From positions 821,427-885,426 of the forward strand of contig SJOL01000719.1 of assembly GCA_004794785.1 (NCBI GenBank): DNA of 64,000 nt. The letters are read 5' to 3'. The position numbers and the translations under genes were made by a program. This stretch comes from Opisthorchis felineus. Lineage: Eukaryota > Platyhelminthes > Trematoda > Opisthorchiida > Opisthorchiidae. The notes under the pieces are model-generated. The model saw nothing but the letters and a program-made list of their open reading frames with translations. It was not told where the DNA came from and did not search any database. Numbering within the stretch: the first letter of the stretch is position 1; each line of letters starts with the position of its first letter. This document shows positions 1 to 64,000 of the stretch, one piece after another.

Positions 1-2399
1 TACTTTGACACTCGTGTTAACGGACACATATGGTTATTTAAATAATTTTGTGGGGGAATGGAGGAGCCTAGCATGGAATTCAAACGGATGTCTGAGGTAT
101 TATTTGCACACGGGTTATCGAAATTTTGCAACATACCTCAACAGTTGACGTTTGTGGCATCCGTAGGTGTCCGAGTCTTTCACTGACTGGCACAGCGGAA
201 TGTGGACTCTCAGCGGACATCCCCTCCGAAGCCGATCGCGTGATCTGATTTGCGGGCAATATAACCAGACAAGTCGACACACGTGTGACATACTGACCAC
301 GAACGCATCTGGGTATGTAGGTGATTGGCCACTGTCGGACGGAGTGGTCTTTAAGTTAAGATGAATGACGGAATCGGAGGCCGTAACGGAACAGAGCAGC
401 CGATGTTAAGTGAATACAGCGACAGAGTAGGTAAATTTCCAGGCTACTTATCGTGCTAAATGTTAGTTTGATTAGTGTCGATGTGGCCTTGTTTGGAGGC
501 GGATTGAGCCACTTGAAAATAGTTGTCCATCGGCTAGGACATCCGAATTGGATGCAATAGTCTTTTCAGTAAAAGTGCGTGTTTATCAAGGCAGAATTCA
601 AACTCCACCGACAATTTATGAAGCGTTTTGTCTCAGGACAGATCGTGTCCCATAACCTGTCGTTTAAATTAGAGGGAATTTCAATTCTCCATATTGTTGG
701 ACCTTGGTTTCGAAAATCCCCAACTATGATTTTGCGTGTAAATTGTAAACAAGTGAACAACATTTCATCCACGTTGTAAACCACGACTGGTCCGCAATGA
801 CTGGATCATCACCTAACATTTCCTTATTCAACTGCTTGATCTTAAGGCATTTTCGTTTCTAGTCCAACTCACAAAAACGATCAAGAACATAGTTAACATG
901 AATGGAAAGAATGTGGCGGTTGCGAATCAGTATATTTTCATACTGCTATGTGTCAGCAATTCCTGATGTCACATGTCTAACGGACTTGCACGTCCGAACT
1001 GTGTCAGACGTATTGATTGTGGCAGCCCCTGTCCAACGATCTTGGACTAACGGCACACCTTAGTAAACAGGCAGATGCTAGACTTAGAACAGGTATCCAG
1101 ACATTGGCGCACTGCAGCCACACCCCGGTCATAGCACACACAATGGCACAAGCTCAAGCTGGTCGCATCCGACTGGTAGTTGGAGTCAGGAAAACACCAT
1201 TTAGTAGACAGGGTGGCGGACCCAGATAACGTGGTATTTGGTACTTGGCAAACAGTTGATTGTAAAATTCTGTGGAGAATATTGCCCACTGCACGTCCGA
1301 TTACAACAGTTCATTCCACTACACTGTGTTTTAACCTGAAAATTTCCCATACCCGAATAATGAAACGTTGGAGTGAGAGGAACGGCGACGGAGATGTGAA
1401 TCGTAATAGGAGCGTGAACCGGAGGTGGATTTGCCTTGATGAATGAACGTCATTCACAAAAGAACAGTTTTGAAATCATGTCCCTGCACTGGCTGACCTA
1501 GTCATACTGACTGCCGAGGCTCGTAGAATGAGACTGTGGTTAGTTATTGAGTGGTATCTTGAGTCAACAGCCGAAATCCTCACCCAAGCATTAAAACACT
1601 TGAGCAAGTTTTTCACGCAATCCGTTGCTAAAATTTGGCCGATCTAAGAAACTACCCATCTCCAGACTTAGTCAGTGCCATGATGCACTGGTTCATTGAT
1701 TCAATGACCTTCACGTTAATCCGAAACTATAGCTGACTTGCAGTTTTGAGCATGCCAAATTTGAATACCCATCAACAAGTAAAGTGCGAATTGGTGGCGA
1801 TCCATCTGGGAACGAAAATGCAACAATAGTGGAGGTTTCTGCTGAATCAACAATTTCCTGACTGAGTCCATCCTTACTTCCGTAAACCAGCTGCTCGGTC
1901 AATTATTTTTTCAACAGACTGCATTGAAACGATTTATCAGTGTCCAGTCAAAATGCGAATTAACATAGGTGGCAAGATATTTGAATTTGTTGTAACTGTG
2001 AGCTTGTGGTATGCGAGTCCAGACTTGATCATTTTTCACCATAATTGAGTTGAGTGGTTTCACACAGACTTTTGAGAAAAATAGGTTCTCAGAACTGTGC
2101 AGATGTCAGGAGTTTTCAACTTCCCACTCACACATGCTGTTGTCCGTGTTCTTTTAACATCGAAGTATGTTGGGTCACGAACTTCAGGAAAATGAATCAG
2201 TCAACAAGAATGAAACTTTAACTAGAGCGTTCTCAGTATATGTTGAATGGGACAACCGAATACAACAATAGGTTGTATATTTCGTTTGGAACAATTTTTT
2301 AACTTTTCAACACCACCTTTCCATCCATCAATTCGTTGGATCGGATTAAATCAGCTTCTGAATAAAATAGAACCGCGGGTCGCGTCGGGTTTTGATAAA
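1..2399. other. No supportable feature
   Basis: Short unrelated open frames only, with no repeat family member, splice-consistent exon or RNA gene. Confidence 0.5.
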
Positions 2400-3285
2400 A
2401 GTATTCAACCCTACCTATGAGCTACATTGTATGGTATCACATTCAATTGGTTTGGAAGAGATTGGTCTGTACGAAAGTCATCGGGTCAAATTCTCTCCGG
2501 ATGATAATGTTTCCTACTGCTGCCCACGACACACTTTGGGTCATTACGCACTGCACAATCCTGTATGCGCTGTGGTGAATCGACATCGGATAGGCGCTTT
2601 GGTTGGCTAAATGAGGAATTTAATCCAGTTCCAAGTATTATGTGCGTGTAAACCAATGCACATATGATCGTTCCCTTGAGTGTTGACAAGCACTCAGATC
2701 AATGGATCTCAACATATTTCGCACTGTCTACACTGTGTAACATATCAGGAGAGGCCATTACCCTTCAAGGTTTTGTGGACCAAACACTCATCCAAGAAAC
2801 TCGGACACTACACTACCACTGAGGATGACTAAACTGAAAACTAGTGTTCATGTGATCACTGAGTTATCGGTTTGTGAATACAATCCGGACGGTAAGTGGA
2901 TCTTAGTGAGAACGGGGTTCTTTACCAGTCAGTAAATGGAGAAATTGTGATGCATTTGTGGTTAGTTGCAGGAACCATGTGGGCATACTACTAATCATGA
3001 TCACTCTTCCATTCAGTCGACATCATAATGTCCCTGCTTTGTTCTACAGCCGAATGAAAAACCAGCTCGATATGGGCATAAACGAGTGACGAATGCTGGA
3101 ATTGATGTGGAGTACGCATCAACGGCTGAAATTCCCGATCAGCAAACAAAACGGATGAATGTGAGTGAAAGGATTGGCAAAACGTGGAATGGACATGACT
3201 CAAGTATATTCAGTGTACGGTTCATATGTGGTGATTTCATGAAAGCATCAGTGCAGAATCCACCATCGTCTAGAGTTTCCTAGCA
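2400..3285 (+). pseudogene. Possible decayed WD40-repeat sequence
   Basis: Three plus-strand fragments in different frames look like WD40 blade pieces: HRVKFSPDDNVSY near 2480, CEYNPDGKWILV near 2875 with NGEIVMHLW near 2938 after a frame change, and TWNGHDSSIFSVRF near 3185. Each resembles the GH...V-x-F-SPDG...LW pattern. Stops and frame shifts separate them, so if real this is a pseudogene or retrocopy. The motif is degenerate by nature and chance matches are possible. Confidence 0.3.
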
Positions 3286-4187
3286 ATGTCTTGAGCTCGC
3301 TTGTTTGAACGCGGAGCAAATATGGAACATCTCCTAGTTAGTACAAACCATGTAATGATCGTTTAGACCAATAAACTCAGTTACCCTGCGGGTCCCACTT
3401 GAATGCGCAAGGGCTAGGGATGCGAACTTGAACAAATGCCAGCTCTGGGGAAGTGGATTGATGAGATCGACCAAGGGGACTCTCCGGTGGCTCTGCTCTC
3501 TACGCCTTTCTTCTGCCCTTCAGTTTACACTTGAGTGTGTGGAATATGTAGCTTTAAGCGAGAAAGAATGCCGTACGGGAGCCGCTCGTATACACAACTC
3601 TGTGATTCCCCACGAAAATCTACCAGATGCGAAGCGGTGTCCCCGGGAAGCGACGCTCCAGACGCTTGCTGAGCCGTAGCTACGATAAACCTCCCAAACT
3701 TATAATGTCTTGCATACAGGCTGCTTGACGTCGGAAGTCAGACTTCCACCACACGAAGCCTCGTTGAATACGAGGCTGACACCGTGTTTCAGAGACACAT
3801 ATTCCTGATTCCGATTCACAAGGTACCAGGGACGGCCGAAATGATACCTAGGGTCTGCACTGTGTGGCTACTGACGTCTGTAGACGCACACATGACGCAT
3901 TGTTTTCATCGGGACAGTATGGTTCGGGATTGCAATAGCTCGCTCGAAAGGCTCACTAGTGAGCTGTAGTGGTAGCCATCTGTGCCCCCAAATTTTCATC
4001 GACAAGAACGTTTTCGATGATCAGCAAAAAGGCCCCAACTACGGAATTCTGATGGTTACTGGCTACTGAAACGTGTCAACATGTTTGAGAGTCGACAGGT
4101 ATACCCACTTGTATACCGGTTTATTTTTATGAGTGGCTCACCTGAATTCCACCTCACCCTCTCGTTTGTGGTTAAGGGCACCAAGAA

Positions 4188-4386
4188 GGAGAGATTCGGC
4201 TGGAATTCAGATGTCTCCCATAAAAAACGAATTGGTAAGCAACTGAGTGTGTTTGTAGGATTTCGTACACTTCTGGTCCAAGGTTGACGGAAACCCGGAA
4301 TCTGCGGTTACCTGACAAGCTCCAAAAAGAGCGAAGCTGGTCATGAGCTTTCGAAGAGTTTTCAACGACCTTATGAGTAGTGTAGT
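4188..4386 (+). repeat. Degenerate hammerhead repeat
   Basis: GAGAGATTCGGCTGG, CAACTGAGTGTGTTTGT, AAGGTTGACGGAAAC and TTATGAGTAGTG occur in the usual order around the ribozyme relic at 4305-4350. Confidence 0.55.
4305..4350 (+). ncRNA. Hammerhead ribozyme relic
   Basis: CCTGACAAGCTCC...GAGCGAAGC keeps the stem II pairing (CTC with GAG), but the CTGATGA core is CTGACAA and GAAAC is GAAGC. It is flanked by the usual repeat body. Confidence 0.45.
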
Positions 4387-4399
4387 ATGCCTATGAAAC

Positions 4400-6240
4400 G
4401 TTTAAGAGTGATTATGATCAAATTTTCACCTGTTGTACAGCCGATCCAAAATAATGATTATCCAAAAAACAGATATTTTCTTGTAGGAAAACTACAAATA
4501 GTTTCGCTGAAAGCTCTCCGAGTAGTGTTCCATCAATAAATTATACGGTGACATCTCAAGTATCGCACCAAACGAGACATAAAGCGACCTCTGTGCAGCA
4601 AACTCAGATGAGGAATAAGACAGACTAGATATTCAGCTAGGATTCAGTTGATTCTACGAGTCCGAAAATGAGTGTGTTTTGCAAGCATTCAGGACAGTCC
4701 TTTGATCAGCAAACTGTGTTTTGTTCAAGGTAGCAACATATGTTCCACATTTTCTGGAGTTCCACTGTAGCCGTGATAGTCAGCCAGGTCAGCAGCCTGT
4801 CCGGTTTTAAACTATTCACGGGCCCAGCAACTGTGTTCACATGAAAAACCATGACCAATTCTGACTCGAACCATTCAGGCCGTATTACGCCTCAGTCATT
4901 AGACTTAGTGAGATGGTGGTCGTACACCATATTCCCAACTATTGATGTTGGTGGACATTGTGATGGCAGGAATTCGTGCCAGTGAACGTTATAGCAGGTC
5001 GTATTAGGAGACCTTGCTAGTGTGATGATCTGCTCCGAAAGGTCAGCATGATTCACATTTAAATGCAAGTCACGGAATTAACCTTTTTCTTAGCCAAAAA
5101 GTGTCATATCACTAATTGAGTGTAACAGGCCAAACGGACGACAAACCGTCGGTAACGTTGGCCTTTAAGTGAGAAGTGAATGAACAGTCTATGGGTTAGG
5201 AGGTCGTACGTTCTCGCACGAAAGCACTAGCTCTCAGGAAGCTCTTACAGTAACCTCTTGCACAATAACAGTTGACGCAGATGCCCTTCTAAAAGATCAT
5301 TTACTTTGGGCCTCGTGTAACCCCACCATTTTTGTTTGACATCTAATTGAGATAACAACTTTTCCGTTATTTAGTGATGGTTTGTCCGCTGATCGATTTT
5401 TGTCCATTCCGTTTTATTCATCATTTTGCCAAGTGCAGAACAGACATTTCAGTGCCTGTTCTTTGTGTGTACATACCGGGTCAGTGAGTTTTGTGCAAAT
5501 CAGATTCACCAATGAATACCATTTAAGTGAGAGGAGAAAGTATGATGATTGAGAGTCGTTGCGAATGAAATAGCCAAATGTAAATGGAGCTCCCAGTTGC
5601 ATAGCGACGAACATATCCCTTCAAATCTCAATCTCTACAGAGATCTCAGCCTTGGAAAATCACATAATTTTGTGAGGCACAAGACAGCAGACTTTGTGAT
5701 GACAGTGTTCATGAAGTCTTGATTCCTGGAATACGCTATTCCTAACGTACACACTTAGCAACCTGCTTCCAGTTTCAGTGTTCAAAACGTAATACAACCA
5801 GTTTGAATATAGTTCATTCATTTTGTCAGTACTGATTATTTCGATACTAACATTTAAGGAACTGGATTTTGATTTAAACTACTGCGTGGTACAGAGTCAC
5901 ATGACTCGAGTTTCAAGCAAAGTATAGCGATTATCTTGAATTCCCGTTGAACTCGGGTGCCAGAAAAGGACGGTCTTGAATGTCATAATTTTCAACGTAT
6001 TCCCATGAAGTTGCAGACGTCGCAAGTCAAATCATGTCGGAATGTGAGCAGATGGCTATAAGCAGTGTGATGTGTACTCACAGTACAGCAAACACCGGAT
6101 GGGAACTGCCACTGCTCTTTCCACTAAGTCCATGTTGATAAGCTTTCGTTATCTAGTTTGTCGGCTGGCAGGTCAGGAGTAGAGCAGAATTCACATAGTT
6201 GCACAGGGAAAAACTTCTGGTTCATAAAGGAAAGTACGCG
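4400..6240. other. No supportable feature
   Basis: Unique-looking sequence without recognisable exons or repeats. Confidence 0.5.
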
Positions 6241-6242
6241 CA

Positions 6243-6432
6243 AGGTTGCTGAAAACTCTTCGACGGCCCACGACAGGTTTCGTCCTTCTTAGGATTCATC
6301 AGGTAGGCGCAGCCCCCGAGTTTCCGTCAACCTTATGTTCTACGTGAACCCAAATTGGACTGATTTCGACAGATACATTCATTTGCAAATCAATTTGGTC
6401 TTCACGAGAGACTCAGTTAAGCCCACATGAGG
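6243..6432 (-). repeat. Hammerhead repeat monomer
   Basis: Minus-strand unit from the CAAGGTTGCTGAAAACTC end through an intact ribozyme, GAGTTTCCGTCAACC and the AAATCAATTTGGT block. It is truncated in the body. Confidence 0.65.
6266..6308 (-). ncRNA. Hammerhead ribozyme (type I) with compensatory stem II change
   Basis: The minus strand reads GCCTAC, CTGATGA, TCC-TAAGAA-GGA, GAAAC, a GTC cleavage site, then GTGGGC. Compared with other copies, a C-G pair of stem II is U-A here, so pairing is kept. Stem I is perfect. The first stem II pair is an A-C mismatch. All catalytic core bases are present. Confidence 0.75.
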
Positions 6433-8000
6433 CGTGGAGCCGGACTGTACTGTAATTGATCGATCGATTTCACTCATTCGAACCTCTCACGTAAAAAGCT
6501 CTTGAGGAAAAATCAAAGACAGTTTGCAAACATTCGAAAAATGTAGGTAGGTCCAGTAACCTGCACTAACTATTAGCTGCTCAAAAGCGCTGCACAACCC
6601 AAAACTTTCTGTCGGAACCAATAATTGTTTACTTCATCAGAAGCTAATGGGTTGAAAACCAGTAACGAACACTTAGTCAGATGAAGGTAACAGACGAATG
6701 TTTTGTTACACTGAGCGGTGCCACGCTTTCCACACGTTCAATCATTCTTTATTACTCTTAGCCTGTTATTCAACAAGCTCATTTTTTAGAAGTGCAAACT
6801 GTTTTGCAATACATATCTCTAGAGCGAAACGCCTGACTGAAAACGGATGGATGAACAAGGAACATTCATCTGAGAAAATAAAATATCCTCACTTCTTCTC
6901 CGTTAGCTTGCGAATCAAATGTCCAAAAACACAACGTTAGTCATTTCAGTCTGATTCACATCCTGAAGGCGGTAACCCCCAGAACATATCTTCCGTTCTG
7001 CTCAAAAATCTGGAGTGGAACATGACTAAACCTGACCGAATTATTCCCGACAGCCTTCATCGATGAATTATTATGGGGTCTATTCACCTGCACTCTCAGT
7101 CCGACTTGATCCCTCCAATTTCGAAACACTTGGCAACCTTGAAAATGGTTTACTTAGGGGATGAATGATTGCCCGGTTGGCATGTGTCACTTTTTTGCAA
7201 AATGCAGCCTGAAAATTCAAACTGGATGTTTGCCGCACCAGGTGATGTTGCTACATGAGCCAGTGCTTGAGGTCGGACAGTGCACACTCGTTGACAAAGA
7301 CTAACTCAGTTTCGTGAAAGTACCTGTTGGTATAAAGGAACATCTGAGAACTCACGATAATGTATTATACACCATTCGGTCTCAATATGCGCCGTGCTGC
7401 CATACAAAGTACGAACTCGGGATTTTCGAGTCACAGCCGTCAATCAACTTATAACCTCTGCTGATCACCGCCCAATAGTCACTGCTCAAATATGGAAGTT
7501 TGAGCAATGACTAGGACAGCTTTTGAGCGTTCCCAAAGGAATACAGTTCACGTTCTATCAGCCCCATTTTGATGCATCATGAACTTTATAAATTAGAACA
7601 TGTTTTGGGGTTACTTAACCATACTTAGCCAAAGAACTAATGCAGTTTGTAAGTATGCGAGTTGGTCACCGATGTCACTCATCGTCTCCAATATTGGCAG
7701 ATTCGACGGCAAGTTATTTAACCAAAGCCATATAAGGCTGATAAGGTGAAATTAATCAATGGAAACTGTCTAAGATTAGGTTATCCTGGAAGATCTGATG
7801 TGCCATCGATTCAACGATAAAGTTGGATAATCCGCATGGAACTGACAACCGGAATGTTAGGGACTGCGTCTCCAGGGTGGGTCACTTTGTGCAAAAACAA
7901 AACCCCGTACGTTGGTTCTGGCCCACATGTGTAAGCAAATCACGCAGAAAGGATATCTGAGAAGTGGTCAGTCGAGGAACTCGTCAACGTTTTTCACCAG
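6433..8000. other. No supportable feature
   Basis: Nothing recognisable apart from an inverted GTCACTGCTCAAA / TTTGAGCAATGAC pair near 7480-7515. Confidence 0.45.
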
Positions 8001-8004
8001 CCGC

Positions 8005-8165
8005 TCGTGGCCGAACGTTTAAGTGTTCAAACTATTGGCTGAAAGGTGGCGGGTTTGAGACTCTCTACTGGAGTTTCGTGCGACAATGATTCCCAATAAG
8101 AACGAAACGGCTGTACAGTGCTTCTCGGCTTTTCAACATAGATTGACGTCACCTACAGTACGAAG
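8005..8165 (+). repeat. SINE-like repeat, family B
   Basis: The head GGCCGAACGTTTAAGTGTTC looks like a Ser/Leu-type tRNA box A. A box-B-like GGGTTTGAGACTC follows, then the conserved 3' part CCCAATAAGAACGAAACGGC, CAGTGCTTCTCGGCTTTTCA and ATAGATTGACGTCACC. Confidence 0.6.
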
Positions 8166-8226
8166 CCTCCATTAAAACAACAAACGTGATCAGTGTTCGC
8201 TCGATGGTCTACTTTATGAAAAGCTA

Positions 8227-8433
8227 CTAATATACCTGCAGAACAGCCAACCAGTGAGAATTAATACCGAAGTTATTTGTGCGGCCTGGAAACCCGGTGC
8301 ACAATTTAGATGGAAATTCCAGCTTCATGTCTTTTTTCCAGTCTATAGTGAGTTGTTTCCAATCCTGAGGGTGTATTCTATGGTAAAACCATTGAGAGCC
8401 CAATATCATCCCTAAATGATAAGCTGCTGTCAA
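8227..8433 (-). pseudogene. Possible reverse transcriptase fragment (DIRS/LTR type)
   Basis: The open frame includes AYHLG, HRIHPQDWKQLTIDWKK and CTGFPGRTNNFG, arranged like the AY-x-x-IPIHP-x-D-x-x-LG-x-x-W...LPFG block of DIRS/Ty3-type reverse transcriptases. The key PFG is lost. Too short and diverged to be sure. Confidence 0.22.
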
Positions 8434-9363
8434 GAGACATTACTATATTGATTGATTGGATGTATGGTAGTTGGTTCATTCTTGTTACCACTAGCCTGTT
8501 CTTCATCTTGCTTCTGCACGTGATGATCACCGTCAAGTTCATGGTATCACTTTAGATTACCCAATAGCCTGTTGTTTAAGCGTCCATATTTCCTATTGCA
8601 TTGTGTATTCTTCCAGACGTATGCAGAGTACAGCTAAAGACAAACGCAGTTATGACGATGGATACCGCTGAAATTTGTGTTCCTTTTTCACAGTAATGCA
8701 CGATCATGCGTACATTGCTCCGACTAAACTCAAAACGCATTGTCTCATGTCTCTCTCTGAGCAGACATTTTCACGTGTCTCGGTATCATTTAGTGATCTG
8801 AGCATCTGACAAAACAATAAAACATTCTACGTAGAAAAAACCGTTTTTGTGGGCTGAATCAAAATTTCCCCGTCAGTTTTCCGTCGTTCAAATGTAGAAT
8901 AAATTTACAGTTCGGTTCAAAATCAGGTGATATTCACTTTCATGTGGTAAGCAACCCACTAGGTCAGGAGCAGAGTTTCGCTTATTCCAAACGAAACCGA
9001 TAGGAACGTAATCGCTCAACTTTCTCAGATACTTTTCTAAGTTGTAAATGGACAGAGCACAGGATACCAAAGTAAAAAATTAGGAAACTCTTCGTAAGTC
9101 GTCGGTACTGATGAGAGAGGACTTGAGGATAAACACAACGAGATATGCTGCTTGGCTTGGACTCGATGATGCCATAAAGATCCATGGAGCCAAGTGATTT
9201 GTCACCCGGTTAACCGCTTATGGCAGCATTAGCAGCCACGGGTCATTGTATCGTTATGATGGAAGTCCAACGACTATCTTTGCTTGCTGAAATAAGAATG
9301 AGTATCCATCAGTTTGTTTGGGGTGCATAACAAAACAAAATAGGTCATTTTGTTGAAGGAACG

Positions 9364-9572
9364 CTACTCACAAGGTTGCTGAAAACTCCTTGACAACCCG
9401 TGGCCAGTTCTACCCTTCCTCTTCTGACTCGCCGTCCCCCGAGCTCCGTCAAACTTACGTTATATTTGAACCTAGCTTGCACGGAATCCGCGATGTACGT
9501 TCATTTGCACACCAGTTTGCTTTTGACAAGGGACTCAACTGATTCCCAGCTGAACCTCTCACTTATGACGGT
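9364..9572 (-). repeat. Degenerate hammerhead repeat
   Basis: ACAAGGTTGCTGAAAACTCC, CCGTCCCCGAGCTCCGTCAA and CAACTGATTCCCAGCTGAACC mark a minus-strand unit whose ribozyme core is no longer recognisable. A plus-strand body scrap with AGGCGGCC and GCATATTCA lies nearby at 9715-9792. Confidence 0.5.
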
Positions 9573-9799
9573 CTCCTATATCTGAAGGTGCTGCACACAG
9601 GACAATTCACGACTTTGCTGCGGCGATATGGAACGATGTGGCAATATATCTTCTTGGAAGAACACTAGTTGCTGGAAACGTTTCAAAAACCCACGATTTG
9701 TTCACCCCTACCCCTTTGAATATCGAACCAAGTGGCACTTCAGGCGGCCTTCTTGCTGCATATTCATTCGAAAAATATAATAAACAAGTTCTAATGCGT

Positions 9800-11395
9800 T
9801 TCATTTGAGTCCGGTCCTCAATTGGAACTGAACTGCTATGTAAATGGGTGTAGTTAGCATAGGCCATTTCGGTCCTTTCGTTTAGATACCGAAATCTTTG
9901 TATGTTTGCTACTCACAATGTATTCTGACACACTCACCGGTTGGTGTGCGCGCTCATTTGTGTGAACCCTCGGGATACAGCAGTCTCTTCATTTATGAGC
10001 GCAAAATTCATCCGAATTCCCCATTTCTTCTCTGTGTTAACTATCATATTTTTCCATCGTCGGCAGTTAGAAAAACTGGTTGTCTGGCCTAACTTGGAGA
10101 TGTTAAGTTTCAAAAATTCAGATCATCCTTTACAGTAAGAATATTTTTGGATAAATGCAAGAGATCCCCTAAAAGATCTCACTGGAGGAACTCACTTTTA
10201 TTCAGAATTTCCCATATCGCTCACTCAACCCATGTAGATGTCCCCAGAGAGCCTTCGCATATGAGTCATGCGGTTGTACGTTAGTAGACAGAGTAAGCCG
10301 ACCCAATACAATTAATGTATTTAGGGAAGACGCACGCTAGCAACCTGTTGGAATAATGGTGAATGGAAGAACTTTCTATAGTGAGGAGTTGTTTATCGAC
10401 CAACACAAAATAGGCGGTTACACGCTGTTAGACATGGAAGTAAGGATCTCATTTGCACCGAGTATTTGAAAGGTGAACATTCTAAAGCGCGGCCTTGAAA
10501 TTTTTTAGGCCTACTTTGAATATAAATCAATAATGAACAAGCAAATCAGTTTCACCATTTCCATATCAACCATGCATCAGATGCGGAGATGGAGATTTGA
10601 AGCTTGACCGGACACTACTCGTAAGTTTCATCAGTAGTTTACACCGTTACACTGGTAGCATGGTTTAATTTATTGGCAGCTGATCAGGTGAGAATGACAC
10701 ATGCGCTGATTATATATCCTCTTTAATACAGTTGCGTCAACCAAGGCCACAAGATGGCGCGATGTCCTTCGTTGCTATTGTATTTATTTCGGTTTTAAGT
10801 ATCCTGTCTGTAATGCAGACTGACGAGAAACACTTACATCTGACATTTCTCTTGTCACATGGAATTCTGTCTCAGTGTTCGTGACTGAAACACAGTAGTC
10901 CGCGAACAGCACCACAAAACACTAGAATCCAACAGTTGTGCTCTGGATAATACACATAGAGTAGTTTTCTGTGTGCGCTGCAACCATTTGCTTGTTGATG
11001 ACGATTCAGTAGGCTTTCGCCTTTTCAAATAAGCCGTATAAAGGCCAATGAACAAGACTGGAAACCGAGGCATCATAGTACTGACCCTGCTTTTTCAATT
11101 TGTGTAGGAAAGCCTGGGGTTCGCGTCCGAGTGTGCGCTGATTAAAAAGCTGAAAAGTCTATTCTCAGCCTCCTCGAGAAAACAGCTTACTTGGCAAAGA
11201 CGAACGGCTGGATGAGAATGACAAGCTGGGATAATTATGTCCCAAAACCATAGCTATCCTGATACCTTTTGTTAAGCAATGCGGATTTTTCATAGCTGTA
11301 CTGGCGGGCCAATTGGATTTTACGGCAAAACGGGAGTTTTAAGTAAACGTCGACTTGTTGACCAATCCTGGTTATTTACCATAACCTGGAGTTAA
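9800..11395. other. No supportable feature
   Basis: A few frames of 60-75 codons but no family resemblance or coherent splice pair. Confidence 0.45.
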
Positions 11396-11520
11396 GTCAA
11401 GCAGACTGGATATAATCAAGAAAGGAAAGGGTGTTGCAGTTACATGAACTGTAATTGGCTAAGGAATACCGCCAATTGTTCCAAGAAACGCATGTGAAGG
11501 GTAATTTAAAACACTGAAAT

Positions 11521-11724
11521 TTAACCGATTGTCGCAGAGAGTCTAGATCTAGTTCGTTCTGGAGCTGTGATTTGATAATACTCGTAAACATTTCCTAAAC
11601 ACTGGGCAAAAGCTTTGAACTTTTCAGGTGATGAACTGGTAAATGTCAACGGTCTCTGGCTAATAACGTAGCTGTCATGCGGGAATAGCACACTGAAGAT
11701 TACTACGCAGAATATAGCAAGTTG
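11521..11724 (-). CDS. Possible small secreted protein or first exon
   Basis: From the second ATG of the frame, MRKAQLAIFCVVIFSVLF is a convincing signal peptide shape, followed by about 45 residues including SSPEKFKAFAQCLGNVY and a TAA at 11521. No family is recognised and no strong splice donor is visible. An overlapping frame remains open further downstream, so a frameshift or an unseen splice is possible. Supported only by leader-like composition. Confidence 0.3.
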   Translation of the reverse strand, partial: QLAIFCVVIFSVLFPHDSYVISQRPLTFTSSSPEKFKAFAQCLGNVYEYYQITAPERTRSRLSATIG

Positions 11725-12024
11725 GGCTTTGCGCATTCCTACCACCACAAATGAACTCGAAAACGGCCAAATTCACCATACGAGATGTTCCGATAATAAC
11801 ACTCAACTTGCACATCTTGCCAAGTCTATAACTCTAGGCTACATGTAGTGTAGTTTCTGGGAATATCAGCGCTGAAATGGACTTGTAGAAATCCTAATGT
11901 CAGCATGGAAAGCAAAAGTACAATGAGAAACAAAAGAAAACATCTAGTCAGGCGATTCCGCGTGTTCTCTATAGGCAATATACAAAACATCTACTGGGGT
12001 TTGAAATGAGTAAATGAGAAAAAA

Positions 12025-12310
12025 AACACATTTGCGCACTGATTTGGTTTTGACGGGAGAATCCGACTGAATGTCTCGACTACTATGGTCTTCTTCCGCT
12101 GAATCTGCTGCCCAATGCCGTCCCGTTTTTCAATTAGTGCGATATTCGAGTGATCGTATTTCATTATGGCTGAACACGTACGCACGGTCCCCAAGTTTCC
12201 ACCAACTTTATGTTCTATCTGAACCCAAATTGTGCTAAATTCCGCGGTGAAATACACTCCTTGGCATACTGATTTGGTTCTAACGAAAGACGTAATCACA
12301 GCTAAATTTC
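12025..12310 (-). repeat. Two fragments of hammerhead repeat body
   Basis: Minus-strand fragments near 12030-12085 (GATTTGGTTTTGACGGGAGA) and 12186-12308 (CCCCAAGTTTCCACCAAC onwards). No ribozyme core remains. Confidence 0.45.
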
Positions 12311-13196
12311 CGGCTTACTATATGATAAAGTTATACAATAGTGTGTACTGTGTAGCATCCAGAAGAGCGTAGCAAATCGGTTGGAGTTTCGTCAACAGAA
12401 GACAACAAACCAGCAATGGTTTTTGTGTGTATAAATCATTACAAAGATGACAAATGAAAATATTCGTACAAGATTAAAACTCCGTCTCCTGTTCATTTGG
12501 TAACCTCCAAGATATATCAGTGAGGATCTATCACAGTCGGTGAGTTTAAACCAAATTGGAATTATCTAATTTCGATTAACAAACAGACCATCAACCACTT
12601 AATGGGTTGTTTGCCGAAAAGCCAGGCTACATGAACAGACAACAGAATTCTGAACAGACAGTAGGTTGTTGCTTGACGTCACAGTAACATGTATCGTTTC
12701 TTCAACCTAAAGCAAGTTGGTGGTGAACTGGTATAGCTTTGAGAAGGTATCTAAACAAGCAAAAACGTTCCATTCCTTGAGCAAACACCGTAGACGGAAA
12801 TCCCAGAAGTTTACAGTCCTCTGGATATTTCGTTTACACAATTCGCTGCCTGCATTTGGGGACCATTGAGGGCTGCATCATTGAAGGCGCCAAAAACTGA
12901 GCTGTTGATCATTCACTCAAATCAGATGAACCATCTTGGGGTCACTTTCAACAATTCAGTTGGCTTCTCCGATTCTCGTGTCCATCAACGTCTCATTCGT
13001 ATTTCTTACTGATGCCTGGTACTTAGTCAGAATGTCATTGTTCACGCGCTTCGCAAAACCTTCTCACACTTTTTGGAGTCCCAGCCTAAAGGAGCACTTT
13101 TTTGTGAACAGCTAGAGTAATCTAGCTTGGTTTGCCGTTAGTAATGTTTCCTACCTAAAATTTATTTTGCGTGAATTGAACTGTTTTTAACTCCAC

Positions 13197-13481
13197 TTGA
13201 TCGATTTGAGTCTTTCACACAAGTCTGCAACTTTCCCGGCCGAGCATTCTGGTCAACATAACTTAGCGGTTGTCCCCTCAGTATCCTGTTGCGTCTTCCG
13301 GACCACATCCGGACTACATGTACACTCAAAGTGGGCAGACAAAACGCGAGAGCTTGTTCAGAATTTCAATCTGGCAAAACTTGACCCAACCAATACAGAT
13401 GCTGATAGGTATTCCCGAATCTGGCACGTATTCTGTTTAAAACAAGTTGAATCAAAAACTCGAACAGGATTATGTTCATAG
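13197..13481 (+). pseudogene. Possible zinc-finger region of a LINE (R2-like)
   Basis: The frame contains SCCVFRTTSGLHVHSKWADK, resembling a C2H2 finger of the C-x-x-C-x-R-x-F-x-x-x-x-G-L-x-x-H-x-x-x-x-H kind found at the N-terminus of R2-type retrotransposons. One zinc ligand appears lost. This is a single-motif match only. Confidence 0.22.
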
Positions 13482-13499
13482 TTTGATGCAGAATGTTTA

Positions 13500-15315
13500 G
13501 TGTGGACCCATCAGAATGACTGTTCCAGGACAGGAGGACGATAGTTCATACGAGAGTCATACAGGTGTGGATTCTACAAAATCCTGCAACCACCAACACG
13601 TGAAATAAAAATGTCCCTTTCGCATATCAACAAACACTGTGGATGCGCTTTTTGAAGTATCCATGTTCTGGCTGAAAATCACAGAATAAGTTCAATCCAG
13701 AAAACTAATCTCAGTATAATTGTTTTAATGCGGGTACTTTCAAAGATGAAGCCAGATAAAAACGGTCAACCGGATAGTGGACGTTCATTATTAGTTCAGA
13801 TCATCCATTGAACTACTGAGGTCTGACAGAATCTTCAACCAGCTTGCCCGAAAACTCTCCTTGGGCTTGAAGATTAGAATGCAGGACGTTAAACACAGTG
13901 ACTTGAAATAAAGCGCCATAATGTCCTGTCGACAACTATCATCATTCAACATTTCTGCGTAACATTTGGGGTTTTTACGTCCTTCGTATCTATGAATCTA
14001 TGAACTCAATTGCACGCTTCGCATTTGAGAATAGTTTGCTTCGAGAACTAAGAACGTCAATATGTACTATAAAGGATATTCAACCTATGACTCAGAATCA
14101 TCGGAAATTTGGCCCCAAAATATCAATACTCGTGGTTAACTTTGATAGAATTAGTCAATATAGTAAAATTTTCTAATTTGGTACAAAGATTTACTCTGAA
14201 AATGGAAAATAAACACAACACTGTTATCCAGGCCGTCTAGTTGAATATTTTCACGTCCTTACCGGCTGACCTGTCACTCCGGTTTGGCAGCTTAGCGGAA
14301 GTACATTAATTGTCGGAATAGGGCAGGAGGCATGAAGGTCGCGTGTCACAGAAACAAATTGGACTGGACTGAAAAAATAGCTTTGGAGTGTGAGTATCAA
14401 GATATGATGAAGACTTGAGATTATTCCTCTTAGTAAAGGATCACCGTGTACCAGCGAACTTCGAATGCGTGAAATTCGGAAGTGGTGACCGATGCTTTAG
14501 GCAGCGAATGTGTTTCATCGGCCGGCAAACTGTGATTCTAACAATGTAATGGGGCTACCAATAGTCTTCCGTGTAATTTGGAGCTAAAACGCTGGTCCAA
14601 GATCTCTTAGGCTTATGATGTTTATTTTGGATCCCATAGAAACTCGTCCCTCAACTGTGATTGAACCGCTGCGCTTGCTCATGCTAAAACAGATGGCTTG
14701 CGCGGCAGACAATGCGCGAATGCGGGGGAGCCTGTGTTTCTGAAAGAAGGAACCCGGAGGAATAAGGTCGACGGACAGACGCAATGAAGCGTGCTGGTAG
14801 GCTTCCGTTGGCAGACACCCAATGGCTCTACAATAAACAATGGCTCAGCATTAAACACTGAGATGCCGGTGTTATCTATCCGTCGTTTTAATTTTTACAG
14901 TAATACCGCAATTCCTCTGCACATTACCAGTCACATCGGCCCGGATCTATCCAGGTGAATCATTTCGTTTGTCGTGACCAGACAAACGGTGCAAGCACAC
15001 TAGTGGCATAGTTTCATCTTTTAGTAACTGTGACGAACCTTACTCAACGTGACCGTTGAGGCCTCGATGACAAATCATGAAGGCGCTGGAGCCCCAAAAG
15101 ACAGATTCTACTCTTGCGGATGTGTCCACAGTTTGGTGCTGATAGGTTCGATAGGAGTTGCTCGCAGAAGGATTGCCTATGTTTGTGTACCGGGACATAC
15201 AGAGCATTAAAATGCGCCGCGCCATGCCCGCATGTATGGTCCTTTGTCACGTGTCTCTAACCAAAACTCGATTCTCTCATAACTTAAAAATAAGTATAGC
15301 CCCTGCATACACATA
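13500..15315. other. No supportable feature
   Basis: AT-rich non-coding sequence with no recognised element. Confidence 0.45.
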
Positions 15316-15319
15316 CTAC

Positions 15320-15725
15320 ACTACTCATAAGGTTGCTGAACACTCTTTGACAGCCCACGATTAAGTTCGTCCTTCCTGTGGCTCAGCAGGTAGGCGCGAT
15401 CCCCGAGTTTCCCTCAAACTTATGTTTTACTTGAACCCAAATTGTACAGATTTCGACAAATAAACTCATTTTTCATATAAATTTGTTTTCGACGGGAGAC
15501 TCTAGAACCCAGCTGAATCTCTCGTTTATGATGTTGCTCAGCACCCTTTTGAGTCTACACAGTGTATCACGATATCTCGAATATGGTACCAAGTGAAAAA
15601 TGAGGCGGCCTGGTGCAGCATATTCAATTACTTGAAACCATCATAAACGAGAGATTCAGCTGGGTTCCACGTGAATCTCCCGTCAAAACCAAACTGATGT
15701 GCAAATGAGTGTGTTTGTCGAAAGA
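15320..15725. repeat. Inverted pair of hammerhead repeat units
   Basis: A minus-strand unit (about 15320-15535, with degenerate ribozyme) is followed by a plus-strand body (about 15562-15725). The GAGATTCAGCTGGGTTC block appears in both orientations, near 15508 and 15650. Confidence 0.65.
15353..15395 (-). ncRNA. Hammerhead ribozyme, degenerate
   Basis: Stem I (GCCTAC with GTGGGC) is perfect, but the core reads CTGCTGA and GAAC, so essential bases are lost. Predicted inactive relic. Confidence 0.55.
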
Positions 15726-16182
15726 CTAACCCTTCATAAACTCACAAGATTACCTCTGTATCGTAGTTTCGGGCTTCCTTGGCCTTGCAGACCATTCTCC
15801 AATCACACACATAGTAGCTGTTGTGGTCTTCAATCTGGTTTCATGCGTTTCAAATGCCCTAACCAGATTATCCGGTTTCGAATACAGATACTTTCGACCT
15901 AACCTACTTTTCTCCCGTGAGGAATCTGATGGTTTGAAACTCAGTTTGATCGATGTATGCACATAATGTCTCACTGACAGTGCAAATGGAAAATCCGCTG
16001 AGGATTGTGATATGACGTAGCTAAGCGGTCTTTGCCTCGACGTCGTAGATGGTGTTGACCACATGATTGCACGATGCACTGCTGATATTTTTGTTGTACA
16101 TACAAATGCATATTTTAACTCTCCGTGGATACCCGTTTTGGGAACATTGCACGGTCTGCAAAGAACAATCATCACTCTTTCA

Positions 16183-16203
16183 ACCCCCCCCCCTCCCCCC
16201 CCG
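16183..16203 (+). repeat. Poly-C tract
   Basis: A run of about 20 bp of C broken by one T. It creates an apparent poly-Gly run in the long minus-strand open frame across it. Confidence 0.85.
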
Positions 16204-16589
16204 AAGTATTCAATTTTCAAATGTAAGGCGCCTTCGGTTGGGTTATTAATTACCACTTGAAAACTCCCAAAAAGACTGCTCCAAGGGAACACGGACTTTC
16301 TTTCCAAAAATCGACCCACCGGACTTACTTTTTGGAAACGTCCTCTTATCTGGAAATAAAATTTTCGCTTCGCCCAGTGACGCTATCCTATCATTTGGGT
16401 ACTTTGTTCCCTCAGTTATTTTTCCTTGTTTCTTTTCCGTTTTTTGGGCTTCTGAGCTCAAAGTTTTGGTTATCTTTCGCCTAAAGTCATTCCTAGTGTT
16501 GTTGGTGACGACGCTTGTGGTTGATTGTTACTCCTTGTAGCTTCTTGTCCTTGACGTCTAAGTAGGAGTTCATCACACTGCTGCTCAGC

Positions 16590-16740
16590 CAAGCGTTCTT
16601 GGCCGAACGGTTTTGTGTTCACACTACTAGTCGGGAGGTTGCAGATTCGTGGGATGCGCACTTCCGCCGAGTCCCAATAAGGATAAAGCAGTTGTAAAGT
16701 GTTTCTTGGCCTTTTAGCTTGGCTTTTCTTACAGGATGAA
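16590..16740 (+). repeat. SINE-like repeat, family B
   Basis: Plus-strand copy: CTTGGCCGAACGGTTTTGTG, GGTTGCAGATTCG, GATGCGCACTTCCG, CCCAATAAGGATAAAGC and AGTGTTTCTTGGCCTTTTAG. Confidence 0.55.
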
Positions 16741-17090
16741 ACCATTACGAAAAACTCGCCTCTTGTTTCTTCGTTCAAATGACTGATCTTTAGCAAATGA
16801 TTACTTTCATCCCTTTTTATGAAAATACAGGCAATTTCCCGTTCAGCATGCAGTAGGAAACCATTTTACCCAAACCTTTCTTGCTTTACCATGAGGGAAA
16901 TTTTGATTAAAATGGCTTTATACTGCAGACGGCGCAGAAAGTTACCAATCTTTCCATAAAATGGGATAAAAGTATCGCCAGATGTAAATCAGCCGTGTAT
17001 GTGAAGAAAAATTGATGAATTTTCTTTGTTTCTCTGGTTTACTTTCTTGCTTTACCATGAGAAGCAAAAAACACCTCAAAAAGTTAAGGA

Positions 17091-17245
17091 ACGAACCTAA
17101 TGACCTAAAGGCCCCTGGTTCGAACCCAACCTCTACATCTCGACTGCTTTTCTCTAGGCTTGGGGAGTCCGGCAGTATCTCAGCCTTCGTGCCTCCTTCG
17201 GGTGGCATGGCAGCTAGGCACCAGAAGGGTGTCACAGCTGGACGA
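17091..17245 (+). repeat. tRNA-derived SINE, family A
   Basis: A Pol III box B (GGTTCGAACCC) is followed by the family body: CTAGGCTTGGG, GGCAGTATCTCAGCC, GTGCCTCCTTCGGGTGGCAT and CAGAAGGGTGT. The box A side is degraded. Confidence 0.65.
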
Positions 17246-17282
17246 TTTTTCTGTTCATTTTACCGTAAGAAGATAGAGATCG

Positions 17283-17460
17283 CTGAACTGCTCGCGCTTC
17301 CCGCAAACTGTCCCAAAGGATTGTAAGATTTGGACGAGTGGCTTCCGTTCTCGGAGCACCCATCGATTTGTGAATGAAGTTGGTCAACTTCCTGCTGAAG
17401 TTTGTCTTCAATTTCTAGACTATTCCCACATCTAGCGGCTGCAAATCCGGCATCACAGTT
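17283..17460 (-). CDS. Candidate internal exon with coiled-coil character
   Basis: An AG acceptor (GGATTTGCAG) precedes an open stretch encoding NSLEIEDKLQQEVDQLHSQ, a likely short coiled coil, then a Ser/Gly-rich tail ending at a weak GTAAAA donor. It is adjacent to the SINE copy at 17091-17245. The family is not recognised and the call rests on composition only. Confidence 0.22.
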
Positions 17461-17699
17461 GGAGAAGAAAATGGCAAGTGTTATGTCGGTGAGGTTAACC
17501 TCACAGTATGTGCAGTATGGGCGCAGTATGTGCGCCGCAGCAGTTGAACAATGTCGACCAGTTTTTTGCCTCCACTCATTCAAAAAACCCTCAAAATTCT
17601 CCCGCAGTCGTTCTCAGTTTGGGGCTTTTTGCACAGTATACATGCTTCCAAGCGTGAATCCAAAAGCCTTCCCCTGGAAGCACTCGCTTTTTTCCAAAT

Positions 17700-19735
17700 A
17701 ACACATGAGAATGAGAGCGATGTTTACTTCCTCACTAAGCTTTGTCTCCCTGAATTGCCAGACTAACAGCTGTCACGCAGTTGCGGGAATTTAACCCCGG
17801 GATCAGCCGCCTCTCAATGGGTTCAGCCACCCAGAAATCTCATCTTAGGCCTCAGAGAAGGTGTGACCAGCCAAGCAATCGACTGTTTGTTCAGGCTTAA
17901 GAAATCAAAGAGACAAGACAATTCGCTTAAAAGGCAACTTATGGGTTAATATATTATAGCCTGTAAAAATGCAGTGATCTGTCAGACTACGGAAAATTAG
18001 GCGCGTCAAAAAAAACATCCATCACAACCAAGAGACCGGTCAGCATAATGTTGTAGCGAAAACAGAAACCCTAGATTTTGCTTTGGCAACCTCATTAATA
18101 AAACCACTTAGTGGTATCCGGAAAGGGTTATGGAGAATACCGATCAGACTTCAGAAGTACGACCGTTAGTTATCCATCAAACACGGGCAATTTATTCAGA
18201 CTTCGCAGGTGGGATTCTGGTGGACCACAATTTCAAGTTCTTTCCTGGGATTGATTCCAGCTCTTTACCCAAAGACTAACTCACTAAAATTCTAGAGGTA
18301 ACCAAACGAAATGCTCCCGGAAAGAAACGATTACAACTTCTTGCGCATGGCTGGCCCTGAGAATTTTACTTGAAGGTTGACGACCAACTCGCAATCGAAA
18401 ACCATGTGCTAAGAATGAATTAGGATAGGCACTACTGAAGGGACCGCATATCAACTTTGGTATCAAAGCGGGATTTAACGGGCAAGGGAGTCGATTTACT
18501 GGTCGAAAATAGCAGGCGAAATTAAAGAATATATAGTGAAGTATAGCCTGTGCGGAATACATGATCGAGAACAAACCGCTATTACTTTGAGTACTACCAA
18601 CTGCACACATTATACGACATAGTGCATTCAGTAAGAAACCCTATCAGTCACACTTAGGGTACAGGTCTCGTCAGCTGTCACAGTTGTGGTGTACGAAAAG
18701 GCGGTTAAATAAGCAGCGTTGCAGATATTGCAGCATCATGGAAAATAGTCCGATTCAGTGACTCTTTACAGAGGATCACAGGTTTACCAACTTCCCATAG
18801 TCACGTCTGTTGGACGCAGTAGTTCGGTGTGCCTGTCAGCTCACCTTCTAGAACTGTTAGAAGACACATACTATGAAATGTTGACACTACTCTCTTCAGT
18901 TGCGGATGTGAACCACATAGATTAAAGAGTAGAAGCATTATTGAACGGTCATTGACTGGCTGGCTGCTTACTACCATGTTCGAAATTCTGCATTACTACC
19001 GGGTTGCTCCGGTAAAGCAACAAGGTTGTTTAAAAGCTGAGCACTAAGAGGTGACGGAAGAACTGAGGGAAATAAAACGCAGAATATCGTTCCAACCTGA
19101 CAAAGGGTCATTATGAGTGCATTTTATCCCGCCAGATGGTTGGAATTTCAAAAGGAAACTAACAAACTGGTAGAGGAACAAATTGCCAGACAAATACAAA
19201 TCCCGGATGTTCATGGCTACACTGCATCGCTAGTTGAAATCTGTGGGAATTCTAACTCCAAAAGTGCGCGATGCCACCAAAATACACAAATACGGTATCC
19301 CCCCCCCAAGTCCAATCACGTTCACGAACGATCAAGGTTATCACAAAGTTGGTTGAGACTACTTGGCTCGGTAAGCAAATTTTGTCTTCTCTTTATTGAA
19401 CGGGTTCTTTTTAAATGGCAGATGGTAACGTCTTGGTGAGCTCCCGGAAGTTATTTTCCACTGATATCTGTTTTGTTATTTACTGGCCGATTCACCCACG
19501 AGACAGTTGTTGTTTTTTCCTATCCAAAATATGAACCTGTAACTCTTTACTGACTACAGTAAAGACGCGGCTTTACTCTGTCATATTTGAATTTCATGGA
19601 ATGGCGTACCAACCATTCGGAGCTGTCGCAGTGGCAAAACTCTGAACCCAACGTATACCGAGAAGGTTTTGAAATATTTGCTCTACAACTATTTACTAAC
19701 CACGTTTTTGTTACTTCCTTTTTGGTCACTGTTGG
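17700..19735. other. No confident feature
   Basis: Open frames at 18284-18610 (minus) and 19113-19439 (plus), each 108 codons, show no family I recognise and no clear splice pair. Confidence 0.4.
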
Positions 19736-19739
19736 ACAA

Positions 19740-20100
19740 CCTGAGTTCCATGCAACCTGAGCTTTTCGTTACAATTCAATGTGAGCCAAATCGTAGCCTA
19801 CCTCTCCTGGAAGTACTTCTTCGTAAACTGACCCACGAGTCTCTGCGACTTTCTGTTTATGTTGAGTGGTTAGTATTTATGGGTGTCTGGTTACATCTTC
19901 AAGGCCCACAGGCGCGGGATGATAAAGACTTTGTTCTGCAGGGCGAGGACCCGGACCAACTGCAGCAAAAAGACGACGTTTTGAAGAAAATCTGGCCATT
20001 CAAAACCCTTTGCTCAGCTTCACAGTAGAGTTTGGACACAACAACCCTTGTTCATTCAGCTGACAAGAAAGGCGCACAGTTTTTACTTCATTTCAACCTA
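19740..20100 (+). pseudogene. Penelope-like element reverse transcriptase remnant
   Basis: The frame encodes FVTIQCEPNRSLPLLEVL and then LRLSVY, matching the conserved LPFLDVL...SVYRKPT strand after the reverse transcriptase core of Penelope-like retroelements. GVWLHLQ and, after a stop, TLVHSADK follow where TG-(V/L)-Y-x-x-F and TLVHRA occur in the family. Frameshifts and stops show it is dead. It matters here because Penelope-like elements are a known carrier of hammerhead ribozymes. Confidence 0.45.
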
Positions 20101-20559
20101 ATAGAACGCCGACATACGAGGCGGGCTCTTTTCTCAAAGAATGTTTATACTGCAGCTCAACAATTACCGCCGTACGATTCTCTCCGTATAAATGTGAACT
20201 TAGCCGATCTAAGCTATCTGGCTCTCATGTAGTCCAAGAATTTTTCTACAGCCTCAGGGATCCAGCGAAATGCCTGATTTTTTCACAACTGACGTTAGAT
20301 ACTACGAATCATCGGGCTGACCCTGGCTCCTCATTCCCATTCTTGTTACGCAACACAAACCCATGGCTTTAGCCCCGGACAGTCAAATCAAAACAGTCTA
20401 CAAATTATTGAAGCAAACGACTTAGTCACCCTGGCACTGATAGGGAGACTTGCAGAAATCAACCAACTAGTGTCTGCTCGTTTCGGCTCATTTTAATTTT
20501 ACATAAACTGCATGTTTTACATACGCGACCGAAGTAAGATGACAAAAATGCTCGTTCAA

Positions 20560-20695
20560 CTGTAGCACCCTTTTGGTGCTTAGCTTCCAGATTGCCCAAG
20601 CCTAGACACGAGCAATAGAGATGCTGGGGTTCGAACCACGGGCTTTCTGGTCAGTGAGTTTGCGTCTTAACCAGTGAGCAAATTAGCGAGTGGAG
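20560..20695 (-). repeat. tRNA-derived SINE, family A
   Basis: The minus strand shows a box-A-like TTTGCTCACTGGTTAAGACG, box B GGTTCGAACCC, CTAGGCTTGGGCAA and the end CACCAAAAGGGTG. The central body is shortened. Confidence 0.65.
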
Positions 20696-20888
20696 AAAGT
20701 AAAAAAACGCCAATACGTTGTAGGCTATCTCCTGTCATTTCTAACGGGAATAGTATAGAAAGCAGACTGTTTAGAATTATCTTGTCACTGACGTGGTGTA
20801 TAAGGGTTATTTTGTGACCAATATGACAAAAATAGGCTGCATATACATTCTTTAAGTGTACATGCTGATGGTTTGAGTATAGGTCTAA

Positions 20889-21200
20889 TTATGACCTCAG
20901 CTGTCGGTAGAAGCCTTCGTCTGTATCCTCTGGATTGGAATGGCAGTACTTGGATATGTAAGTCCTCTTGGGGTCAACTTGATTACTAATGTTCACAAAT
21001 CGGGTTAGTATGGAGTGAGTTTGTATGTAGGACTTTCTCCGGATATTATTCTCGGATCCGTTTCGAGAACTTCCATTGGGTTCGCTGCAAATAAACCAGT
21101 CTACCCGTTCCATACTTCCCAGTTGCCGAAGCTGGCTGATGAGCTCGTCAAAAACGTCGGGCTTGTTCACAATAATTGCGAGTGGTACGTTGTTAGGTGA
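20889..21200 (-). CDS. Candidate coding segment, unrecognised
   Basis: A minus-strand open frame of about 100 codons begins after an in-frame TAA and contains NVPLAIIVNKPDVFDEL, QLRQLGSMERVDWFICS and SNPEDTDEGFYRQLRS before TAA at 20889. The composition is balanced and non-repetitive. The first part loosely recalls the NKxD strand of small GTPases, and the last part loosely recalls LINE endonuclease linkers; neither is convincing. No clear acceptor was found. Confidence 0.3.
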   Translation of the reverse strand, partial: SPNNVPLAIIVNKPDVFDELISQLRQLGSMERVDWFICSEPNGSSRNGSENNIRRKSYIQTHSILTRFVNISNQVDPKRTYISKYCHSNPEDTDEGFYRQLRS

Positions 21201-21209
21201 TTATGTAAC

Positions 21210-23275
21210 TGTGTTTTTCCTGCGTTTAATATACACTAATCGACAACTACCGATACGGATCATCGATCGGGTCAACTGGGCCGCTTATACGGAAGCTTTT
21301 GTTTGAGGAATTTGGTATATACGCTGAACAATTGTGCCTTCCAGACAGGACTACCCTTGGTTACTCGGAAACCTCAGATGAGACCGAATCGCGTAAAACA
21401 CTATTGTCCTGTTTCTTGAAGTATCCGCTAACAATAGGAACGATAGGATAACCAACTTTTAGCTCAGAGTACATTCAAACGCCTCTACAAGAAGATGAGC
21501 TCACAGCCAAGCAACCCTTTTCCTAATAAGGCAAGCCCAATGACCACTCATTTGAGATACCCCAAAAAGTGAATACAACCCTATTTCGTCTGTTTGGTTT
21601 ACTTCTGATTCAAACAAAACTTCCGTTGTTTTAATGGCCTCATTTTACTTGAGGAAATGCAAGTTTGCCAATACATGTTGTCAGTAAATCTCACCAAAAA
21701 AATGCGGCTATAAATTGAACCTACAGATTGCATGATACACTTCAGTTGATTTAGTAATGGAGTGAGAAATTTATGACTGGTCGGAACAAGACCGAAGACT
21801 TTGCGTATCATTTTGTGTTTTCCCTTAAAAGGTTTTTCTTGTTGACTGGACTGAAACGTTTACACTTACCATTTAGTTCTAATATGCTAGCCTTTACGTC
21901 CTGCAACCCCCTACAGCCGACAGCAGGTATCACTGTCATTCATTGCGAATTCCGCTAGTGGTTTTAAAAAGTGAACAGTTTGCAACCGTTTCCTGTCAAA
22001 TAATATTTGACCAGGTTGTTGTAACAGTGCGGAATATTGGAGACCTATCATCTGAAATTCGTAAATCATGCAAATATATTTTTCATATTTGAACGCCCAC
22101 ATCTCGTGTTCTGGTGCATTCTATCGAACAGTGGAAGAATTAGGCTAGAGACGGAGCAGCGCTAACACGCTCACATCAAATCCCGGCACGGAGAAAGACA
22201 TAGACTTTTGAGCATGCCTAACAAGGGCGGATGTCTAGTTTACTGCCGTCCGTCTTTGACACAGATTCACCAGCCATTGCACCAGGATAGCAGGAATACT
22301 CATTGACCAAGAGCGGTGCAAATGCAAATTCTGGCTGACGTTACAACTGTAAGCAGAATGAAGCAATGTTACACTTTAATGAAATTAGGCCCTACTTGGT
22401 ATCGATCAGAGATTCGAATCTTCCTCGGACGAGCAGCGGAAAATAATCAGTCAAAACGAAATTTCATTGAAACAATACGTGTCAAAACCTCGGAAAATCA
22501 TTTTAAAAGCTGAGTGCATACTGCCGAGTTAGTTTGCTGCCCAGTTTCGTGCTTGTCTTGATCCCTTGCTTTAGCCACCGCGATCCCCCCATATTAGGCA
22601 AACAAATAGAGATTTTGCGTTTTCCTCCTGGGTATTAATTGTATTAGATCCTCAATCCATCAGCCATCATTAACGTGTTCAATTAACGTCAGTCGGGTTT
22701 GCGTAGGATCTAATTTTCGCTTTTCCTTAGAAATAATTTTAGAAAATCGCGGGACTCCTCACAGCTTATAATGAGGTTATTTTCAATGCTGATCTGTGAT
22801 CAAAATTCAAAATCTGCATTTTGTTTGTGAATTCGCAAAAGCGTAAAAGCTTGTCCTTTATCATAGCTTGGCCGAGAATCTTCTCTCATTTTCATGCCAA
22901 GCTTGACCCACGCTGGTACATAGGAAGCATCAGCTGTAAAAATGTTTTTTGGTCCTCAGGATGTCCTCAGGACGACAATGTGGATTGCAATTCACGGGGA
23001 ATGCAACTGTGGGTTCTCCATAGAATACCCTCTTCTCAGGGCCATGCCTATGAAAGCCTTTTTAGCTGAATTAGATGAATTGAATGTTCGAACCAAAGCA
23101 AGGAGTAGCCTGAATAGAAGGTCACGTGGGTTTTTGCCAATGGATGTCGTCCCTTTTGGAGGCATTAGGCAGTAGATCGTCTAACATCAAGTGGTACAAC
23201 ACATTGTCTGAGTATCATTCACCCTCACTTCTGATCGGCCATTTGTGACCAAAGCTAAAGTACCTATCTACTGAA
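21210..23275. other. No supportable feature
   Basis: Short frames only. The plus-strand frame at 22942-23175 has plausible composition but no supporting signal. Confidence 0.4.
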
Positions 23276-23279
23276 TGGC

Positions 23280-23400
23280 AGCTCCAGAGTTCTCCTCCCT
23301 ATACAGGTTGGTGGGATTCCCATTGGAAGAAGAATAGGCGTACGGTGCTTCTAGGCTTTTTTCAGGATAGAAAATGACCACCCCCAACAGATGTCATGTC
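23280..23400 (+). repeat. SINE-like repeat, family B, partial
   Basis: Only the 3' part is clear: GATTCCCATTGGAAGAAGAA, CGGTGCTTCTAGGCTTTTTT and ATAGAAAATGACCACCCCC. It lies 200 bp upstream of another copy in the same direction. Confidence 0.45.
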
Positions 23401-23559
23401 AAACTTAGATATCTTGGTCTCCGAATCAATGCCGCAGTCATCTGCGTAGTGCGTATGGTGCTGCGGTGGCCAACACGCGTCGCTCCTTGCTAAAATTTTA
23501 CCAGTTCTAGATTCAAAAGCATGATAATTCTGATTAAGCATCTGGAAGTCTTCACGATG

Positions 23560-23715
23560 CTCCTTTGATCAATTCACATTCAATTACTGGTCGGAATGCC
23601 GTGGGCTCAAAACTCTCTGAGTTTTATGAGATGCGCACTGCTGATGATTCCAAATAAAGATGAAACATCTGTGCAGTGCTTTTCGGCTTTTCAGTATAGA
23701 TTGACTTCACCAACA
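23560..23715 (+). repeat. SINE-like repeat, family B
   Basis: Plus-strand copy: TTACTGGTCGGAATG, CTCAAAACTCTCTGAG, GATGCGCACTGCTGATGATT, AATAAAGATGAAACATCTG, CAGTGCTTTTCGGCTTTTCA and ATAGATTGACTTCACC. Confidence 0.6.
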
Positions 23716-23719
23716 AGAA

Positions 23720-25470
23720 GAAATCTCTACCGAATTCACAATTGAACTTGTATGAGAATTTAAGTATTGCCCTGTGCTACACTTTTCAACCGGTTGTGTT
23801 TCCCTCTTGCCATACAAACTGGACAAGACTGTCAGTCGAACAACACGTTGCAATTGACTTCTCTCAGAATCCAGTCTGCGTGAAAGCTGTATTAGTATAA
23901 TACTTTTCGATGAAACCCAGTAGTCTGTCAAAGAAGCTCCCATGGAGCTTCAGCGTACAGGAGCATCGCAGTAGCAATAACCTACCTCTCTACCGTTTAG
24001 TTCTACTGAGACGAAGATGCACCGGTTTAGTAAACCTAAGGCGCATTTTTTGACTACTATCCGGAGCTGAATTGGACTGCTCAGTTTGTTGGCCAAGCAA
24101 ACATTAAAATGTACGCATCGGTCGGTTTCTTATAAATATTTTAGTGAAACAGGAGAACGAAATGACCCGTATTATTATTATTATCGGTTCCGTTCGCTCG
24201 TAAGTTGTCAGTTGTTCTAAGTCGGAGATTTTGTGCACCGTACCATAAGCCTCAAAACGGATGACCTAGATCGGTAGACAAACAAAGTATTCCTTCGTTT
24301 TCATCTAGCTACCCGATATCAAACACATCCGATCAATACAGAACGATGAAAGACCCTGTCAACGCTCAAGCAACCGTATCCAGAGGAGACATGAACATCC
24401 AAAAATCAGCTACCTAGTTGCCTTGAGTTGTGTTAGAACACGGGATGTGTGAAGAAACTGCTACCGAATTTATGGTAGTTTTGGAATAGTCGTCTCTAAC
24501 TAACACTTGAACCATGAAGGAACAGATACCTAGGACAGCCTGTTTCTCTGTGGCTACCCAGGTTGATTGTCGCGGACAGTGAGCAGTGTGCATTGGCTTT
24601 TGACTCAAGCAGTAGTGAGTGTGTTTTTCCATTAGAATCTCCTTTATGTATACATTATTTGCAAATGATAATTTAAAATGGTACCGTAGCAACGAAATTT
24701 GCAGTGCTCACAAAGTGGGAAAAATTGCCAGGAGTGCGATTCCTTTTCACTGACACCACGTGCACCGAATCATGTAAAATTTAGGTATAGAAATTTCGGC
24801 CTTCGGCGCCGTTCTTTCCACAAAGATAGAAAGGTACAATGTGGTGGGCACCAAAATCTAGGGCCTTCGGGATGCGACGCAACATTTGTGAAATGTTTCT
24901 ACTCGTGAGTAGTTTGTTAAACAAAAAAAATTCGAATAGGGTCCATGGGTCAGAGAGCCGCAATTCTAATTTCGTTTCACTGGAAAAAAATTATGAAAAA
25001 TTCCACTGGGGACATTTTTCCTACATTGTTTTACGTGAAGACAAGAGTTCGAGCTCCAGAGAGAATAATTTCCAGAAATTTTGGCTGGATATACTGGGCA
25101 CTGTCGGATATAGCTAGATAGCAGGAACCTTATTCACAATACTGCCAATGTATCGAACTATTGGTAGTTCGGGTGCCTGAATAGATCGGCAACCACGTGC
25201 TCCACAACCAGCCACGATGCCTTGTTTGGAATCTCATTAGTGAGCGTCACATAGTGAATTTGAGTGCCCTGCTGATTGTCTGATTTTAGTTCACTAAATT
25301 CTCGTTCACTCAGCTTTTTCAAGAACCTGTTGTCATATGCTTGCTATTGAAATAACTAAGCTATGGTTGCAATATGCGCTGAATTCCAAGTCCCCCCTAG
25401 GATAATGAATTTCTACTCACTCTGGAACTGTGCTACTGCTGAGAAAACTTTATCTCCCATGAAATGAGGG
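23720..25470. other. No supportable feature
   Basis: Overlapping short frames (24414-25117) without recognised motifs, and a short ATT run near 24170. Confidence 0.4.
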
Positions 25471-25472
25471 CT

Positions 25473-25660
25473 CCGGGCGAGACGGCTCAGTAATTAGAGC
25501 TCGAATTTACTGACCGGAAGGTCAGTGGTTCGAACCCATCCAATGCTTCCCGACTTCTCCTGTCTAGCCTTGGGCAACTTGGCAGTACCCCAGCCCTCGT
25601 GCTTCCTTCTGGTGGCATGGCGGCTGTAACACCGAAAGGGTGTTAATGGCCACAAGATAA
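25473..25660 (+). repeat. tRNA-derived SINE, family A, near full length
   Basis: Best copy on the plus strand: GAGACGGCTCAGTAATTAGAG (box A region), TTTACTGACCGGAAGG, box B GGTTCGAACCC, then CTAGCCTTGGGCAACTTGGC, CTTCCTTCTGGTGGCATGG and CGAAAGGGTGTTA. The head folds in tRNA order, which marks the source as a tRNA gene. Confidence 0.75.
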
Positions 25661-26318
25661 GTCGGCTTTTGACCCTGTATTGGTAGGCACATGCATTCGT
25701 TTTCTTAAGAAATTCCCCAGATTTGTTGTCTAGTAGGTTTGGACTAACAAATCCCGGAAAATGACATCTATTTCTATTCAAAAAGATGTGGTTAGTGGCA
25801 AATGAAGGGACATTCGATCTATTCTGTTACATCCACCTGGTGCGTACTAACCTAGTGAGCTGCTTTATCATGACTGGCCATATATTGTCCCGATAAGTTA
25901 GAGTTTTTCCAAGCGGCTCACTGGAGAAATCGACCTGGTAAGTCAAACCGGCCAAACACTCTTGTAATTTAATCCAATTAAGAAAACCAAACGAAATGGT
26001 TCTTCGTTACCATGGTGTTTATGTTCCACTAAGCAAAAAGATAAATTGTGCCAGAATTCGACACTCCTATTAGCCGAGTCCGGATCATTTATTTATGCAG
26101 ATAAGGTGGCTGTCCGAAATGTCACCTGTTATCTATGATAATGGCCCTTGCAAGGCGAAGTGACAACTTGTGATATTGGTATAGATAACTGGGAGGACAG
26201 ATAGGGGTGGGGGATCAGAGGCGCCAGTATGGGATATTTCCCAGCATCGAGTCTGGAAAAACGTCAATCCTGAGATCTTATTTGTCGTTAAATTGAACAC
26301 ATAAGTCCACTACTCATA

Positions 26319-26573
26319 TTATGATAAAATCTCACAGGTGAATAGGACATCCAGTACTCTGGTTATTTCAAGCAAACTACACTGTTCGGTACACTCACAG
26401 GTTAAAACAAAATTCACGGTTGACATTCTTCCAGGCAAATTCGGCATACCAATCAAGGGCACATCGTAAACTAAGTTGGTTTGTGATGCATGAGATAATT
26501 CACACAACAACGACTCTCTGGATCCCTGATTGACTTTCAATCCAAATGTCCACGTTGTTTGAATGCCATGCAC
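26319..26573 (-). CDS. Candidate exon, unrecognised beta-rich protein
   Basis: The open frame reads TTWTFGLKVNQGSRESLLCEL and then VYDVPLIGMPNLPGRM. The pattern alternates hydrophobic and polar residues, as in extracellular beta-sandwich domains. A GTGAGT donor falls after STVNFVLT (about 26400) in phase 1, so the coding part probably ends there. The start is uncertain because a TGA lies directly upstream in frame and the nearest AG has a poor pyrimidine tract. It lies 0.6 kb downstream of the S1 protease on the same strand and could begin another gene. Confidence 0.3.
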   Translation of the reverse strand: MHGIQTTWTFGLKVNQGSRESLLCELSHASQTNLVYDVPLIGMPNLPGRMSTVNFVLTCECTEQCSLLEITRVLDVLFTCEILS

Positions 26574-27150
26574 TCATGGAGTGTTTTGAGTTCAATTGAA
26601 CAATGAGCGATTTTTCTTCAAATTTAGCTGCACGCTGCTTAGATAGGGATTTAACTGTTCACTTAACCTGTCAGTCGACATCAACCGATAATCACTAGGC
26701 AAACTAACATACGTCATGCTGAGTTTTCGATGACTCACTCAAAAGTCCTTAGCTGAAATGAAAATGGCGTCTGTCCATAGCCGACGAGTTACGCCTTTTC
26801 AAAAAAAAATTTTTGGTTGAGGGGTAGTAGCGACCAATTATGTCATCCCGAACGGATGTCAACTATACTTAACCGCGTCATTCGTAAATCTAGCCATCTT
26901 GAATTATTCCGGTTATGCAGTGCAGAACTAGCCAAGCTCGCAAGCACGGAGAATATCAGAGGATCCGGAAATATCCATTTACTATTCTTGGATTATTTGG
27001 CTTTAAATTCATCAAGGTATTGGACCAGTGGATTCGTGTTATTTCAATATCAAGTATCTTTTTAAATGAAGACTCACAACACAGTAGCCATAACCATGCA
27101 TGTTAAAAGCATCCTTGTCTTGGGTTTACATTTTGGCATGAATAGTTGTT

Positions 27151-27315
27151 TCACAGATTGCTGTCCACGGTCTTCTCTATCCAGTCCGTGAAAGCCGAAA
27201 CTCTGGTGAAGAGACCAGGGTATGATTGCGGCTGTTTTGCGTGGGTCGCTGATGCAACTCCCACAACCACCACTTGGCGTTCGAATACCTGGATAAGGCC
27301 ACCACCGCTGTCGCC
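27151..27315 (-). CDS. S1 protease exon 5: catalytic Ser and C-terminus
   Basis: A good acceptor (TTTCTCTGGACTTTCCAG) opens this exon in phase 0. It encodes GDSGGG with the catalytic Ser, then YPGLFTRV and the C-terminal helix [13 protein letters not shown] before TGA at 27151-27153. The usual Cys201 is Gln, the Ser-Trp-Gly 214-216 segment reads Ala-Ser-Ala, and Cys220 is missing. I see no canonical AATAAA within about 700 bp downstream on this strand. Confidence 0.92.
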   Translation of the reverse strand, partial: GDSGGGLIQVFERQVVVVGVASATHAKQPQSYPGLFTRVSAFTDWIEKTVDSNL

Positions 27316-30300
27316 CTGGAAAGTCCAGAGAAAATGCAATTGACTCGTTGCTACTGTTCAGTTTGTCAGTAGCCCAGAATAATGACAAAAGTAATCTCGC
27401 AGTCGTTCTCTTACTGGATTTATTCGTGGGCCATGGACAGGACAAGGAAACAAACGTGTTCGACAAGATGGATTGCGTAGAATGCGTCTTTGAAAGCATA
27501 TGCAAGGGATTTCCGCACATAGAAGCATATCTGCTTGAATATCATATATACTAGGAAACACTTCCGGTTCCTGAAATCTTAGGCCAGTTAAGACAGTTGC
27601 CTCTGTTGGGGCTTCTCAGGATGAAGTATAAGTATGGAGGGATGCTTAGTGCAAATAAAAAACACGATGACTTCGGGTAGGAAGGCTGGCCTGTTGAAAA
27701 TAAATCCGTTGCAGTGAGTGGAGGTCGCTTTGCCCTGCTTGTCCTGCTTGTCTACTGCCCTTTACCAATGAATCACATAACCCTACCCCTCTTCACCAAT
27801 TTCATTTATCCCCGCAAGTTTGAAATGTCCCGTAGTCAAACGTATCTCTCTTGCTGAACACGGAGATAAGTTCCAAGCCCCACTCCATGTGGTTAACTGA
27901 CCAGATGGGGCAGGCAGCTGTGGAGTTAGCCTGGGGAATTCACCGATCACACAGTTAAAGTCACCTTACCAAGTGTCTAGCAATGATTCATTCTAATTTC
28001 GAACGGTAGAAAGAACGTGTATACTTACTCAACTCAACTAACACGCTTTTCTGCACACCAATTGAGCTTTAACAGGAAACTCACCTGGAACCCTACTGAA
28101 TCGCTCTGCCTGGTGTCTAGTCTTTCCTCCCAGCTTGACTGTTTGATTGCAAACGTATCCTCACCAGTCGGGATGACATCGTCATTGAGGGGTTGAGTGG
28201 GTCAACTCCGCAACGTTTACCGTCCAACTGCGGAGCTTAGCTAACAGACCAACAACTAATCCTGTTCTATTGTTGTGGCGGCTTCCAGGCTTTCGAAGCT
28301 GTGCATGAGCACGGCTGAATTTGTTTCTCACATCTGTTTCTTGTGCATACGACAACCACCAAGCAGTGCAACCGAGCTACCCATGTTCCGTAACATCACC
28401 AATCAGAGGATTAATGATGGTTGGTTTTTCTTGAAGCATAAATCAATAGATGATTGTCTACTGGTGACGGAACAGCCGCACGTCCCTATGTAAAGTGTCC
28501 AAACGGTCTTGTTAACTCACATTTACTTGGAAATATACCGGGCTGTCAGAACCACTGTTGGAATCACACTTTAGTGCCTTCTCACATCTCGGCTTTCTTT
28601 GGCCGATCATATTCCGGTCGCCTTTATCTCTCAGTTTTCCAAATCATGATACGTGAAACTTATAGAACTCACATCTCTCCCCGTCTCCATGAGTACGGTG
28701 GGACAGTGATTGAAATTTGTGATGGCTTTACATTTCCATTTTATTGATTTGTGCCTCAGTCTTTGCACGCGCGCATAAATTTAGGCCGGGCCGAGGGTAT
28801 GTACTACTGATAAGATGTAGTAAGAACGAAACTCGAGTCCAATGCTCCCTCCCCTTGATGCTAACTCAACAAAATAATTGCTTCAGGACAAGAGGAGGAC
28901 TCAGAACGTGGCAACAACCTACAACACTATGAAGTATTGATTTTGGGATGATTCGTTTGGCGACTACTGTGAAAAGGCCGAACCTCCCCATGTGTGTTTA
29001 TTCCGATTCGAAGAGTGGAAATATGTCATTGCTGTCATGTACCAAACAACATATACTATTTACACTTACAGCGCATATTCCGACATTTGATTTGTAGTAG
29101 CCAGCGCAGAATTCGTGGTGTTCGTTCAACCCAGCACCGTTATTGTACATTTCTGTACATGCATCATGTGAGACTACACGTAGCGCGACAACCTGTAGAT
29201 CGGCACTTGGTTCACCTTGGTACCTTTGGCATCCCCAGCCAACAAATGTGCACTGAGTGCCAACTGGAGGCCAGTCACCCGTGGTCAGTCCTGCTGGAAG
29301 TTTGGCAGCAGTGAGTGTTTTCCCATCGATCGGGAGTGGGGCTCGCAGTTTGACGAGTGCAATATCATACTCGAGATCGTCTATTGTGTGGAATAAAATA
29401 ATTCAATACCATAGAAGTGTAACTCAACAAGAAGAGCAAAATGATGCTAGAAGCGAGGGTGAGATACAGTTCTCCACCGGGATTTGTGTCGAAATAGGTG
29501 CTATCACAGACATAAATATGACGGCCAACTTCAAACTTGCTACTGACTGAAGTGCACCATGCGGGTACAAAGAATCGCAAACCTTACATTTGTCAACACA
29601 CTGAGCAAATTTGTAGATGGTTTTGCACTACTATGCTCAACACTGTAAGGCGGCCTGGAAGTTGATTTTCTGGTTTATGAGGCCCGCGACACTTTGTGAA
29701 CGCTCGGTGACCTACGCAGTTGTCCTAAATGTAACTCACAAAATAATTTTTTGCACTCGCTGTTGGATTCGGATGTTCTTTTGTCCCCAGCTGACGTCAT
29801 ACTTGTGGGTTTCTAGTTGTACATGCTGATACAGCCTCGTCCCCTTCCATTCGTTATCTGAATTTTTTTGCAGGGAAAAAATCGGCTAAAATGTCAGCGG
29901 ATGGTTTTACACGCGGCTCAGTTCAACTGTGCTCGCCATAAACGACTCTCTGCAAGCCTAGTTTATTTATGGCAGACAGATCCGGGTGCATACTCTGAAA
30001 CTGCCAAGCGATTGAACGAAATGTTTTGGACTCTTGTCGTACAGGTTTGGCTATAAACATTCGACAGGCATTCGGATGAACATATAATGCGTATTTCTCC
30101 CTAAATATACAGACGTAAATTACTTCATTCTGATCACCATAAAGTAACTTAAAGGTATACATATCATTCAACAGCCTACGACCGGTTTCGCCCTTCTTGG
30201 GCTGTCGAAGAGTTTTCAGCAATCTTATGAGTAGTGTATTAAGTCTATACATGTATCGCAATATCTTGAATATCGTATCAATTGAAATTTTAAGCGGTAT

Positions 30301-33300
30301 GGTGAAGCATATTCAGTTGCTTAAAAACACCATAAAAACGGGAGATTCAGCTGGGTTCCAGGTGAGTTTCCCGCAAAACCAAATTGGTTTGCAAATGAGT
30401 GTAATGAGTGCAATTTGGGATTAATAAGAACATAAGGTTGATGGAAACTCGGGGACTGTGCCTACCTGATGAGCCCCAAGAAGGGCGAAACCGGTAGTGG
30501 GTGGTCGGAGAGATTTCAGCAACCATATGAGTAGTGTACTACATCTAGACATATCATTTCCACTTTCAACTGACCAGCAGCTGAGGGGCATACAGCCACA
30601 TCGGTTGACTGAGTTGACCAACCATAATGCACTTATGTGGACGAGCAGTCTGGCGGTTGCGAACATCGAACGGCAGCTTCCAGGGCTTGTGAGTACATGT
30701 CACCGTAGGTTAGCCAACGGGACGTATTCTGAGACCAAACATATTTGAATAGTCGGAAAACTTTAGGAAACCAGCTGTAGATCCATAAAAGGCACTAACA
30801 CAGTGGAATAGCCATTTTCCTTACCGGGTAAGTATTTTGGATGGAGTATGATTTTTTCGAAGTGGATATGCCACAACTTGTCGTCAGTTATTGCCTGGTC
30901 AGAAGGGGTCTTGCTGGAAATGAAAAAAACGCAAAAGATGTGGATACATGGGGATAATATCAATTGCGAACTGTCAGGAAAATGTGTCGTTTTATTGTGG
31001 ATTAGTAAGTAGCTTGCTGGTCAACTTTACCAAGTAAATTGTATAGTGTTATTACTGTGGTCATTGTTCGAAGCGTGGTCACCACCAGCAACAACGGTTA
31101 TTCTAGCGTCAGCAACCTATTCAGTAGTATTGACATCACTACCCTCGTAATTATCCTCATAGGTGTCAAACCTTTCACGATTTTAGACGAAAATGCTCCG
31201 GTTCTCTTTATCTGAGTGTTTATCCACTTACACTGTTCTGGAGGACCATGCATGGTACCAAACTACAGTAGTACATACCTCAGAAGATAAAACGCGTGTT
31301 TGTAACTTACAAGAGGATAAGTTTCTTCAAGTTTTCAAATAGATTTTGAAGGAAGTTGGATCCGACTTCGTCGATGCCGCTTGAGCCAACGATTATTTCT
31401 CGGTCCGTGTGTTCTTCACCGAGCTAGACCATGAGGTAATTGAAATATAAAGAAATACGTTTTTAAACCATGGTGGTCATGACTGATAGAAAAAGTGATG
31501 TGTATCAAGGAGGGGGAGATGCCATTGTACGAGGATGAAGTCCAAGCATATCTATTTCCCCGAGCAGTGGGCGGTCGTGATGGCTATGGTTGTGGTGGCA
31601 GTGGTGGTGATGGCAGTGGTGGTGGTGGTGGTGGCAGGTGTGGTGGTGGCAGTATTGGTGGTGGTAGTGGTGGTGGTGGAGGTGGTGGTGGTGGTGGTGG
31701 TGGTGGCAGGTGTGGTGGTGGCAGTATTGGTGGTGGTAGTGGTTGTAATGATGGTGGTGGTGGTGACGGCGGCGACGGCCATGTTAGGCAGTTGGCGCCA
31801 CTTCTTTTCGGAGTAAGTTGTAACAAGAACCTGTCTCATTTGTTAAAATAACCGTCTTTTTCGTCGGTTTCTCTCATGGTTTTACCCTCAGTCATCCTCG
31901 AAACGGAGAACAAGACTGTGTGTGCTGGTATGTCAAGAACAGTCAGTCGTGGAACCAACCTTCAAAAAGCCACCCTCCGACACCGCAGTGCACTTTTGTG
32001 ACCATCCGCGAGCCTAAGTCTCATGCTCAACACAAGTTCAAGGCTAGATAGTCATTGCTCACGTTTCACTAAGTCAGCTTACCCAGCAGTTCAGTGGAAC
32101 AACAATTAACAAAAGCTGGCAACCTTCCAGCTGTAAAACCTCTTCTGTTTCTAGCTACCGTACTAGCCGAAGGAAGCACGAGTGCCGAGATACAACCTGG
32201 TTGCCCAAGCCTGGAACAGCCGAGATGCAGGGATTGGGTTAGACCTCCTGGTCAGTAAGTTTACGCCTTAACCGCTGAGTTATTTGGAGCTTGAACAATG
32301 ATGCAGTTCTGTATGAATGTGTCTTGGTCACAGTGGTCCAATATTACGCTTTGTGCGGCAGTTTCGATTGATTTGATCCACAGCAGACCGTAAACCCAAG
32401 TCGAACTAGATCAAACTTGCACGATAAGTTCTATTTTTGGACACCTGGTTAGTCTCTGTTGGTCCTACTGTGTGGGCTTCCCTCTTACTGAATTATCAGA
32501 ACAAGTTAAGATTTCAGTACAGTAGATGCGCTTGAAATACGTGCAGTTTTAGGGTTCCCAAGAGTTAGGATCGGACGTTTTGCTTTCTGCAATATTTAGT
32601 TTCATTCAACCTGTTGTGTCCCAGCTGGTCTGATGTGATATCTTGCACAATAGTTACCAAGAAGCGAAAATACCCCCTTGTTTGGGGTGTTTGATACTTA
32701 GATGGAAACTACTGAACAGCCAACCCATACGCCAATCTTATGATTCAGTGGAGTGCAAAACGTACAAGTACGAAGGAAAAAAGCGACCTCAGATGGACAT
32801 AATGATTTTTTCAACATGGCGTCTGTTATACCTGACTGAGTCACCAATTTGTTATATCTGATTGCTGCTCCCGCTCCAGTGCCTGGTGCCAGAAAAACAA
32901 CTCCCCGTCAAGGAACACAACAGCTTTATTGCAACAAGTGAGTGCGTGTGAGTTACAACAGCCCCGAGCTATCTGAAGGGCACTTTTTGATTGACATTTT
33001 GACATTCTGACATTGATCCAGGCTGTCTGATCGGCGTTTAGTGAACACCCATCAATATCGATCGTGCTTCTATGAAGTGCCTGAACACTAGTTATGATCG
33101 GTCGTGCTTCTGTGGCGTGCCTGAACACTCATCGACTTTTGCTGAATTGATAGAATGACTGACTGGCCTGGATGCATGCCGGCTTTCCTATTGAGATTTT
33201 GGTGGAGTTTTAGGGTCTCAGTAGGTTCCGGGCGTTCTGGGGTTACTTTCAAGAATACGACCTTCCTGAAAGTGTCAAAGCAACTCAAAACACTGTGAAA

Positions 33301-36300
33301 TGCTTCGTACACCAAACGTCGTTCAAAACGCCTGGTTTTGGTTCTTTGGATTCTTCTACCAGGGATTAGGAATTTCAAGGTCTTCCGGGAAGATATGGTG
33401 TCAACATTTGGGCCAAAAAGACCCGCAGGTGAGCACAAGGTTAAGGGTCATTTGTGAGTGTGTGATAAACTTTTACTTTTCGGTTTGAGTATATACTGCG
33501 GAAGATAAATAGTCTTACATGCCCAGCTTCATCATCTATCCAGATTGCAGTTGCTATGAATGGTACTCTGTACGTATTCGACCAAACCAGGACTGCTTCA
33601 ATCAAGTAGGTAGTGCATCAGAAATGCCCCAAGCTCCAAGTCTTTAACTTATCACCAATTTATTTGGTAAAGATCAAAAAATGTTTCTTGGACCTGTACA
33701 TAAAAAGTTGTCTTTTTTTTGGATGGTTAGGTTCCTGGTAAAGGAAAAGCTGGAGTGAATTTTTTTGCAGAATTACCCCCCGAAAAAAACAATGTCAATC
33801 TTTTTGGGCCTTGAGTACGTTTCGATGGGACCTTGACTCGGTGGACCCGGGGGCCCAAACCCTTTGCCAAATGCCGCTGATTGGGAGGCGGCCTGGTGAT
33901 AGCCTCACCCAATCGGACCTCGTGGAAAACAGCAAATCGCAAAAATGAATTTTTAGCAGAATGTCTCGGATGATTGAAATTATTGGAGAAAATCACCAGC
34001 AAATTTGTGTACGTTTGTGGCCTTGCTTTCGCATATTCACTTGAACAAATTCGAGTCCCCATTTGCTTGGGTTAAACATAATTGATAGCTCACAGTTTAA
34101 GAGAAAATCGAACAAAACATTGGGGCTGAAATCGGTTAGGAAGTGCCCGTCTCAAGATTGAATGCGTAAAAGGAGATATGTTGTTCTTAATCGATCAGCT
34201 TAAACTTTATGCGAGATGATATTTGGGCGACGGAAAACGGAATTCCCAACAAACTTGTAAGTTGTTTTTATGCGGGATTATTTCAGTACCGCGGTTGAGG
34301 ATGCGTTGACTTGAATTCGCACAAGTAAAATCCATAACTTACGACTATTTTTGTGTGTCCGGCTTGAGCGTGCCAATACCCGGGGATCAACATTCTGCGA
34401 GGTGATAGAATAAGGCCATTCGTATAAAGAAAACACCCAAAAGAGTATCATATAAATTTATTGCTGGGAAAACTGAACTCTGCAATTTACTTTATCCTAT
34501 CTCTTACCGACTGAATATACCGTCCTAAGTATGCTACATATTCAGACGAGTACAGAATTTCGGTAATTTTGCGAACTCTAAAGATCAAAGACATGAATCA
34601 GGAAGACAAACATCCAGTCAGATTGAATGGCAATGGGGTTTGATTTTCCGCTACGAGGAAAGCGTAAACGGTGACCGGCAGTCACTTAATCAGCCAAGTG
34701 GTAATGGATTCATGCGGATCCTGTTGAACCGGATGAATGGTTGTATGCAACCACACTTCAAGGTTTCTCAATCCGCTTGAAATCCCGGCACTGCAATACT
34801 ACTGCAAAACTAATAAACCATAGTGAATCTCTTGTGCTGATGGCCTTTTTCGACTGCATTATCCCTCCTTTTGAGTATTACCAATAATTTCTACCGTAGG
34901 TTAAACAGGGGTTCCTCCCGCACACTAAAGCCAATGTGCAAAGCCACCATTCTCCCACTTAAACATCCTTCTTTGGCTCACACCTTGGGGCCAAAATAAT
35001 TTAGTTTAATGGATGTATTCTTGAGCAACTTATTTTCGTGATCAATTGAGTTGGGTCTCCGAGATCATTTCAAGATGCACACCTGAGCGAATTTAGTTGC
35101 AGAGTGATACCAGCTACTGTGCCCACATTTCTCAGGAAATTCAAGATCAGTCTGAAACATTTTCAGTTCGTAAACGGAGTGATACATATCACCGGATGCG
35201 CTAAACGCACCGAATTTAACTCTGACACGAGAGCATTAATCTAACGTGTGGCCATCTGCCTGGTGGAAACACAGAACCGATTAAAACCCCGAACAATGTG
35301 ATATCGAATTTTTGATTGGCTCTTGAGAGAGGGACATCTCCACTCAGTACGTCGGCGTTGAGCCTTGTAACCAGTGGGAAAATATACACATCCTTTTTCA
35401 CTCTGACTGGTGAGGCCAGTTAACCTTCAGCTGGAACCGAAATGCACTTGATGGTAATGACGAAAATGGGCATCGGTTTAAGGCTTCGACAAAGCTCCAT
35501 TGCCTGCTAGGCACATGTTTCGTCAGCTAAAATGAAGTGGATACACTTTTGAACCATTAAACCGCACTTAGCCTCCACGCTGATTTGTCAAATCACTGTT
35601 CAATAGATCAAAACAGATCTTGGGCAGCAGTGCTGTACACCATGTATGGTTTCTACAGTAAGGCAAACTTCGCTACGGACCAGATACACTAAGTTGATGT
35701 GTAGAACTAACGGTAGAGCACATATTGTCAAACGGCCTCTCTCAAACGTATAAAGCAACCGAAAATTAGAATTTTGGCGCGGGAATGAAACCGCCTACGT
35801 GATTGGTGCTGTGCCAGGATTGTTTATCAAGTAGGCCGCACAAATCACCTGGACGACAGCGTGGTCACCAAAACGGAGAACAAATATTACACATTACCGC
35901 AAAGTGTTCTTCGCTGACAACTCCGTATCCTCAAAATCCCCTAGCATTTCGCCCAGCTTCTCGACCATCCAATCCTCATGTAACATTTTCGCCCGAATCC
36001 GAACTTGCTTGAATTCTTTGCGAGCTGAACAAGTCCCCAAAATGTTTCTATTCTTGGGGACAGATTTACCAGAAAAAGAAAACGGTGCCAAATTTATATA
36101 TACTTCTATGAATTCCGCCTGACTTCGCTGCTCACTCAGTGCACCTTGAATATGAGGTTAAAGGAAGGAACAAAAACACAGCGTTGATCGTTTAACAGTT
36201 AGACTGGTAAAATTACTTGCATTCCACCGTTTTGCTTGAAACCACCACGTAAATAATGGAGGTCTCGTTTAGGAAATTTTTCTTACTTTCACTTTTCCGG

Positions 36301-39300
36301 ATTCTGTTACCAAAATTGCCTCTTTGATAATATCAAGGTTCGTGTTTTGTGTCATTAAAGGCTACACAAGTACAGCTCCTGGTCCTGTTGTTGTGTCTAT
36401 CAACGAAGGATTGCCAGCGCACTCACATCTTACTCATCCTTTGAGTCAAAATAATGTGAGATGAACAAAATACCCGAGCGAGCTCAATTACCTGCTTTAC
36501 CCCTCAGGGCTTTAGAATGAAACTAAACTTCCGAAACACCTGGCATACAATCTATTCTTATCGATACGCCTGAGTTTGTCGAATAACTAAACAGAACAAA
36601 AGGTGGAGATCCTCCATTTAAAAGCACTGGAAGTCCAAAGGGATACATAAACTGCCTGTAGGTGACAAACTGAGCTGATGGCAGTCACTTCGATTTCCTG
36701 CAATTTTCCCGATCTTCGTATTACAAATTTTGTTCAGATTGATAGCCAGTCTATTTTTAGTAACCACAGGATCATCATCATTTCCGAACTTGCCCAACTC
36801 ACGCTACACTGAGTTTTTCATCGAGTCTCACATATTACTCTCACTCCAACCTTTTGCTATTACTAACCCATGCAAGTCTAAGTAAGCACAGGTTGCTCAA
36901 TTTGCAGACGACCTAACTGTAACGCACCTTAGCCCGGCTGCACTCACCTCGGCTTGTGAGCTAAGCGGTACTTTGTTGAATTGCACCGTTTCACAACAGA
37001 CTGATAGATTTCTTTCTCAACCTCGCTCCTTGTTGACTGGACTACCAAAACCCTACAGAGGGCTGTGTCTCCAACGTTCATGAAGTAAACAAAGAGTATG
37101 GATTTAACTTTTAGGCCCCCGTTTTTTTCAGGCTAGGGTAGGCTAACCTCACTCGGCCCGAGCGTCCACGATGCAGACGCCAACAGATCCCCCCTGTCTT
37201 GGGAGTAAGGTCTGATGGGTATGGATGTGGGGCTGATGGTGGCCTATCGCATATCCTGTCACCCTTCTCACCCTTCCCGTCCCACTGTTCCGTGGTGATA
37301 TTAACTGGGGGTAATGGAAGAAAACATAGTTTCACTAGTGAATTATCCCATGAAAATGTATAGTCGACGTATGGGCACCGTGAGTTCACTTACTTGGTAA
37401 ATGTTCGGCATCGTAGCTGTGTCAGCCAGGTCTTCGGACGAACGTTACCTGAGGAACAACATACTCCTACCCCACAAAATTCAAACTGATTAACCTTACC
37501 CTCATTCATAAAAACACCGACCAACTACTCTTGACTTGTTGTCGATTATCAGTAGTACTGTCCAAAACATAACTGAAACCAAATGCTTTTAGCATTCTGT
37601 AACCTAAAGGTAGCTTATTAGGCTAAGTTTGTCTCACTCCGCCTACAAATGGACCGGTAGAATTAGAGTGGGTGATTCTGTCCCCAAGCTTCCCTTCGAA
37701 ACCTGAGAAGTCATACAAGTATCATATCTTCTACAAGGCCAATCCTGTTTGATCATGATTCGGCCACAACGAATACCTCCATCCTCAGACCCAGATTATC
37801 CACAAGTGTTTTAGTAACTTACGACCTTCGCCGGGCGTCTGTCCAAAAACAATGTGCAGCGGTCAGAAGCCATTGATCCGCAATAATGGTTGCACCGCAG
37901 TAGGTGATACTCAGAGTCCTTGGATGTATACCTTTGATTGAAACAGCCCATGGGTGGTCTCCTCCCTTGGCATCATATCCATTGATGATCCGTTTATCCA
38001 CGCGGATCGATGAACCTTGAGCACAGGGAACAGAGGTAGATTGGAGAAGTTGTGCTTCTTTCAGGTAGCACACTGATTTGCAACATTAATAACCCGGAAG
38101 CTTTCTTACAAAAATAAGTTCCCTTTTTCCGTGGTTACTTTGCCCATGTGGTATCAACTACCTATGATGGTATAGTATTCATTGGGGTTAGTCTCTAATC
38201 TAGTCAATAAGGTAAGTCGTAACCGTCTGCTGAGGGTGAGTACTTAGCGAAAGATACCAAGCCTAACTTTTGGTGTGTGGAACGACGGAAGACCGAAAAT
38301 ATAGTGGAGGTTCAACGGCTATTTTAGATTAAAACTGCGGGACAATTTACTACTTGGTCCTTATCCCTGCCTTGCGGATGACGACTGGTTACGGAGCCAA
38401 TATGGAATGCTTACCGCCACGTGACATTTACACTTAGAGGACAGGTAGAACTCAAAGTTGGAGCTGTGTAAGAAACACTCCATGCTTGATCAGCTGAAGT
38501 GCATGGTGTGTTTGGTAATCATTGATTCGACGGACTTTGAATATGAGTTTGTCGTGGATGACCAAGTGGGCTGATAATACACGCCGTTTACACTTTGTGT
38601 AAACTTTGTACATGACTTCACTACACAGTTATTTTTGATTATGGGAATGTAAAGGCTCCGAATAAAAGGTCGTTTTGATCGCAATTTTAGGACAGAAACT
38701 AGCTGTGTGGTAGATTGACGACGTGTGACTTTTTTTTCATTTTTGCGGTTTGCAGTGGAGAAATCTTTACAAACTGACAGTTCCATGTACGATGAAATCC
38801 CTACAGAATCTACATGCATTCCCAGAAACTTTTGAAAAACTACCGTAACCAGATTTGGGATCTGATTTTTCCCAGGTAGCAGACTATTGAGAAATCGCAA
38901 ATTGCCAAGAAAACTTGCGTCATACACGCATTTGCCATCAAGTTTTACGGAGGGAATTGATATGACCAGTGACCTTGAGAAACATGGCGTAAAGACACAA
39001 TGACACTGGGCATTAGAATAGACGCACAATAGACAGCTTTGCAAGCCTGATTCTGTCCGAGGGTCATTCGCAGCCTTGCGCCCTGACGAGAATAGGGGTC
39101 ACACTTTGACCACGTAGTCACCATGTGGGATTTGTTGTCATTTAGTCGAACAGAGAACATATGATGTTGTGCTCCGGCTGTGCTGCCGATCGTGCTTCAT
39201 AAGTAGCATTTTTATGAGATAGTCATGAAGACGCCGTACTCAAATTCAGGAGAAATTCGTCGGTTAACGCTTGTGTCCTTCCATCTAACCATCTATTCGT

Positions 39301-39320
39301 CTGTCTGTCAATCTTCCTAT

Positions 39321-39361
<41 letters not shown>

Positions 39362-42207
39362 ATCCACCTATCTATCTATCTATTTAGTAAACATACAAAC
39401 AAGCAGATAAATGTGGCCCGTGGACGAACATTAATCTGACAAGCACTGTACCGACTGGTCAGGTCAGCAGATCCCCTGCGTTATATTTGAATTTTGCATC
39501 TGACCTTTCTCGCGTCAACCAATGGAGTATTTAGGTAAGGGCTGTAGTACAGTAGTTTTCCTTCGGGTGGGCTTTAAGAAACCCATGTTTATACCCCCTG
39601 AGATTCCGTTCCGTTCCAAAACGCCATCATTTTTCTCGCACAGGATTAAACCACGGTATCCGAAAGCTGGAGGCCAACTTACTGATTTTGATCAGATGTT
39701 TTCAAAGTGGCCATACACCCCCTTCCCGTTCGACTGATATACTGCATATCAAAAGGTGGGTTAAGCTGCAGAACCTACTGAAACGGTCGCTGAAATGTAG
39801 GGTGTGTGGGAGGAACTAAATCTGATATCCATACCATTGTTCTGTTACCCCTTGCTTCTTGTCCAAGAGAACGAGACATTTTTCTTGCCGAGCAGGAAGG
39901 ATAGATACCAACTAATCAGCGACACTGTTGTACTATCCGTCAGTGACTGGCTGACTGGTAAGAATCCCAAAACGCTGAACTATGGAGGGATGGAGGTTCG
40001 AAAGTCTTGAAACAGGCCATTTACTCCGGCAGTTGTTACCTCACTCACGAGGAAGGACCTGTAATCTCCCTTATGAAAATATACTGCGATATCCCGAATA
40101 TCGTGCCAACTGAAACAGGAGGCGGCCTGTGTGCAGCACATTCAGTTGAAGAATATCATAAACGAGAGATTCGGTTGAGTCTTCTGTATGCACATGAGTT
40201 TATTTGTTGAGTTTCGCGCAATGTGGGTTCAAGTGGAGCACAAGGTTGACGAAAACTCGGGAACTGCGCCTACCTGATGAGCCCCAAGAAGGGCGAAACC
40301 TGTCATGGGCTGTCAAAGAATTTCCAGCAACATCGTGAGTAGTTTTCGTTATGAAAATATACCGCGATATCTCGAATATTTTACCAAATGAAGTAGGAGG
40401 CGGACTTTGCGCAGCACATTTAGTTGAAGAATAACATAAACGAGAGACTCAGTTGAGTCTCCTGTGCAAATCAAATTGATATTCAAATGACTGTGTGTCG
40501 AAAAGAGGAGACTAATCTACAGCGCTTCTTGACTTTCATCATGGATTCATTCCACTTGTAGTAAAGGCCAGGCAAATCTTCAAAGTATTTACGAGATGCG
40601 TGCGTGTTCTGACCGGTGTGCTAACTTCCCCAGCTCTATAGGCGTGAAATAAAAGGGAAACCTAGACAATAGCTGGCCTAGGGGGCTTTTCGAGTCAGCA
40701 CCGGCGACAGTATGGATGCAGAACTCCAGCTTATCTGTGAAATCCTAACGGAGAACGGATATTTTTAGCATTTTATAAAGATAAAACTCAGACCTAAGTT
40801 CAAATGTGAAACTCCGAAAAAACTCATCAGTCTCGAAAAAGCCCGGTTACACCCGTCTTTCCTTTAGAAGCGGTATGTCTTGTGAAACGCTGATCCGTTG
40901 TATGACCCCTCCACTTTGAAGCGGACGTTCACTGCAGTCCAATTAAAGGCCGTGATTCACAGCTCAACAACAACATTAAGGGTAGATTGCCGGTCCACGA
41001 TCCACCAATGGTGATTTATTCATTTGCTTCCAACGTCCGCACATGAGTCTCCCGTGAAAACCAAATTGATTTGCAAATGACTGTATTTCTCCAAATCAGT
41101 TCAATTCGGGTTCAAGTAGATTACAAGGTTGGCGGAAACTCGGGGACTGCACCTAACTGATGAGCCCCAAGAAGGGCAAAACCGGTCGTGGGCTGTCGAA
41201 GAGTTTTCAGCAACCCTGTGAGTAGTCACCTTTATGAAAAGAGACACCTGTACATTTAACTAATCCCAATAACAGCAGCAGCCTATAGGTGTCACAGAGG
41301 AAAAATAATTTCACAAGACGGGTGAAACCTGCGTCAGACACTCGAGGTGACAATCAACAGGTTATGTGGAACCCATGATTGGAGATTGAGTGGCGCTCTA
41401 TCCTATCTAGGTGTGAGCCAATCACACTCCTGATTAGCCGCTCTTTGCCAAACGGTGGAGTGTTCATTCACTGGTCGCAGGCCCCAAACTGTCTGAGTTC
41501 CGTGTGATACGCACTGATGATGATTCTCAATAAAGACGAAACAGCTGCACAATGCCTGTCGGCTTTTCAACATAGACTGGCTTCTATTGAAAATCACCAC
41601 CTACGTATCCTTGGGGTAGATTGCCACATGAACATTCGCCATTTTTTTATTCTAGTGAACTTTGTTACACGTTAATTGTACACATCCATATTCTTATCAG
41701 AATTTGCCTTCAACTTTTAGTCAAGCCCCTCCCCCGGTCAAGAACATCGCATCTTGTCATACACTGGGTACGCAGACACAACTGTTGGACAAGCACTCTG
41801 CCTCAAATCGATTTTGTCACCTGTTTTAGTGACAAAAAGCCAGCAACAAACGGACCAAGTTTAGGTAACCAGTAGCTACGATAATCAAATTGGAGACATT
41901 CAAATGAATACCTAAGCACTTTAAATAGTCTATTTTATGTTGTTACCAGTTTTTGCCCATTTTCGCCTTATAAAGGTGTTCACTGGACACCGAACCTTCC
42001 CGCTGGACTAGAAATAACGTTTTTTCACATCAAATACTCAACAGCACGCTTACGTTCTCTGAGTACCCTCCGGATAGTTCACCACCCTTAGCTACTCTTG
42101 TGGTGTCAGTAAAGGTCCGTTGTTGGGGGAAAACGCTCGCATATCTAACCAGTTGACTCACCAGCTGCAACTCCTAGGAGAACGAATAACGTCCAATGAA
42201 GTATCAT
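27151..42207 (-). CDS. S1-family (chymotrypsin-like) secreted serine protease, five exons
   Basis: This is a secreted serine endopeptidase gene of 286 residues, assembled from exons 42207-42162, 38072-37823, 30913-30825, 29380-29070 and 27315-27151. All introns are GT-AG and junction phases agree (1, 2, 1, 0). Residues 1-15 form a signal peptide. A pro-segment ends at Arg43, and the mature chain starts IINGYD at 44. The triad is His89 (TAAHC), Asp134 (YDIALV) and Ser235 (GDSGGG). Disulfide partners Cys74-Cys90 (42-58 in chymotrypsin numbering) and Cys203-Cys220 (168-182) are present. The partners of Cys172 (136) and Cys231 (191), normally at 201 and 220, are absent, and an extra Cys179 follows GWG. 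Position 189 at the pocket base is Gly229, next to Ile230, so trypsin-like Arg/Lys preference is unlikely (inference). It is probably active, since the triad and the Asp before the catalytic Ser are kept. The family is certain; the physiological role is not visible. Splice sites come from reading the sequence, not from transcripts. Confidence 0.9.
29070..29380 (-). CDS. S1 protease exon 4: catalytic Asp, GWG and FCAG motifs
   Basis: This 311-bp exon runs from an ACAATAG acceptor to a GTAAGT donor. It encodes residues 129-232, with DIALVKL holding the catalytic Asp, [10 protein letters not shown] at the usual GWG turn, ACTEMY (Cys168 equivalent) and EFCAGYY (Cys182 equivalent). The extra Cys after GWG is unusual. 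The last codons supply Gly-Ile-Cys-Ala, which form the S1-pocket base just before GDSGGG. Confidence 0.9.
30168..30540 (+). repeat. Hammerhead repeat unit with chimeric left end
   Basis: The body from GCTGTCGAAGAG (30201) through the CGAGATTCAGC-like block near 30343 to AAGGTTGATGG (30434) precedes a full ribozyme and the next AGCAACCATATGAGTAGTG. The left end starts with a ribozyme half in the opposite orientation. Confidence 0.7.
30460..30502 (+). ncRNA. Hammerhead ribozyme (type I, minimal)
   Basis: CTGATGA (30466-30472), stem II GCCC/GGGC, GAAAC and a GTA cleavage triplet (30494-30496), which satisfies the NUH rule. Stem I GCCTAC pairs with GTGGGT over six positions with G-U wobbles. The stem III sequence ACCGGT is self-complementary, so two transcripts could pair to build it. 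Confidence 0.78.
30825..30913 (-). CDS. S1 protease exon 3: segment between catalytic His and Asp
   Basis: This 89-bp exon has a pyrimidine-rich acceptor (TTTTTTTCATTTCCAG) and a GTAAGG donor. It encodes residues 99-128, including IILHPKYLP, which matches the HP-x-Y strand that precedes the catalytic Asp in S1 proteases. The phases (in 2, out 1) match exons 2 and 4 exactly. Confidence 0.85.
31560..31775 (+). repeat. GGT-rich minisatellite with internal 72-bp duplication
   Basis: About 200 bp of (GGT)n with GGC, GGA and AGT interruptions. A block containing GGCAGGTGTGGTGGTGGCAG is repeated at 31633 and 31705, period 72. The long open frames here (poly-Gly, poly-Val, poly-Thr) are by-products of the repeat. 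It lies in intron 2 of the S1 protease. Confidence 0.85.
32133..32291 (-). repeat. tRNA-derived SINE, family A
   Basis: Minus-strand copy with AACTCAGCGGTTAAGGCG, ACTTACTGACCAGGAGG, a degraded box B and CAGGCTTGGGCAACC. It lies in intron 2 of the S1 protease. Confidence 0.6.
33055..33130 (+). repeat. Short direct duplication, about 41-bp period
   Basis: TCGTGCTTCTATGAAGTGCC and TCGTGCTTCTGTGGCGTGCC, each followed by TGAACACT, occur in tandem within intron 2 of the S1 protease. A related GATCGTGCTTC lies at 39188. Confidence 0.6.
35890..36030 (-). pseudogene. Possible RTE-type LINE fragment or unknown exon
   Basis: After a TTGTTCAG acceptor-like site the frame reads [19 protein letters not shown] and then [16 protein letters not shown] similar linker (…DxWLxxKAEEIQxYAD…) occurs between endonuclease and reverse transcriptase of RTE elements. 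It may instead be a real exon with a GTAATG donor. Low certainty. Confidence 0.2.
36760..37080 (+). pseudogene. CR1/jockey-like LINE reverse transcriptase remnant
   Basis: [10 protein letters not shown] at 36892-36921 is the catalytic FADD motif of non-LTR reverse transcriptases, followed by a stretch resembling the ACELL-x-x-LN segment. The residues before it loosely follow the PQGS-x-LSP...LY-x-x-DL block. An in-frame TAA sits just upstream of the motif. It lies in intron 2 of the S1 protease, antisense to the gene. Confidence 0.5.
37823..38072 (-). CDS. S1 protease exon 2: propeptide, activation site, catalytic His
   Basis: This 250-bp exon encodes residues 16-98. The acceptor after AAATCAG restores phase 1; a second AG 15 bp downstream would also keep frame, so the exact start may vary by five residues. 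It carries the activation site [10 protein letters not shown] and the TAAHC motif with the catalytic His. It ends at a strong GTAAGT donor in phase 2. Confidence 0.88.
38490..39044 (-). pseudogene. BEL/Pao-like LTR retrotransposon reverse transcriptase remnant
   Basis: This 184-residue open frame lies in intron 1 of the S1 protease, on the same strand. Residues about 35-95 read [29 protein letters not shown] and SSYMELSVC. They follow the BEL/Pao order VVFDAS...SLNDxLLxGPxLxxxLxxVLxRFR...ADIExMYxQVxV. The catalytic-region residues are diverged, and no flanking LTRs or other domains were seen. Similarity outside this block is not evident. Confidence 0.4.
39322..39386. repeat. TA then TATC microsatellite
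   Basis: About 36 bp of (TA)n passes into TCTATCCACC and (TATC)n. It lies in intron 1 of the S1 protease. Confidence 0.9.
40062..40505 (+). repeat. Tandem dimer of the hammerhead repeat, 278-bp period
   Basis: Two body copies follow each other with the ribozyme between them. Matching landmarks are GCGATATC near 40086 and 40364, GGCGG at 40121 and 40399, and CATAAACGAGAGA near 40156 and 40433; the GGCGG spacing is 278 bp. A ribozyme at each junction is the arrangement of schistosome Sm-alpha arrays and of retrozyme-type elements. Confidence 0.75.
40268..40310 (+). ncRNA. Hammerhead ribozyme (type I, minimal), inside tandem repeat dimer
   Basis: The core is complete: CTGATGA (40274-40280), a stem II built from GCCC and GGGC around a CAAGAA loop, GAAAC, and a GTC cleavage site at 40302-40304. 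Stem I pairs GCCTAC (40268-40273) with ATGGGC (40305-40310), five of six positions. Stem III is only one or two pairs, as in Sm-alpha and Penelope-type ribozymes. Self-cleavage is predicted 3' of 40304. It sits exactly between two copies of the repeat body. Confidence 0.8.
41040..41232 (+). repeat. Hammerhead repeat, 3' half unit
   Basis: It starts at GAGTCTCCCGTGAAAACC and runs through the mutated ribozyme to CAACCCTGTGAGTAGTC. The rest of the body is missing. Confidence 0.65.
41151..41193 (+). ncRNA. Hammerhead ribozyme, core mutated
   Basis: CTGATGA, stem II GCCC/GGGC, ACCGGT and GTC are all kept, but GAAAC reads AAAAC, which removes the conserved G12 used in catalysis. Stem I has mismatches at both ends. 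Predicted inactive. Confidence 0.65.
41402..41595 (+). repeat. SINE-like repeat, family B
   Basis: Plus-strand copy in intron 1 of the S1 protease: GCCAAACGGTGGAGTGTTCA, GGCCCCAAACTGTCTGAG, ACGCACTGATGATGATTCTC, AATAAAGACGAAACAGCTG and TCGGCTTTTCAACATAGAC. Confidence 0.6.
42162..42207 (-). CDS. S1 protease exon 1: start codon and signal peptide
   Basis: The exon encodes [15 protein letters not shown] plus the first base of the next codon, then a GTGAGT donor (phase 1). The hydrophobic run is a typical signal peptide. An upstream ATG on the same strand opens a frame that stops after two codons, so the ATG at 42207 is the chosen start. A TATAAAA box lies 37 bp upstream of it. Confidence 0.85.
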
Positions 42208-42237
42208 TTCATCCGTGGCATACGAGCACACCAGCGA

Positions 42238-42244
42238 TTTTATA
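42238..42244 (-). promoter_or_regulatory. TATA box of the S1 protease gene
   Basis: The minus strand reads GGCATATAAAATC here. TATAAAA lies 37 bp before the start codon, which would leave a very short leader of about 5-10 nt if transcription begins about 30 bp downstream. Supported by position only. Confidence 0.5.
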
Positions 42245-42718
42245 TGCCAGCCTCCCTCAAACTCTGGAGCGCCGTTAGGAAGGTCCGGTGTAAATTAAAC
42301 ACACGCATGGGTCACTCTTTTTTTCTCTGATCGCGAGCTAGAAATTGACTGTGTTTCCTAAACCGTGAATCGATCGGTCGATGGAACTCATTTAAAATCA
42401 CATCCGCACACTGGCAACTATATACGCAAAACTCTGCAGATCCATTTTTCAAAATGTATCATTTTCTGCCAAGATGATCTAGCGCTATACAGAAAACACA
42501 GGCTTGTTCAACGCAAAAAAACGCTTGATCTTAAATTATTCGACAACCGCAGATGTAACGAGATGACAGTAGTTCTGAGCCACACTAAAAAATCTTCCGT
42601 TTTGGTTTTACTAACTAGAAATTTGATATCTCATTTGGATCACAAAGTCGGGACTCGTCATCATCACCAGCACAAAATCAGTGTTCAAAACTGATGCGCC
42701 GCTGTCATACAAAAATCA

Positions 42719-42724
42719 TTTATT
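42719..42724 (-). terminator. Poly(A) signal AATAAA
   Basis: The plus strand reads TTTATT, so the minus strand reads AATAAA. It follows the TGA of the Cys-rich exon by about 100 bp and precedes the S1 protease TATA box, so it fits as the end of the upstream gene. Confidence 0.45.
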
Positions 42725-42820
42725 TAAAAACCTGGTTGCGAACGTAAAAAAGAATGAAGGTGGATGGGGGGGACTTAGTGCTAGCTTGCTACAATCATTC
42801 CAAGGTGCCTACATCTCCAT

Positions 42821-43107
42821 TCACTCATTCGGGTCATCTGGATAGAAACTGACAAAATGAACGCCACTGACATCGATTAGCGGCCATATCTTCGACAGCC
42901 TCCAACCAAGCACATGCGGATGACATTCTGGAAGGCGAATCGGAACTGAAGCCCCCTTCAATGAGACCTCTAAAGTAGCAAGTGGGGGAAGGCAGACCTT
43001 ACATTTAGTAAAACACCATGCTTTAGGAAAGATGGTACAGTTTGTGTTGGGAGGACACGAACAAAATGGGGTGACACAAGCAGTTGGACGTTTTCGAAAC
43101 GAATGCA
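42821..43107 (-). CDS. Cys-rich terminal exon of an unidentified upstream gene
   Basis: I do not recognise the protein. The open frame (about 95 codons after an in-frame TGA) has a Cys-rich block at the start (Cys spacings CVTPFCSC, CPPNTNC, WCFTKCKVC) and then a hydrophobic-alternating segment ending HFVSFYPDDPNE and TGA at 42821. No in-frame ATG exists, so it should be spliced from an upstream exon; possible acceptors are the AG just before TGCATTCG or a later one after TTTCCTAAAG. A poly(A) signal lies 97 bp downstream of the stop on the same strand, which supports a 3'-terminal exon. The cysteine pattern suggests a secreted or extracellular protein (inference). Confidence 0.45.
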
Positions 43108-43794
43108 CTCACTTCTTTGGGCATTTACTTTAGTGTTCATTTATAATGCATTTTGATCTTGACAAAATGCGATGATCAACCGAAACGAAAAACACTCGAC
43201 TTATGTCAGAATATAATAGGAGGCTTCCTGAACTGGAATTTCCCATCAGACAAATCAGAATCTTACTTGAATATCTAATTACAGGCGAAAGATTGCCACT
43301 CATTCACGTTTTCATAAGTGACTATTGGAGCAGCGTATTCTCACCACCACATTGAGTATAGACCTACAAATAACTCAGCCACCATAGTCAGGAGGGTTTA
43401 TTCGGCCACGAGTTAGATGACCCCCCTTGAAATTTTGAGAGTGTTTTGATCAGCGTTTGCATGAGAACGTGAAGCATTTTACCCCGTACAAACAGGTCAT
43501 ACATTTAGATCTACTGGTTACCATTCAATACGAATACCTCAGTGTCACCCACCAGAGGGAAATTCTGGGAAAGATATTGCCTGTGCCAGCGGACGAAAGT
43601 TGTCATGCACGCCACCGTGTTTATTTAGTCAAACAACAGAACTAAACGCTTCGACATGTGTGCACTGCGTCGTCGTAAACCTTCCAACTAACAAAAATTT
43701 CCTCGAAAATCTCTGGAGACGGGTACAAAGGTTTACACCAGTCTTTCTCAGAAGAGAAATGTTTCAATTAGTTTTTTGGGTAGTTTTTCTACTG

Positions 43795-44036
43795 CCAGCT
43801 GTGGCGTTCCTCAGGCTCACCAGGTAGGCGTCTTCCACGATTTTCCATCAGTCCCATTTCCTAACAGAACATCGGTGGTGAGCTGTCGAGGTGTTTATAT
43901 CAAAAACTTACTTCGGTCTCTTGCCTGGTGCTGTAACTTAGACATAAGGTGACCTTTTTTGGGCGTGTTCGGTCAGAGAACTTCATAGACAAGGGATTCA
44001 GCTGAGACCCATTTGAGTCCTCCGGTAATACCATCT
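43795..44036. repeat. Relics of hammerhead repeat
   Basis: Near 43800-43830 a minus-strand relic keeps CACCAGGTAGGCG and a GCC-rich stem II side. Near 43985-44036 a plus-strand body scrap reads GGATTCAGCTGAGACCC. Strongly diverged. Confidence 0.35.
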
Positions 44037-44039
44037 TAG

Positions 44040-46235
44040 AACATTTATCCCATTCAACAGAATGTAGCCACCTTCTCACCTGGTGTTTGACACTGTCCTG
44101 AAGCGTGAGAGATTAGCAAGTTTAGGCGATGAAATGAAGTCGCTTTCAACCAAGTACAATCAAGTGTTCATGGTCCTATAAACACGTATAAACGCACTTC
44201 TGTTTGTTGCATATGCCGCTGTGTATCCAACATGATGAATGTTTGCTACATAAAAAGGTTTGCCTCACTTTGTTGGATGGTGATGGCTCCAAGTATTCCA
44301 CCCCATATTGTGTCATCCTCCATATCCACTCTACCACAATCCAGGCATTCCAGGTGACGGCCCGTATAGATCTCATTAGATCTACATTAGATTTCAATGA
44401 TTATGGTGAAATCGGCTCCTACTCTACTATATGCTATCGATTCTGATTTGTTCCGAAGCTACAAAGCAGTCATGCCCCATTCTCCTCTTGTCCTTGACAG
44501 ACAGCCCCCCCCCCAGTTTGGGAACCTAGAAATTGGCCCATTTTTCCTATCCTGATGAAAACTTTGTCGTTGTTGTTGTTGCCTAACGCCAGTCGGCTAG
44601 TGCCGGTATTTAAACTCTATCGCATGTGCACGTCAGCCTCTCCTGTGTTTGCTTAGATATTCTGGTCCCACTCCAAGCTTATTGTTCTCCTACTGCGCTC
44701 ATCGTGCAGTTTCTTGGATCACAAATAACCGTTGCATGTCAGTAGTTTCAAAGGATTCATCTGTCGGTTCGCGTTTAATTCCGTTCCTGACATGATCCGA
44801 GTACATACCAACCTATCATCAGACTCGTGTTACTGATTGGTAGCCATCCCAACTAATCAGTAGACTTCAAATTGGTCTTCGAAATCTCATGTCCCAAACG
44901 ACAGAAGTTGTCGTAAATGTGGTCTCCCTCAATTAGCTGTCCGGCCTAGATTCGTCTCCACAATTTCGGAAACCGCGCACATTGACTTTAAGACCATTAT
45001 GACCTCAGTTTCTTGCCATATGGACAGTTTTCCAAATAGAACATGCAACTAAATCAACGTGGAACTGGAAGGTTATCTAGCTATCTATACCGTTTCTTAA
45101 GGTTGTGAACGAAATCCTAGTGTATGCTACATGGAGACAACTTCAGAGGACGGAAAGTTGAGCCTTTTATGCTTATTGCCGTTGGTCAGTCAGCAGTTGA
45201 TCCGTTCTCCGAGCTTGGCAACTGGCTCGCAAACGCTTCATCACCATATGAGGCGATATTTTCAGGGTGCATTTGGGCGTGACCCACCCAGCTATCACCT
45301 GATCAACAGCCAGCAAACTCACCTCAGCTGCCGGGAATTAGACATATCGGGAAGCTTATGGCTTCAGACAAGCTCTTGGCCGCACAGCGGTGACTATTGT
45401 AGGCAAGTACGCCAAAATTTCATAGGTTAAGTGAGCTCTCACTCAACTCCTCTTCCCCTTCACAGTGATTTTCAGTACTTCTCCGTTCTTGAGTCCGGTC
45501 GTGGGCTATCAAACATATATGAGCAAGCTCAAAAGCAGGGTGTTACGTTTATACAGTGCAAGGCTTACCTCTTCTTCTCAAGCCCCTTGATTGACGACAG
45601 GCAAGTAAATCTTTTTTATGACATAATGCCACCATGTAGTATGTTGATGACATTGTGCCTCAACTTCAAGCAATATTTTGAAAACAATGAGACCGGAATC
45701 TCATACGCATACCAGGCTGTTTATTTGTAGACGCTGGCAAGCTCATCGAATCGATAGCTAGTCGTTCAACGGATCTCTAGACCAACTCACAGCATCCAGT
45801 TAGATGCGAATTTGGTTTCATTGATAGCCTGTCATTCTTGTTTCCGTGTTTTCTAATTTGGTAGTCGATTTCAACTGTTTGTTCCATTATTTGCCCCCTT
45901 TTTTAACCATTAGATATGTATTGACCGGAAGATGAGATTCCGAAAGCCTCATTGATCTTCAGTGTTCTTGCTGCATTTGGAATCGTTGGAATCTTATCCT
46001 GATAGTGAAGTCCCCCTACGAGACAAGCAAATCCACTTCATGTTTTTAACACGCTTTTAACTTGTCTCCTCATCAATTCTGACGTCAGAAAGACACAAGA
46101 ACGTTGATCAGGGACAAGGCTTTTGATGGACGCGCTGGATCATCCAGCCATACGAATTGAAGAAGGTACACACATACCGAAGTAGACTTTAGGCGAAATT
46201 TTTAATTCAGGCGTTGGTGTTTGTGGGATTTGGTA
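44040..46235. other. No confident feature
   Basis: Two adjacent plus-strand frames of 99 codons (45131-45730) have no recognised motif. A minus-strand stretch near 44265-44360 ends at a GTGAGG but lacks a good acceptor. Confidence 0.35.
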
Positions 46236-46237
46236 GA

Positions 46238-46298
46238 ATGCACATTCACATGACTCTGGTTTGCACAATCATCCTGCTGACCTGGCGCATTTATTCTG
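46238..46298 (+). CDS. Signal-peptide first exon of an unidentified plus-strand gene
   Basis: ATG at 46238 opens MHIHMTLVCTIILLTWRIYS, a short hydrophobic leader, followed by G|GTGAGT in phase 1. That is the same phase and layout as exon 1 of the S1 protease on the other strand. A TTTTTAATTCAG just upstream could be a trans-splice acceptor, which flatworms use. I could not find the following exons, so the product is unknown. Confidence 0.4.
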
Positions 46299-46374
46299 GT
46301 GAGTCCATATCAAAGTGGAGGAGCACTGGACATGAGTTTCGCTCTTGTTAGGGCATATCAGTAGTCATATCCAA

Positions 46375-46446
46375 TGGCCGTGCAGGGGTTTGAACTCCTC
46401 AAATCCGACATGCGTGTTACCACTACTATACCAGCGAACGTTGGAT
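46375..46446 (-). repeat. tRNA-like sequence (third type)
   Basis: The minus strand has GCTGGTATAGTAGTGGTAAC (box A-like) and GAGTTCAAACCCC (box B-like) at tRNA spacing. No acceptor stem pairing is visible, so it is a tRNA pseudogene or SINE head, not a working tRNA gene. Confidence 0.35.
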
Positions 46447-46449
46447 GCA

Positions 46450-49400
46450 TCTGAACTTTTATTGCTCAACCTTTCCACCAATTCGACCGGAGTGATCATA
46501 ATCACGTACACAAGGCAACAAGTGTCAATTAGTATCAACATTGATACAGTCAATAGACTTTGCGCTATTCTAAATAGTTACGTTTATATCTGAACCCGAA
46601 GCATGTTCTGAGGTTGGCAGAGCTAGATATGCGTGTTCCTGTTGCATTCTCCCTCAAATACTAAGCTAACCGACGGGATACTCACTGTGCTCAAATTATT
46701 GGGCTGTATTGGAGCCGAGTTCATTAGGAATACCCTGTCTGTTTTTAACATGAATTCCTCCGCTAACGGCCTCCTATCAGACTAACAAGTCGAGTGAACA
46801 GTACATATTTGAGAGCAGCAGGCTTAGTGGATGACCTAATTAAAGGTACGATGTGCTGCGGCTACTACAGGTTTTGAATGGACTCATCGTACCACTCAGC
46901 TAGGGACAAACAATTTGTTTTATTTGTTGGGCCATGTCAAGTTACCAACACTTGCTCTGCAGCTGCTCTCCTGTCCGCCCCCCCCCACCTTTCAGCCTGC
47001 CCATCTTGTTTTCCAGAGCGAATCGAATGGACTTCTTGAAAAATTGATGGTCACACATGGATGTAGGGGTGAAGCTCAACAAAATGACGGCCTACCGCCA
47101 ATAGCAACTAATGTTTCATTTTAAATTACACGGCAAAATCTAGCTAAACGTTGAAGGCCTGCACACTGTATTGTACAACCCAGTAGTACAACAGTATTCA
47201 GCTCCAAATGACATCGTGGATTACCCAATGCTTCCGACAGTGACTGACTTACTACAAAGCGCAGTGCAAAAGTGACAAAGTGGAATACCCGTTACGTATA
47301 TGAATGAAAGGAACTTCAATAAAAGATCTTTGTCGAGCTGCTGTGATGAACGTTCATCACTGAGAGGATGGTCAAAAATGTGTCAAAAATGGATCCGTTC
47401 ACAAGAATAAAACAGCTGCAGCCCCGAATGCTTTTTATGGGAAGAAATAGGCCTTAAATTCTTGTGTCTGTTGAAGAACTTTGGCAGACGCCCAACATCA
47501 TATTCCTCTGGGAGTCCCCAACATTATTGTACATCTTTGTGCGTGCCAGAGGGGAGCTGACACGCCCACATGCATGCGAAATTGGAGAGCACAAACGGAA
47601 AAGTCAAAGTGGTCACTGATGTTCAAAAATTGGACAAGATAGAAACTGACTAAAGAGGAAAAGTCTGCACATCATGTCCTTGAAAGCTCCACTTTATTGG
47701 TACAACTATTACAAAAGTCATTTATAGGGAAGAAGCGAAGCCGACCAACGAAAATACTCAGCAAAATACTCAAAAATAAGCAAGAAAGTCAACGCTGGAT
47801 GCACTGCATACTGAGGCGGAAGTCCGCATCAAAAAAACTGAACACAAAGCATGAACGGCAAATTTATCGCTCCTAACGCGATAAAGAACAAACATTACCC
47901 GCCATCAGGGCTGGGAGCTGTTATGGTCCAGGTACTCCTTTCTTCACATGAGAACTACTTCATACAGTCTACAAGTTGGAGCAGAGCAGAATATGATGAG
48001 CGTGTCACTTGCTTTGCGACTAGATGTTCCCAATCGTGTCACTGCTCTGCTCTCTGTGATTAAGTGGATTCAGTGAAATAAATCAAATCTTCAAACTAAT
48101 ATGATTACCTGCGACAAAAAAGGAGGGTGTGTACGAGAATCAAGAATACTGACCTCTTAATCTGCTCTGTTAGTTCATACAAGTAACAGAGTGATAGAAA
48201 GACGAACAACTATGGCACTGATGATGTCATCTTGATTGGTGAAGAACAAACCAACAAGCATAGCATAACCAAGTTCCGGTCTGGTACGATGCAACAACGG
48301 ACAACGACAGCAATTCGTATTGACAACCCACAAACAAGGAAGATAGGCAAAACTGCACAGAATCGGGATGAAACTACATCAATACTGCACTTCCATTACT
48401 TAGGTGCTTGGGGTACTTTGAACAGCCCACTACCTACTATTGTGATGGGATCAAGTCATTATCAGTCGGCTGGTCATCCATTCAAAATCTTAGAAATCGA
48501 TAACTTACTAAACTGGCTTGAAGGGGCCTAATTATGTGATGATCTAAACGTAAATGGACTTATTGTAAGTAGAGAAACTATGGTGAAAACGTCGTATTTA
48601 CGTCGTATTTATGGTAGCAGCATTCTGACAGAGTGAAGAATTGTGATCGCACATGGCAGGTTGATGGACTTAACCTCGAGTGTTACAAGGAAAGAGGTCT
48701 ATCATGAAGGCTGGCGCACATCTAGTGATAGGGTCTGTCGAGAAGAGTATGCAATCCAAAAATATTTACATTACAGTATCTAAGCTCCGTGACAAGATAT
48801 CACGGATATCCCCACGCTGCCTCTACTCACGCGCGGCTCTCAGGGACCATGTTGACAGAGAGTAACTTCATTCGGATGATCTCCCACCTCGAACCCGAAT
48901 AATGCAGAAAACTTATGGTTTTCAAGTATGCGCATTTGGGAGTTCCTGCTACCGACAATATCTGTTCTTTTTTAAATTCTGCTATGCCTGCACATATATG
49001 CCGTTATATTCATCTGTCAAGCTTCTGGTCTTCAAAACCAGGGAAGAAATCCCTTGAGACAGGGGAATTTCCCTATTCCTCGTTGCTATTGCATTTTCGA
49101 ACAAAGTAGCCCAACACAGGATATAGAGGCGCAGGTAAACACCGGCAAACATACCGAGTGGACAAATTGAAACTAATAAATGAGAACCAAAGCGTCCAGA
49201 ACTTTCTACAGAGGGGAAGGTTTCACATGAAGAATAGACTACGCCGTGTGATCTAGGAATTTGGCTCAAAACGTCACTTCGGAGATTAGTAAGCATTCCC
49301 AATAAAAACAATCGAATTTTCTTGATTGGACGTCCTTGTACTTTGTAATGAATTCTTTGATTTGCGAGCGAACATATCTGAGTGTACGACGTGTGAAACT

Positions 49401-51505
49401 TTGTCGGATAGTCATAAGAAAATGTCTAGGGTCATTCGTTTTCGTGTTGAGGCGAATGTTGGTAACTCTAGATGGATGAGGGTAGTTTGTTTGCGGGCTG
49501 AACTGAACAATCTCGGTGTAAGCTTTTCCCTACCAATCGAGGGAAGTTGCGCGGTAGACCCACCCACTGGGACAACTCATCAGGGATTGTTCGAGGGGAC
49601 ATTTGTTGTTGATGGGGTTTTTAGGGAACAACGTTTATTCATTAGTGACATATCCAATCTTTATGGTGGTGCATCATTATCCGGAAGCACAGCATTAGAA
49701 CTTTTACGGCAAAACTGAAGTCGGCAAAGTCGGTCCCAACGCGTTTCATTTTCCGGCCTACAGAATTTCTTATTGTCCACTATGTGTTCCAAACTCTGGA
49801 GCGTATGGTTATTTGATATTTTTGCTCTAACTTTCTTGGTCACGGGTTTAGCCTGAGGATCAGGAGTGTTTCAGCTAACTTATCAACGATATTTTCATTC
49901 CACTTCGTAACTGACGCAAGAACAATCATTTCAGTCTATTGACAGTCGATATTACGGATGCATCTTGCGGCAATCTTAGGTCCATGATGTCGCTTGACTG
50001 GCAGAGTGAAACAACCACACCTTCTGGGCTCAAAAGAATGGAATAAAAACGGTACAGAACCAGGAAACATCTAGGCTTCCCGAGCGATTGTCTAATCACT
50101 GAATACTTCACTATGATCGGAGTTTGATGGTCTGTAAATCGCGCCATATCATTTCTTCCACGCTAGGCATGCGGTTGGGTAAATCTCCTACAGTTTCCTG
50201 AGGGTATTGTCTTATCAAACGAAAATCTTTCGTAGGCTCTATACGTGCTTGTTGCATTTTAATAATTTCTAACAGATTATCATGGCGATTATTAACCCCC
50301 TTATCTGTTTATCACTGACGTTTGATCATACCTGTATCACTGATTTTCTTCCTCACACCTAGGCGGTTCATGTATCTTAGCATTCGAAATCCAGTCGACC
50401 AATCGTTGCACCCAGTTCATTTGCTACCCCAAAAAAGTACATCAGCTGGCCCCTGCTGAGCACGACTTCTTCATAAGCCTATCCTGGGGGTGTGTTCCTC
50501 ATAATAGTGTAGGAAAAATTACTTATGAATATGGATCTCATGAAACCATTCATAGCCAAATCACTCAGAAAAACAGACGGTTCGGCTAGACTAGATATTC
50601 AGGTGTCCATTTCTCCATGTATCTTAAGCTACTTTGTAGATTGCACTGCCCTGTTCGACAGACAAGCAGTTACACGGGAACTAGTTACAAGTTGTTTGCA
50701 ATTGCATTCCGATCATTCCCAATTTGTTGAAGAACATCCACATAATTCTGTTTCCGTCCAAACACCATTGTGAATGTTTCACAGCACTCATCAAAATATT
50801 AGTTACCATCGCATCTTACACAGTATTTCGGAGAAATCTTGGCGTTTCTTGGCCTCTAGTTCAGCTTTGCGTTTACCGTGCTCAAAGCAACACGTTGTTG
50901 ATCCTCAGCAGGCTTCATTTCGAGATTTTTGGTATCGATTTATACGGCCGTTACAACCGTGATGAGAACTGTGATCGAGAAGGGTGTTTGAAATGTGCTA
51001 ATCGGCACAGAATATCTTTTCAGACCATTGCTATTCACTTGTCATAGAATCAGCATGTGTAGAACCAAAGGGATCCAATGAACTTCTACTGAGGAAAAAT
51101 GTGGGTTATTTAGTCCTGCAGTTTATATCTTATAAGTAGAGAAAGGCCGGAAGAAGTCACACAAAGAAGAGCGAGTGCTTGATCACTCTGACGAAGGAAC
51201 GGTCACACTTAGGGAGGATCTTGCGGCAGGAACGGAAAGTGTTTCTGGACCCGCCAGCAAGGGTGCCTCCTAAGAAACTTCATGTGGTGCGGTATTTGGC
51301 ACCTGTGAAAACAGCCGTGCCTTAGGAAATCTTCTCCTTTTAAAGCAGAGGGAGCACTAGATAACAAACTTCCATACGGCTTAATCCCCTCACGAAACTT
51401 TGCACTTTCGTGCTTTTACGTATTGCTAATATGAGTTCGCTGATCAGCATTCTATCAACATCTTACTCGAGGCTTATTACAAGGAGCATACGGAGCACAC
51501 AGATC
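46450..51505. other. No confident feature
   Basis: The longest frame, 49326-49718 plus (130 codons), is unrecognised. Frames at 50525-51047 look slightly coding-like but are broken. No repeats of the main families were found. Confidence 0.35.
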
Positions 51506-51510
51506 GTTCA

Positions 51511-51693
51511 GCTGTAACACTCTTTCGGTGCCTAGCTGACATGCCACCCGAAGGAAGCATAAGGGTTGGGGTACTGCCAGGTTGCCTAAGCCTATACAGG
51601 GGAAGTCGAGAGGCAGAGGTCAAATTCAAACTACGAACCTTCCGGTCAGTAAATCTGCGCTCCAACCACTAAGCCATCTCGCCCCGGAGCAAA
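51511..51693 (-). repeat. tRNA-derived SINE, family A
   Basis: Minus-strand copy with GGGGCGAGATGGCTTAGTGG, TACTGACCGGAAGGTTCG, TAGGCTTAGGCAACCTGG and CACCGAAAGAGTGTTAC. The head is well kept but box B is mutated. Confidence 0.65.
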
Positions 51694-51699
51694 CAGAGT

Positions 51700-53800
51700 T
51701 GGATAAGCTTCTCGATAGAAAAATTTTGCGATAAAGAGTGTGGTCATTGAACCCAACTTGAGAGCGTGATACTTACCCCATCCATTTGCCTATCACGTCT
51801 ACGCTCTTATTGGTCTCTACCTGGTTAGCTCCGTCATGGCCTGCCTACCATTTACCCCGCTACAAAGACCGCCCCTTCCGTCACTAGCATGCTAGCATGT
51901 GTGTATGTTACCGCACCTAATTATCCACCCTATTTTCTGCTAGGCCTGTTGGCCCGTCCGGTCTTGACCTCCGTTCTATCAAACCGCCAATCAGAATCGT
52001 GAGACTGGTTGCGGAAGCGGAAAACGCACTCCACTCGCCGTCGTCTGGTGTCCTGGATCTTGACACTGCGTTATGCTGGTCGGTGACAGACCCGCGCAAC
52101 TGTTGATGCCACGAACGTGAACATTTAAAGTTTTTTTGTATAATTTTGCTTGTATGTGTGTAAATAGTATGCGGGATTTTCGATGCTGATGGCTGACTGA
52201 ATCCCTAAGACTAGATGGAGATGTAAACTATTCATGATGATTCAACTCTGAATAATTTCTTCCCAAAAATAGAATAGAACATCGATTTTCAGTCGGTAAA
52301 AGCTGGCAAACTACGATCTTGTGTACACAAACTCTTCAAAGCATTTTGCACAAATGAAGTGGTAGTCGAACAGTGGAGGGGCCACTGAACTACACAGTGG
52401 TAAGACATGCTGATTAAAGCCGCAGGGGAGGTCTAGAATCGTGACGTAATGTAGTCCGAGTGTGTGTGAACGTAAGACCACATCACTAGCTAACTAGATT
52501 TGAGGAGATGCCACTCCTAAGCCTTGTGTAACGTTGGAGTTGGAGTGGATTGAAGGTGACACTTAAAACCATATTCTCTCCACTAAGCGTGCAGTCGCGC
52601 GGCCGTTAGGCCTACGTTTGTAGAGGAAACTGGCCCACAGGCCAGTCACTGCAATCTCCGTATACGAGCTCGCTAATCGAGATGTTTTTGCATGGTATTA
52701 ACAAGTCGACCATGATGTAGTCGCCTACACATCCACGCACCCCGACAGGCCGCCAACTCAATATGCTCCCAAGCTGTCATCTCGGTTAGTGACGAGTAGT
52801 CATACTACCCAGCTCAGGGAACAGAGCAACGACCATCTATACAACCTAAGCTACCAATATTTCCGTTGATAAGAAGGGCCTATCAGTGCCTGCTGTAATT
52901 TCCCCCATGTCACTCGCGCCTGCATGGAGTGTACTTAGAGAACGCCTTTAAATCTGCTAATCTAGTGCACCTTGAACACTTTGAAATCCGATTAAGGGTG
53001 ACTATTTTTGAGACGTTCATAAAATCATATTTTTCCGGCTGCATAGAATGCACTGAAACCGACAGAATTATCAATCCGTAATTCGTTGGGGGCACCTAGC
53101 AAATACCATCCACCTCAGTGGATGTTTGATTCCCACCGTATACCCGACGTTGTTTGACAGAGCTTGCCATTCCACTGTTAGATTGATAGAAAACGTTCCC
53201 AGGGGAAATGTAACCCGAAGTAATGTCTTGTTTGAATTTCGAAGCTTATCACAACTCACTTATCACTCACCAGAGTCATGTTGTTATCACGTATATACTA
53301 GCGCTCATCAGAAATTCGACCTGCTTTAACTCTGAACTCACTTTTCACGAGTTGCCTTCTAGTTAAACCCACTTCACTGCAGAACACATTCAAGTCTTTA
53401 CATTGGTTGTGAATTTTTCATTTTACCGAGTGGGAAATTATGTAATCATTCTGTTGCCCTCTGAAAATCCACATTAGGCCTTTTTTGTACTTTACCTTGC
53501 CGGATTAACTAAGGATCGCCTGAGATTGTACAGTGATTTTTAAGTCCGCATTTTCGGACTGATTTAAGCTAAGTACAACTCCGGGTCATGACAAGACAAA
53601 TGGATGCATATCAGCAGCGCTCAAGTTTATTGTATAATTAATATTTTGACTGGTGATGGTTCGAACACGTGATCGTTGCATATTCTGCGTAACAGAATGC
53701 ACCAATCCCACATTGCTGCGACCGTTGCTATGGGGACGACCGACAACTACATATCTATACACTAAATCCCACCCTAAACGCACTATTCGATTTGAGTAAC
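51700..53800. other. No supportable feature
   Basis: A weak tRNA-like stretch near 52385-52440 (CAGTGGTAAGACATGC) is too poor to call. Confidence 0.4.
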
Positions 53801-53804
53801 GCGC

Positions 53805-53872
53805 TGGTTCAGATTGCCGAAGGTACTAAACCGTCGTTCTGACGACCTGGGTTCAAGTTCTCCAATGATGTA
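53805..53872 (+). repeat. tRNA-like sequence
   Basis: TTCTGACGACCTGGGTTCAAG holds an anticodon-stem-like segment and box B. The A box is poor. It may be another SINE head. Confidence 0.3.
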
Positions 53873-54206
53873 TTCAAACAAGCCTTGTCCTAATAGCCAA
53901 CAAATATGTGAAACAAGACGCCAAGGTTTGATGCACTATAAGATTGAGTTTGTTTCCACGGGGCACTGGATCCTGAAGCTACAACGAACTACGCTACTTT
54001 GGCGAAATAGACTCATCTGCAAATAAATTTGGTTTTGCGAGAGGCTCACCTGGAACCCAGCTGAATCTCTCGTTTGTGATGCTTCCAGGCAACTGAATGT
54101 GCTGCACCAGGCCACCTCATTTTCCAGTTGCTACGATATTCGAGATATCGCGATACACGTATATTCGTAATGCACTACTCATAAGGTTGCTGAAAGTTCT
54201 TCGACA

Positions 54207-54249
54207 GCCCACGACCGGTTTCGCCGTTCTTGGGGCTCATCAGGTAGGC
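54207..54249 (-). ncRNA. Hammerhead ribozyme (type I, minimal)
   Basis: On the minus strand: GCCTAC, CTGATGA, stem II with one mismatch (GCCCC against CGGC), GAAAC, palindromic ACCGGT, GTC, then GTGGGC. Stem I pairs at all six positions. It faces the plus-strand copy at 54347-54389 only about 100 bp away. Confidence 0.78.
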
Positions 54250-54346
54250 GCAGTCCCCATCATCATCTGCAGATGAGTGTATTTCGCCAATTTCGTGCAA
54301 TTTGGTTGCAAGTAGAACATAAGGTTGACGGAAACTCGGGGACTGC

Positions 54347-54389
54347 GCCTAACTGATGAGCCCCAAAAAGGGTGAAACCGGTAGTGGGC
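54347..54389 (+). ncRNA. Hammerhead ribozyme (type I, minimal)
   Basis: CTGATGA (54353-54359), stem II GCCC/GGGT closed by a G-U pair, GAAAC, ACCGGT and a GTA cleavage triplet (54381-54383). Stem I keeps five of six pairs. It forms an inverted pair with the copy at 54207-54249. Confidence 0.75.
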
Positions 54390-54419
54390 TGTCGAAGAAT
54401 TTTCAACTACGCTACTTCT

Positions 54420-55350
54420 TGCAATAATTAGGATCCACCAACATGAGCGCTAGTCAAAGCAATAAAGTAGTATCCAAAATACATACATATATATATAGAG
54501 AGAGATGCGGAAATTCATGATCCACTACAATAGTGAGTTTTATTACAACATTGAAGTGTAAGGAACGATTGAGGTACAATGGCTGTAGGGCAAATCATGC
54601 TCAATACTTGGAGATATTAAACACAACGTGCAAAGAGGAATCAATCGTCTAAATGGATGTGCGTGGAGCATTCATATGAGGTTAGCATATAATTATGTAG
54701 AATATGTATCATTGATTAGAAGAACTGAAGAATGTCCTTGTACGAGGGACGCATCGAGGTTGGTGTAGCTCCGACCGCATGACTGAGAGGAAATAGATTA
54801 CTCATCTCTTGTGCAACTGCTTCATCAAATGACCAATAACTCTTGACATTCTGGATTCTCCCTCCGCCTCTCTCTACAACTCCCTAACCACCTGCAAATT
54901 CGATTGGCTTCCGGTAAAAATCGATACACTGCAAACGTGTACGTGTGCACGCTTAGAGCACAGGTGGACAATATTCGATTGTCAGTAATATCTAATTCCC
55001 AACAAGAGTGAAAAAATAACTAAAGAATGGAAGTCTGGACAGGATATCCGTTACAACACATTTCGCGCACCGCAGTAAGCTTGCGGAATTTCACCGTTTG
55101 CAGTCCAATGAGGCAAAAAGTAGAGAAACAGGAGGGCTGTGGGTGAAATTAAGGATAGGTCAACTTCGTACTCTGTTTTGCCGGTGCATACAGGTTGAAG
55201 AAAAGAGTTGGCAGACGGGTTGAGTCATCTGGGGTTTTCAGAGGAAGCAGGTTGAAATCCCTTCGTCAGAATCACAGCAATATGCTGTTGTCTGTCACTC
55301 GTTTTGACAACCATTCCTTGATCTCATCTCGATGCTGTTGTATCCAATTT
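54420..55350. other. No supportable feature
   Basis: Contains a short ACATATATATATAGAGAGAG run near 54484 and a minus-strand AATAAA near 54540, far downstream of the membrane-protein exon pair. Confidence 0.4.
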
Positions 55351-55353
55351 AGA

Positions 55354-55704
55354 TTAGATTCGGATCGTTTGAAAATGTCCCTGAAATGTCTCTGGAACAA
55401 CAACTTTGTATTTTTGGTTGAAGCTGTCTTGCCCATTCCAACAATCTACAAGCAGAAAAATAAACGGATACCCTTGGGATAACATCAACTTACATGAGAA
55501 TGGAAACGACAGGTTGTAAGCGATACAGTACAGCGACCTAAGGCAAGTAGTGATATCAGCGGCTAAAATCATGAGCCAAACCACAGAAGTGCTCATCTGG
55601 ATGCAGTGAATCACGGTTTGAATCATCAGTAATTGCACAAAGTAAAGCCACATAACTATAATGGTATAACTATTCACCACTGGCTTAAGTGTGATCACCA
55701 ACTT
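55354..55704 (-). CDS. Multi-pass membrane protein exon pair with 48-bp intron, GPCR-like
   Basis: Exon A (about 55704-55494) ends at a GTAAGT donor in phase 1; exon B (55445-55354) starts after TTTTTCTGCTTGTAG and ends in TAA. The joined product has two hydrophobic segments, IIVMWLYFVQLLMIQTVI and VVWLMILAADITTCLRSLY, then a polar tail QDSFNQKYKVVVPETFQGHF. The layout resembles helices 6 and 7 plus the cytoplasmic tail of a rhodopsin-type receptor, but the helix 6 CWxP and helix 7 NPxxY signatures are not intact, so it is a diverged receptor, a pseudogene, or something else. A SINE (55712-55860) sits immediately upstream and may have interrupted the gene. The 48-bp intron is typical of flatworms. 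Residue identity is weak; the splice structure is the stronger evidence. Confidence 0.35.
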   Translation of the reverse strand, partial: KLVITLKPVVNSYTIIVMWLYFVQLLMIQTVIHCIQMSTSVVWLMILAADITTCLRSLYCIAYNLSFPFSCKLMLSQGYPFIFLLVDCWNGQDSFNQKYKVVVPETFQGHFQTIRI

Positions 55705-55711
55705 ATCCGTG

Positions 55712-55860
55712 ATTAGCTATGGATAGCAAAACTGCCAGATTTCCGGTTCGAGTCCCATCCTGGCTTTTCGAGTGCGGTTGTCTAGGTTTAGGCAAGCTGG
55801 CAGTATCTCCTCCAGGTTCCTTTCGAGTCGTGCAGCAGTTATGCACCGAACTGCTGCTTA
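55712..55860 (+). repeat. tRNA-derived SINE, family A, diverged
   Basis: Plus-strand copy with TTAGCTATGG, box B GGTTCGAGTCCC, GTCTAGGTTTAGGCAAGCTGG and CACCGAACTG. It directly abuts the candidate membrane-protein exon at 55704. Confidence 0.55.
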
Positions 55861-56905
55861 CTTAATCTTTTCATCATTGAAGACATGAATGGTGTCCCCG
55901 ACGAAACTTTTCGAAGCATAGAACTTCTTTAAAGAGCAAGTTATTGTGTCATCATTGTGGAAGACTGCATAATTTGCTCGGTCAAACACGGAGGAAGAAC
56001 AAGTGCCTCAGGATTCGCGGGACCTCGAAAAACTTCTACGCGTAGAAGCTACTATAGGGGTAAGTAGGTAAACGCCAGCAAACCCATTGGAACAACAGAC
56101 ATACAATTATTCATCCCAACCTGGTCCAGAGCACATAAGTAGTATATACACTGTCGTATGTGAAGTTTTTTCAAACAGAACATTTTAAGTGTAGCGCACA
56201 CTGAGCATGGTAATCATAGGTAGTGCGAAAACTTTTACGCCACAATGCAGAATTCATTTGCACCAACCTAAGTGAGTCAGGCTGAGCAGTAATCAAACAA
56301 CAAGGAACAGATTTGATACCGTACTAAGGAAAACAGCCAGCTTACGTGCACCGCTTCTAAAAACTGGTAATAGACTTCGATCTATAAATTCGCAATAAAG
56401 GTTAGTTACGATTCGTCTATCTTTGATAAATGAAAAAGGCAGCGTGAGACATAGGTGGCATGAATAAACAACAGAAGCACCTCAAGGTGTAGAAAAGTAA
56501 CAGATGGTATCTACATATCTGCCTGGCGCGCAACGCGTTACTTGTCCTTATACGTGCTTATACTGACAGGGCTTCAACGCTTCAGATGAAAAAGGCATTT
56601 GAGTTGTATATCTTAGTAAGCACACCCACAAATTGGGTGTCACGCATGAAGAGTTCGGCAGTTTAAAACAAGAACCAATGACATACCAGCAGATCACCAG
56701 TATAGATTTGATTGACTAAAGACTTTCCATCCGTTCTGCCTCATTTGACCCGCTAAAAGCTAGTTCAAATAAGCACGTGAATCAAACAAACTAGGTGAGT
56801 TCCAGTGGTAGCCCGGCTGCGTCTTGGTCCACATAAAAGAACCACTAACCCTCACAGTTCTCTATTATCACGCTGTGGGAAATTAAAGCTCGTCCTCATG
56901 TTCAG

Positions 56906-57459
56906 CTTTCGTGGGGGATTTCTTCCCGTGTTATCCGTGTTACCGGCTTTTCTGGTCTATCGACGAGACACTAGGAAGCAGGTAATTGACCCCCAAAATA
57001 ATTCTCACCAACCACCTGGCCACCGAAAGTGTAACAGGCTAAATTTGAGTCCCATTAAACGTTGAGTTACAGGTAGACTAGTGTTATCTTGCTCCACAAT
57101 TGCATGTTTTCATAAACATCAAAGGGTCTTGATTCTTACTATTGTTAAAGGAGACGTTTTGGGCAGTACTTCTTACATATAGTGTTACAGATGAGCTTTA
57201 GAATAATGTGGAGCGGCAGTGTTCTCAAGGTTGTGAAATGCTATGCCATTTCTCCTTCATAGACTTCGACCCTAGGTCATTTGGTCACATTGTATCGTTA
57301 CACACAATTTTACTAAGGGTTGTTTTTTTCAGATCTAAACAACAGGTTTTCGGCAAAGTCAGCCTTGTTCTCACAAGCGAAGATTTCTCAAAGCCGAATG
57401 AGGTCCCGTCAGAAACAAAGGCCTGTACAAACTCATTACATAGTGAACACATATTGTAA
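56906..57459 (+). CDS. Candidate two-exon 3' end of an unknown plus-strand gene
   Basis: Exon 56906-56981 starts after CTCATGTTCAG and encodes FVGDFFPCYPCYRLFW then SIDETLGS before a CAG|GTAATT donor. Exon 57333-57459 starts after TGTTTTTTTCAG and encodes SKQQVFGKVSLVLTSEDF and a polar tail to TAA. The two join in phase 2 without a stop. I recognise no family. Neither exon overlaps a repeat I can see. Chance open frames of this size are possible, so this is tentative. Confidence 0.3.
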
Positions 57460-58569
57460 ATTTATTGAATAGGCTACCAGAAGCTGGGAATTCAACTTAG
57501 ACAATCCATACAAACTTATAGCACAACGACTTACTTCTTGTGGGGAAGGGATACTGTGTATCATGTTGATCCGTTTTGAAAAGATCCGCAATAGATTCAG
57601 TACTGCCGTGCTGTGTGGAAGTGGGTATAAAATGGTGATTAATCGAGTCTACTGTTCATTCGATCTCACGCAAATTCGCCTATCAAAAGTCACCATCTAG
57701 TGCGGTTGGTGGTCATGTCTCAGTGCTGTCATGATCCTGTAAACTACATTGGCTGGGACTTTGTTCCTCAGGAACGGTTAACGGAGGGCAGCCAGACAAA
57801 CATCAGCGGGTCAATGAATTGTGACCAGTTGTATTGTGAAATGGTCTAGAGGTACCGAAGATTTAAGATTTACACCAGTTGGTAACCCCAAGCCAAGGAA
57901 TCTGAAGACATGTCAACTTAACCGGGGAACACTGACATTTGAACTCGACAGTCCGGCCCCCGTAGTAAAAGCACTGAAATGCTACCCGCTTACTCGATAG
58001 TTGCAACTAAACGAAATACCTGGATTATCAGTCCTGATATTGCACTGAAGCAACACATCGGTACCACGGTTGTACCGTAGCGAGTTGTTGTACGGTGTTT
58101 ACTACTACAGATGAGCCAGACAGGTCTCACCTAACGCCTGCATAGATGCGGTGGTCTGATCAGATCATGAGTACCGACGAGCTTATATTGGCCATGATAA
58201 AAGGGGCTCAGTTCACCTTGATGCCCATCAGCGAATAAAGGATAACTGCATTCAAAAACAGCCGGTCTACGGTCATTAGAAGAATCGTGCTCCAAATCAA
58301 GACTGGCAGATCTTTCATGATTGCTAGAGCGTTCAAGCAGGTTTGATAAAAGAGCTGTTTACACTTAATACAAACTCAAATCTTCAAACAGAATATTCAT
58401 CTTAAGTTGTTATGCAGCTAACATAGATGCGATAGATTTGTCCACCCCGTCACAGGGATTTCAAAGCATTCGCTAATTCGTGTAGAGATAGAAGCTGAAG
58501 GAGTTCTTTACGAAATTACCCGCAAAAAGAGTTTTAAAAGGGCACCACTAATAAACACCAGCTGAGAAT

Positions 58570-58575
58570 TTTATT
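58570..58575 (-). terminator. Poly(A) signal AATAAA
   Basis: TTTATT on the plus strand gives AATAAA on the minus strand, about 105 bp after the candidate aminopeptidase stop codon. Confidence 0.35.
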
Positions 58576-58678
58576 CATCGGTGGATTAAATAGGTCACTG
58601 CACGCTAAATGAAGCAGCCAATAAGGAATGATTTCATTGGCTAAATGCATCCAGTTATGAAAAATAAAAATTCTGACT

Positions 58679-58714
58679 TACTTTTTGACCACTTTTTTGT
58701 CGTCTTTATCCAAC
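58679..58714 (-). CDS. Possible terminal exon of the M1 aminopeptidase
   Basis: A strong acceptor (TTCTTTCTTTTTTGGCAG) precedes a 36-bp open stretch that fits phase 2 and ends LDKDDKKVVKK-stop. An AATAAA lies about 105 bp further on the same strand (58575-58570). Family members normally have about 50-60 more residues before the end, so an intervening exon may be missing from my reading. Another acceptor near 59487 would give a different short tail. Confidence 0.3.
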
Positions 58715-59136
58715 CTGCCAAAAAAGAAAGAACTCAGAGGTTGAGCAAATTTCCTATTCAGACTGCTGTAGCTTAGAGTACTGAGAAGCAGGTCCCATGC
58801 CCAGAAAGAACACACTCAGGATCTAAGGTAACTCTTGAGTTCGATGCAGCAGAGGGACTTTCGGGTTAGTATACAAGGCTGATTAAGATTGTAGAGTTCC
58901 CTAGTGTTTCTGCCGTTTTCCCTGAGCAGTAATGGCCATATTTCCGCTGCCTTCTCTTAACTTGCTTTGATTCTATTAGGTCGAGGGGGGGGTATCACCA
59001 AACACGAAACGGACGGGCAGTACTGTCTATCTGTTTTTTCTAGCTTGGCGTAAATATCTACGGTAAACTTGACATTCACAGTGCACCATTCATAGGATTG
59101 CTCGTTCCTATATTGAGCTTACTAACAGAACCGGTC

Positions 59137-59237
59137 CATCGTCATCATCATCATTATCACCATTACCATCGTCGTCATCATCATCGACATAAGCATCATC
59201 GTCGTCATCATCATCATCGTTGTCATCATTATCATCG
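59137..59237. repeat. ATC/GTC trinucleotide repeat
   Basis: Interrupted (ATC)n with GTC, ATT and ACC variants over about 100 bp. On the minus strand it reads as GAT-rich. It lies downstream of the aminopeptidase exon at 59731. Confidence 0.85.
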
Positions 59238-59730
59238 ATAAGTACGGGCAGTCCGAGCTGGAGGGTAGTAGAGCTTTACTACAGTCTCCTGTCAATCGAA
59301 AACCAATGCTGTGTCGTTTAATTGCGCCCCTTATCATTCATGTGATATGCGTGGTTGGTGAACAAAATGACGGGAAGGTATATTTGAACCACGGTTTATC
59401 GTCCTGCCGAATAATGATAACTACGTTAAAAAACAGCCACTCCTACGTGTACCCTTAAAATATTCCGAAGTCTTCTTCCTCTCCTCTAGTAAACACACAG
59501 ACAAATCTTTAGACTGACTACCACGAGTGAATTGATGAAACTAACTGCCGGTTGTCAATTTTGAACAACAAATCGGGAACATCAGCTATCGCATGCAGTC
59601 TAGTTCAAAGTGGAAACACAACGTATGGTAGGTGCGCTAACCATAGATATGCCTATCTACTTAACTCTACTTACATGTAGCGTTTTGAGGTCTTAGTAAG
59701 GGAATAAGCGAATTCACAATGAACTCTTAC

Positions 59731-59871
59731 TCGAAAATCATTTGTTGCCACTCTTCTCGAATATGGTCCCATAGGATAATTTGGCCCATTGGATTGTGGG
59801 CGACATGGCTTATGGCCTCGGTGATTTCACTCTGTTCAGCCGGCTGACGGGAGAGTAGCGAGGTTATGTAT
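59731..59871 (-). CDS. M1 aminopeptidase C-terminal exon (next block)
   Basis: This 141-bp exon (1 + 46 codons + 2) joins in frame after WLLN to give WLLNEYITSLL. It holds the NPMG...LWDHIREEW signature. The intron before it is 531 bp. Confidence 0.82.
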
Positions 59872-60570
59872 CTGTACGCAAGAAAACAAAGAACAAAGAA
59901 AACGGTGGTTCAGAGGAAACCACAAGTGAACTTCTAAAAAAGGACAACATTAGGTCATTTATGTTTGGTCATATAGGAAATTCTCGCGGACGTCTGGATC
60001 AGTAGTACTTGTCTTACCTCAGTTACCATAAATAGAGTCGGTTTTTTTTAAAGGGGTCATGTCTTATTATATCTTGTTATATCTTATTATATCTTAACGC
60101 AAGGAACGATTAATGCTATCTCGCAATGAGTTGTTAGATCAGATGTAACACTCCGGTGATTGCCTACGAGGGTCTAAAAAATCTGCTTTTGGGATTCTCA
60201 CATGGTGATTGCAGCATCGAGCTAAAGAGATGCTCAAGCTGACTGATATACTCAGAGACATCATTGTCGAGAATAACAGTAGTAGTAATAACAATACAAT
60301 TCTTTGATCTTCCATTCATTATCACCTGACAATTATTGGCTAGTATGTCTACAAACATCATGTAGTTAGGTACACAGACCTCAAAAACCAAGAGATTCTC
60401 ACTCGTTTAGTAACCATGCATCTCTTGTGCAGGGCAATGCATATCGAATATTGGATAGTTCGTCATCGCGATTCACCGTCTTTAGTTGGTTGTGCAAGAA
60501 CTGCCACTCCAACTGTCCACCCCATTGGATGGCTGTGCAATAGACTGTTGGTCGTAGCGACGGCGGTATC
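59731..60570 (-). CDS. M1 aminopeptidase (APN/ERAP-like), two C-terminal-domain exons
   Basis: These exons belong to the C-terminal helical domain of an M1 zinc aminopeptidase, which trims N-terminal residues from peptides. Exon 60570-60403 encodes IPPSLRPTVYCTAIQ, then GGQLEWQFLHNQ and YALPCTRDAWLLN. Exon 59871-59731 encodes YITSLLSRQ, HVAHNPMGQIILWDHIREEW. These match the family pattern R-x-x-VYC-x-AI, A-L-x-C-(T/S)-x-x-x-W-LLN and NP-(I/M)-G-x-x-x-(A/L)-WD-x-(I/L)-R-x-x-W. The acceptors (TTTCCCTCTTTGTAG, TTTTCTTGCGTACAG), donors (GTGAGA, GTAAGA) and phase 2 junctions all agree. The zinc-binding HExxH and GAMEN exons are not in the window and must lie beyond 64000. Whether the whole gene is intact cannot be judged here. 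Confidence 0.82.
60064..60096 (+). repeat. Short TTATATCT tandem repeat
   Basis: TTATTATATCTTGTTATATC continues into a third TTATATCTTA copy. It lies in the intron between the two aminopeptidase exons. Confidence 0.7.
60403..60570 (-). CDS. M1 aminopeptidase C-terminal exon (penultimate block)
   Basis: This 168-bp exon (1 + 55 codons + 2) has a pyrimidine-rich TAG acceptor and a GTGAGA donor. It holds the PTVYCTAI and CTRDAWLLN motifs typical of the ERAP1_C domain. Confidence 0.82.
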
Positions 60571-60739
60571 CTACAAAGAGGGAAAGTACCGGGGATCTGA
60601 TGATCGTGTGGATAAATGACCATTAAGACAAACTCCAAGCTTTAGTGTTTAGAAAAAATGGTGGAAGACATACTCCGAACTTTTGTGAAATCGTGTATCT
60701 CATCGGAAGACACGAAACAGCGACAGCTATGCGGAAGGT

Positions 60740-62985
60740 AATAAATAGGCATTCCCCCAAAATGATTACGAGAGCAAGTCATCATTGGGGAAAATTTCGA
60801 TCGTGAAATTCACATCCATAGGCAACCAAACCTCAGTAGTACAGTCAGCTTGTGTTTGTCAGGACTAATTTGACACAAGTGGTCCATTCATACACTGCGA
60901 AACTCGACAAATTCACATTGAACCTGACTACTCATGAGTAGTGAGAGGTTCCATTCTAATTATTATGTCTACTCAGGAAATTTAATCCTTGCTCAGTTGT
61001 GGACCCTTAATTTCCTGCCCACGGCCTCTTGCAAGTAACAGTGCACTATAAAATGGCCGTTATTTCCATTACCAAACGGCTTAAATTTTGTGTGATTTTC
61101 AACATATCTATGGAGTACAGCTTCTACGTGGGTTGACTACGCATGGCTCAACGTCCATAGTACTGGCAGGGTCGCAGTACCGTGTTATTTGATAAGCAGA
61201 ATACGAAACTAGTGGAAACGAATGTAAAGCACATGAAGGAACACAAAAGTAATGCTCACTGGTTTGACTAATTTGATCCATACATACTCAAGCTTCGTAA
61301 GAAGAAACCAATTATTGGGAACGTCATCTCAGAAAAACGAATAGTAGGACGACCATAGAGATATCTTGTAGGTATCCCTTCACCCACATGCTTGACTAGA
61401 CAGTTCAAACACAGTCACTCACTAGATCACGAGACTCATTTTTTTCCTGCACTCACAAATCACGCCACACAATCGTGACTCATTTGACCTTGACTGTCTG
61501 TACCGTCTGGTACGAGTCGAAACAAGCCGTGTGCGAACACACACACAACGCAAACATACCTACATATAGGAAAACCGGACATAGTCTATGCACACAATCC
61601 ACGTCACCCAACTCGGTAGCCGCGCAGGAATTACGGCACGCAATCCACGGATGATCAGGAAATACATGTAGCTACTGCAACGGCGAAAGAAACACGAAAC
61701 CTGCGTCCGGACGAACAACAGAAACTATCAACACTGAAGTCCAACTCAGCATATAGGAAAAAGCTTTCAACAGTAGGTCACACCAAACAGCAGTCGGCCA
61801 GACTGACAGAGTCCGAGTGTGTATTCCTAGTTTTTATGTTTGTAAGTATGCGCCAAAAGGCCTGTCTTATCAAATGTATACATTGTTGAAACTTATGTAT
61901 AAATCTGGGTTGTGTCTAGAGCTTCGTAAACACCCTCCTGTTGTTCGGTTTACGTAAGTCCAGGAAGTCTATAATAGGACAACGAATATCCTCCACGTCC
62001 TCTAGTCGACATATGCTCCTACTGATCACATCTGAAGCTGCATGTCACACCGTTATTTCATGAAGTAAAGGTTGTCACGAGTTTTGTAATTCCTTCAACT
62101 GTCTCTACTGGTGACTGTTTCACTAGGTGAAAATAGTAGGTGAATGTGGGGATGGAATTTAATTTTTGGTTTTGCTATAGAAGGCCAGAAAATCTGACCT
62201 TTGTGGATACAACAACACATCTGAATATGGAAACACGAAAAGACAAGCCAAAACAAGCCTAAGTGACCTTGCAGCAGACCGGAGACGTCAGTTAGCTCTG
62301 GTGGCATTTGGACAAGGTACATACCAATCACAAGTATGACAACCGTACCAAGCTCACATACGCTGTTTGAGAAAACACAGAAGACTGCGTCACCAGACAA
62401 TCTCCAGCAGCGACTGGCCTTACTAGCAAGGAAATATTTGCAACAATTTCCTTTCTAGTTCTGGTGAAGTAATAGTTCCACCGGATGAATTTTGACCTGT
62501 TTTGTAGAGGAACTCACGATGCGCGCGACGTGAATTATGGAGAATGTTGTAGACAAACAATAGATTGCCCCGAGTTGTCGTTTGGATGGTTGGTTAGATA
62601 ACCCGCGCACCAGTTTGGGGTTGATCTAAAAGTCTTGGGTACTTTTAAGAGTGGAACAGTACAACATATACGCGGGGCCTTTAACGGAGAGGTAACTGCA
62701 GATGGGTCAAAGGTTCCGAGTGCCTCGCATAGGAAATTAGGCTGGTTGTGAAAGTGAAACACGGGGTGTGAAAAACACCTCGTGTACTTGTGTTCCAAGG
62801 TCACATCAGCACATAGACCTGGATATTAGTTCAGAATCGAGAAGATAAATTGTGGTGTTCAGCTGATTAACCTTTCCATTTCGTTGAACTCCGGAATAAG
62901 CTGGTCTTACCCGTTCAGTCAGATATCACCCGCAGATAGAAGGGAGGAAGGACAATTCATGGACCTCGCCAATAAAATAGGAATC
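60740..62985. other. No supportable feature (probable aminopeptidase intron)
   Basis: If the M1 gene continues upstream this is intron. No exon with a phase-2 donor and M1 motif was found. Confidence 0.4.
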
Positions 62986-62989
62986 AATC

Positions 62990-63144
62990 AGCCGTAACAC
63001 ACTTTCGGCGCCTAGCCACCACGCCACCCAAAGGTGGTTTCCCAAGTCTAGACAAGAGCAGTCTAGATGAAGAGGATGGGTTCGAACCATGGACCTTCCG
63101 GTTAATAAGTTCGCTTCTTAACCACTGAGCCAAATCGAGCTTCC
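62990..63144 (-). repeat. tRNA-derived SINE, family A
   Basis: Minus-strand copy with TTTGGCTCAGTGGTTAAGAA, AACCGGAAGGTCC, box B GGTTCGAACCC, CTAGACTTGGGAAACC and CGCCGAAAGTGTGTTAC. Confidence 0.65.
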
Positions 63145-63149
63145 ATCGA

Positions 63150-64000
63150 CCTCAGAACATCATTTGGTGAATAGAATGAAGAGACAAGGTGGCAATGCAA
63201 AATCTTGTGGAACACCTTGGAAAGCAAAGGTTGGCTGTGGGGCTCTCCACCGAGGTGGCATGGGAGTCGTGCCGGGATTGGATTCCGGATACCGTTTTTT
63301 GGTGAGCTTGTTAACCAGGATCATGTAATTCAACTTGTCCTATGCTTTTCAGACACCCTGATAAATGGCATCTGTGCCTCTTTCAGTGTCATAAGCTAAG
63401 GTCCACACCTCCCATGCAGGTAGGATAGTCGATGAAGACAACCTCAACCCCTACAAGCCGACTGTCTCCTGAGAAAGGCACGAGTTTTTCCGCAACCAGA
63501 GCGTGCATAATTTTGGAAATCAATCGTAGTTATGTTATTGATTTTTGAATTCGCTCGTTTAAGCCGTGCTTTTCCACAGAGCAAGAACGGTCCAGCCACA
63601 GGTCTTAGGAGTTCAGATTAGAAATAATATTTGGGAGGTGGCCAGTTAGACACACAGAGAGAGATAGTTGTATGTCATACAGTCACGTAGTCATTCAGTC
63701 TTGAAAATCTCCAAACCTATACATTGATGGGTGTATGAAAACACTGTTTTGAGGCCACGAGCTTCCGGACTGGAGTGTGTGCTCTAACATCAAATTCAGA
63801 GAGTGGTTCAATTAAATCTTTTAAATTCTGGCTCTGAGCTTCACGTTCACTTTGGTCCACGTGCGGTTTGGCGAGCTCTTAGTGCAGCTTGGAAAAGAAT
63901 CGCATTTGTTCCCAAGTTATGCGCCATTGCGTGTTCAGCTGTTGCTTGAATATGCCGTCACTACTGTCGTATGCGCCCTGAAAGTTCTGTCTCGCTTAGC
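63150..64000. other. No confident feature
   Basis: A plus-strand frame open from about 63820 to the window end (SYAPLRVQLLLEY inside) has plausible composition but no supporting splice site or family. Confidence 0.3.

Follow-up and report, generated by a model that had tools for sequence, protein, structure and literature searches.

Non-LTR retrozymes with type-I hammerhead ribozymes have been described in metazoans (Cervera and de la Pena 2020, PMC7229834). Penelope-like elements (PLEs) were proposed as their movers in animals, on the grounds that the two kinds of element share type-I hammerheads and a tandem arrangement and are found together (PMC7229834, PMC7761336). PLE insertions are reported to show completion by an inverted pLTR, target duplications of 8-10 bp and an optional 31-bp tail; head-to-head is given as their commonest inverted form, and self-priming on an antisense template was favoured over two-strand priming as the source of inverted copies (PMC3846280). 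A PLE protein was shown to cut and extend both strands and to start internally at two adjacent sites; in vitro, mutating the hammerhead left insertion unaffected, the main substrate being unprocessed RNA (PMC11167929). Here, a hammerhead element with thousands of copies was found in the fluke Opisthorchis felineus, whose genome contains PLEs with long open frames as well; the insertions of the element have a PLE-like signature, including two defined start sites. The PLE proposal can therefore be put to the test with a single purified protein and a single 300-nt RNA, for which the copies in the genome tell what insertion products to expect.

The window is the whole 64-kb stretch of DNA that was analysed. 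An earlier interpretation made by a model from the letters alone (the sequence-only reading) had placed it in a fluke, in agreement with its serine-protease gene (8/8 protein matches to flatworms; best 63%, Paragonimus kellicotti), and had announced a hammerhead repeat family, of which the window indeed holds eight strong type-I copies, plus fragments (Table 1). Mitochondrial COX1, looked for as a marker of species identity, had no match in the assembly. The pattern CTGATGA-N4..30-GAAAC matched 7 window places (0.30 expected), five in the retrozyme-like family and two (23641, 41514) in another repeat. A longer family pattern, allowing up to 3 mismatches, matched 9 places (0.01 expected): 6 of the main family, 2 of the other repeat and 1, at 46336-, left without assignment. 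The covariance model rested on 37 copies, including 9 window rows, so that the window search with it was partly circular; it placed eight window sites above 58 bits (4294+, 6320-, 15407-, 30448+, 40256+, 41139+, 54261- and 54335+) and a decayed hammerhead at 9443- (21 bits), with partial matches besides. The full core together with a permitted cleavage triplet is kept in five of the nine window rows (6258-, 30448+, 40256+, 54199- and 54335+), the same number as in the sequence-only reading. The body of about 230 bp that it drew beside the ribozyme gave way to a unit of about 300 nt, traversed more than once by several copies. The earlier description had neither the head-to-head inversions nor the fragments at 12.0-12.3, 28.0, 43.8-44.0 and 45.5 kb. 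A second hammerhead-like family, at 23.6, 41.5 and 8.1 kb, is separate from the main 300-nt family.

Table 1. The element in the window (circ, positions on the unit; paired strands and details follow the order of the positions).
Feature	Position	Strand	Details
Copy, decayed hammerhead	4183..4394	+	circ 136->50; hammerhead 4294-4356, 58.7 bits
Possible head-to-head partner of 4183..4394	4100-4167	-	
Fragment	4520..4684	+	circ 31->196
Copy	6235..6415	-	circ 165->35; hammerhead 6258-6320, full core
Head-to-head pair, decayed	9361..9855		target duplication 11 bp, 1 mismatch
Arms of 9361..9855	9361-9709; 9718-9855	-; +	circ 284->39, 356 nt of unit; circ 70->208
Two same-strand fragments	12020..12279	-	circ 61->208 and 179->277
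Head-to-head pair	15304..15716		15304-15535 (-), circ 128->53, hammerhead 15345-15407; 15553-15716 (+), circ 45->208
Fragment	28040..28106	-	circ 142->207
Head-to-head pair	30167..30552		30167-30201 (-) and 30195-30552 (+); target duplication 13 bp, 1 mismatch
Plus arm of 30167..30552	30195-30552	+	longer than one unit, at 358 nt; hammerhead 30448-30510, full core, GUA site
Single piece, ~1.4-1.5 units	40079..40500	+	circ 53->210; internal period 278; hammerhead 40256-40318, full core
Copy	41044..41226	+	circ 165->37; hammerhead 41139-41201, core base lost (AAAAC for GAAAC)
Decayed, probably head-to-head	43807..44033		43807-43870 (-) and 43871/43935-44033 (+)
Fragment	45495..45555	+	circ 293->53
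Best-preserved insertion of the window, head-to-head	54003..54410		full core in both hammerheads
Arms of 54003..54410	54003-54258; 54290-54410	-; +	circ 253->210, hammerhead 54199-54261; circ 205->25, hammerhead 54335-54397
Target-site duplication of 54003..54410, left	53987..53999		AACTACGCTACTT
Target-site duplication of 54003..54410, right	54405..54417		AACTACGCTACTT

The unit is 300 nt long (278 in the 40-kb copy), with a GC content of 46.7%. No open stretch above 63 aa was found in a tripled unit, and the unit has no RT or GIY-YIG reading frame, the PLE genes being located elsewhere in the genome. Its hammerhead has the type-I core (CUGAUGA...GAAA...UH), three stems and an open stem I; the core is complete in 17/37 rows and lacks at least one base in 20/37. 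Stem cells were paired in 87.3% of cases (27-44% in a slid control), and covariation was modest, with two-sided changes at 8 pairs against 4.1 after shuffling, although the slid control reached 5 to 7. Stem III is self-complementary (ACCGGU). Conservation of the core was compared with that of the rest of the repeat, leaving out CpG positions: the means were 0.831 and 0.802 (p 0.39), 0.946 and 0.895 for copies at least 80% identical (p 0.13), and 0.873 and 0.822 when loci L001-L008 were added (p 0.10). The excess of core conservation, whose absence the sequence-only reading had named as speaking against its claim, was not significant in any of these comparisons, so that core conservation was not accepted as proof of function; such a lack is expected for copies decaying neutrally after insertion. 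No tRNA was found in the window. In two tandem units, aragorn found none by default and, when relaxed (-ps70), gave only scores of 28-38, with some anticodons absent or odd; the best B-box in the unit has 3 mismatches. With no credible tRNA-like part, a tRNA or pol III origin of the unit is not supported.

The Rfam gathering score was reached by no window copy; 7 window sites scored below it, 6 of them matching Hammerhead_HH9 best (highest 34.3 bits, E 7e-5). Hammerhead_HH9 is an isolated amniote motif and not a repeat. Across the 630-Mb genome, 74 candidates were scored with RF00163, of which 21 matched at E<=1e-3 (best 48.1 bits), and 7 of the 8 RF00163 loci fetched from the 21 were of the main family. 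The above-threshold covariance score on which the sequence-only reading had staked its claim was thus absent from the window and present in the genome, where 16 places exceed the Rfam cut-off. One 35-mer of the unit occurs 4,948 times in the genome with up to 2 mismatches (control, 0), on many contigs, and the element makes up 2.6% of the sequence in 20 fixed stretches of 10 kb; the fluke genome holds thousands of copies. This abundance, the dispersal, the non-coding unit and the target duplications of part of the insertions bear out the sequence-only description of a non-autonomous, ribozyme-bearing retroelement. Newt and some schistosome hammerheads are reported to sit in satellite DNA (PMC6155905); with copies dispersed on many contigs and none of the pieces read longer than ~1.6 units, it is very improbable that the element is a satellite whose tandem arrays carry the hammerhead by chance.

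Pieces were collected in three sets: L001-L008 with the window, the 20 fixed stretches and 12 later loci (L001-L008 and L040-L051 were picked by hammerhead or body pattern). The cleavage site was crossed, with at least 10 nt on either side, in 51/78 pieces; RNA-3' ends lay within 3 nt of it in 0/78 and 5' ends in 3. Thirteen of the 78 pieces are longer than one unit, and no tandem array beyond the ~1.6 units of the longest piece was seen among the loci read. Therefore, the template ran uninterrupted over the cleavage site, as a multimer or a circle. Relative to the earlier reading it is new that the insertions have their ends elsewhere than at the ribozyme. Their RNA-3' ends cluster at two places with the common motif AGTGTATTWCG, and their 5' ends are scattered. 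The two 3'-end sites lie ~47 nt and ~212 nt to the 3' side of the ribozyme cut, each just after one of the two stretches of the unit that match each other best. Strict windows of positions 41-51 or 205-215 (22/300 positions, centred on earlier-seen clusters) contained 17/29, 8/27 and 13/19 of the 3' ends in the three sets, in the order above, and 3/29, 5/27 and 0/19 of the 5' ends; in the fixed stretches the 3' ends gave p 5e-4, but the 5' ends p 0.04. Broader windows (37-59, 200-219) were chosen with all loci already in view; the strict ones are the fairer test, yet they too were fixed at that stage. One piece (L038:4987-5282) makes one full turn of the unit (circ 213->210) and has a 13-bp duplication, and the plus arm of L006 is also one full turn.

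Pieces less than 60 bp apart were oriented head-to-head in 16 cases, same-strand in 1 and tail-to-tail in 0 (p 3e-5 for 16/16 head-to-head); this limit was the analyst's choice, and the counts up to 300 bp were 18, 2 and 1, respectively. The tail-to-tail pair, an old one 67 bp apart, lies in L034 (4940+/5084-). In the fixed stretches, where old copies are mostly single pieces, head-to-head orientation was seen in just 1 of the 28 insertion groups measured; the pattern-picked sets L001-L008 and L040-L051 were richer. Clear target duplications (score >=8, 9-14 bp) were found for 9/49 distinct insertions (L019 being a repeat of L006) versus 1.9% for mismatched flanks, and a score of at least 8 was reached in 7/11 head-to-head insertions; the duplication is exact in L006 (14 bp) and in the window insertion at 54003 (13 bp). 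In the later loci this score was reached in 2/13, the L051 case lying partly within the piece and perhaps due to chance, and in only 1/5 measurable head-to-head pairs of L040-L051. Duplications above 4 bp, as in non-LTR retrozymes, are thus present.

Head-to-head arms and target duplications are also products of twin priming. Both would be accounted for if the element were a SINE mobilised by a LINE whose twin priming (5' inversions) was frequent. Sm-alpha of schistosomes has been termed SINE-like (PMC2770079). A SINE origin is improbable here, since neither poly(A) nor a simple repeat stands at the unit 3' ends read, the two fixed internal 3' ends share one motif and no credible tRNA-like part was found. 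Inverted arms flanked by direct repeats would also be left by a foldback or MITE-type DNA transposon that merely contained the motif, but the arms are unequal and end at different unit positions, truncation is central and not outer, the duplication varies from 9 to 14 bp and many copies are single-armed, which makes a DNA transposon hardly credible.

PLEs are abundant in the genome: the survey returned 3,759 first-look candidates; 150 were scored and all 150 matched, three of them within 858-aa open frames. Among the scored candidates, neighbours less than 5 kb apart were head-to-head in 7 cases, same-strand in 3 and tail-to-tail in 0, a pattern similar to that of the hammerhead element. A common end, ...CCAACGACCAT, was seen in three of four PLE loci fetched, and one of the three also has an inverted copy at its opposite end. 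Against a PLE partner, the element's start motif AGTGTATTWCG was matched at no PLE 3' end, the single family that was read having a different one. The insertions themselves resemble the published PLE signature (head-to-head orientation, fixed internal 3' ends, 5' truncation). The Penelope link of the sequence-only reading is strengthened by this anatomy, although the unit itself is not a PLE.

We consider it probable that the element is a dispersed, non-autonomous, non-coding non-LTR retrozyme and that a PLE inserts it in trans, with circular or concatemeric RNA as the template. A genomic copy would be transcribed and its RNA cut by the type-I hammerheads, probably acting as pairs via stem III; monomers would be ligated into circles (a putative circular RNA from the element is plausible), or some RNA would be left uncut. 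A PLE protein would make a staggered break of ~9-14 bp, and reverse transcription would start inside the RNA, just after either copy of AGTGTATTWCG, where the observed ends lie. Both DNA strands could be extended, and the two cDNAs, stopping at scattered points, would be joined at the RNA's 5' side, presumably in this order, giving the head-to-head anatomy and target duplication observed.

A more specific form of this retrozyme model is possible, if doubtful: one RNA circle with two RT start motifs, PLE-loaded at both ends of one staggered break, with both strands copied together. Head-to-head insertions would then record circle-templated dual-strand priming, and non-LTR retrozymes would be PLE parasites spreading as RNA circles. 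Uncut read-through of neighbouring or partly tandem copies could instead serve the same PLE machinery without circles, the hammerhead being a passenger or acting later; this rather unlikely variant fits the pieces that cross the cleavage site, the harmless hammerhead mutants (PMC11167929) and the non-significant core excess. Against it, the loci read hold no long tandem source array, yet contain pieces longer than one unit, and the full turns of L038 and of the plus arm of L006 are those expected from a circle.

The sequence-only reading supposed an element possibly undescribed in this species: in open-access literature no pairing of 'hammerhead ribozyme' with 'Opisthorchis' was found. Retrozymes of platyhelminths, taken as a group, already find mention in PMC7229834. 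The terms 'hammerhead ribozyme' and 'Clonorchis' co-occur in an open-access paper on Schistosoma japonicum eggs. Likeness to schistosome Sm-alpha, also proposed in the sequence-only reading, holds for a high-copy, dispersed type-I hammerhead element in a trematode and is only partial, because Sm-alpha resembles tRNA-Gln (PMC2770079) and the fluke unit has no credible tRNA-like part; the likeness to Sm-alpha and Sj-alpha is one of descriptions. PLEs with a pLTR, tail and hammerhead (PMC3846280, PMC11167929) share with the fluke element common head-to-head inserts, a fixed internal 3' end and 5' truncation, with duplications of 8-10 bp (PMC3846280) versus 9-14 bp here. Unlike PLEs, the unit has no RT/GIY-YIG frame and has another start site well away from the hammerhead, and its hammerhead pairs stem I and stem II, whereas PLE hammerheads are described as the minimal form. 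The metazoan non-LTR retrozymes of PMC7229834 are alike in the type-I hammerhead, the small non-coding unit (300 nt in the fluke, 170-400 nt in that paper), a GC content under 50%, the lack of visible LTR-type parts and target duplications above 4 bp. Coral retrozymes form tandem dimers to 62-mers (PMC7229834), whereas the fluke pieces are dispersed, at most 1.6 units long and in many cases head-to-head, with two internal end motifs; head-to-head insertion is unmentioned in sections 13 and 17 of that paper. The kind of element is thus already known, and the insertion evidence is the new part, bearing on what moves such elements.

The hammerhead pattern lies far above chance in the window: the short form (CTGATGA-N4..30-GAAAC) was found at 7 places against 0.30 expected, and the longer family pattern (up to three mismatches) at 9 against 0.01, with five of the former and six of the latter belonging to the element family. 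The Rfam search of the window returned zero hammerheads at gathering score; seven lay below it, six HH9 (26.1 to 34.3 bits) and one Hammerhead_1 (28.1 bits). A covariance model built on 37 copies, including 9 window copies, gave eight strong sites in the window. When the assembly (630,098,494 bp, 1,848 contigs) was searched with RF00163, 21 matches were obtained among 74 scored candidates and 16 exceed the cut-off; seven of the eight loci fetched carry the element and the eighth (L002) another hammerhead. The sequence-only reading, which had called a hammerhead family, would have been refuted by a lack of covariance-model hits above threshold; such a lack holds in the window but not in the genome.

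Copies were accommodated on a circular register of 300 nt, in which position 1 is the GGGC of the stem I 3' strand and the predicted cut follows position 298. The unit has a GC content of 46.7%, and its longest open stretch, in a tripled unit, is 63 aa. Taken as a single strand, the majority sequence has a more stable fold than its shuffles (z -2.84; 2 of 200 equal it); as a circle it reaches -92.0 kcal/mol, compared with -73.7 (sd 4.7) for 60 single-base shuffles. Stem cells are paired in 87.3% of cases, against 27-44% in the slid control. Two-sided changes occur at 8 pairs (4.1 in shuffles). Covariation is judged modest, since the slid controls also attain 5 to 7. The same reading had expected an excess of conservation in the core over the rest of the unit, which was not significant in any of three sets (p 0.39, 0.13, 0.10), and 20 of 37 alignment rows lack at least one core base. 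Stem III is 2 bp, CG-closed, and reads CCGG in 18 of 37 rows, which makes ACCGGU self-complementary. This would suit the double-hammerhead mode, by analogy with newt and PLE (Penelope-like element) hammerheads, for which that mode has been reported (PMC6155905, PMC7761336, in the portions available).

The L002 hammerhead is a different, strong type-I ribozyme (RF00163, 47.6 bits), with a stem III that is likewise self-complementary (ACTCGAGT, read by eye). A second dispersed family has a hammerhead-like core (CTGATGATTCCAAATAAAGATGAAAC...), scored at 25.3 bits by model R1 at window position 23623; its stem I pairs poorly by eye, and it is perhaps another PLE-type minimal hammerhead.

In 20 preset 10-kb stretches on four contigs (L020-L039), 29 pieces of the element make up 5,172 bp (2.6%). 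With up to two mismatches, a 35-mer at circular positions 211-245 was found at 4,948 genome places and one at 31-65 at 700; the reversed controls gave 0 in both cases. Among 100 listed of the 700 places, 97 are exact, and part of the family is therefore young.

Other features are collected in the table. Two exons of the serine-protease gene gave eight protein matches, all from flatworms: the best was Paragonimus kellicotti (63%), and the other seven include flukes, monogeneans and one tapeworm. A search of the assembly for COX1 found no match. The DNA is that of a flatworm, probably a trematode.

Coordinates of features in the window and in fetched loci
Feature	Location	Strand	Remarks
Multi-exon trypsin-family serine protease gene	window 27154-29402	-	Pfam Trypsin 5e-13 (one exon)
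GGT-type microsatellite	window 31563-31796		about 230 bp
Further dispersed repeat	window 17083-17246, 20584-20682, 25470-25645, 51503-51690, 63037-63133	both	about 75-82% identical
Second hammerhead-like family	window 23604-23708, 41480-41584, 8086-8157; L018 near 824		
Different type-I hammerhead	L002:1501-1545		
Target duplication	L006		14 bp exact
Target duplication	window 53987/54405		13 bp exact
Target duplication	L038		13 bp exact; single piece, one turn
Decayed head-to-head element copy	L015:4826-4872 and 4910-5021	- and +	adjoins PLE

In total, 78 pieces were cut: 17 from the window, 12 from the hammerhead-picked loci L001-L008, 29 from the preset stretches and 20 from the later loci L040-L051. 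No RNA-3' end of the 78 pieces lies 3 nt or less from the ribozyme cut, whereas 3 pieces have their 5' end there and 51 traverse it; 13 are longer than one unit. RNA-3' ends cluster near circular positions 45 and 210, after GTATTACG and GTATTTCG, both inside the unit's best-matching pair of stretches. Strict windows (41-51 and 205-215; 22 of 300 positions) were centred on these earlier-seen clusters, and locus-edge pieces were excluded. They hold 17 of 29 3' ends in L001-L008 and the window, 8 of 27 in the preset stretches and 13 of 19 in L040-L051, the last set not being a random sample because it was picked by a 35-mer spanning the first 3'-end site. The corresponding 5' counts are 3 of 29, 5 of 27 (p 0.04, both windows combined) and 0 of 19. 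Some 5' ends also fall near 205-215 (L038, 213 to 210; L006, 209 to 210), as if copying halts after one full turn.

Neighbouring pieces less than 60 bp apart are head-to-head in 16 cases, same-strand in 1 and tail-to-tail in 0 (18, 2 and 1 at limits up to 300 bp). The 16 pairs come from the window (4), L001-L008 (5), L020-L039 (1) and L040-L051 (6); in the preset stretches, one among 28 measured insertion groups is head-to-head. In 10 of these 16 pairs the arm alignments share 1 to 12 nt, which may point to joining at microhomology. The decayed pair in L015 was excluded from all counts. Target duplications were scored with one mismatch allowed. Of 49 distinct insertions, 9 attain a score of at least 8, a level that 1.9% of mismatched flanks also reach; among the head-to-head insertions, 7 of 11 attain it. 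Such duplications were scarcer in L040-L051, where 2 of 13 groups have one; among the measurable head-to-head pairs there, the count is 1 of 5.

A first look at the genome gave 3,759 PLE candidates, and all 150 that were scored match. Loci L015-L017 carry PLEs. The matches listed include three in 858-aa open frames and fall into no fewer than two groups, at about 85% and 58% to the query, with tandem and head-to-head neighbours; a few frames are much longer than 858 aa and may cross masked letters. Among the matches listed, PLE neighbours less than 5 kb apart are head-to-head in 7 cases, same-strand in 3 and tail-to-tail in 0 (our reading of the table). One 3' end, ...CCAACGACCAT, is common to three of four fetched PLE loci, and in L016 an inverted copy of it lies at the opposite end. 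This PLE end differs from the element's 3'-end motif, and no PLE sharing that motif was found among the loci fetched.

End positions, orientation, duplications and continuity across the cut are direct observations on the genomic copies. In the route that we favour, a genomic copy would be transcribed, its RNA would be cleaved by the ribozyme and then ligated, and a PLE, the putative mover, would insert it by priming both DNA strands simultaneously. This last step is the least certain, since, in its available part, PMC3846280 explains inverted PLE copies preferably by self-priming, with an antisense strand as template. An uncut multimeric RNA template would account for read-through across the cut as well as a circle does. 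The lack of a significant excess in core conservation, the core-defective rows, the lack of a matching PLE 3' end and the scarcity of head-to-head groups in the preset stretches speak against the favoured route.

No joint mention of the hammerhead ribozyme and Opisthorchis was found in the open-access library searched; together with Clonorchis, the term occurs in one paper, on Schistosoma japonicum eggs. Non-LTR retrozymes have been described, with platyhelminths included in one sentence, and their mobilisation by PLEs was proposed from common hammerheads, tandem copies and co-existence (PMC7229834, accessible parts). Among the 15 papers listed of 16 on retrozymes and Penelope-like elements, no joint mention of retrozymes and head-to-head was found; "retrozyme" and "inverted" are both present in several papers, among them PMC4918200, PMC11722881, PMC7761336 and PMC6431247. 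The element is of a known kind, and in the literature surveyed, as far as accessible, no description of the head-to-head insertion form was found for retrozymes. According to the portions available, both strands are cut and extended by a PLE protein in purified form, which begins copying at an internal position of the RNA (PMC11167929). In PMC3846280, a pLTR in inverted, head-to-head orientation can complete a PLE insert; the duplications measure 8-10 bp, and a tail of 31 bp may be present. The insertion anatomy of the element is close to this published PLE signature.
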